A DNA stretch of 32,763 bases, taken from NCBI GenBank assembly GCA_009702045.1, contig WLIV01000037.1, positions 1 through 32,763 on the forward strand, written 5' to 3'. How positions within the stretch are numbered: position 1 is the stretch's first letter; every line of letters starts with the position of its first letter. This DNA comes from Actinomycetota bacterium (GTDB taxonomy: Bacteria; Actinomycetota; Acidimicrobiia; Acidimicrobiales; Ilumatobacteraceae). Both the position numbers and the translations under genes were made by a program. A model generated the notes under the pieces. That model searched no databases. It had not been told where the DNA came from and worked only from the letters and a program-made list of their open reading frames with translations. Positions 1 to 32,763 of this stretch are shown here, piece by piece.

Positions 1-444
1 GATGGCGCTGCCGCCACCGACGCAACGTTGGGTAGCGAGCCCGGCTATCTCGCTCTGGACGGCGCCGGCAACCTGTACATCCCCGATTACAGCAACTACG
101 TGGTCCGCATGGTGGATCACGCGACTGGCTTCATCTCGACGGTCGCTGGTACGGGTGCCAGCGGTCGCAGCGGCGATGCCGGTCCGGCCCTCGCAGCAGC
201 GCTGGACGGCCCGTGGTCGGTTGCAGTGGACAACGCCGGTGACTTGTTCATCGGTGAGTACGACGGCGGTGGCGTCCGCAAGGTCTCGGGTCTCGCTGTT
301 GCGTTCAGCCTGCCCGTCACTCCGCCCGTCGGTCTGCCCGCAACCGGAGCAAGCACCGACAGTCTCGTTTGGATTGCATTGGCGATGCTCGCTGCTGGCG
401 CGGTGCTCGTCACCGCCCAGCGACGCACCAACCGGGTTCGGTAA
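1..444 (+). CDS. NHL-repeat surface protein with LPXTG anchor (C-terminal part)
   Basis: The reading frame is open to the left window edge, so only the last 147 or so residues are present. They hold two NHL-type beta-propeller blades: LDGAGNLYIPDYSNYVVRMV and, further on, VAVDNAGDLFIGEYDGGGVRKV, joined by the ISTVAGTGASG...GDAGPA linker typical of bacterial NHL proteins. The extreme C-terminus is a sortase signal: LPATG, then a hydrophobic stretch (SLVWIALAMLAAGAVLV) and a basic tail (RRTNRVR). The protein is therefore probably exported and covalently linked to the cell wall by a sortase, with the propeller as a binding scaffold. The missing N-terminus should carry a signal peptide and more blades. 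No sortase gene lies in the window. The ligand is unknown. Confidence 0.85.
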   Translation, partial: DGAAATDATLGSEPGYLALDGAGNLYIPDYSNYVVRMVDHATGFISTVAGTGASGRSGDAGPALAAALDGPWSVAVDNAGDLFIGEYDGGGVRKVSGLAVAFSLPVTPPVGLPATGASTDSLVWIALAMLAAGAVLVTAQRRTNRVR

Positions 445-535
445 CCCATTTCCTCTGTTCGTGTCGCGGTCCGACCACCATCACTGGTGCTCGGGGCGCG
501 ACACGAACGGGTGGGGGAGCGGTACGGTCAGGAAC

Positions 536-1117
536 ATGGCCGAGTACGAAGAGCCAGGAACGGTGGACGACGGCGCCGTGGCGCCCACTGCTGTCCGGCG
601 TGGACGGTGGCAGGTCGTGTGGGGGACTCTCGCGCTGAGTGCCATCATGGTGACCGCCCTCGGGGTGTGGGCCGCGGGCCGGGGAGACGACGGCCGTGAC
701 AGCGTGGGGCCCTCCGTCACGGTGGACGTGCCCGCGACCGATGCGACGTCGGCTGCTGACACCTCGCTCGGCGCCACGGTGCCGAGCACGACCGCAGCGA
801 CGGTGAGCAGCGACTCGGGGTCGACTACTCCCTACGACGCGCGCTGTGCCCACGGCCCGAATGTCGTCTACGACTTCGTGCTGCCCAATCTGGTGGGCAT
901 GACAGTGCAGCAGGTGGAGGCGCTCAGCGACCCGGAGCAGCCCGATGCCTATTGCCCGCAGAAATGGCGGCACCTCTTGCAGGCCGACGTAGTTGCCTGG
1001 GTCTGCACCACCGATGCGACCCTGTTCAACCGCGTAGCCGCCCAGGGCGTTGCGATCGGGACGATCGTCCCGGCCGGGGTGGCACCGATGCATCTCACCC
1101 TCTACCGCAGCTGCTAG
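536..1117 (+). CDS. Membrane-anchored protein with a single PASTA-like domain
   Basis: The product has 193 residues. A short cytoplasmic N-terminus (1-25, ending in basic residues) is followed by one membrane segment (about 26-48), a Thr/Ser/Ala/Asp-rich low-complexity linker (about 52-98) and an extracytoplasmic domain (about 104-193). That domain starts with VLPNLVGMTVQQ and ends with VAAQGVAIGTIVPAGVAPMH, both hallmarks of PASTA domains. Four cysteines (104, 140, 157, 193) all lie outside the membrane and could form two disulfides. The ATG at 536 is chosen because AGGA precedes it by a few bases and it places the basic patch directly before the membrane helix; the frame is open much further upstream but overlaps the preceding gene there. 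PASTA domains usually bind peptidoglycan on Ser/Thr kinases or penicillin-binding proteins. No kinase is present, so a wall-sensing or structural role is only a guess. Confidence 0.75.
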   Translation: MAEYEEPGTVDDGAVAPTAVRRGRWQVVWGTLALSAIMVTALGVWAAGRGDDGRDSVGPSVTVDVPATDATSAADTSLGATVPSTTAATVSSDSGSTTPYDARCAHGPNVVYDFVLPNLVGMTVQQVEALSDPEQPDAYCPQKWRHLLQADVVAWVCTTDATLFNRVAAQGVAIGTIVPAGVAPMHLTLYRSC

Positions 1118-1247
1118 AGGCTGTCCAGGGGCCGCCATCGCGCAATCGTGTGGACGGTAGCCGGCAGGGAAGCGCCTCGACCATCAAGTCGAAGAGATCG
1201 CGAACCTTGTCATTTTGCCATGCGGAGTGCCACAGAACCAGGATTAG

Positions 1248-1263
1248 TCTAACGCTTGCGTCA
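1248..1263 (+). promoter_or_regulatory. Operator-like element, copy 1 (upstream of crotonase)
   Basis: Reads TCTAACGCTTGCGTCA, ending 49 bases before the crotonase ATG. A -10-like TATCTA (1266-1271) follows after two bases, which would give a 5' UTR of about 35 bases. It is one of eight copies of TCTAAC-N6-CGTCA in the window; its first 15 bases are identical to copy 7. Confidence 0.7.
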
Positions 1264-1312
1264 CTTATCTAGTACGTTCACAGCAGCACGCCAGGCCGAG
1301 GGGGAGTCCGTC

Positions 1313-2215
1313 ATGTCCGACTACAAGTTCCTACAGTACGAGACACACGATGATGGGGCCATCGTGCGCATCCTGCTCGACCGGCCGGGTGCGCGCAACG
1401 CCCAGAACCGCGGGCTGCTCGTCGAGCTCGACGAGGCGTTCATGCGCGCCGAGGCCGACGACACCTGCCGGGTGGTCATCCTCGGTGGCACTGGCACGAT
1501 GTTCTCCTCGGGGCACGACATGGGCTCCAAGGACGCAATGGACGACTACGCCAACCATCCGTCGATGAAGATCAATGGCGGCACGCGGCAGGGTGCCGAG
1601 AAGTTGATGCTGCAGGAGTGGCACTACTACTTCCAGAACACGCTGCGTTGGCGCAACCTGCGCAAGATCACGATCGCACAGGTGCACGGTCCGGTGTACG
1701 CCGCCGGTCTGATGTTGATGTGGTCGTGCGACCTGATCATCGGCGCCGACGACGTCGTGTTTGCCGACGTGGTGGGCACCCGGCTGGGAATGTGCGGGCT
1801 CGAGTACTTCGCCCACCCGTGGGAGTTCGGTGCCCGCAAGACCAAGGAACTGCTGCTCACCGGCGACAGCATCGACGTCCACGAGGCACACAGCCTGGGC
1901 ATGGTGTCGAAAGTCTTCCCGCGTGCCGAGCTGGAGACCAAGACGCTCGACTTCGCCCGCCGCATCGCCACGCTGCCCACCGCGACCGCCTTGATGATCA
2001 AGGAGTCGGTGAACCAGACGCAGGACAACCAGGGGTTCTTCAACAGCCTGCAGGCCTGCTTCACGTTGCACCAGCTGAACCACTCGCACTGGGCCGTGGT
2101 CCACGAGGACGGCTTCCCGGCAGCGCGACCTGAGGACGGCATCACTGCCTGGAAGGACGCACTTCCGGTCGTGCCTGCCGAGAAGACCACCGTCCGAGCA
2201 ACCACACCGTCCTGA
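1313..2215 (+). CDS. Enoyl-CoA hydratase/isomerase (crotonase) family protein
   Basis: 300 residues, slightly longer than a standard crotonase (about 260). The fold is recognised from RPGARNAQ (24-31), the first oxyanion-hole segment MFSSGHDMG (63-71), the second one HGPVYAAG (125-132), the SCDLIIGADDVVFAD stretch, and KTKELLLTGDSIDVHEAHSLGMVSKV (split around 177-201), where the family has its 'GL V' motif. The usual pair of catalytic glutamates is not obvious: the first position is near FADVV and the second near GLEYF, so the reaction could be hydration, isomerisation or hydrolysis of a CoA thioester. The ATG at 1313 is preceded by GGGGAG at a good distance; the frame is open a little further upstream without such a signal. 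It is the first gene of a crotonase, P450 and acyl-CoA ligase operon and sits directly behind operator copy 1. Confidence 0.9.
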   Translation: MSDYKFLQYETHDDGAIVRILLDRPGARNAQNRGLLVELDEAFMRAEADDTCRVVILGGTGTMFSSGHDMGSKDAMDDYANHPSMKINGGTRQGAEKLMLQEWHYYFQNTLRWRNLRKITIAQVHGPVYAAGLMLMWSCDLIIGADDVVFADVVGTRLGMCGLEYFAHPWEFGARKTKELLLTGDSIDVHEAHSLGMVSKVFPRAELETKTLDFARRIATLPTATALMIKESVNQTQDNQGFFNSLQACFTLHQLNHSHWAVVHEDGFPAARPEDGITAWKDALPVVPAEKTTVRATTPS

Positions 2216-2258
2216 CCACATTCGACACGACTCACCACACGAAGATTTGGGGAACACC

Positions 2259-3425
2259 ATGACTGACATTTTCAGCATGACCGGGGACATCGATCCCGTC
2301 GCTGCGGCACACCCGCAACCACTGATGAAGATGATGCGTGATGCCGCGCCGATCATCGATATGGGTCCGGAGGCAATGGTCCTGGTCGGGGGTGACGAGG
2401 ACATCCGCTTCGTGCTCGGGCACCCGGAGATCTTCTCGTCAGGTATCGACGCGGTGAACATCGGGCAGATCCGCCCGCTCATCCCGCTGCAGATCGACCC
2501 GCCGCGGCACAAGAACTTCCGCAAGCTGCTCGACCCGATCTTTGCTCCGAAGCAGATCGCGCTCCTCGAGCCCGCCACCCGTGCCTTGGTCCGCGAGCTC
2601 CTCGTCGGGCTGCCGGAGAAGAACGGGTGCAACTTCCACACCGAGATGGCCGAACGTCTGCCGACGATTGTGTTCCTGCAATTGCTCGGGCTCCCGGTCT
2701 CGCGTGCCGCGGAGTTCATCGCACTGAAGAACGGAATCCTGCGCCCGCCCACGCACTCCATTGAGGCACGCAACGCAGCCACCGCCGCGACGGGTCAGAA
2801 GATCTACGCCGTGCTGCAGGAAGTCATCGACGAGCGCGCCGTCGAGCCGAAGGAAGACTTCATCTCGATGTTCCTCGCTGCGGAGGTCGATGGCCAGCGG
2901 CTCACGCAGGAAGACGTGCTCGACATCGGGTATCTGTTCTTCCTCGCTGGTCTCGACACCGTCACGGCATCGCTGGACTGCATGATTGCCTTCCTCGCCG
3001 ACCACCCAGAGCACCGCCAGCAGATCGTTGACGATCCGTCGCTGATCCCCCACGCAGTGGAGGAGCTCCTGCGCTGGGAGTCGCCCGTGCAGGGCGTCGT
3101 GCGCATCACCACGCAGGAGACCGAGGTGTCCGGTTGCCCGATCGCCGCCAACCGTGTCGTGTCCGTGATGCTCGGTTCGGCCAACACCGACGAGCGCACT
3201 TGGGATGGGGCCGACGAGATTCGCTTCGACCGCGAGGCGAACAAGCACATCGCCTTCGGTGGCGGCGTGCACCGCTGCCTCGGATCGCACCTCGCCCGCA
3301 TGGAGCTGAGGGTGGCGATGGAGGAGTGGCACGCGGCGATCCCGAACTACAGCCTGGTTGAGGGCAACGTGCTGCTGTACTCGCAGGGCTTGCGCGCCAT
3401 CGACAACCTCGAACTGGTGTGGTGA
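2259..3425 (+). CDS. Cytochrome P450 monooxygenase
   Basis: 388 residues, the usual length for a soluble bacterial P450. The I-helix oxygen-activation motif AGLDT is at 230-234, the K-helix ExxR is E269-R272 (EELLRW), and the haem loop FGGGVHRCLG holds the proximal ligand Cys340. QIDPPRHKNFRKLL (78-91) is the C-helix region that contacts haem propionates. The ATG at 2259 is preceded by GGGGA five bases upstream; a TTG twelve bases earlier is less likely. It lies 43 bases after the crotonase and overlaps the acyl-CoA ligase by four bases, so the three are co-transcribed. No ferredoxin or reductase is adjacent; the nearest ferredoxin is at 30249. The substrate is unknown; the neighbouring CoA genes suggest a lipid, terpenoid or aromatic acid. 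Confidence 0.95.
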   Translation: MTDIFSMTGDIDPVAAAHPQPLMKMMRDAAPIIDMGPEAMVLVGGDEDIRFVLGHPEIFSSGIDAVNIGQIRPLIPLQIDPPRHKNFRKLLDPIFAPKQIALLEPATRALVRELLVGLPEKNGCNFHTEMAERLPTIVFLQLLGLPVSRAAEFIALKNGILRPPTHSIEARNAATAATGQKIYAVLQEVIDERAVEPKEDFISMFLAAEVDGQRLTQEDVLDIGYLFFLAGLDTVTASLDCMIAFLADHPEHRQQIVDDPSLIPHAVEELLRWESPVQGVVRITTQETEVSGCPIAANRVVSVMLGSANTDERTWDGADEIRFDREANKHIAFGGGVHRCLGSHLARMELRVAMEEWHAAIPNYSLVEGNVLLYSQGLRAIDNLELVW

Positions 3426-5065
3426 ACCGGCAGGAACCGGTTTTGCCGCCATTCGAGCCGACGGCGCCGGCGCTCATTGAGCACGTCGCCCGGCACTACG
3501 GCGACCACGCGCTGGCGGTGCTCGGCGACGCCAGGCTCACCTATGCGGACGCCCATGCCAGATCTGCGCTGATGGCCAAGGCGCTCCTCGCGTCCGGCGT
3601 CGGCAAGGGAACACGAGTGGGTCTCCTTGCTCCGAACGGGCCCGACTGGATCATCGCCTGGCTGGCGGTCGCGCGCATCGGCGCCATCGCCACCCTGCTG
3701 AACACGTACCACAAGGCTGCCGAACTGGGGCACGTGCTGCGGCACGCCGATGTGCAGGTGCTGCTGGCTGCCGACGCGCACCTCGGAGCCGACCACCTGG
3801 CGCGGCTTGAGGCGGCGGTGCCTGACCTTGCGGCGCAACCCCACGGTGCGATTCGCAGCACGAGCCATCCCTCTCTGCGCTCGGTCTGGACATGGGGCGG
3901 CGCCCACACTCGCCCCTGGGCCGGGCACCGTGACGATCTTCTGGCGATCGCGGCAGCGGTGCCCGATGAGTTGCTTGCCGCAGCGGAGCGCGAGGTGACG
4001 CCGGCGGACGAGATGATGATCATCTACACGTCGGGCAGCACGTCCGCCCCGAAAGGTGTCGTGCACGGTCACGGGCCCGCCATCCGCCACGCGTACAACC
4101 TGGCGACGCTGAGGGCACTGGCGGCGGACGACGTGCTGTACGGCTCGATGCCGCTGTTCTGGGTGGGCGGCGTGGGCTACACCTTCATGGCGGCGATGAT
4201 GGTGGGCGCGACGGTGGTGTACGAGGACCGCTTCGAGCCGGAGGCCACGCTGCGGTTGCTCGAACGCGAGCACGTGACACAGATCCTCGGCTGGCCGCAC
4301 CTCGCCAAGGCGCTGGCCGACCATCCCACCTGCGGTGAGCGCGACCTGTCCGCCCTGCGCTTCCCGGTGCTGAACGGCGCCAATCAGCCAGCCGGCCTGG
4401 CGGCCTCCACGCTCGGCTCTCTGGGAATGACTGAAACCTTCGGTCCGCACACCTATGGCGCGCGCCCGGAAGACCCGACGGACATACCCGGCTCGTTCGG
4501 TCGCCCGGTGCCGGGCGTCGAGCACAAGATCGTCGATGCGATCACGGGCGAGGACCTACCGCCGGGCAACTCCGGTCAGATCTGCGTGCGCGGCTACTCG
4601 CTGATGCTCGGCTTCTACAAGGTGGAGCGCAGCCAGGTGTTCACCGCTGACGGCTGGTACCGCACGGGTGATGCCGGCTGGTTCGACGAGCACGGGCACC
4701 TGCATTTCGTTGGCCGTCTGGGGGATGCGATCAAGACCTCGGGGATGAACGTCACCCCCAGAGATGTGGAAATCGCGCTCGAGGAACTGCCAGAGGTGGT
4801 GGCCGCGTTCGTCACCGGCACTCCCTCCGAGCGGGGTGAGGACGTCGTCGCCGGTGTCGTCATCCGACCCGGTGCGAGCGCGGACGCAGCGTCATTACGC
4901 GCTGCGGTCAAGGAACGTATCGCCAGCTACAAGGTGCCTCGGCACATCACCCTGTTCACCAGCCAGGCCGAATTGCCGATGCTCGACTCGGGCAAGATCG
5001 ACCGACGCCGGGTGAACGAGGCGATCCGCGCTGACTACGAGCCGCACCTCCACGCCGGCGGATGA
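3422..5065 (+). CDS. AMP-forming acyl-CoA synthetase (ligase)
   Basis: About 547 residues, an ANL-superfamily enzyme that adenylates a carboxylic acid and transfers the acyl group to CoA. The ATP-binding loop is YTSGSTSAPKG (202-212); the A5 motif GMTETFG is at 335-341; the hinge region carries YRTGD (413-417) followed by GRLGDAIKTSGMNV; and the C-terminal catalytic lysine is K525 in LDSGKIDRR. The GTG at 3422 overlaps the P450 stop codon as GTGA, a typical coupled start; a GTG one codon earlier is possible. As the last gene of the crotonase-P450 operon it probably activates the acid, before or after hydroxylation. The specificity (fatty, aromatic or terpenoid acid) cannot be read from the motifs. 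Confidence 0.92.
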   Translation: MNRQEPVLPPFEPTAPALIEHVARHYGDHALAVLGDARLTYADAHARSALMAKALLASGVGKGTRVGLLAPNGPDWIIAWLAVARIGAIATLLNTYHKAAELGHVLRHADVQVLLAADAHLGADHLARLEAAVPDLAAQPHGAIRSTSHPSLRSVWTWGGAHTRPWAGHRDDLLAIAAAVPDELLAAAEREVTPADEMMIIYTSGSTSAPKGVVHGHGPAIRHAYNLATLRALAADDVLYGSMPLFWVGGVGYTFMAAMMVGATVVYEDRFEPEATLRLLEREHVTQILGWPHLAKALADHPTCGERDLSALRFPVLNGANQPAGLAASTLGSLGMTETFGPHTYGARPEDPTDIPGSFGRPVPGVEHKIVDAITGEDLPPGNSGQICVRGYSLMLGFYKVERSQVFTADGWYRTGDAGWFDEHGHLHFVGRLGDAIKTSGMNVTPRDVEIALEELPEVVAAFVTGTPSERGEDVVAGVVIRPGASADAASLRAAVKERIASYKVPRHITLFTSQAELPMLDSGKIDRRRVNEAIRADYEPHLHAGG

Positions 5066-5111
5066 TCGGTCCGCCGCCGCTCATCGACAAGGTTCGCAAG
5101 ATCCACTGTTG

Positions 5112-5127
5112 TCTAACACTCACGTCA
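5112..5127 (+). promoter_or_regulatory. Operator-like element, copy 2 (upstream of amidohydrolase 1)
   Basis: Reads TCTAACACTCACGTCA and ends 51 bases before the ATG of the next gene. A good -10 hexamer, TATAGT (5130-5135), follows after two bases. The element thus overlaps the position of the -35 box (TTGTCT at 5109-5114). This is the clearest promoter of the set. Confidence 0.75.
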
Positions 5128-5178
5128 TGTATAGTCATCTGAAGAAGTGACCCGATCACCAAAGGGAAGAGAGTCGCC

Positions 5179-6384
5179 ATGCCCTCCAGAAGCCTCGGTT
5201 ATCCCGTGTTCGACGTGGACAACCACATGTACGAGACACCCGCCGCTCTGACCAAGCACATCGACCCGAAGTTCAAGGGCGTCATCGACTACGTCGATGT
5301 CGAGGGCCGCACCAAGATCTCAGTCAAGGGTGAGATCAGCGAGTACATCCCGAACCCGACGTTCGAGAAGGTCGCGGCTCCCGGTGCTCAGGAGGAGTAC
5401 TTCCGCAATGGCAATCCGGATGGCAAGACGCGCCGCGAGATTCTCGGCAAGGCGATGGTCGCCCCGCCAGCGTTCCGCGAGCCCGGACCGCGTATCGAGC
5501 TGATGGACCAGCAGGGCATCGATCGTGCGCTGATGTGGCCCACGCTGGCCAGTCTGGTGGAGGAGCGTCTGCGCGACGACCCCGAGGCCATCCACGCAAT
5601 CGTCACCGCTCTCAACCGCTGGATGTACGAACAGTGGACCTTCAATTTCGAGGACCGCATCTTCCCGACGCCGGTGATCACGCTGCCGATTCTCGACAAG
5701 GCGATCGCCGAGCTGGAATGGGTGCTCGAGCGCGGCGCCAAGGTCATCCTCGTTCGCCCCGCCCCGGTACCCGGCCTCAATGGCATGCGTTCATTCGCGC
5801 TGCCCGAGTTCGACCCCTTCTGGGAGCGCGTCCAGGCGGCCGACATCCTCGTGGGCATGCACGCCAGCGACAGTGGCTACCAGCGGTACCAGAACGACTG
5901 GGAGGGTGCCACGGGGGAGATGAAGCCGTTCGTGGGCCAGTCCGGTTTCGGTGCGATCGTCAGCCACATGAGCCGGCCGGTCGTCGACACGGTGGCTTCG
6001 GCCATCGGCCACGGCATGTGCTCGCGTTTCCCGAAGTTGAAACTCGCACTCGTGGAGAACGGCTCGGGCTGGGTGCGTGGACTGTTGGAGACCATGGAAT
6101 ACGCACACAGCATGGCGCCCAACTCGTTCGACGAGAACCCGGTGGAGGTGTTCAAGCGGAACATCTACGTGCACCCGTTCCACGAAGAGAACCCCAAGGC
6201 GCTCGCAGAGCTGGTCGGCATCGATCACGTGCTGTTCGGCTCGGACTACCCGCACCCGGAGGGCCTCGCAGACCCGATCACGTTCGTCGACGACCTGGTC
6301 GGTATCGACAGCGTGGGAGTCGCCAAGATCATGGGCGGCAACCTCGCTCGCCTGATGAACGTAGAGAACACCGCACTGGTGTGA
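5179..6384 (+). CDS. Amidohydrolase-2 family metal-dependent enzyme (paralogue 1)
   Basis: 401 residues with a TIM-barrel metallo-hydrolase fold of the amidohydrolase-2 type (relatives: ACMSD, gamma-resorcylate decarboxylase, 4-oxalomesaconate hydratase). Strand 1 gives the metal motif DVDNH (D12, D14, H16) with E19 following; a second metal-type histidine is H228 in VGMHASD; the end-of-barrel aspartate is D356 in FGSDYPHPEG; ALVENGSGW is the typical strand-6 segment. The start is set by AAGGGAAGAGAG just before the ATG. It is followed 72 bases later by paralogue 2, probably in one operon behind operator copy 2. Family members hydrolyse, hydrate or decarboxylate small organic acids, so the exact reaction is open. 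The neighbouring CoA genes make a step on an aromatic or branched acid plausible (inference). Confidence 0.85.
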   Translation: MPSRSLGYPVFDVDNHMYETPAALTKHIDPKFKGVIDYVDVEGRTKISVKGEISEYIPNPTFEKVAAPGAQEEYFRNGNPDGKTRREILGKAMVAPPAFREPGPRIELMDQQGIDRALMWPTLASLVEERLRDDPEAIHAIVTALNRWMYEQWTFNFEDRIFPTPVITLPILDKAIAELEWVLERGAKVILVRPAPVPGLNGMRSFALPEFDPFWERVQAADILVGMHASDSGYQRYQNDWEGATGEMKPFVGQSGFGAIVSHMSRPVVDTVASAIGHGMCSRFPKLKLALVENGSGWVRGLLETMEYAHSMAPNSFDENPVEVFKRNIYVHPFHEENPKALAELVGIDHVLFGSDYPHPEGLADPITFVDDLVGIDSVGVAKIMGGNLARLMNVENTALV

Positions 6385-6416
6385 GTCACTCGCGGGTGCA
6401 CTCACGCATCCGCACA

Positions 6417-6437
6417 CGGCCCGGCGCCGCCGGCCCG
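6417..6437 (+). other. GC-rich hairpin between two amidohydrolase genes
   Basis: CGG-c-CCGGC, a GCC loop, then GCCGG-c-CCG can fold into an eight-pair stem with one C-C mismatch. It ends about ten bases before the GGGGG ribosome-binding site of the next gene. There is no T-run, so it is more likely an mRNA processing or stability structure, or chance in GC-rich DNA, than a terminator. Confidence 0.35.
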
Positions 6438-6456
6438 CAATAACTGGGGGTACACG

Positions 6457-7626
6457 ATGTCTCTGCTTCCGAGCGACCTACGGGTCATCGATTGCGATAC
6501 CCATCTCACCGAACCGCACGACCTGTGGGTGAAGCGCGCACCGGCGGCGTTCAAGGATCGGGTGCCGCGCGTGGTGGACATCGACGGCCGAGCATCGTGG
6601 GTCGTCGGTGACAAGGTCCTCGGCTTCGCCGGTGGCGGCGGGGTGATCGACACCGAAGGTGCCAAGCACTCGTTTGGGGAATCGATGATGGTGTGGGGGA
6701 TCGATCGGATCCATCGCGGGGCGTGGGACCCCGAGGCGCGCATCGAGGTAATGAACGACTCTGGCGTGCACGCCCAGGTCCTGTTCCCCAACGCCGTCGG
6801 CTTTGGCGAAGGACTGTCGTCCAGCGAGATCGACCCCGTGCTACGCCTGCTGTCCATCCAGATCTACAACGACGCGATGGCCGAGATGCAGTCCGATTCG
6901 GACAACCGGTTGTTGCCGATGCCGATCATGCCCGTGTGGGACATCGATCTGTGCGTCCGCGAGGCCACTCGCGTCGCCGACCTCGGTCTGCGCGGCGTCA
7001 ACATGACCTCGGACGCCGCCGACGTGGGCTCTCCTGACCTGTCGGAGCCGGCGTGGGACCCGCTGTGGCAAGTGTGCGTCGAGCGCAGTCTTCCGGTGCA
7101 CTTCCACATCGGGGCCAGCCTCACGGCGATGAACTTCTTCGGCAAGTACTTCTGGCAGTCGCAGCGGGAGAACACGAAGGCCGCGATCGGCGGGTCGATG
7201 CTGTTCCTCGGCAACGCCCGGGTGATCATCAACACCATCCTCAGCGGGATGTTCGACCGCAACCCTGGTCTGAAGATGGTGTCCGTCGAGAGCGGAATCG
7301 GCTGGATCCCGTTCATCCTCGAGACCATCGACTACGAGATGGACGAGAACGCCCCCGCGGATCTGGCCCAGCTGCAGAAGATGCCGTCCCAGTACTTCAA
7401 AGACCACTGGTACTCGACGTTCTGGTTCGAGCAGGCGCAGGGCAAGCTGCAGGCGCTCGTCGATGCCGTGGGCGACGACAACATTCTGTTCGAGACCGAC
7501 TTCCCGCACCCCACGTGTCTGTATCCCAAGCCGCTGGACACCATCGCCGAAAAGATGTCGACGTTGACCGAGTCGTCGCGGCGCAAGATCCTCGGCGACA
7601 ACGCGGTCAAGCTGTACCGCTTGTAG
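6457..7626 (+). CDS. Amidohydrolase-2 family metal-dependent enzyme (paralogue 2)
   Basis: 389 residues, the same fold as the gene before it but clearly diverged. The first metal motif is IDCDTHLTEP (D12, D14, H16), the barrel histidines are H215 and H217 in VHFHIGAS, the strand-6 segment is VESGIGW, and the terminal metal or catalytic aspartate is D348 in ETDFPHPT. GGGGG six bases before the ATG supports the start. It probably shares a transcript with paralogue 1. The last 20 bases overlap, tail to tail, the end of the minus-strand alpha/beta hydrolase. Hydrolase, hydratase and decarboxylase functions are all known in the family; the sequence does not decide between them. Confidence 0.85.
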   Translation: MSLLPSDLRVIDCDTHLTEPHDLWVKRAPAAFKDRVPRVVDIDGRASWVVGDKVLGFAGGGGVIDTEGAKHSFGESMMVWGIDRIHRGAWDPEARIEVMNDSGVHAQVLFPNAVGFGEGLSSSEIDPVLRLLSIQIYNDAMAEMQSDSDNRLLPMPIMPVWDIDLCVREATRVADLGLRGVNMTSDAADVGSPDLSEPAWDPLWQVCVERSLPVHFHIGASLTAMNFFGKYFWQSQRENTKAAIGGSMLFLGNARVIINTILSGMFDRNPGLKMVSVESGIGWIPFILETIDYEMDENAPADLAQLQKMPSQYFKDHWYSTFWFEQAQGKLQALVDAVGDDNILFETDFPHPTCLYPKPLDTIAEKMSTLTESSRRKILGDNAVKLYRL

Positions 7627-8470
7627 CCCCTTGTGCCCACTCGACGAGGGTGGGCACCAGCAGGGGCCAGCGCACGAACAACCCAGCGCCGTCCGTCATC
7701 CGCTCGACCCACTCACGGTCGCCCCAGAGCGGCTCGATCAGGCGCGCAGTAGGGATGAGTGTTGCCAGCCGCTCGGTCGTGGCCCGTGTGTGGTGGACAT
7801 CGCTGCTGCCGCTGTTGAAGATCAATGTCGGCACGGTCATCGCTCGCACCTGCTCATCCGGCAGACCTGGGATCAACTGGTCGGGGCGCGGGTAGTAGGC
7901 GAGCATCCAGGTCTCCAGCTTGGCGATGAACGCCTTCGGGTCCTGCCCGAGGAGCCGCTCGCGGTTCTGCGGGTTGCGCTCGATGACCTCCTGCCACTCT
8001 GGCAACGCAGCCACGGCCTCCATACCGTGCTGCCATGCGGCCATGATCGAACCCCCGCAGTAGTGCACACCGAGCGACATCAGGCCGAACGGCCCGCCGC
8101 TTACCCACCACAGGCCCAGGCCGGCGGCCACGTCGGGGTGCCGGGCGGCGGCGAGCAATGACACCCGGGCACCTCCCGAGCCGCCGATGATCACCGCCGG
8201 AGCGAGATCCAGATGGCGCAGCAGTCCCGCTAACGCGTCGGCTTGTGTCGCCGACTCGGAGTCGCCGTCGAAGGTGATGTCGGACTCTCCGCAGTTCGGT
8301 CGGTCCCAGATGACCACCTGCTTGCCACTTGCGGCGAGTGCTTCGGCCATCTCGCGAATGCCGGCGTAGTCCTTGCTGAAGCGGCCTCCGGGTGTGATGA
8401 TCCAGGGCTGCCCTGCATCGCCGATCACGTCGTACGCGATACCGAGCCCGTTCACCTGTGCGATCGGCAT
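7607..8470 (-). CDS. Alpha/beta-fold hydrolase
   Basis: 287 residues. The nucleophile elbow is IGGSGGAR with Ser98; the oxyanion region ITPGGR (25-30) and the VVIWDRPNCGES stretch (52-63) are typical of the fold. The acid is probably D224 in NSGSSDVHHT. The usual C-terminal histidine is not where expected: the corresponding loop reads LWGDREW (248-254); H226 or H227, right after the acid, are the nearest histidines. The start is set by AGGAGGG a few bases before the ATG; the frame is open further upstream but without a ribosome-binding site, and that stretch carries the promoter. It is divergent from the CoA transferase and faces operator copies 3 and 4. Role: hydrolysis of an ester, lactone or C-C bond, substrate unknown. 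Confidence 0.88.
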   Translation of the reverse strand: MPIAQVNGLGIAYDVIGDAGQPWIITPGGRFSKDYAGIREMAEALAASGKQVVIWDRPNCGESDITFDGDSESATQADALAGLLRHLDLAPAVIIGGSGGARVSLLAAARHPDVAAGLGLWWVSGGPFGLMSLGVHYCGGSIMAAWQHGMEAVAALPEWQEVIERNPQNRERLLGQDPKAFIAKLETWMLAYYPRPDQLIPGLPDEQVRAMTVPTLIFNSGSSDVHHTRATTERLATLIPTARLIEPLWGDREWVERMTDGAGLFVRWPLLVPTLVEWAQGATSGTA

Positions 8471-8509
8471 GATGCCCTCCTGGCGGCGTACCAGTTCCGA
8501 CCGGTTACC

Positions 8510-8525
8510 TGACGTGAATGTTAGA
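8510..8525 (-). promoter_or_regulatory. Operator-like element, copy 3 (hydrolase promoter)
   Basis: On the minus strand it reads TCTAACATTCACGTCA, followed after two bases by TAACCG (8507-8502) in the -10 position. It lies 39 bases before the alpha/beta hydrolase ATG and points toward it. Confidence 0.7.
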
Positions 8526-8577
8526 CGCGTGTGCCCTCGGCCGCAGACAAAGTGCAGGTTCAGCCCTGGAAGATACG

Positions 8578-8593
8578 TGACGTATGTGTTAGA
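8578..8593 (-). promoter_or_regulatory. Operator-like element, copy 4 (hydrolase/CoA-transferase gap)
   Basis: On the minus strand it reads TCTAACACATACGTCA, followed after two bases by TATCTT (8575-8570). It has the same orientation as copy 3, 68 bases away, and points away from the CoA transferase, whose ATG is 40 bases to its right. It could repress the CoA transferase promoter or act with copy 3 on the hydrolase. Confidence 0.7.
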
Positions 8594-8633
8594 CAACTGT
8601 GGTGCGCCGGACAGTGCGCCGACAGGGGGAACC

Positions 8634-9851
8634 ATGACAGCAGTGATGAAGGGTGTTCGCATTCTTGAGGTCGCCGAGCACACGTTCGTGCCCGCCGCCT
8701 CGGCGATCCTTGCCGACTGGGGTGCGGAGGTCATCAAGATCGAGCACGTCGAACGTGGCGACGCGATGCGCGGGCTGATGTCCAGTGGCATCGCGTTGAT
8801 GAACACGAAAGTGCACGTGCTGCTCGAGCACTCGAACCGCGGGAAGCAGAGCCTGGGCCTCGACCTCACGACGGCCGATGGCATCGACATCCTCTACAGG
8901 TTGGCGGCGACGTGCGATGTGTTCCTCACCAACAAGCTGCCCGGGGTCCGCACCAAGCTGCAGATCGAGCGTGAGCAGCTGCGGGAGCACAACCCTCGCA
9001 TGATCTATGTGAGCGGCACTGGACACGGCGAACGCGGTCCGGAGATCGAACGCGGCTCGTACGACTCACTGGGCTTCTGGGCACGTGCAGGGGTTGCCTC
9101 GGGTGTCATGCGCCCCGAGGCCGACGTCGTCCCCTCGCCGCCTGGTCCCGCATTCGGCGACTCGATCGGGGCGATGACGATCGCCGGTGGAATCATGGGG
9201 GCGCTGTTCCACCGCGAACGCACTTGTGAGGCCATCACCGTCGACGTCTCGCTGTTGGGTGTCGGGATGTGGGCCCAAGCCGCTTCGATCGCGCTCGCAT
9301 TGCAGATGGGCCAGCCGATGGCGCCTCCGCCGTTGAACACGCCGACGCGGAACCCACTGGTCGCCAGCTACAAGACCCAGGACAACCGCCACATCGCGCT
9401 GACCTGCCTGCAGGCGATGCGCTACTGGCCCGATATGTGCCGCGTGATCGGCCGTCCGGATTGCATTGACGACCCGCGTTTCGCGGACCACCAGTCGCTC
9501 GCCGACCACGGCGACGAGGCTGCCTCGATTGTGCGCGAGGCGTTCGCCTCCGCTCCGCTCGCCGACTGGCGAGTACGCCTCGCCGACTTCTCCGGTCAGT
9601 GGGCAGTGGTGCAGACCACACTCGAAGTTGTCGACGACCCGCAGGCGGTGGCCAACGGGTACGTGCAGGATCTGGAAACGGCCGACGGTATTCCGTTCCG
9701 CCTGGTGGCTGCACCGGTGCAGTACGGCGGCGCCCCCAGCACGCCGTCGCGGGCACCCCACTTCAACGAGCACGGCGACGCCATCCTCGCCTCGATCGGG
9801 CTCGACGAGGAGCAAATCATCGACCTCAAGATTCGCGGTGTGGTGGCCTGA
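8634..9851 (+). CDS. Class III (CaiB/BaiF) CoA transferase
   Basis: 405 residues, the normal family length. The N-terminus shows the family pattern GVRILEVAEHTFVPAAS, then LADWGAEVIKIEHVERGDAMRG; LLEHSNRGKQSLGLDL (63-78) is the conserved nucleotide-binding stretch. The likely catalytic aspartate, which forms the acyl anhydride, is D144 in GSYDSLGFWARAG. GDSIGAMTIAGGIMGALFHR is the central conserved helix. The ATG at 8634 follows AGGGGGA. The family moves CoA between carboxylic acids; racemases of the same fold (alpha-methylacyl-CoA racemase) are an alternative. It is divergent from the hydrolase, with operator copies 3 and 4 in between, and is the likely ATP-free way to activate the substrate. 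Confidence 0.9.
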   Translation: MTAVMKGVRILEVAEHTFVPAASAILADWGAEVIKIEHVERGDAMRGLMSSGIALMNTKVHVLLEHSNRGKQSLGLDLTTADGIDILYRLAATCDVFLTNKLPGVRTKLQIEREQLREHNPRMIYVSGTGHGERGPEIERGSYDSLGFWARAGVASGVMRPEADVVPSPPGPAFGDSIGAMTIAGGIMGALFHRERTCEAITVDVSLLGVGMWAQAASIALALQMGQPMAPPPLNTPTRNPLVASYKTQDNRHIALTCLQAMRYWPDMCRVIGRPDCIDDPRFADHQSLADHGDEAASIVREAFASAPLADWRVRLADFSGQWAVVQTTLEVVDDPQAVANGYVQDLETADGIPFRLVAAPVQYGGAPSTPSRAPHFNEHGDAILASIGLDEEQIIDLKIRGVVA

Positions 9852-9878
9852 GGCCGACACCGCCGTGAGGGGCGTGAC

Positions 9879-10625
9879 TCAACCGGCGGCGGCGGCGGCG
9901 TCGCCGTCGTTGCCGGAATCGTTCTCGAAGACGTGGGTGGCAACGCGCTCAGCGGCTTCGCGCGCCGGTCCGGACCACGACACGGTGCCTCGGTCGAGGA
10001 GAATCGCTCGGTCGCACAACGCGAGCGCGTGCCCAACGTGCTGCTCAACGATCAGCAGCGCCGATCCGCTCTCCTTCAACCGGCGCAGGCTGCGGTAGAC
10101 CTCGTCGACGACGATCGGTGCCAGCCCCAGCGACAACTCGTCGGCTACCAGCAGCTTCGGCTCCTCGATGATGACGCGGGCCATCGCCAGCATGCGCTGC
10201 TGACCGCCCGAGAGCGTGCCGGCGATCTGGTGGCGTCTGGCGGCCAGCATGGGGAACAACTCGAACGCCTTGGCGAGCGCCGCCGGTGTGTTCGCGCGAC
10301 CCTTCGACTGGCGGAACGACAATCGCAGGTTGTCCTCGACGGACAACGTTGCGAACACCGATCGGCCCTCGGGCGCATGAGCGACGCCAGCGCGGGCGAA
10401 CCGGTACGTGGCCGTCCCGGACATATCGACGCCGTCGACCAACACCGTCCCCGAGGTGGGTGCGAGCAAGCCCGTCGCCACCCGCGCGAGGGTCGTCTTG
10501 CCGACCCCATTCGCGCCGAGGATCGCCACGGCTTCACCCGGCTGGACCTCGACGGACACTCCGAACAGTGCTCGGAACGCCCCATAGCCTGCCGAGACGT
10601 TCCTCAGTTCGAGTAGCGCCGTCAT
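9879..10625 (-). CDS. livF: Branched-chain amino acid-type ABC transporter ATPase, LivF-like
   Basis: 248 residues. Walker A is GANGVGKTT (37-45), the signature LSGGQQ is at 138-143, and Walker B ends in D162-E163 followed by LSLGLAP, the LivF fingerprint. HAPEGRSVFATLSVEDNL (82-100) is also typical of LivF. It ends in an acidic and Ala-rich tail (NDSGNDGDAAAAAG) encoded by a short CGG repeat at 9884-9900. Its ATG overlaps the stop codon of the LivG-like gene as ATGA, so the two are translationally coupled. It powers the importer encoded by the four-gene minus-strand operon that starts at 14934. The symbol is by family; the transported compound need not be an amino acid. Confidence 0.92.
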   Translation of the reverse strand: MTALLELRNVSAGYGAFRALFGVSVEVQPGEAVAILGANGVGKTTLARVATGLLAPTSGTVLVDGVDMSGTATYRFARAGVAHAPEGRSVFATLSVEDNLRLSFRQSKGRANTPAALAKAFELFPMLAARRHQIAGTLSGGQQRMLAMARVIIEEPKLLVADELSLGLAPIVVDEVYRSLRRLKESGSALLIVEQHVGHALALCDRAILLDRGTVSWSGPAREAAERVATHVFENDSGNDGDAAAAAG

Positions 10626-11395
10626 GTCCCCTCCGTCGCTGGTACCCCGAGATAGGCCTCGCGCACGATCGGATCGCGCAACACCTCGCGAGTCGGACCC
10701 TGAGCAATCATCGTCCCGAAGTCGAGCACGTACGAGCGCTCGGTGAAGCCGGCCACGAACTCCACGTCGTGCTCGACGAGGAGGATCGCGAAACCCTTCT
10801 CCGACTGCACCTTGCGGAGCGTCGCAGCCAGGTCGGCGGTTTCCTTGCGATCGAGTCCCGAGGAGGGCTCGTCGAGGAGGAGAAGCTTTGGATCGGTCAT
10901 CAGCGCCCGGCCGACCTCGACGAGGCGACCCTGTCCGAGACTGAGATGCTCGATCGGTGCCTCGGCCACTGCCCCGAGTCCGAGCAGTTCCAACACCTCG
11001 TCGCACCGCGCGATCTCGTCGTTGTGCGGACGTCCCATCCCGAGTAGGTCTTTCCACAGCCTGCCCGTGCCATGGCGGGTGCGTTCGGCGATCAGCAGGT
11101 GTTCTCGTACCGTGGACTCGGCGAACAGTTCGATCCGCTGGAACGTGCGGCCGATACCGCACCGCGCCCGTTCGTGCACTCGCAGGCCGCTGATGTCGCG
11201 GCCGTCGAAACGGACGACGCCCGAGTCCGATCGCAGGATGCCGAGGACGCAGTTGAAGAACGTCGTCTTTCCTGCGCCGTTCGGTCCGATCAAGCCCACC
11301 GTTTCGCCGGCATCAACGTCGATGTCGACGAAGTGCAGTGCCATCACACCAGCGAAGGACTTCCGGATTCCGCGGGCCTCCAAGAGGGCGGTCAC
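10622..11395 (-). CDS. livG: Branched-chain amino acid-type ABC transporter ATPase, LivG-like
   Basis: 257 residues. Walker A is GPNGAGKTT (37-45), followed by the Q-loop region GIGRTFQRIELF (80-91), which is diagnostic for LivG. The signature motif is the slightly unusual LSLGQ (151-155), and Walker B is LLLLDEPSSGL with D175 and E176. H204 or so in VEHD is the switch histidine. The GTG start overlaps the stop of the permease gene by four bases (GTGA), and its stop overlaps the LivF-like start, giving a tightly coupled operon. It forms the heterodimeric motor with the LivF-like protein. Confidence 0.92.
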   Translation of the reverse strand: MTALLEARGIRKSFAGVMALHFVDIDVDAGETVGLIGPNGAGKTTFFNCVLGILRSDSGVVRFDGRDISGLRVHERARCGIGRTFQRIELFAESTVREHLLIAERTRHGTGRLWKDLLGMGRPHNDEIARCDEVLELLGLGAVAEAPIEHLSLGQGRLVEVGRALMTDPKLLLLDEPSSGLDRKETADLAATLRKVQSEKGFAILLVEHDVEFVAGFTERSYVLDFGTMIAQGPTREVLRDPIVREAYLGVPATEGT

Positions 11396-13488
11396 GACGT
11401 CACCGCCCCATCGACACCGATCGACTCAGTCGGTTCGTCCGGCGCGGGCGGGGCCGACTGCTGCCGTGCCGCTAGCCACCGGGAGGTTCGGCCGCGCCAG
11501 AACTCCACCGCACCTTCCGGGTGGCGAGCGAACTGCAGGGTGCCCAGTCCGAACAAGATCAGGCGCCATTTCGGCGAGATGGGGAAGAACCCCGGGACAC
11601 GCTTCGGACTGCGCAGGATCCAGCCGAAGATCGTTCCGCGCAGAATCAGCGGATCGAAGATCGAGAACGCAGCACCCGCCAGAGCGGCGCCCTCGATGGT
11701 GCGCGCGCCGAGCGAGACCACGAGGACGAGCCAGAACAGCGACGAGACCGGCGAGAAGTTGCTGCCGTAGTTCACGTTCTTCTGGTGGATGCTCAGCAAG
11801 GCCCCACCCAGGGCGGCGATGGCCGCCGACACGGCGAAGGCCACGACTCGCGCTCGAGCAGGGGAGATTCCGATCGACTGTGCGGCGACCTCGCTGCCGC
11901 GGATTGCCCGCAAGGTTCTGCCGATCGTGCCGCCACGGATCTGCACGACGACGATCGAGACGATGATGAAGACGACGACGGCGAGTACCAAGAACGCCCG
12001 GTCGTCGGCGAAGTCCCACGGCCCGAGCACGGGTCGCGGTACCCGCGTGCCTTGCATCAACGAGGTGTTGCCACCGCCGACCCATGAGAACTTGATCGCG
12101 ACGGCATCGAAGAAGAACGCGAAGGCCAAGGTGGCGACCGCAGTCCAGATGCCGCCGAGGCGAAGCACGGGCAACGACAGCACCGCGCCGACGGCCGCAG
12201 CGATCACCGCAGCGATAGGGGCCGCCACGAGGACCGACATGCCGTGCAACGTGGCGAGTTGGTAGACACCGAAGCCACCGATGGCGGCGAACGTGCCCTG
12301 GCAGAGCGAGATCTGGCCGGCCAGGCCGGTGATCATCGTGACCGAGAGGTAGATCGTGGCCATGATGACTGCCTGAGTGACCAGGAACATCCAGGACGCA
12401 TCTGCGCGGAAGTAGACGATGGTCGCGACGGTGCCGAGGACACCGACGGTGAACACCCTGCCGATCAGATGTGACCTCGCCGAGCGGGTGGCCAGCGCGA
12501 GCGAAGAGATCGGCGGGTCGACTCCGGAGAGCGGATCGCTCACCTCACGCGAACGTCGGATCGCCGGCCATAGCACCAGCACCCCGAAAAGGACGACGAA
12601 CGGTACGGCCGGAGTGAGGTTCTCCTGGAACGGGCGCAACCATGGGTTCGAATCCACCCACCTGGGCAGGAACGTTCCCAGTAGTGCGATCACCATGCCC
12701 AGCCCGAGACCGCCGGCCAACGCGCGGGGGAGGCTGACCAGCCGACCGAGGATGGCGGCGGCGATCGCCACCACCACCAGGTTGAAGAAGTCGGGTGCTG
12801 CGAGGGTATTGAATCGGGGAGCGATGAGCACTCCCGCCAGGCCGGCGAAGGTGCTCGACAAGGCCCAACTGACGGCTGAGACTCGATCAGAGCGGATCCC
12901 GTTCAACTCCGTCATCCGCGGGCTCTCCACCACCGCCCGCATTTGCAGACCGATTGCCGTGAAGCGGAACAGTGCCGCCAAGCACAGCATGGCGATGACT
13001 GCGACGCCGATGGTGGTGAGTTCGTCGCGACTGAAGGGGTAGACGCCAAATGGGTCGTAGAACACGCCGGAGCCGTTGGGCACGATGCCGGCAGGGGTTT
13101 GCCCGACGACGCCCTTGAAGTTGGTGATCAGCTCGAAAATGTTCGGCAGCGCCAGCGAGATGCCGATGGTGACGACGAGCTTGGCGACCGACGTTCCCGT
13201 GCGCAAGTAGCGGAACACCAACCGTTCGAGCGTGAGCCCGATCGCCGGTGCGAGTACGAAAACACTCAACACCAGAGCGGGGATGATCGACCATCCCCAC
13301 TCAGTGTGAGCCTTGTAATACATAGCGGCAGAGACGTACGCCTGTGCGCCGAAGGCGAGGTTGAACACGCCCGACGTCTTGTAGGTGAGTACGAAGCCGA
13401 GTGCAACGAGGGCGTAGACGGTTCCCGGTGGCGTTCCCTGTAACAGGGCACGCAGGAAGTCGGCACCGACGCCGGTGGCGAGTGTCAT
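11392..13488 (-). CDS. Fused LivH-LivM-type ABC permease
   Basis: 698 residues, about the sum of separate LivH (about 290) and LivM (about 320) proteins. Residues about 1-305 match LivH: GTVYALVALGFVLTYKTSGV, then NLAFGAQAYVSAA, and further on RAVVESPRMTELNGIRSDRV. After a hydrophilic linker (about 312-345) the second half, about 346-640, matches LivM: TMITGLAGQISLCQGTFAAI, LPVLRLGGIWTAVATLAFAF and GRTLRAIRGSEVAAQSIGI. A soluble tail of about 50 residues, ending EPTESIGVDGAVTS, follows. Both halves keep the EAA-like loops that contact the ATPases, so one chain can replace the permease heterodimer. The ATG at 13488 lies 51 bases after the binding-protein gene. Such fusions occur in some actinobacteria; the order SBP, HM, G, F is a compact Liv operon. 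Confidence 0.92.
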   Translation of the reverse strand: MTLATGVGADFLRALLQGTPPGTVYALVALGFVLTYKTSGVFNLAFGAQAYVSAAMYYKAHTEWGWSIIPALVLSVFVLAPAIGLTLERLVFRYLRTGTSVAKLVVTIGISLALPNIFELITNFKGVVGQTPAGIVPNGSGVFYDPFGVYPFSRDELTTIGVAVIAMLCLAALFRFTAIGLQMRAVVESPRMTELNGIRSDRVSAVSWALSSTFAGLAGVLIAPRFNTLAAPDFFNLVVVAIAAAILGRLVSLPRALAGGLGLGMVIALLGTFLPRWVDSNPWLRPFQENLTPAVPFVVLFGVLVLWPAIRRSREVSDPLSGVDPPISSLALATRSARSHLIGRVFTVGVLGTVATIVYFRADASWMFLVTQAVIMATIYLSVTMITGLAGQISLCQGTFAAIGGFGVYQLATLHGMSVLVAAPIAAVIAAAVGAVLSLPVLRLGGIWTAVATLAFAFFFDAVAIKFSWVGGGNTSLMQGTRVPRPVLGPWDFADDRAFLVLAVVVFIIVSIVVVQIRGGTIGRTLRAIRGSEVAAQSIGISPARARVVAFAVSAAIAALGGALLSIHQKNVNYGSNFSPVSSLFWLVLVVSLGARTIEGAALAGAAFSIFDPLILRGTIFGWILRSPKRVPGFFPISPKWRLILFGLGTLQFARHPEGAVEFWRGRTSRWLAARQQSAPPAPDEPTESIGVDGAVTS

Positions 13489-13539
13489 GACACCAGTCCT
13501 CGGCTCAGCATCGCCCGCTACCGCTGACGTGGCGGTGTG

Positions 13540-14934
13540 TCACTTGAAGGCCTTGAACTCCGGGTCGGACCACTCTCCGGACGCCCAGCACATCCACGGT
13601 GTTGCCGGCGGTGCGACGGTGACGAACTTGCCCTTGGTGACACGCACGAGTGTGACGCACTCGCCCTGCTTGTCGGCCGGCCGGGTGGACTCCGTGTAGG
13701 GAGCGTGGTCGGTGCTCCAGTTGATCGGCTTGAGCAAACCGCCGGCAGTGTCGGCAGTCAACGCGTTCGTTGCATCCGTCACCTTGGTGCGGTCAAACTC
13801 GGGCCCGGCTGCAAGCAGTCCTTCGAAGGCGATCGACGCGTTGATCCAACCGACCATCGCCAACTCGCTCGGAGTCTTGCCCGCCTTCTCCATCCACGTC
13901 AGGAACTCGCCGAGCGTGGTGCCCGCCGTGTCGGCCTCGAAGGGCAGGAAACCGACGCTGACGAAGTCGCCCTCGAACAGAGGGTCGGCATCGGTCACGA
14001 ACTTCTGGTTGTACGTGTTCGGGTGGTACAGCGTGACGTTGTCCATACCTTGGCGATGCAGTTCCTGTGCCAATGTCTTCATCGCATTGAGGTCCATGCA
14101 GGTGGCGATGAAGTCAACGTTGGCCGCCTTCATCGCGGTGACCTCCGGGCCGATGCCGTTCGGCAGGCCGAACGCGAGGTTGTCGTTGAAGTAGGCGATG
14201 TCGGCCCCGCCCTCGGGGAACTTCGTCACCGAGTTCTTGTAGCCAGCCACGCACGTCTTGGAGTTCTCAGTGACTCCGTACCCGAGCGCGGCCACGTGCT
14301 TGGCCCCGGCCGACTTGGCGGCATAGGGCATCAGATGGCTCGTGCAGCCCCCGCTGCACATCGTCGCGATGCTGGGGAAGATGTGCAGGCGGTTCGCCGA
14401 GTCGGCAGGCTGGATGCCCCAGGTGTAGGTGGGGATACCGGCACTGTCCAGATCGCCCCAACCGCTCGACAGCAGCGTTGCGTTGAACGACCCGAACGAC
14501 TTGTTGTTCGAGACGATGTCCAGCGCCCGCGCCTGGTTGTTGGCGAGCTCGTCATCGATCTCCTGGTTGACGACGAGCTGGCGGCCGTAGATGCCACCCT
14601 CCGAGTTGCGGAACGCGAAGTACGCCTTGATGCCGTCGAGATAGCAGTCGAGGATGCACGTGCCGAGCGGGTTGTTCGAACGCGTGCCGATGACGGCATA
14701 GCCGATCTCCTTGTCCGACACCCCAGGCACGCCGGTGATCGGCTTGAACACGTCACGGTTGCTGGGTGCAGCCGTCGTCGACGGTTCCGAACCACCGGTG
14801 TCCGGTGTCGGTACGCCGGTGGTGGTCACAGCCGCAGCCGTGGTCGTCGAGCTGCTGTCGGAGTTACTGCATGCCGGAGCAAGACACGAGAGCACTGCGA
14901 GCGCGGACGCGCACTTGATCAGATTCGATTTCAC
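13540..14934 (-). CDS. Liv-type ABC transporter substrate-binding lipoprotein
   Basis: About 464 residues. The N-terminus is a lipoprotein signal: MKSNLIK, a hydrophobic stretch and a lipobox-like APAC with Cys22, then a Ser/Thr-rich linker to about residue 60. The rest is a type I periplasmic-binding fold of the leucine/amide (Peripla_BP_6) class: DKEIGYAVIGTRSN, AYFAFRNSEGGIYGRQL, then segments on either side of the hinge. Several cysteines (in LGTCILDCYLDG, MCSGGCTSH and elsewhere) suggest disulfides. The GTG at 14934 is preferred because GGGGGA sits just before it and it gives a clean signal peptide; a TTG four codons earlier is the alternative. It heads the importer operon and lies behind operator copy 5, so uptake appears co-regulated with the catabolic genes. 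The ligand is unknown. Confidence 0.9.
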   Translation of the reverse strand: MKSNLIKCASALAVLSCLAPACSNSDSSSTTTAAAVTTTGVPTPDTGGSEPSTTAAPSNRDVFKPITGVPGVSDKEIGYAVIGTRSNNPLGTCILDCYLDGIKAYFAFRNSEGGIYGRQLVVNQEIDDELANNQARALDIVSNNKSFGSFNATLLSSGWGDLDSAGIPTYTWGIQPADSANRLHIFPSIATMCSGGCTSHLMPYAAKSAGAKHVAALGYGVTENSKTCVAGYKNSVTKFPEGGADIAYFNDNLAFGLPNGIGPEVTAMKAANVDFIATCMDLNAMKTLAQELHRQGMDNVTLYHPNTYNQKFVTDADPLFEGDFVSVGFLPFEADTAGTTLGEFLTWMEKAGKTPSELAMVGWINASIAFEGLLAAGPEFDRTKVTDATNALTADTAGGLLKPINWSTDHAPYTESTRPADKQGECVTLVRVTKGKFVTVAPPATPWMCWASGEWSDPEFKAFK

Positions 14935-14956
14935 GAGATCCCCCAACGTGATGTGT

Positions 14957-14971
14957 GAAGCAAAATGCTTC
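14957..14971 (-). other. Perfect palindrome in the binding-protein leader
   Basis: GAAGCA-AAA-TGCTTC, six-base arms around three bases, between operator copy 5 and the binding-protein start. With the -10-like TATTGC at 14980-14975, transcription would start within or next to it, so it may be an initiation-region operator rather than a transcribed hairpin. Confidence 0.45.
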
Positions 14972-14981
14972 GTCGCAATAG

Positions 14982-14997
14982 TGACACGGATGTTAGT
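14982..14997 (-). promoter_or_regulatory. Operator-like element, copy 5 (ABC importer operon)
   Basis: On the minus strand it reads ACTAACATCCGTGTCA, the most diverged copy (first base and the CG of CGTCA differ). TATTGC follows one base later. It points to the substrate-binding protein gene and ends 47 bases before its GTG. Confidence 0.6.
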
Positions 14998-15007
14998 TGG
15001 TTGTCGA

Positions 15008-15029
15008 CAGCTGATGTGAACATCAGCTG
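15008..15029 (-). terminator. Stem-loop at the end of amidohydrolase 3
   Basis: CAGCTGATG-TGAA-CATCAGCTG, a perfect nine-pair stem with a four-base loop. It includes the stop codon of the amidohydrolase at 15023-15025. There is no clear T-run, so termination is possible but not certain. It separates that gene from the promoter of the importer operon. Confidence 0.5.
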
Positions 15030-16309
15030 CGCTGAGCGATCCGCTCGGACAACGTCAGCGTGGTGACGATGCCAGAGTCCTGGAATTTGCCGGTGCCGTG
15101 GCTCACGAGCGCCGTGTCCACGTCGGTGGCCTGAGCGCGCAGCGCCCCCACCGTCGCCTGCTCGCGCGGGATGTGAGCGAACGGGTCGTAGGTGAAGTTC
15201 CGCATCGCGTTCAGGTGGGTGATGCGGTTGATGTCCGCATCGGGCAGGCCACCCAACCACTTCATCGCCATCTCGGGCGAGTTCGGCCAGGTGCAGTCGG
15301 AGTGCGGGTAGTCGCACTCCCAGTGGATGAAGTCCATGTTCAGGTGGTGGCGGACTTCGATCCCGACGGCGTCGTCGATGAAGCAGGTCAAGACGTTCTC
15401 GTTGAACACCTGGCTCGGCAACTTGTCGCCGAAGTCCTGGTTCGTCCACGCACGGTGGTGCGAGTACACGTAGTCAATACGTTCGAGGAAGTAGGGCACC
15501 CATCCGATCCCGCCCTCGGAGAGCGCAACCCTGAGTGCGGGGAACTTCTTGAACATCGGTGACCACACGAGATCCGCCGCGCACTGCACGATGTTCATCG
15601 GCTGCAGCGTGATCATTGCGTCGATCGGCGCATCTGCGGAGGTCATCACGGTCTGCGACGACGAGCCGATGTGCAGGCACAGGACGGTGCCGGTATCGAC
15701 GCACGCCTGAAGGAAGGGGTCCCAGTGGTCGGAGTGGTAGCTCGGCAGGCCGATCTTCGTCGGGTTCTCGGAGAACGTGACGGCATGGCAGCCCTTGGCG
15801 GCCACTCGCCGTACCTCGGCGGCCATCAACTGCGGGTCCCAGATCGGTGTGATCGCCAGCGGGATCATGCGCCCCGGGTAGGTTCCGCACCACTCCTCGA
15901 TGTGCCAGTCGTTATACGCCCGCAGCACTTCCAACGAAAGGTCTTTGTCGGCGGCTGTGTAGAACAGCGCCCCGGCGAAGCCAGCGAGACTTGGGAAGTT
16001 CATCGAACCCAGGACGCCGTTGACATTCATGTCACGAATTCGCTCGTGGATGTCGAAGCAGCCGGGGCGCATCTGGGAGAACGCGAGCGGATCGAGACCG
16101 TACTCCTCGGGAACTCTGCCGGCGACAGCGTTGAGGCCCACGTTCGGCATCGCCTTGCCCTCGAACATCCACACTTCGCGTCCGTTCTCCAAGGTCACGA
16201 TGCGTGGCGCATACTCGGCGGCGCGCTTTGAGAGGCGTCCCTCGAACAGTGTGGGCGGCTCGACGACATGGTCGTCGACGCTTACCAGGATCAGATCCTC
16301 AGCCTGCAT
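15023..16309 (-). CDS. Amidohydrolase-2 family metal-dependent enzyme (paralogue 3)
   Basis: 428 residues, the longest of three paralogues in the window. The N-terminal metal motif is SVDDHVVEP (D12, H14, E17), the mid-barrel histidine is in LCLHIGSSS, the strand-6 segment reads LSEGGIGW, and the terminal aspartate is D333 in ECDYPHSD. The fold is the same as in the genes at 5179 and 6457, but the length and the extended C-terminus (about 60 residues after the barrel) differ, so they are not recent duplicates. AGGGGGA before the ATG supports the start. It is divergent from the tandem TetR regulator and shares a 103-base promoter region with it, containing operator copy 6. Reaction unknown: hydrolysis, hydration or decarboxylation. 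Confidence 0.87.
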   Translation of the reverse strand: MQAEDLILVSVDDHVVEPPTLFEGRLSKRAAEYAPRIVTLENGREVWMFEGKAMPNVGLNAVAGRVPEEYGLDPLAFSQMRPGCFDIHERIRDMNVNGVLGSMNFPSLAGFAGALFYTAADKDLSLEVLRAYNDWHIEEWCGTYPGRMIPLAITPIWDPQLMAAEVRRVAAKGCHAVTFSENPTKIGLPSYHSDHWDPFLQACVDTGTVLCLHIGSSSQTVMTSADAPIDAMITLQPMNIVQCAADLVWSPMFKKFPALRVALSEGGIGWVPYFLERIDYVYSHHRAWTNQDFGDKLPSQVFNENVLTCFIDDAVGIEVRHHLNMDFIHWECDYPHSDCTWPNSPEMAMKWLGGLPDADINRITHLNAMRNFTYDPFAHIPREQATVGALRAQATDVDTALVSHGTGKFQDSGIVTTLTLSERIAQRS

Positions 16310-16340
16310 TCGCAGTCCCCCTTCGTTGGCATCGCCTACA

Positions 16341-16356
16341 TGACGACGGTGTTAGA
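16341..16356 (-). promoter_or_regulatory. Operator-like element, copy 6 (between regulator and amidohydrolase 3)
   Basis: On the minus strand it reads TCTAACACCGTCGTCA, with TAGGCG two bases later. It points to amidohydrolase 3, 31 bases before its ATG, and is 56 bases before the tandem TetR ATG on the other strand. This is the usual place for an autoregulatory site of a divergently transcribed TetR regulator. Confidence 0.7.
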
Positions 16357-16360
16357 TTAG

Positions 16361-16376
16361 GTGTCTACCGGGACAC
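16361..16376. promoter_or_regulatory. Short palindrome in the regulator promoter
   Basis: GTGTCTACCGGGACAC: five-base arms GTGTC and GACAC around six bases, four bases to the right of operator copy 6. It could be a second site for autoregulation of the TetR gene. Only one copy was seen, so chance is possible. Confidence 0.3.
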
Positions 16377-16412
16377 GCACAAGACGCAACTCAAATCAAT
16401 AGGCTGGCGGCA

Positions 16413-17675
16413 ATGTCGGACGAGGAAATCCAGCGGCGGCCGCCCTTCGGGCAGAGCAGGCTGGTCGGAGAACGCGGTAACGACACCCGACGACGGATCC
16501 TCGATGCCGCACTCTTGGTCTTCGGCGAGGTCGGTTTCAATGCTGCGAGTGTCGAACTGATCACGGAAGCCGCCGGCTGCTCGCGCCCATCCTTTTACCA
16601 GTACTTCGCCAGCAAGGACGAAGTCTTCTGGAAACTGGCCGCGCGTCTGGGCAACAAGATGGTGCGCCTCAGTGGTGAACTCGGTGTGATCACCGCCGAC
16701 TCCGAGGGTCTGGCTCACCTCGATCGCTGGATCCACGACTTCATTCACCTCCGCACAGCATTCGCCCCCGTCTTCTCGGCGTACCAGACCGCAAGCCGCC
16801 AGGACGACGAACTCGCTCAGGGTTCCCGTGCATTCGGCGACCGCATCAGTACTGCAGTGCTCACGTCGTTCGGTTCGCGCCACAAGGGTCCACGGGCGGT
16901 CGCCATCGCGTACGGCATTGTCGGCGTCATCACGCAATCGGGTGGCATCTCCGATCGGGTGCTCAGCGCCCGCTCGCACGACCGACTGGTCCGCGGTATC
17001 GCGCTCTTCATCCATCGGGTGATCTGCGGCCCGATCGTCGGGGTCAACCTTCCTTCTCCCACGCATGTGCGCGTCACCCGGTCGCCGGGCGACGTCGTAC
17101 CTGCACCGTCGCGCGCGCTGCGGCCGCGGGGCGTGGCCACCCGGCAACTGCTGCTCGACGCCGGCGTGACCCTGCTGCCTCAGCGCGGGTTCCACGAGAC
17201 CCGCGTCGACGACATCGTCACACTGGCGGGGCTCTCGCACGGTGCTTTCTACCGGTACTTCGACAGTAAGGACGACCTGTTCCGGGTACTCGCCGCCGAG
17301 GCCAACACGCGGATGCTGGCGCGCATCGACGAGTTGCCAGTCGACGAGGGTCCGGCCGCGTATAAGACGTGGCTGCGTGTGTGGTTCGAGGAGTACCGCA
17401 CATACGGCGGGGTGCTCAGCACCTGGCAAGAGTTGTTCGACGAGCAGCGGAACATGATCCGCATGTCCGACCAGGCCGTAGCGGTCAGCCTCAATCGACT
17501 GGTCGCGTTGCTGGACCATCGCAGCTTTGGCGACCCACTGATCGACGGCCTGGCGTGCATGGCGTTGCTCGAGCGACTGCCGAACATCGTTGTTGCACAC
17601 GGACTGGTCGCTGAGGACGTCGCGATCGACGCGATGGTCGTGATGTTGCGACGCGGTCTGGCCGGCAAGAAGTAG
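16413..17675 (+). CDS. Tandem (two-domain) TetR-family transcriptional regulator
   Basis: 420 residues, about twice the usual TetR length. The first DNA-binding domain is at about 26-72 (TRRRILDAALLVFGEVGF, then CSRPSFYQYFASKDEVFW) and is followed by a ligand-binding-like helical region to about 210. A hydrophilic linker (about 211-240) leads to a second complete DNA-binding domain at about 244-290 (TRQLLLDAGVTLLPQRGF, then LSHGAFYRYFDSKDDLF) and a second helical region to the end. The two recognition helices differ (GCSRPSFYQYF and GLSHGAFYRYF), so one chain could bind two unlike half-sites. No strong ribosome-binding site precedes the ATG. It is divergent from amidohydrolase 3 across operator copy 6, which makes it the main candidate to control the eight-site regulon; the activating ligand is probably a pathway CoA ester (inference). 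Confidence 0.92.
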   Translation: MSDEEIQRRPPFGQSRLVGERGNDTRRRILDAALLVFGEVGFNAASVELITEAAGCSRPSFYQYFASKDEVFWKLAARLGNKMVRLSGELGVITADSEGLAHLDRWIHDFIHLRTAFAPVFSAYQTASRQDDELAQGSRAFGDRISTAVLTSFGSRHKGPRAVAIAYGIVGVITQSGGISDRVLSARSHDRLVRGIALFIHRVICGPIVGVNLPSPTHVRVTRSPGDVVPAPSRALRPRGVATRQLLLDAGVTLLPQRGFHETRVDDIVTLAGLSHGAFYRYFDSKDDLFRVLAAEANTRMLARIDELPVDEGPAAYKTWLRVWFEEYRTYGGVLSTWQELFDEQRNMIRMSDQAVAVSLNRLVALLDHRSFGDPLIDGLACMALLERLPNIVVAHGLVAEDVAIDAMVVMLRRGLAGKK

Positions 17676-17759
17676 CCAGCCAGATGAGCGACCGCTGATC
17701 TCTCGCACAGGGACTCTTGGCCCTGTCGCGCAGTGCCGACGCGACCGCACAATGCCCGG

Positions 17760-18266
17760 ATGGAAGAAACACTGCTGTCGTCACCCCGTGGTGCGAGCGT
17801 CTGGGAACTGAAGATGTTCGAACACCTCACCGGGCACACCAGGCGAGAGGGTGCGCTCCTCGAGGGGTACCTCTCCGCAGCCAAGGACACCGAGTCCAAG
17901 GCGCTCTCGTACCTCGTCGACCTGCTGGTCGAGGACGAACGCCGTCATCACCGTCACTTCAACGAGTTGGCCGCGTCATTGAAATCCGACGCGGAACCCG
18001 GTGGCGCGGAGCCGATCATCCCGCGACTCGACTTCGACCGGGTGGAACGCGATGCCATGCTGGAGGTCACCACGCGGCTGCTCGACAACGAGAAGGACGA
18101 CTACGCCGAACTCAAGCGTCTCCGCAAAGAGCTCGCCGATCTCGAGGACACCACGCTGTGGGCGCTCCTGGTCGACATCATGCTGCGCGACACCGAGAAG
18201 CACATGGCGATCTTGCGGTTCGTCACTGAGCACGCGAAACCCAAACGGGCGCCGCGACGTGGCTGA
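17760..18266 (+). CDS. Ferritin-like (putative di-iron) helical protein
   Basis: 168 residues, almost entirely helical and without a signal peptide. The pattern is that of a four-helix ferritin or rubrerythrin fold: glutamates in TRREGALLEGY (helix 1, E30 and E35), EDERRHHRHF with E60 and H63 (helix 2), a long acidic helix 3 with RDAMLEVTTRLLDNEKDDY, and RDTEKHMAIL with E146 and H148 or nearby (helix 4). These could ligate two iron atoms, but this is by pattern only. The ATG at 17760 is chosen; a GTG nine codons earlier is also possible, and neither has a clear ribosome-binding site. It follows the tandem TetR gene by 84 bases on the same strand. Its role is unknown. Confidence 0.7.
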   Translation: MEETLLSSPRGASVWELKMFEHLTGHTRREGALLEGYLSAAKDTESKALSYLVDLLVEDERRHHRHFNELAASLKSDAEPGGAEPIIPRLDFDRVERDAMLEVTTRLLDNEKDDYAELKRLRKELADLEDTTLWALLVDIMLRDTEKHMAILRFVTEHAKPKRAPRRG

Positions 18267-18277
18267 TGGAGGGAGCG

Positions 18278-18313
18278 ATGTCTAACGCTTGCGTCGCGTA
18301 CCTCCGGCTGTGA
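18278..18313 (+). other. Eleven-codon mini-frame with ribosome-binding site over operator copy 7
   Basis: ATG at 18278, preceded by GGAGGGAG, opens a frame of 11 codons (MSNACVAYLRL) that ends at 18311-18313. It coincides with operator copy 7. It may be chance, a remnant of a lost gene start, or a leader peptide. There is no gene downstream on this strand, since the next gene is convergent. Confidence 0.2.
18281..18296 (+). promoter_or_regulatory. Operator-like element, copy 7 (orphan, between convergent genes)
   Basis: Reads TCTAACGCTTGCGTCG, with TACCTC two bases later. It lies in the 54-base gap between the ends of the ferritin-like gene and the minus-strand acyl-CoA dehydrogenase, so it has no start codon to control except the mini-frame over it. 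The first 15 bases equal copy 1. Confidence 0.5.
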
Positions 18314-18320
18314 GACGGGG

Positions 18321-19505
18321 TCAACCGCGAGGAAGGCCGAGCACCCTCTCGGCGATGATGTTGCGTTGGATCTCCGACGACCCGGCGGAGATGGTGCTGC
18401 CAAAGATGCCGAAGTAGTCCTCGAGGGTGCCGATGCGACGTGATCGCTGCGGCTTGCTCTCCAGTGCGTCCGGACCGCGCATCTCGGCAGCGACGCGAGC
18501 GAGGCGCTGTCGCGAGGCTGACGCGAAGAGCTTCATCAGCGCCTGCTCAGGTGCCGAGCCCCCCTTCACCAACCGGGCGAAGCCGCGATACCCGAGGCAT
18601 CTCACGGCGTGGCTCTCGATGTAGCAGCGAACGACGTCGTCGGCCGCCACGGCGCGCTCCTGCTCCGGCAGCGCTTCCAGGATCGATGGAGCGAGTTCGA
18701 GCATCTGCTGCATGCCCATCTCCATGTCGATGACACTCATCAGCCAGACCATGCCCCGCTCGTGAGCCAGTGAGCCGTTGGCCATCGCCCAACCATCGTT
18801 CAGTTTCCCGACGAGATTCGCCGCCGGCACGACGACATCAGTGAGGAACACCTCGTTCAAATCGGGGTGCTGGGGATGAACGATCTCGTTGAGCGGGCGG
18901 ACGGTGACGCCTGGGGTATCCATCGGCAACAGGATGATCGAGATCCCCTTGTGCTTGGGGACGTCGGGGTCGGTGCGGCAGAACAGGAAACAGAAGTCGG
19001 CGTAGTTCGCGCCGGACGTCCACACCTTCTGGCCGTTGAGCACGAACGTGTCGCCATCGCGGACGGCACGCGTCTTCAGATTGGCGAGGTCGCTGCCGGC
19101 ATCGGGTTCGCTCATGCCCAGGCAGGCGGTGATCTCGCCGTGCAGCAGCGGCATGGCGTAGCGCTTGATCTGGTCGGGCGTGCCGTAGTCCAGCAGCGAT
19201 GGCACGATGATGCCGAGACCCTGCGGGTTGGTGGTGCGCGGCACCCCCGAACGGCTCATCTCCTCGAGGTACACCAGCGTCTCGTGCGCTCCGGCATTAC
19301 GCCCGCCGCGCTCGGGCGGCCAGCCAGGAACCAGCCAGCCGGCGTCGAACAGACGCTTCGTCCAACGCTTGGCCCAGTCGGGGCAGTGCGCGCTGGAGAC
19401 AGCGGGATCAGCGGCCATCTCCTCTGCGGTCGGACGGTTGTCCGCGAGCCAATGGAGAAACTCCTGACGGAACTCCTCAACGGACGCTTCGAAGCGCAGC
19501 TTCAT
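18321..19505 (-). CDS. Acyl-CoA dehydrogenase, subunit A
   Basis: 394 residues, an FAD-dependent acyl-CoA dehydrogenase. The signature CLGMSEPDAGSDLANLKT is followed by FVLNGQKVWTSGANYADFC, and the C-terminus has SSEIQRNIIAERVLGLPRG. The canonical medium-chain catalytic glutamate position in that last motif is an alanine (TISAGSSEIQ), as in many actinobacterial FadE proteins that work in pairs, so the base must come from another site or subunit. The ATG at 19505 overlaps the stop codon of subunit B as ATGA. The pair resembles the heteromeric steroid side-chain dehydrogenases (FadE28/FadE29 type), but the substrate here is not known. Expected reaction: alpha,beta-desaturation of an acyl-CoA. 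Confidence 0.9.
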   Translation of the reverse strand: MKLRFEASVEEFRQEFLHWLADNRPTAEEMAADPAVSSAHCPDWAKRWTKRLFDAGWLVPGWPPERGGRNAGAHETLVYLEEMSRSGVPRTTNPQGLGIIVPSLLDYGTPDQIKRYAMPLLHGEITACLGMSEPDAGSDLANLKTRAVRDGDTFVLNGQKVWTSGANYADFCFLFCRTDPDVPKHKGISIILLPMDTPGVTVRPLNEIVHPQHPDLNEVFLTDVVVPAANLVGKLNDGWAMANGSLAHERGMVWLMSVIDMEMGMQQMLELAPSILEALPEQERAVAADDVVRCYIESHAVRCLGYRGFARLVKGGSAPEQALMKLFASASRQRLARVAAEMRGPDALESKPQRSRRIGTLEDYFGIFGSTISAGSSEIQRNIIAERVLGLPRG

Positions 19506-20611
19506 ACGTTGACCTCCGAGATCAGACCGAGAGCGGCCGCCAGTTGGGAGCGGTGATGGAGGCTGCTGCCACACAGCAGTTCGCCCGCTTTGGCCCGTTT
19601 CAGCCAGAAATGCAGATCGTTCTCCCAGGTGTACCCGATCCCGCCGTGCAACTGCAGGCCGTCCTCGACGAGCAGTCGTTGGCACTCGCCGGCGGTCGCT
19701 TTGGCCATGTGTGAGGCCTCCGCTCGGCGGGGATCGTCCTCGGCGATGGCGACCGCCGCGAAGTAGCCCAAGGCGTTGGCCTTCTCGACCATGAGGTACA
19801 TGTCCGCGAAGCGGTGCTTGAGCGCCTGGAAGGAACCGATCACTCGGTCGTACTGCACGCGAATCTTGGCGTAGTCCAGCGTCAACTCGAAGACCCGCCG
19901 GCAGGCCCCGACGATGTGCAGCGTCATCGCCGTTGTGGCTTGCTGCAACACGCGTTCCAGTGCCTCCTCGACATCTGCGGCGGCGATCACCACGGCCGGC
20001 GCCGCGTCGAAGACGACATCAGCGAGCCCGAGAGTGGGTTCGAGCACGCCCGTCGGTATCACCGTGGCCGCCGAGCGCTCGACGAGATACACGCCGAGCT
20101 GACCCGACGTCCGGTCTCGCGCGACTACGGCGAACGAATCCACCTGGCTGCCGGCAAGCACGGCGTCCTTGCGTCCGGTGATTCGTGTCCCGTCGGCGGT
20201 GACCTCGGCGATGGTGCTGATCGAGTGCAACCCCCAGGACGAACCTTCGGCCACCGCGAGCGAACCAGAGCGGCGCCCTTCGGCGACCTCCGCGAGCAGA
20301 TCGATGCAGTCGAACTCTTCCAAGACGGGCACGAACTGGCTGATCGTTGCCAGCAAGGGGCCCGGTGCGGCGGCGCGGCCCAGCTCCTCTGCGAGGAGCG
20401 CCACTTCCACGAACCCGAGCCCGACCCCACCGGCCTCCTCGCGGATGCCGAGTGCGGGCCAGCCGAGGTCGACGACCTGGCGCCACAGCTCGGCATAGTC
20501 GCTCGTCCCTTCGTGGACCGCGCGCACGAGACTCGGGGGGCATGCCCCGGTCAGCACGGTGCGGATGTTGTCGCGCAACATCTGCTGATCGTCCGAGAGT
20601 TCCAGATCCAT
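19502..20611 (-). CDS. Acyl-CoA dehydrogenase, subunit B
   Basis: 369 residues. N-terminal helical domain with LSDDQQMLRDNIR, then GWPALGIREEAGGVGLGFVE; the middle beta domain is poorly conserved and lacks the usual EPxAGSD signature (it reads VAEGSSWGLHSIS); the C-terminal domain has RVQYDRVIGSFQALKHRFAD and LQLHGGIGYTWENDLHFWLKR, the family's FAD and substrate-site segment. The weak middle domain is common in the partner subunit of heteromeric FadE pairs. GGGAG precedes the ATG. It is the first gene of the pair and is driven from the 128-base gap with the thioesterase, which contains operator copy 8. Confidence 0.9.
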   Translation of the reverse strand: MDLELSDDQQMLRDNIRTVLTGACPPSLVRAVHEGTSDYAELWRQVVDLGWPALGIREEAGGVGLGFVEVALLAEELGRAAAPGPLLATISQFVPVLEEFDCIDLLAEVAEGRRSGSLAVAEGSSWGLHSISTIAEVTADGTRITGRKDAVLAGSQVDSFAVVARDRTSGQLGVYLVERSAATVIPTGVLEPTLGLADVVFDAAPAVVIAAADVEEALERVLQQATTAMTLHIVGACRRVFELTLDYAKIRVQYDRVIGSFQALKHRFADMYLMVEKANALGYFAAVAIAEDDPRRAEASHMAKATAGECQRLLVEDGLQLHGGIGYTWENDLHFWLKRAKAGELLCGSSLHHRSQLAAALGLISEVNV

Positions 20612-20686
20612 TCAACGTCTCCCTGCCGGCGTGCTGCTCAGAGCTTGGATGCCTCCGTTCAGGCACCCAGCGACGACACTGTAACA

Positions 20687-20702
20687 TGACGTGGGCGTTA
20701 GA
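20687..20702 (-). promoter_or_regulatory. Operator-like element, copy 8 (dehydrogenase/thioesterase gap)
   Basis: On the minus strand it reads TCTAACGCCCACGTCA, with TACAGT three bases later (20683-20678). It points to the acyl-CoA dehydrogenase pair, 75 bases before its ATG, and ends 37 bases before the thioesterase ATG on the plus strand. Confidence 0.7.
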
Positions 20703-20739
20703 TAGCTTGCCCGGCAGCACACCTCAGGAGAAACTCATC

Positions 20740-21576
20740 ATGGCGATCGTCACCCTCGACGCACTCCTCAACTGTCTCGACCTCACAGAGGTCGAACCCG
20801 GAGCGTGGACAGGCCCGCACCTGCAGATGGACTACCGCCGGATCTTCGGTGGGCAGTTGCTTGCCCAGGCGATTGCGCTCGGTACGAAGACGTCGCCCGG
20901 GAAGACGGTGAAGTCGATCAGCGTCGCGTTCCCCAGGGAGGGCAGCCTCGATGGTCCGCTTGAGTACCTACTCGATCAGACGCAGACTGGTCGCACGTTC
21001 GCCACCCGGCATCTCACCGCGGCACAGGACGGCAAGATCTTCTTCGAGGCACTGATCTCGCTGCACGACGACCAAGAAGTCGGACTCGAACACCAAGATG
21101 CAATGCCTGATGTACCAGGCCCCGACGAGTCGCTCCCGATGGACCCAGGGATGATCCCGTGGGAGATCCGCGTGGTTGACGGTGTCGACCTCAGCGCCCG
21201 CACCCGTGGACCGGCGCGGTTCTCCTTCTGGATGCGGGTCAGCGACCGGCGTCTGCCCGACGACCCGATGGTGCACCAGGCGCTGATGGCGCACGCCACC
21301 GACCTGACGATCATTGGGACTGCGCTGCGTCCCCACGACGGCTACAGCCAAGCCGACACGATGGTCACGCTGCACACCGCGGTCACCACGCACCAGGTGT
21401 GGTTCCACCGCCGTTTCCGCATGGATGACTGGTTGTTGGTCGACCAGCACAGTCCGGTGACCGCCGGTGGCCGCGCGTTCGGGCTCGGTCACGTCTACAC
21501 GCGCGACGGGGTGCTGGTTGCATCAATCGCGCAGGAGTCGATGATCCGACTGATCGATACGCCAGCGCCTCACTGA
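20740..21576 (+). CDS. TesB-like acyl-CoA thioesterase II
   Basis: 278 residues, a double-hotdog acyl-CoA thioesterase. Conserved pieces are FGGQLLAQA (36-44), the PREGSLDGPLEY region, HATDLTIIGT with the catalytic-type aspartate D188, THQVWFHRRFRMDDWLLVDQ (217-236) and the terminal QES with Q265. By simple alignment with E. coli TesB (Asp-Thr-Gln triad) the Thr position is V215, with T216 and T217 next to it, so the active-site network may be altered. AGGAG eight bases before the ATG at 20740 fixes the start; the frame is open upstream but crosses the dehydrogenase gene. It is divergent from the dehydrogenase pair across operator copy 8. Probable role: release of CoA from pathway intermediates or end products. 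Confidence 0.88.
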   Translation: MAIVTLDALLNCLDLTEVEPGAWTGPHLQMDYRRIFGGQLLAQAIALGTKTSPGKTVKSISVAFPREGSLDGPLEYLLDQTQTGRTFATRHLTAAQDGKIFFEALISLHDDQEVGLEHQDAMPDVPGPDESLPMDPGMIPWEIRVVDGVDLSARTRGPARFSFWMRVSDRRLPDDPMVHQALMAHATDLTIIGTALRPHDGYSQADTMVTLHTAVTTHQVWFHRRFRMDDWLLVDQHSPVTAGGRAFGLGHVYTRDGVLVASIAQESMIRLIDTPAPH

Positions 21577-21616
21577 CACCGGCGGTTGGCTGCCCCCTGC
21601 GCTGCTGGATCGGGCG

Positions 21617-22396
21617 TCAAGCCACGTACTCCATCGTCAGCGACACATGTGACACGAGGTCGCCGGTTGCGCCGTCGGTGAGGTGCACCATCGCAAACGG
21701 GTGGATGGCGGGCGACGACACCACGGTGGCGACGAGCGGACCAGTGCGAACGCTGCCCAGGTAGCGGATGTCGAGGTCGAGTGCCGCCATGTGTGCGCCG
21801 CCCCCGAGTAGGTGTTCCGCAGTCATCTCCGCAAGCAATGCCTGCACCCCACCCTGGACCGTGCCGTTGAGTCCGTTGGCAATCCTGGCTCGCGATGTCA
21901 GCTCCATCGACCGATCGTCACGAACGCGGGCGCCGATGAATGCATCCAGCGACTCCTCGACGGCCGGCGCGGGCGGTGGCATCGCGTCGAGGTTGCCGCC
22001 CACGTACTTGTTGATGAAGGTGGTGGTCGCTGTCGCGAACGGCGTCGGGTGTTCCTGTGAATACAGGAGGGTCTGGGCGACGATCAGCCGTCGGCCAACC
22101 CGCAGCGGGCTGCAGGCCAACCGGATGGTTCCACCCGAGGGAGGTGACGACAGGAGTTGCACCCGCAGATCGACTGTTGGCCCTACACCGCCGGTCGGAG
22201 CGTGGCCGGCAACCATGTCCACGAGCGTCGCGAGGTACGCCGTGCGCAGACGCGTCGTGCCCGGAACGAACGCCTCCGGTGGAATCTCCGCCACACCTGC
22301 CGAGCCACTTCCGTCGAACGACAGCGCCAGACCGAGGCGGTTGACGAAGTGGTCCTCGATCGGGAACGTGTTCCCTTCCGGGTCGGTCGTGCTCAC
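21617..22396 (-). CDS. Double-hotdog thioesterase-like protein
   Basis: About 259 residues made of two hotdog domains. The first (about 15-130) contains RLRTAYLATLVDMVAG, the long hotdog helix, and PTVDLRVQLLSSP. The second (about 150-259) contains NGTVQGGVQALLAEMTAEHL and ALDLDIRYLGSVRTG, as in PaaI-like thioesterases. The start is taken as the second of two adjacent GTG codons (22394-22396), seven bases after AAGGG; the frame is open for another 79 codons upstream without hotdog sequence. It converges on the TesB-like gene and is divergent from the nitronate monooxygenase-like gene. It may hydrolyse acyl-CoA thioesters, or may be a non-catalytic acyl-CoA binder. Confidence 0.75.
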   Translation of the reverse strand: MSTTDPEGNTFPIEDHFVNRLGLALSFDGSGSAGVAEIPPEAFVPGTTRLRTAYLATLVDMVAGHAPTGGVGPTVDLRVQLLSSPPSGGTIRLACSPLRVGRRLIVAQTLLYSQEHPTPFATATTTFINKYVGGNLDAMPPPAPAVEESLDAFIGARVRDDRSMELTSRARIANGLNGTVQGGVQALLAEMTAEHLLGGGAHMAALDLDIRYLGSVRTGPLVATVVSSPAIHPFAMVHLTDGATGDLVSHVSLTMEYVA

Positions 22397-22466
22397 CACA
22401 CAACCCTTCAAGACGCACCCGGCGATTGTCAAACCGATGCACGCGTCTGCGTCGGCCAGGTGCGAC

Positions 22467-22482
22467 CGGTGGGTACCTACCG
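22467..22482. promoter_or_regulatory. Imperfect palindrome in a divergent promoter
   Basis: CGGTGGGTACCTACCG is a 16-base dyad with one mismatched pair, between the divergent hotdog and nitronate monooxygenase-like genes and 16 bases before the ATG of the latter. It is a possible operator; no second copy was noticed in the window. Confidence 0.3.
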
Positions 22483-22498
22483 CTACAGTCCGCCAGGC

Positions 22499-23440
22499 AT
22501 GAGCACCAACCTGTTCGATGACCTGCGCATCCCGGTGATGTGCGCGCCGATGACCTTCGCCTCCAGCCTCGAGCTCACATTGGCGTGCTGCCGCGCTGGT
22601 GTCATCGGCGGTTGGCAGGGCATGCAGATCCACGACATCGACGAGTTCGCCGCGTACCTACGCACTCTGGCCGACGCCGAGGCGCAGGCCCGCGGCGACG
22701 GGGCGCGGTTCGCCCCGCACGCGGTCAACTTCATCGCCGGGATCGTCAAGGATCCTGACCTCGGCGCGCAGAAGTTGGCGTTGTGCGAGCAGCAGCGCAT
22801 CCCGCTTGTGTTCAGCAGTCTCGGCGACCCGGCCGCGCTTGTCGAGCGCGTGCACTCGTGGGGTGGGATGGTGATCCACGATGTGGTGTCCGTGCCGCAC
22901 GCAGCAAAGGCCATCGCCGCCGGGGTCGACGGGCTGATGCTCACGTGCGCTGGCGCGGGTGGCCACGCGGGCACGCTCACACCGTTCGCCTTCGTGCCCA
23001 AGGTGCGCTCCATGTTCGACGGTCTGCTGGTGGTGGGTGGCGGTATCGCCGACGGAGCAGGTATCGCCGGTGCGTTGGCGCTCGGTGCCAACCTGGCATG
23101 CATGGGCACACGGTTCATCGCGACCCTTGAATCGGGCGCGCCGGACGAGCACAAGCGGATGATCGCCGATGTTGGGATGGACGACATCTTTGCGTCGGCA
23201 GCGATGAACGGGGTCAGCGCGAACTGGATCCGCCAGTCGGTCGCGGCAGTGGGTCTCGACCCCGACGACATGCCGCCAATGCGCGGACCTCGGCGCGGCG
23301 CCGAGATGCCCCCGGGTGTGACGCCGTGGCTGGACATCTTCAGCGCCGGTCACAGTGTTGGCCTGATCGAGGATGTCGTGCCGGTGCAGACCGTGGTCGA
23401 TCGACTCGCGCAAGAGTTCGCTGTCGCCCGCGCTCGTTAG
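22499..23440 (+). CDS. Nitronate monooxygenase (2-nitropropane dioxygenase) family FMN enzyme
   Basis: 313 residues, a TIM-barrel FMN protein. IPVMCAPMTF (11-20) is the first flavin-contacting strand, GAGGHAG holds H156, the usual catalytic base, VVGGGIADGAG (178-188) and CMGTRFIAT (201-209) bind the FMN phosphate, and ANWIRQS lies in the C-terminal part. The ATG at 22499 has only a weak AGG upstream; the frame is open further left but overlaps the divergent gene. Class members oxidise nitronates such as propionate-3-nitronate, and some are enoyl reductases of the same fold. Next to acyl-CoA genes, an oxidoreductase role on an unsaturated acyl compound is equally possible. Confidence 0.88.
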   Translation: MSTNLFDDLRIPVMCAPMTFASSLELTLACCRAGVIGGWQGMQIHDIDEFAAYLRTLADAEAQARGDGARFAPHAVNFIAGIVKDPDLGAQKLALCEQQRIPLVFSSLGDPAALVERVHSWGGMVIHDVVSVPHAAKAIAAGVDGLMLTCAGAGGHAGTLTPFAFVPKVRSMFDGLLVVGGGIADGAGIAGALALGANLACMGTRFIATLESGAPDEHKRMIADVGMDDIFASAAMNGVSANWIRQSVAAVGLDPDDMPPMRGPRRGAEMPPGVTPWLDIFSAGHSVGLIEDVVPVQTVVDRLAQEFAVARAR

Positions 23441-23450
23441 CGCGTCGTGC

Positions 23451-24254
23451 TCAGCTGCCGTCCGCCCAAGCAGCCACTTCGCCGAGTTCACCGAGGTCGA
23501 GCCCCATCTCGCGGGCGACCTGGCGAATGACGGCCACATCCTTGGCCAGGTATGGCTTCGCGCTCTGCTCGAGCACGGCGGGCGGCGCGAGCGTGAACCG
23601 CCGGATCGCGAAGCTGTCGCCGCTGCACTCGGTGATCACGCGCGCGAGATCGGCGGGTGCAATGCCCATCGATTCACCGAGCGCTGCCGCGGCTAAGGCC
23701 ATGCGCAGGTTGGCAGTGAACAGCAGGTTGTTGATCAGCTTCACGCGCTGCGCATCGCCCAGACCGCCGACCTCGATGATCGGACTTCCGTAGGACGACA
23801 GGGGAGCGCGGGCGCGTTCGATGTCAGCCGGATCTCCCGCGGCCAGCAGCGTGAGTTGGCCGGCGCGAATGTTGTCGGCGGAGCCGCTGACGGGTACATC
23901 GAGGATGCGCACGCCCTGAGGCGCAGCGGACTGCAACTCCAGCGCCAGCGTCGGGCTACCGGTGACATGGTTGACCAGGATCGAGCCCGGCTGCATCGCC
24001 GCCAGCACGCCGTCGCCGAACAACACCTCGCGCACCTGAGCGTCGCTGAACATGCAGATGATCAACAGATCGGCACGCGCGGCGAGCCCCGTCGGCGAGT
24101 CGGTTGCGGCGATGCCCTGCGCAGCGAGTTCGGCGCGTGCCTCGGCGCGCCTCGCGTACACCTCCGGCGTCCAGCCGGCGGCGGCCAAACGGTCGACCAT
24201 CGGCCTCCCCATCTGTCCGGCGCCGATGAACCCGATGCTCAATGCTGCGCTCAT
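23451..24254 (-). CDS. 3-hydroxyisobutyrate dehydrogenase-like NAD(P)-dependent beta-hydroxyacid dehydrogenase
   Basis: 267 residues. The N-terminal Rossmann domain carries GFIGAGQMGRPM (8-19; GxGxxG at 11-16), the substrate loop is DVPVSGSADNIRAG (119-132) and the catalytic lysine is K172 in RVKLINNLLF, all family hallmarks. GAGGG before the ATG at 24254 fixes the start. It converges with the nitronate monooxygenase-like gene (10 bases apart) and is divergent from a TetR gene, which may control it. The family oxidises beta-hydroxyacids such as 3-hydroxyisobutyrate or tartronate semialdehyde; related imine reductases are an alternative. Confidence 0.88.
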   Translation of the reverse strand: MSAALSIGFIGAGQMGRPMVDRLAAAGWTPEVYARRAEARAELAAQGIAATDSPTGLAARADLLIICMFSDAQVREVLFGDGVLAAMQPGSILVNHVTGSPTLALELQSAAPQGVRILDVPVSGSADNIRAGQLTLLAAGDPADIERARAPLSSYGSPIIEVGGLGDAQRVKLINNLLFTANLRMALAAAALGESMGIAPADLARVITECSGDSFAIRRFTLAPPAVLEQSAKPYLAKDVAVIRQVAREMGLDLGELGEVAAWADGS

Positions 24255-24320
24255 CTGTTCCCTCTCTGTGTCTCGTCGGTGAAGCGACCGCGGAGTGTCA
24301 GATACTGCCATGATGATGAC

Positions 24321-24941
24321 GTGCCGACGAGCGACGAGAGCGCCACAGTGTTGACCGGATGGGATCGGCGGCGAACGCTGCGCCTCACCGAGTACGAACA
24401 CATTGCGCTCACGCTGTTCGCCGAACGTGGGTTTCGCGAGGTCACCATCGACGACATCGCCGACGTCGCCGGAGTGTCAGCGCGCACATTGTTCCGCTAC
24501 TTCCCGACCAAGGACGACTTCCTGCTCGGCAGGCCTCGTCGTAGCGCCGAGCGGCTGGTAGTGCACATCGCTGCGCTCGGTCCCAGCGATTCCCCGGAAC
24601 GGGCTGCGTGGGAGGTGATCCTCCAGGGGTACGACGCCGACCCGCCGGATGCCAAGAGCCTCAACCTGTGGCGTGCCGCTGCTGCTGGTGCTCCTGAGGT
24701 TGTGGCCCGCGTGACGGGCGAGCGGCTGATGCTGGTCTACATCGCGCTCGCCGCCTACTTCGCCCGCTGCCTGGGTGTCGACCTGGACTCCGATCCGACC
24801 CCGCGCGTGATGGCCGGCAGCATGGTGGGTGTGGAGTTGGCGCTGATCGAGACGCTCGGCCGCTCTACGGCCGAGTTCCCCGAGATCGTCGAGGCCGCCA
24901 ACCGTGCATTGCACGTGCGACCCCGTCGATCCGACCGCTGA
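24321..24941 (+). CDS. TetR-family transcriptional regulator
   Basis: 206 residues. The DNA-binding domain is at about 22-70: YEHIALTLFAERGFREVTID, then DVAGVSARTLFRYFPTKDDF, with the recognition helix at about 52-60. The rest is a helical effector domain. The start is uncertain: GTG at 24321 is chosen, and GTG at 24348 would keep the whole domain too; neither has a strong ribosome-binding site. It is divergent from the 3-hydroxyisobutyrate dehydrogenase-like gene (66 bases between), the classic layout for a local repressor. It ends just before the large inverted repeat at 24958. Confidence 0.88.
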   Translation: MPTSDESATVLTGWDRRRTLRLTEYEHIALTLFAERGFREVTIDDIADVAGVSARTLFRYFPTKDDFLLGRPRRSAERLVVHIAALGPSDSPERAAWEVILQGYDADPPDAKSLNLWRAAAAGAPEVVARVTGERLMLVYIALAAYFARCLGVDLDSDPTPRVMAGSMVGVELALIETLGRSTAEFPEIVEAANRALHVRPRRSDR

Positions 24942-24957
24942 GCCTCCACCCACATCT

Positions 24958-25011
24958 GCTTCTCGTCCTACATCGCCCACGGACGTCCGTGGCCGATGTA
25001 GGACCAGAAGC
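24958..25011. terminator. 54-base inverted repeat between convergent genes (bidirectional terminator)
   Basis: Two 27-base arms (24958-24984 and 24985-25011) pair with only two C-C mismatches. The centre is the perfect palindrome CCACGGACGTCCGTGG, flanked by TCCTACATCG and its complement, then GCTTCT and AGAAGC. It lies between the ends of the plus-strand TetR gene and the minus-strand DUF35-thiolase gene, so it can serve both transcripts. There is no T-run on either strand; instead a G-tract follows on the right. Confidence 0.7.
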
Positions 25012-25036
25012 GGGGGGGGGGCGGGGGGGCGGGGGG
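25012..25036 (+). repeat. G-tract (G10-C-G7-C-G6), G-quadruplex-prone
   Basis: Directly after the inverted repeat the plus strand reads ten G, C, seven G, C, six G, with two more GGGG runs by 25053. It can form a G-quadruplex on the plus strand; on the minus strand it is the C-rich 3' tail of the DUF35-thiolase transcript. Exact run lengths may be affected by sequencing error. Confidence 0.7.
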
Positions 25037-25054
25037 TGCAGGGGAGTGTGGGGT

Positions 25055-26704
25055 TCAGCCCTTGGTGAACAGGATGGTGCCGCCGGGGACGCCGCCACCA
25101 GCGGCGATCACCGCGACCTCGGCGCCCTTCACCTGGCGAGCGCCACCGTGCCCACGCAGTTGCACAACAGCCTCGTGGACGAAGCCGTAGCCATGAGTGC
25201 GGCCTGCCGACAACTGACCACCGTGCGGGTTGAGCGGTAGCTCGCCGTCGAGGGCGATACGGGTGCCGCCGTCGACGAAGTCCTTGCCCTCGCCGATACC
25301 GCAGAAGCCGAGTGCCTCGAGCCACGACAGGCAGTTGAACGTGAAGCCGTCGTAGAGCAGCGCGACGTCGACGTCGGCGGGTGTGAGGTTGGTGCGGCTC
25401 CACAGGTGGCTGGCAGGGCCGGCCAGCATCGGCTCGTGCTCGAGCGTTCCCTGGTCCCACGACACCGGCTCGGTGATCTGGGTACCCACGGCCTCGACAC
25501 GCACGATCGGGTGCGGCGCATCGCCCGCTGCGTCGATCGCCGACACGATCACGGCGGTGGCGCCATCGCACGGCACATCGCAGTCGTAGAGACCGAACGG
25601 TGTGGTGATCATGCGCGCACCGAGGTAGTCGTCCATCGTGAGCGGGGTCTGGTAGATCGCGTTGGGATTGAGCGCGGCGTTCTTGCGCGCGTTGAGCGCA
25701 ATCCAGCCGAGCGACTCGCGGGTGGTGCCGTAACGCTGCATGTGCAGCGAGGCGTTCATCGCGATCCAGTTCGAGGCCGACGCCGCGCCATACGGCAGCC
25801 GCCACTGCATATCGCCCTCGATGCGCCCGCCGCCGCTGTGCTGTCCGCCGCGGCGCTGCAGTTCTGCATAGGTGGCCTCCCAGACGGTGCGGAAGCACAG
25901 CACGTGACGGCACAGGCCCGAGGCCACGGCCAACATCGCGTTGACGATCGAACCGGACTGACCGGGTGTCTCTGGCCCGCCGCTGTGCCACGTGGGGCGC
26001 AATCGCAGCGCATTCTCGACGGCGGTGATGCCACCCTCACTGTGGCCGTGCCCACCGCCGGCGCCGGGGTACGTGGACAGGCCATCGATATCTTCGGGTG
26101 TCAGCCCGGCATCGGCGATCGCCCGCAGACAGGCCTCCACCGTCAGCGACACGGGGTCGCGCATCAAGCGGCGGCCAAGCTCCGACATGCCGATACCCGT
26201 GATGGCCACCTTGTGTTCGAACTTGTCCTTCGACGCCATCGGGCGGGCGACCCGCCACCTGGGGTCGTCGTGGGGGATAGGCCCTGGTGTGGTGTCAGCG
26301 GTGGGGGCGAACATCGGCAGCCAGACGTCGTCATGCTGCTCGAACTGCACTTGCACGCGCAGTCCCGGCGCCACTGACTCGGGCGCGCAGCCGACGATGT
26401 TGGTGGTGAAACGGACGCGGTCGTCCTCCTCGATGGCCACGATCGCCACCACATACGGAGGCGGCATCGCCGGTAGCCACTGATGATGGTTCACGGTCGA
26501 GCCGACCACCGTCGCTCGGCCTGATACGGCGGTGACCGTGAGCGCGGTAGAGCGGCAGTAGGGGCAGATGGGCGTCGTGGGGAACAGGTACGCCTGGCAG
26601 TCGTCGCAGCGCAGCACTCGCAGGGCTCCGTCGCGGCCGGATGTCCAGAACCACTCGTTCTCGGGCGTGAGTGCTGGCAGCGGTCGATCGGTCGGCGAGG
26701 TCAT
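25055..26704 (-). CDS. Fused DUF35 OB-fold/zinc-ribbon and thiolase-fold protein (Ltp2-like)
   Basis: 549 residues. The N-terminal part (about 10-135) is a DUF35 acyl-CoA-binding module: zinc ribbon with C33, C36, C47 and C50, then an OB fold (VVGSTVNHHQW, PPYVVAIVAIEE). From about 165 to the end it is an SCP2/lipid-transfer type thiolase: AITGIGMSELGRR, DIDGLSTYPG, and C-terminally LLYDGFTFNCLSWLEALGF, NPHGGQLSAGRTHGYGFV and EAVVQLRGHGG. The usual nucleophilic cysteine region reads GQSGSIVNAM with no Cys. In Mycobacterium the separate proteins ChsH2 (DUF35) and Ltp2 form a retro-aldolase that cleaves the steroid side chain; here the two are one chain. A retro-aldolase or acyl-CoA-binding role is therefore more likely than a true thiolase. 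GGGG precedes the ATG. It lies nine bases after the amidase, in one operon. Confidence 0.87.
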   Translation of the reverse strand: MTSPTDRPLPALTPENEWFWTSGRDGALRVLRCDDCQAYLFPTTPICPYCRSTALTVTAVSGRATVVGSTVNHHQWLPAMPPPYVVAIVAIEEDDRVRFTTNIVGCAPESVAPGLRVQVQFEQHDDVWLPMFAPTADTTPGPIPHDDPRWRVARPMASKDKFEHKVAITGIGMSELGRRLMRDPVSLTVEACLRAIADAGLTPEDIDGLSTYPGAGGGHGHSEGGITAVENALRLRPTWHSGGPETPGQSGSIVNAMLAVASGLCRHVLCFRTVWEATYAELQRRGGQHSGGGRIEGDMQWRLPYGAASASNWIAMNASLHMQRYGTTRESLGWIALNARKNAALNPNAIYQTPLTMDDYLGARMITTPFGLYDCDVPCDGATAVIVSAIDAAGDAPHPIVRVEAVGTQITEPVSWDQGTLEHEPMLAGPASHLWSRTNLTPADVDVALLYDGFTFNCLSWLEALGFCGIGEGKDFVDGGTRIALDGELPLNPHGGQLSAGRTHGYGFVHEAVVQLRGHGGARQVKGAEVAVIAAGGGVPGGTILFTKG

Positions 26705-26713
26705 ACGGCCCCT

Positions 26714-28105
26714 TCATACCAGCCCGCTGTAGGGCGCCACCTTCTCCAGAGCGCGGCATACACGCAGCACCAAGGCCTCGGCCCCGCCGCGCCCGATCAC
26801 TTGCAGTCCCACCGGCAACCCGGCGACAGGGCCACATGGGTAGGAGGCGGCGGTCAGGCAACAGACGTTCGCGTATGCGGTGTAGTTGGTGCCCATTCGC
26901 CCGTCGGGATACGGCATCGACCAGTCCTGCGGGCTGATCGGGGCCAACATCGCCATCGTGGGCGAGCAGATCACGTCGTAGCTCTGGAACCAGATGCGGA
27001 ACTGCTCGCGCACGCGCCCGATCGTCACCATCGCATCGGCGTATTGCTCCGGAGTCGGAGGAGCGCTCGTCACAGCCATCTGGAGCGGTGGCGTGAGTTG
27101 GTCGAGGCCATTCAGTAAGCGATCCACGTGCGTGGGCGACACCATGTACGGCGTGCGCACTCCGTCGTAGACGCTGGCACCGAGGGTGACTGCGCCGAAC
27201 ACCGGCCAGATGTCCTCGATCTCGATGGCGGGTTGCTCCACCACGGCGCCGACGGCAGTGAGGCGCGAGGCAACCTCGGCGGTCAACGCAGTGATGCGCG
27301 GATCGGCGTCGATCCACCCGAAGTCGGCGGTGAAGGCGATGCGCAGCCCTTCGACTCCAGCGTCGAGTGTGCTGAGGTAGTCGGGCACGGGAGTGTCCAG
27401 CGAGCCGACCTCCAACGGGTCGTGGCCGGCGATCGCCTGCAGCATCAGTGCGGCGTCGCGCACACTGCGTGTGATCGGGCCGAGGCTGGCGAACGGGCTG
27501 TAGCTGAAACTGTCGCGTGCCGGCACCAGCCCGGGAGTGGGGAACAGGCCGAATGTGCCGCACAGCGCTGAGGGGATGCGAATCGAGCCGCCTCCATCCG
27601 ACCCGAGCGCCAGCGGCACCATTCCGGACGCAACACTCGCCGCCGAGCCACCGCTGGAAGCGCCAGAGATGCGGCTGTGGTCGTGTGGGTTGACCGCTTC
27701 CGGCCCCACCAGGTTCTTCGATTGCGGCCAGGCTGCGAACTCGGGGAGTTGCGTCTTGCCGACGATGATCGCCCCTGCACGGCGGAGGCGGGCGACGGCC
27801 TCGGAGTCGGTCTCGGGGACGAACTGTTCGTACAGCCGCGACCCGGCGGTGGAACGTAACCCCTTGGTCCATACCTCGTCCTTGAGCGAGATCGGCACGC
27901 CGTGCAACGGACCGAGCGCATCGCCCCGGCGCTGCGCAGCATCGGCAGCGGTGGCGGCAGCGAGTGCTCCGGGCGCGTCGACGGTGAGGAACGCGTGGAG
28001 GTCTCCGTCGTGCGCGGCGATTCGGTCGAGCACGTCCTGCGTCGCCTGCACGGCGGTCAGTGCTCCTGTCGCGATGAGGCGGGCGATGTCAGTGGCATCC
28101 AGCAT
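26714..28105 (-). CDS. Amidase signature family amidase
   Basis: 463 residues, the usual length. The Ser-cisSer-Lys triad is visible: K75 in ISLKDEV, S150 in GASSGGS, and the nucleophile S174 in GSDGGGSIRIPSA, with the 24-residue S-S spacing of the family. The surrounding glycine-rich core is intact. The family hydrolyses amides, including fatty, aryl and indole-acetamides, and includes GatA-like glutamine amidotransferase subunits; there is no GatB/GatC nearby, so a catabolic amidase is likely. The ATG at 28105 has no obvious ribosome-binding site. It is the first gene of a two-gene operon with the DUF35-thiolase and is divergent from the second P450 (136 bases between). Confidence 0.92.
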   Translation of the reverse strand: MLDATDIARLIATGALTAVQATQDVLDRIAAHDGDLHAFLTVDAPGALAAATAADAAQRRGDALGPLHGVPISLKDEVWTKGLRSTAGSRLYEQFVPETDSEAVARLRRAGAIIVGKTQLPEFAAWPQSKNLVGPEAVNPHDHSRISGASSGGSAASVASGMVPLALGSDGGGSIRIPSALCGTFGLFPTPGLVPARDSFSYSPFASLGPITRSVRDAALMLQAIAGHDPLEVGSLDTPVPDYLSTLDAGVEGLRIAFTADFGWIDADPRITALTAEVASRLTAVGAVVEQPAIEIEDIWPVFGAVTLGASVYDGVRTPYMVSPTHVDRLLNGLDQLTPPLQMAVTSAPPTPEQYADAMVTIGRVREQFRIWFQSYDVICSPTMAMLAPISPQDWSMPYPDGRMGTNYTAYANVCCLTAASYPCGPVAGLPVGLQVIGRGGAEALVLRVCRALEKVAPYSGLV

Positions 28106-28159
28106 CGGCGCAGCGTAGTGAGTACCAGCCGCGTCCCGCCGACATCGTCAACGAGGACC

Positions 28160-28193
28160 TTGGCACAGTCCGACAAAGTGGGCTACTGTGCCA
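28160..28193 (+). promoter_or_regulatory. Promoter with overlapping dyad before the second P450
   Basis: TTGGCA (28160-28165) and TACTGT (28184-28189), 18 bases apart, resemble -35 and -10 boxes. The same stretch holds an inverted repeat, TGGCACAG (28161-28168) and CTGTGCCA (28186-28193), with 17 bases between. A repressor binding the dyad would cover both boxes. The predicted transcript start, about 28196, is at the edge of the next hairpin. Confidence 0.5.
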
Positions 28194-28196
28194 TCC

Positions 28197-28220
28197 GACA
28201 CGCTCCACAGGGAGCGTGTC
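28197..28220 (+). other. Perfect stem-loop at the predicted 5' end of the P450 mRNA
   Basis: GACACGCTCC-ACAG-GGAGCGTGTC: ten perfect pairs and a four-base loop, 21 bases before the ATG. With the promoter above, the transcript would begin at this stem, as in 5'-protecting hairpins. A transcription factor site is the alternative. Confidence 0.6.
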
Positions 28221-28241
28221 TCGCTCGCACAAGGGGATCAC

Positions 28242-29456
28242 ATGACCACCACCGAACCCGAACTGTTGAACCCGTCAGGCTGCCCCGTCGCGCACCTCAT
28301 GGACATCCTCCCCGGTGAGTTGCCAGCAGGGCAGCACATGCGGATCATCGACGGCTTGCGCGAGCAGTCCCCTGTGTTCACCGGGATTGCCGGCGAGTTC
28401 CAGTTCTTCACGATCACGCGTATGGCCGATATTCGCAAGTCGTTCCAGAAGGCCCAGGTCTTCACGAATGCTGCAGTGACTCCGACCGACCCGAACCCGC
28501 CCTATCGCTGGATTCCGGAGATGCTCGACGGAAAGCTCCATGTCGATTGGCGTCAGTTGCTCACACCGCTGTGGTCACCTGGCGCAGTCGAGAAGATGAA
28601 GCCGAAGCTGCGCCAGCGGTTCACCGAAGTGCTCGACTCGATCGCTGCCAAGGGAAGTTGCGAGTTCGTGTCTGAAGTGGCGCTGCTGTTCCCGAACGTG
28701 ATCTTCATGGACCTGATGGGTCTGCCCAGCAAAGACGCCGATCAGTTCCAGGCGTGGGAGGTCGCCATCTTGCACACCGATCGTGACGTGCCGGGTGCCG
28801 CTGAAACACAGTTTGCAGCGATGATGGAAGTCATGGGCTACTTCGGTGCCCTTATCGAGCAACGCAAGCTCGACCCGAAGGAAGACATCATCAGCTACGT
28901 GCTGGGCGCCCGGATCGACGGCGAGCCGATTCCGATGCAGGACATCCTCGACTTCTGCCTGCTGATGTTCATGGCCGGCCTCGACACCGTCGCCTCGCAG
29001 CTCACCTACAACTTCTGGCACTTGGCCAACAACCCGCAGGATCGTGAGCGACTGCTGGCAGAACCGGAGCTGTGGCCGTCGGCGATCGAGGAGTTCCTGC
29101 GCTTCTACTCGTTCGTCACGCCATCCAGGAAGGTCGCTGAGGACACTGAGGTTGCTGGTTGCCCGGTGAAGGCTGGCCAAATGGTGTTCATGCCGTTGGT
29201 CGCCGCCAACCGCGACCCGCGCGAGTTCGAGAACGCCGACAAGGTGCTCATCGACCGTGAGAACAACCGCCACATTGCGTTCGGTGCTGGCCCGCACCGC
29301 TGCCTCGGGTCGTACTTCGCGCGTGAGGAACTGATGACGGCGATGACGATGTGGCACGAGCGGATCCCGAACTATCGCATCGTCCCCGGAACCTCGGTGC
29401 CCGAGCACGGTGGCCAGATGGGCATCACCTCGCTGCACCTCGAGTGGGACGTCTGA
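28242..29456 (+). CDS. Cytochrome P450 monooxygenase (second)
   Basis: 404 residues. The I-helix motif AGLDT is at 245-249, ExxR is E284-R287 (EEFLRF) and the haem loop FGAGPHRCLG has Cys354. The ATG at 28242 is chosen because AAGGGGA precedes it; an upstream GTG at 28188 would put the hairpin in the coding sequence. It leads an operon with an SDR, a ferredoxin and a second SDR: hydroxylation, oxidation of the alcohol and electron supply in one unit. A ferredoxin reductase is not in the window, so a shared one must be used. It is related to, but not a recent copy of, the P450 at 2259. The substrate is unknown. Confidence 0.95.
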   Translation: MTTTEPELLNPSGCPVAHLMDILPGELPAGQHMRIIDGLREQSPVFTGIAGEFQFFTITRMADIRKSFQKAQVFTNAAVTPTDPNPPYRWIPEMLDGKLHVDWRQLLTPLWSPGAVEKMKPKLRQRFTEVLDSIAAKGSCEFVSEVALLFPNVIFMDLMGLPSKDADQFQAWEVAILHTDRDVPGAAETQFAAMMEVMGYFGALIEQRKLDPKEDIISYVLGARIDGEPIPMQDILDFCLLMFMAGLDTVASQLTYNFWHLANNPQDRERLLAEPELWPSAIEEFLRFYSFVTPSRKVAEDTEVAGCPVKAGQMVFMPLVAANRDPREFENADKVLIDRENNRHIAFGAGPHRCLGSYFAREELMTAMTMWHERIPNYRIVPGTSVPEHGGQMGITSLHLEWDV

Positions 29457-29464
29457 CCAAGTCC

Positions 29465-30214
29465 ATGTCGAGGCACGACAACACAATTGCAATCGTCACC
29501 GGCGCAGCCTCTGGTATCGGCCGCTCAACGGCGATCATGCTCGCGCAGGAGGGTGCCACGGTGGTAGCCACCGACGCGAACGCCGACGCCCTCGCGGTCG
29601 TCGCTGCCGAGCAGTCGGGGATCACCGCGGTCGCTGGCAACTTGACCGATGGTGCGTTCATCGAGGCGCTGGTGGCACAGGCCGAAGGCCTCGGCCCGGT
29701 GAGCGTGCTTGCCAACGTGGCCGGAGTGATGGACTACTTCTACCCCGTCAGCCAAGTCAGCGATGACCTGTGGGACCTTGTGCAGAACGTGAACCTCAAG
29801 GCGCCGATGCGGCTGTGCCGTTTGCTGGTGCCGCTGATGGCCGAGCGTGGCGGTGCGATCGTCAACGTCGCTTCCATCGCCGGCCTCGGCGGTTCGGGCG
29901 CTGGCGCCGCGTACATCGCCTCCAAGCACGGCATCATCGGTCTCACCAAGCACATCGCGTACACATACGGCAACACCGGCGTGCGCTGCAATGCGGTGTG
30001 CCCCGGTGGCACGGAGACCAATATCGCCACCACAGCGACACCGACGCAGGACGTGATGTGGGCGTTCATGCGTCAGCAGCCCAGTATCGCTCTGGGCGAG
30101 AAGACGGCGAAGCCGGAACAGATCGCATCTACCATCTCCTGGCTCGCGTCGGCCGAGGCCAGCCACGTCAACGGCGTGGTGTTGCCGGTCGACGGTGGCT
30201 GGAAGTCCGCTTGA
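29465..30214 (+). CDS. Short-chain dehydrogenase/reductase (SDR)
   Basis: 249 residues, a classical SDR. TGAASGIG (12-19) binds the cofactor, with D37 or so in VVATDAN suggesting NAD(H) rather than NADP(H). NVAG is at about 85-88 and the catalytic residues are S137, Y150 and K154 (YIASK). The C-terminus ends VNGVVLPVDGGW, as usual. The ATG at 29465 is eight bases after the P450 stop; the ribosome-binding site is weak, so translation may be coupled. Probable role: oxidation of the hydroxyl group made by the P450 (inference). Confidence 0.92.
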   Translation: MSRHDNTIAIVTGAASGIGRSTAIMLAQEGATVVATDANADALAVVAAEQSGITAVAGNLTDGAFIEALVAQAEGLGPVSVLANVAGVMDYFYPVSQVSDDLWDLVQNVNLKAPMRLCRLLVPLMAERGGAIVNVASIAGLGGSGAGAAYIASKHGIIGLTKHIAYTYGNTGVRCNAVCPGGTETNIATTATPTQDVMWAFMRQQPSIALGEKTAKPEQIASTISWLASAEASHVNGVVLPVDGGWKSA

Positions 30215-30248
30215 TCCACCCCCAAAATGCTCACAAGGAACCACTGAC

Positions 30249-30440
30249 ATGAAGATCATCGTTGATAACGACTCCTGCAGCGGCCACGGCCGTTGTGCCG
30301 CGCTGGCCCCCAGCGTGTACGTGCTGGATGACCGCGGCTACAACGCGATGAACGAGACCCAGGTCTCGCCGGAGAACGAAGCAGCGGCTCGCGTCGGCGC
30401 CAACAACTGCCCAGAGCGCGCGATCACACTGGTCGACTGA
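30249..30440 (+). CDS. P450-associated small ferredoxin, CX2HX2C type
   Basis: 63 residues. Cluster ligands are C10, C16 and C54 (C-S-G-H-G-R-C and N-C-P), with H13 in the place of the second cysteine of 4Fe-4S ferredoxins. Such CX2HX2C proteins are the short ferredoxins that serve P450s in mycobacteria and other actinobacteria, usually with a 3Fe-4S cluster. AAGGA precedes the ATG. It lies between two SDR genes, one base before the second, in the P450 operon, and is the likely direct electron donor of the P450 at 28242; it may also serve the one at 2259. Confidence 0.93.
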   Translation: MKIIVDNDSCSGHGRCAALAPSVYVLDDRGYNAMNETQVSPENEAAARVGANNCPERAITLVD

Positions 30441-30441
30441 C

Positions 30442-31215
30442 ATGGGTCAGTTGAACGACAAGGTCATCGTTGTCGTCGGCGGTTCGGCGGGGCTCGGCTT
30501 GGCTGTGTCCAAGCGGTGTGTCGACGAAGGCGCGAACGTGGTGATCATGGCGCGCAACAAGCAACGCCTCGACGAGGTCGCCGCCAGCCTCGGCCAGACT
30601 GCGATTCCGATCCAGTGCGACGTGGCCAACGCCGACAGCGTGCGCGCCGCGTTCGCTGAGGTGGATCGCCGCTTCGGCAAGGTCGACGCACTGCTCAACG
30701 TCGCTGGCGTGGGCCGCATCGCCAAGATCGCCGATGCCACCGACGACGACATCGACTTCGTCCTCGACATCAACCTGCGTGGCCCGATCCTCACCACTCG
30801 GTCTGCGGTGCCATTGCTGCGCAAGGCCGGCGGCGGCGACATCGTCAACGTGTCGTCAGAGATCGTCGGCGACTACATGCCGTTCATGGTGTTGTACGGC
30901 ACCTCGAAGGGTGGGCTCGACACGTTCAGTCGCATGCTCAACCATGAACTGCGCGCCGACAAGATTCGCGTCTCGAACTATGTGTCCGGTTCCGTCGGCG
31001 GAACCGAATTCGGTGTCAACTTCACACCAGAGGGTATGGAAGCGGCACTGCCCGAGTGGCTCGAGAGCGGCTACATGACACGCGTCGCTGGCCCGGGTAT
31101 GGAACCCGAATGGATGGCCGACGCGATGATCTTCGTGATCACCCGGCCGAAGGGTCAGATGATCGACTTCGTGCACGTGCGCTCGTTCGCGCCGGGCTCG
31201 GCGATCGACAACTGA
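30442..31215 (+). CDS. Short-chain dehydrogenase/reductase (SDR), second
   Basis: 257 residues. The glycine motif is GGSAGLG (13-19) instead of TGxxxGxG, followed by R38 in MARNKQR, which hints at NADP(H). The catalytic triad is S139, Y152 and K156 (YGTSK). The C-terminus is unusual: in place of the family's VDGG it ends MIDFVHVRSFAPGSAIDN. It starts one base after the ferredoxin stop codon. An 18-pair hairpin follows, so this is probably the last gene of the P450 operon. Function: oxidoreductase on a pathway intermediate, substrate unknown. Confidence 0.9.
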   Translation: MGQLNDKVIVVVGGSAGLGLAVSKRCVDEGANVVIMARNKQRLDEVAASLGQTAIPIQCDVANADSVRAAFAEVDRRFGKVDALLNVAGVGRIAKIADATDDDIDFVLDINLRGPILTTRSAVPLLRKAGGGDIVNVSSEIVGDYMPFMVLYGTSKGGLDTFSRMLNHELRADKIRVSNYVSGSVGGTEFGVNFTPEGMEAALPEWLESGYMTRVAGPGMEPEWMADAMIFVITRPKGQMIDFVHVRSFAPGSAIDN

Positions 31216-31234
31216 ACCGATTCCCTCCGTTCGG

Positions 31235-31274
31235 GTCGCACGGGTACCACGGATCGCCGTGGTACCCGTGTGAC
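31235..31274 (+). terminator. Strong hairpin after the P450 operon
   Basis: CACGGGTACCACGG-ATCG-CCGTGGTACCCGTG is a perfect 14-pair stem, extended by GTC/GAC and one G-U pair to 18 pairs. It begins 20 bases after the second SDR stop codon. There is no T-run, as is common for actinobacterial terminators. Confidence 0.75.
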
Positions 31275-31285
31275 ATGAACGGAAT

Positions 31286-31304
31286 GGGGTGGGCGGGGCC
31301 GGGG
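31286..31304 (+). promoter_or_regulatory. Short-loop G-quadruplex motif upstream of a thioesterase-like gene
   Basis: GGGG-T-GGG-C-GGGG-CC-GGGG: four G runs with loops of one, one and two bases, ending 19 bases before the ATG at 31324. If transcribed it would lie next to the ribosome-binding region. Confidence 0.5.
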
Positions 31305-31323
31305 TGGCTACCTTGGCATCGCT

Positions 31324-32097
31324 ATGACGCGATATTGGTATGAACTCGACGGTGAACGACTGATCTCCACCGGAACTGCCGCAGGTCCTGTCGAGGGGAC
31401 ACAGCACGGAGCTGCGGTGGCCGCGATCGTCGCCCGGGCAGTCGACTCGCTGCCGTCGCCGGGGCCGATGGACATCGTGCGCCTCACGATCGATCTCAGC
31501 CGGCGGGTGCCGATGGGCGTCACCGAAGTGGTGACCAACATCCGCCGTGCGGGCAAGCGGGTACAGGTGGTGGAGGTGACCCTGCTGGTCGATGGTGTCG
31601 AGGTCGGGCGGTCCGAGGGGATGCGGATGCGGCGCGGTGAGATCATCGACCCGGCGGAGATTCGGCCCGACGTGCCGCCAGTCTTCGATCGCTCCACGCA
31701 CATGACCGAATCGCCATGGGGTAACAGCGGGTTCCTCGGCTCGATGGACATGTCCTTCGAGCACTATGGCGGTGGGCGGGCGGCGTACTGGCTGCGAATC
31801 TGCGATCAGCTGATCGAGGGGGAGACGATGACACCGGCGACGCGTGCGGCGGTCGCCGCCGATGTGGTGCTGACCGGGGGTCGCACGTACCCGAACAATG
31901 CGTCGTTGAACGCCGATCTCACGCTGTCGATGCATCGCCTGCCGGTGGGTGAATGGATCCGCATCGAGGCGGCGGTCTACGCCAATGCCGGCGGGTGGGG
32001 CACCTCGGTGGGAACGCTGGCTGATCTGCAAGGGGCGTTCGGGCATGTCACCAAGTCAGTGCTGTACGCCGACCCGCAGCCGGGCTCGTCGTACTGA
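31324..32097 (+). CDS. Thioesterase-like superfamily protein
   Basis: 257 residues that resemble two-hotdog acyl-CoA thioesterase-like proteins: N-terminally GAAVAAIVARAVDSLPSPG, then DIVRLTIDLSRRVPMG and VVEVTLLVDGVEVGRSEG, which correspond to the hotdog strands; C-terminally LNADLTLSMHRLPVGEWIRI and TSVGTLADLQGAFGHV, as in the second domain. No catalytic residue can be assigned with confidence. The ATG at 31324 has no good ribosome-binding site. It stands alone between a terminator hairpin and a convergent PadR gene three bases away. Its link to the P450 operon is by position only. Confidence 0.72.
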   Translation: MTRYWYELDGERLISTGTAAGPVEGTQHGAAVAAIVARAVDSLPSPGPMDIVRLTIDLSRRVPMGVTEVVTNIRRAGKRVQVVEVTLLVDGVEVGRSEGMRMRRGEIIDPAEIRPDVPPVFDRSTHMTESPWGNSGFLGSMDMSFEHYGGGRAAYWLRICDQLIEGETMTPATRAAVAADVVLTGGRTYPNNASLNADLTLSMHRLPVGEWIRIEAAVYANAGGWGTSVGTLADLQGAFGHVTKSVLYADPQPGSSY

Positions 32098-32100
32098 CGG

Positions 32101-32637
32101 TCAGGTACTGCGGGCGGTGACGACGGCGTCGATGAACCGCAGCGCGGCCTGAGATGCCTCGCTGCGCCACAGCGCCACGACGTCGTGTGCCGTGGTGTTG
32201 TCGTCCTCGTGTGGCGCGAGGGCGTCCGTCATCGTTGCGATATGGGCTCGCTGTCGTAGCAACAAGGGAGTGCGGTCGACCCCACACGAATCCGCCAGTA
32301 CCAACTTCAACAGCAACTCGCTGCGCAAGTCGCGCAAGTGCAAAACCGGCGTCGATAACCATTCGTCGAGTTGAACGCGCCCCGTGCGAGTGGCCGCAAG
32401 GATGGTGCGATTGCCGCCGGCGATACCCGGCTCTTCGCCCGTCGCGTGCACATAGCCACGTGCGGTCAGCTGATCGAGAGCGCGATAGGTGAGTGCTCGC
32501 GACAGCGACCACACCCGGCCGATATCGCCGCCTGCTTTCAGCCGAGCGGCCACCGCGAACCCGTGCGTCGGCGCACTGCGCAAGATGCCAAGACAGGCCC
32601 ACTCGCCGAGCAGGAGTTGGTCTGGGGCACGTGTCAT
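32101..32637 (-). CDS. PadR-family transcriptional regulator
   Basis: 178 residues. The winged helix is at about 8-75: GEWACLGILRSAPTHGFAVA, then LSRALTYRALDQLTARGYV, with a wing containing GGNRTILAAT. A C-terminal helical region (about 90-170) would form the dimerisation domain, as in PadR/Vir-like regulators. Its ATG overlaps the stop codon of the upstream ModC-like ATPase gene (ATGA), so the two are co-translated. This suggests that it senses or controls molybdate transport or a molybdoenzyme (inference). Confidence 0.87.
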   Translation of the reverse strand: MTRAPDQLLLGEWACLGILRSAPTHGFAVAARLKAGGDIGRVWSLSRALTYRALDQLTARGYVHATGEEPGIAGGNRTILAATRTGRVQLDEWLSTPVLHLRDLRSELLLKLVLADSCGVDRTPLLLRQRAHIATMTDALAPHEDDNTTAHDVVALWRSEASQAALRFIDAVVTARST

Positions 32638-32763
32638 GCCGGGTAGACCTCGATGTCGGTGGCCTTTACCGTGGTGTGGACGGAGTCGCCACGCTGCAGG
32701 GCGAGCGCTTCGAACGCAGCAACGGTGATCTCGGCGGTCAACGGCAGCACCCCGTCGACGCGC
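32634..32763 (-). CDS. Molybdate-type ABC transporter ATPase, C-terminal TOBE domain (partial)
   Basis: The frame is open to the right window edge and encodes the last 42 residues or so: VDGVLPLTAEITVAAFEALA, then LQRGDSVHTTVKATDIEVYPA. This is the end of a TOBE (MOP) oxyanion-binding domain, as found at the C-terminus of ModC and related molybdate, tungstate or sulfate transporter ATPases; KATDIEVYP is a typical ending. Its stop codon overlaps the PadR start by four bases. The ATPase domain lies outside the window, so the anion specificity is not certain. Confidence 0.75.
   Translation of the reverse strand, partial: RVDGVLPLTAEITVAAFEALALQRGDSVHTTVKATDIEVYPA

Follow-up and report, generated by a model that had tools for sequence, protein, structure and literature searches.

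The 32,763-nt stretch of DNA analysed here (the window) carries a short element repeated between catabolic genes, which raises the question of what this element is and which protein reads it. The original prediction listed eight copies of TCTAAC-N6-CGTCA, and a rescan of the window returned all eight coordinates and strands unchanged (Table 1). The spacer had been given one base too long: N6 yields no exact match in the window, while TCTAAC-N5-CGTCA yields six. The claim of eight copies holds in the strict sense for these six, the copy at 18281 having one mismatch (CGTCG) and that at 14982 two (ACTAAC...TGTCA). When up to two mismatches were allowed, 11 matches were found in the window compared with a shuffle mean of 5.81, and since 6 of 100 shuffles reached 11, the degenerate copies alone are no proof. 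The core CTAAC-R-N5-GTCA matches every copy except 18281 (7/8) and occurred on average 0.04 times, and at most once, in 50 dinucleotide shuffles of the window. As predicted, seven copies are located in promoter regions, 32 to 110 bp ahead of called gene starts; those at 8510 and 8578 lie 68 bp apart in identical orientation. The 18281 copy is intergenic, between convergent gene ends (17760-18266, plus strand, and 18321-19505, minus strand), and is no obvious promoter copy.

Table 1. Predicted operator copies and genes of the window; changes refer to the near-identical genome G009.
Feature	Position	Strand	Remarks
Operator copy (predicted), exact	1248-1263	+	50 bp before echA; retained in G009
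Operator copy (predicted), exact	5112-5127	+	before amh1/amh2 pair; one change in G009
Operator copy (predicted), exact	8510-8525	-	divergent promoter abh/CoAT3; one change in G009
Operator copy (predicted), exact	8578-8593	-	divergent promoter abh/CoAT3; retained in G009
Operator copy (predicted), two mismatches	14982-14997	-	fits CTAAC-R-N5-GTCA; before Liv-type importer operon; retained in G009
Operator copy (predicted), exact	16341-16356	-	divergent promoter amh3/fused TetR
Degenerate copy (CGTCG)	18281-18296	+	convergent intergenic region; one change in G009
Operator copy (predicted), exact	20687-20702	-	divergent promoter fadE_b/tesB; one change in G009
echA, enoyl-CoA hydratase family	1313-2215	+	NF006140
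P450a, cytochrome P450	2259-3425	+	
AMP-forming acyl-CoA ligase	3419-5065	+	
amh1, PF04909 family	5179-6384	+	alternative start 5206
amh2, PF04909 family	6457-7626	+	
abh, alpha/beta hydrolase	7607-8470	-	
CoAT3, CoA-transferase family III	8634-9851	+	
Liv-type ABC importer	9879-14946	-	
Liv importer ATPases	9879-10625, 10622-11395	-	
Liv importer fused permease	11392-13488	-	
Liv importer substrate-binding protein	13540-14946 or 14934	-	
amh3, PF04909 family	15023-16309	-	nearest solved relative DitZ, then PtmU3
Fused (double) TetR, 420 aa, candidate regulator	16413-17675	+	two PF00440 stretches; co-occurrence; fold
Acyl-CoA dehydrogenase pair	18321-20611	-	fadE_a 18321-19505, fadE_b 19502-20611
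tesB, acyl-CoA thioesterase II type	20740-21576	+	
TetR2, single TetR	24321-24941		

Scanning the 3.65-Mb genome showed that the exact element is not scattered: it occurs six times, every copy inside the window, and the reversed-pattern control does not occur at all. As the window makes up 0.9% of the genome, the chance of finding 6/6 exact copies there is about 5e-13. Permitting the variant YGTCA added one genomic copy, on another contig (C56:61510). The loose core is no commoner genome-wide than its control (11 vs 13 matches), and only the crowding of seven of its matches in the window is remarkable. Its four matches elsewhere in the genome, on contigs C14, C53, C54 and C56, are not above the control of 13; that on C54 lies within an open frame, while the remaining three are intergenic, and at least one of them may be an additional target. 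A matrix built from seven sites found nothing comparable to the right of 20.7 kb in the window (best score 11.3, compared with 19.3-35.9 for the eight copies), as had been predicted. Footprinting against G009 was rejected as evidence, the two genomes being too close to be informative: sites keep 15-16 of 16 bases and flanks are 89-98% conserved, so conservation is no higher in the sites than around them.

The position of the element was further analysed in 43 loci, where 92 of 97 sites were intergenic (20-base margin) at a coding fraction of 0.942, and 91 of these 92 lie at most 400 bp upstream of a called start. Five sites are intragenic, one of them probably through a start-calling error; together with the 18281 copy they are misfits for an operator. 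The arrangement in which amh3 and the fused TetR gene diverge from a shared site was found in 13 loci including the window, some from close relatives, and the element also stands at echA, amh1, P450a, CoAT3 and FadE-type promoters in other loci, including other families. The expectations that sites lie mostly outside genes and recur at orthologous promoters were thus borne out.

Alternatively, the element could be a promoter part, either an alternative sigma word resembling -35/-10 or a sigma-54-like -24/-12 pair with similar spacing. All seven promoter copies of the window face the downstream gene, and the N-GTA that follows four of them may begin a -10 box. However, a sigma-54 promoter was rejected, as the genome gave no match to the sigma-54 DNA-binding domain (PF04552, E<=0.001) in a search that was positive for 4 of 14 control genomes. 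A promoter word of fixed polarity was rejected as well, since orientation differs between promoters: intergenic sites with a single possible direction point toward the gene in 13 cases and away in 15, the orientation is reversed at seven close P450a homologues (51-68%), and the element points toward the TetR gene in the homologue loci L083-L087 but away from it in 14 of the 16 upstream copies of loci chosen by protein. It is therefore extremely improbable that the element is a promoter part rather than a repressor operator.

The asymmetry claimed in the original prediction was found in the lopsided halves, TAAC and GTCA; the element is basically an imperfect inverted repeat, and it appears asymmetric because one half is altered. 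The distance between the halves is fixed, with 83 sites having N6 between CTAAC and GTCA and at most one site having any other spacing from 2 to 12. By word, the counts were 84 for TAAC, 83 for CTAAC and 80 for CTAAC with full flanks, all inflated by the many loci that had been chosen because they carry the element. Four near-duplicates (L103, L104, L198, L199) among the 43 loci were excluded from the spacing counts and kept for the intergenic count.

The best-supported reader of the element is likely the fused TetR, a candidate whose gene adjoins the 16341 copy. In a survey of 397 genomes of Acidimicrobiales, in which this protein was called by profile at E<=1e-60, at least three exact copies of TCTAACRNNNNYGTCA were found in 18 of the 24 genomes that encode the fused TetR and in 9 of the 373 that do not, and at least four copies in 16 of 24 and 2 of 373, respectively (Fisher 8.7e-20 and 8.1e-21, uncorrected for kinship). 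The two genomes that have at least four copies and lack the protein (G121, G302) each share their genus with positive genomes. Excluding the four genomes with proteins in the profile (G000, G063, G065, G082) left 14 of 20 and 12 of 20; G405 is the apparent source of a further profile row (L082), and more such rows may lie among the 397 genomes. Altogether, the 24 positive genomes hold 110 copies, compared with two of the reversed control, with six of them having merely 0-2 exact copies. The single regulator postulated in the original prediction is therefore likely this protein.

The spacing counts being inflated, a less biased sample was provided by 27 loci, the window excluded, that were selected solely for the protein and scanned over 300 bp upstream of each fused TetR gene. 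These were 29 loci minus L169 (no upstream DNA) and L173 (106 bp); a copy in genome G199 on contig C24, for which there is no locus, was also left out. TAAC-N6-GTCA was present in 16 of the 27, one copy each, whereas the symmetric forms TAAC-N6-GTTA and TGAC-N6-GTCA occurred zero and five times, the latter in four loci. The other 11 loci, among them that of the paralogue in the genome of the window, have no element within 300 bp upstream. In G065 both fused TetR genes lie in apparent operons, with the element farther upstream.

A site at its own gene is what any target would bear, and the genome has many TetR-like stretches (23 match rows, two from one gene), so the element could be the operator of another regulator, for instance TetR2 or one encoded elsewhere, and the fused TetR merely a target. 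This appears very unlikely, as copies track the fused TetR across the 397 genomes and the element is retained upstream of homologues that are only about 31% identical and have partly different neighbours; in the homologue loci L081-L087 (31-43% identity) it lies within 200 bp of the gene in 7/7. Moreover, a lopsided operator suits a protein whose two DNA-binding domains differ, and both PF00440 domains are present in all 13 aligned fused TetR sequences. An attempt to assign the half-sites from palindromes upstream of single-domain TetRs, in eight loci (L043-L046, L048 and L049, relatives of the C-terminal domain, and L010, L011), gave nothing convincing.

The AlphaFold model of the fused TetR, which is of middling confidence, has as its top structural match the Mce3R-DNA complex 9b7y (Z 22.1 over 354 residues, compared with 13.9 for the next row; rmsd 5.6 with VIA or 9.8 with Foldseek). 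Mce3R of Mycobacterium tuberculosis (Rv1963c) likewise has two TetR units in one chain, and the model appears to align over both, which may be packed as one pseudo-dimer with a common four-helix bundle. Mce3R is reported to have a non-palindromic operator, as the lopsided candidate here would be, to be autoregulated and divergent from its target, and to control a lipid- and steroid-linked regulon (PMC11667970; PMC2277422); it was described in 2024 as the first fused TetR solved (PMC11667970). Its operator has been described at a few related promoters. The likeness is distant: identity in the structural alignments is 15-17%, and phmmer aligned only DNA-binding stretches, the C-terminal domain of the fused TetR with the first domain of Mce3R (25.8 bits) and the N-terminal domain with the second (7.8 bits, chance level). 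The Mce3R sites are given as 25-bp stretches, whereas the candidate operator is a compact word of 15-16 bp. The targets are also different from mce3, namely P450, PF04909, CoA-transferase and Liv importer genes, and no mce-type Pfam family was found among the 20 window genes scanned, including those under the element. KstR, KstR2, FasR and EthR are homodimers that bind palindromes. They share the DNA-binding family with the fused TetR and, for several, a lipid catabolism context, but the fused TetR stands apart in combining two distinct domains in a single chain and in its lopsided candidate operator; against the KstR equivalog model it scored 36 bits, far below the cut-off of 280.

Taken together, we consider it probable, at roughly three in four, that the element is the operator of an Mce3R-like fused TetR repressor, which would control its own gene and the catabolic operons of the window. 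We infer direct binding, by a protein whose two non-identical helix-turn-helix domains would act as a built-in heterodimer and read the halves of the imperfect inverted repeat, TAAC on one side and TGAC (GTCA on the same strand) on the other, at fixed spacing. From sites about 30-110 bp before start codons, often in divergent promoters, it would repress its own gene, with the 16341 copy as the likely autoregulation site, the Liv-type uptake operon, CoA activation (ligase, CoA-transferase), oxygenation (P450, PF04909 proteins) and beta-oxidation (FadE pair, EchA). An intermediate of the pathway, likely an acyl-CoA or free acid, may release it. Sites just upstream of start codons would also fit an activator, or a protein that both activates and represses, as would the N-GTA after four of the seven promoter copies if it begins a -10 box, and some TetR proteins do activate, with NCBIfam naming FasR an activator. 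This is unlikely: repressors typically have a site close to the two starts of a divergent gene pair of which the regulator is one member, and Mce3R, the nearest characterised relative in build, is reported to repress mce3 and itself (PMC2277422).

As for the substrate, homology suggests that the predicted repressor may serve one substrate class, probably a bulky, polycyclic terpenoid or steroid-like acid. DitZ and PtmU3 have roles in diterpenoid metabolism, DitZ in the dit degradation pathway. Amh3 matches both (E 5.5e-110 and 1.5e-38, respectively), although organism and regulator are different here, and no paper on ditZ itself was found in the open-access literature searched. PtmU3 is described as a dinuclear monooxygenase of PF04909 (PMC10811679). 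Judging by these matches, the PF04909 proteins of the window, labelled amidohydrolases in the original prediction, are probably dinuclear oxygenases.

Most Acidimicrobiales are uncultivated, and in the open-access literature searched no paper was found on a TetR operator regulon with a cytochrome P450 in Acidimicrobiia. The element could serve as a handle for locating genes of this order that probably degrade terpenoids or steroids. With a sharply defined lopsided candidate operator at dozens of promoters, the assignment of domains to half-sites and the evolution of fused repressors become testable.

More tentatively, fused TetRs of this kind might form a widespread family of built-in heterodimers that purposely use broken palindromes. 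The change of TGAC to TAAC in one half-site might then insulate a terpenoid regulon from a palindromic TGAC/GTCA network of related TetRs within one cell, and the fused protein might form homodimers that span two sites some seven helical turns apart. Two sites lie 74-77 bp apart in L083-L086, and the two 25-bp sites of Mce3R, 53 bp apart, are spaced 78 bp start to start. In the genome of the window, TGAC/GTCA words are enriched (33 matches vs 7 in the control). Its second fused TetR (C56, 39671-40996) is 32% identical to the first, and the upstream site of its gene, TCTGAC-N6-GTCAGA, has the same spacing but, unlike the lopsided element of the window, perfect 6-bp arms.

All eight sites that the original prediction had described as TCTAAC-N6-CGTCA are present at their places, but the spacer has five nucleotides, not six. 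The exact word, TCTAAC-N5-CGTCA, occurs at six of them; the other two deviate as listed in the table. The window makes up the whole of contig C31. Across the 3.65-Mb genome, with an estimated completeness of 99.45%, 6 copies of the exact word were found, every one inside the window; the reversed control pattern gave 0 matches. Likewise, all seven matches to the extended pattern TCTAACRYNNNCGTCANGTA with 0 or 1 mismatch fell inside the window in the genome scan, and at 2-3 mismatches the matches outside it did not exceed the control level. For the loose core CTAACRNNNNNGTCA, 7 of the 11 genomic matches lie inside the window, with 13 matches in the control, and TCTAACRNNNNYGTCA has a single copy beyond the window, on contig C56. 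Three loose-core copies beyond the window lie between called genes and are possibly further targets or chance occurrences.

Coordinates of the element copies and genes discussed (window positions unless a contig is named)
Feature	Position	Strand	Remark
Paired element copies	8510 and 8578		same orientation, 68 bp apart
Element copy	14982		ACTAAC...TGTCA
Element copy	16341		between amh3 and the fused TetR gene
Degenerate element copy	18281-18296		ends in CGTCG; flanked by convergent genes; retained in G009 with a single change
PF04909 gene	5179-6384
PF04909 gene	6457-7626
PF04909 gene amh3	15023-16309	minus
Fused TetR	16413-17675	plus	420 residues, two TetR_N stretches
Gene behind fused TetR	17760-18266		168 aa; longer frame 17733-18266
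Second catabolic module	24321-32097		no element copy
Second fused TetR	C56:39671-40996 (L008:544-1884)	minus (L008)
Loose-core copy	C14:8968-8982		intergenic
Loose-core copy	C53:157676-157690		intergenic
Loose-core copy	C56:61510-61524		intergenic

The position of the word relative to genes was determined in 43 loci including the window, some of them close relatives and many from fragmented metagenome genomes; genes were called by a codon model with the window as training set, gene starts being predicted. Although 94% of this DNA is coding, 92 of the 97 words were intergenic (20-base margin), and 91 of these 92 lay before a called gene start at a distance of at most 400 bp; divergent genes flanked 63 of them. 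The divergent arrangement of amh3, word and fused TetR gene was found in 13 loci, window included, and at other loci the word stands ahead of echA, P450a, amh1, CoAT3, ligase and FadE-type orthologues or homologues. In loci L083-L086, which are among the most distant homologues, the TetR gene is preceded by two same-orientation words at a distance of 74-77 bp from each other; the window has one such pair at 68 bp and genome G042 one at 38 bp. Five sites are intragenic (L109, two in L181, L191, L193), one of those in L181 probably because the start of the TetR gene was miscalled. Word orientation tends to stay constant per promoter, being forward at every intergenic amh3 site and reversed at all seven close P450a homologues (51-68%). 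Between promoters it varies, with 13 single-direction sites pointing towards the gene and 15 away, which fits an operator; a promoter element is an ill fit with these orientations. The L083 contig is labelled Bifidobacterium breve, yet its fused TetR and double element resemble those of Acidimicrobiia, and it is probably a mislabelled metagenome bin.

Twelve homologues, 31-46% identical to the fused TetR, align with it over most of its length; residues are invariant in the two recognition regions (CSR..FYQYF and HG.FY..F) and in an N-terminal arm (RR.PF). Among 100 relatives, at least three exact words occurred only in G000, G009, G063 and G065, each with a fused TetR (the G009 gene being truncated by a contig end). 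In G082 and G042, both with fused TetR, the exact word was counted once and not at all, respectively, and looser copies lie near the fused TetR gene. When pattern and profile were searched on the same 397 genomes of the order, the fused TetR was present in 24; at least three words were found in 18 of these 24 compared with 9 of the 373 others. With a minimum of four words, the figures were 16 of 24 and 2 of 373, the latter two being congeners of positive genomes. The co-occurrence holds without the four genomes known in the profile (14/20 and 12/20, respectively), though further profile rows, e.g., L082 (apparently G405), may sit among the 397. Six positive genomes (G196, G251, G270, G286, G347, G394) have 0-2 words, so that distant double TetRs may read some other sequence. 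The prediction of a catabolic regulon behind the element is supported, and the fused TetR is its likely regulator.

An AlphaFold2 model of the fused TetR (eight sequences; mean pLDDT 74.7, pTM 0.73) gave as best Foldseek match Mce3R of Mycobacterium tuberculosis on DNA (9b7y; E 3.6e-8, TM 0.56-0.60, rmsd 9.8), the sole match aligned over more than 220 columns among the 50 listed. VIA-align of the model with 9b7y yielded Z 22.1 (rmsd 5.6, 354 residues), the next match scoring 13.9. The Mce3R report describes a single chain with two non-identical HTHs, a 25-bp asymmetric operator and two operator sites 53 bp apart (PMC11667970). As modelled, the fused TetR appears to be built alike. In phmmer, the match to Mce3R was confined to the DNA-binding stretches; the better one paired the second domain of the fused TetR with the first of Mce3R, and the other stretch was at chance level. 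We seem to be dealing with an Mce3R-like fused TetR of Acidimicrobiales with a compact, lopsided candidate operator.

The sites form an imperfect inverted repeat at fixed distance, with TAAC as left half and TGAC, on the other strand, as right half, so that the asymmetry is mainly one half-site base (A for G) plus weaker flanks. In the 300 bp upstream at 27 loci chosen by protein similarity alone, we counted 16 A/G words (TAAC-N6-GTCA), one apiece in 16 loci, 0 A/A words (TAAC-N6-GTTA), and 5 G/G words (TGAC-N6-GTCA) in four loci, one being the own genome's paralogue. Intergenic DNA of 39 loci, many chosen for holding the word, contained 84 A/G, 0 A/A and 15 G/G words compared with 0.37, 0.10 and 0.57 in shuffles; the count for CTAAC-Nk-GTCA was 83 at k=6 and no higher than 1 at each other k from 2 to 12. 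The genome encodes a second fused TetR, 32% identical to that of the window, and upstream of it lies TCTGACACGGACGTCAGA (TCTGAC-N6-GTCAGA), with perfect 6-bp arms and the spacing of the window element. CTGACRNNNNYGTCA has 33 matches genome-wide, of which C14 holds 7 and C56 holds 9, compared with 7 for the reversed control; four places were counted on both strands. Given this palindromic site and enrichment, a single base in one half-site could, on the boldest reading, separate the two regulatory networks.

According to Pfam, NCBIfam and PDB comparisons, the element-linked genes encode an enoyl-CoA hydratase, a P450, an acyl-CoA ligase, three PF04909 proteins, an alpha/beta hydrolase, a CoA-transferase III, a Liv-type importer, two adjacent acyl-CoA dehydrogenases and a thioesterase. 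Diterpenoid resin acids are the substrates of dit-encoded enzymes. Among solved structures, amh3 is closest to DitZ (E 5.5e-110, over residues 1-402 of 428), followed by PtmU3; amh1 is closest to 4dzi, a putative TIM-barrel hydrolase, with PtmU3 and DitZ after it. Each of the two FadE proteins matches a different chain of 4x28, and likewise of 6wy8/6wy9, which we take to be heteromeric steroid-type dehydrogenases. P450a matched a CYP125 ancestor, vitamin D hydroxylases and many others, a mixed list that says little about substrate. Together, these comparisons suggest, from homology, a bulky polycyclic terpenoid or steroid-like acid, and terpenoid/steroid-like catabolism under the fused TetR is the probable function of the regulon. 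Besides dinuclear monooxygenases such as PtmU3, the PF04909 family has carboxylases, hydratases and hydrolases among its members (PMC10811679); with amh3 close to DitZ, 'amidohydrolase' is probably a misleading label for the three proteins.

A Pfam scan of the longer frame of the gene behind the fused TetR gave no match; the end of this gene is present at a contig edge in G009. As predicted, no copy of the element lies in the second catabolic module, which by eye comprises TetR2, thiolase-like, amidase-like, P450b and two SDR-like genes.
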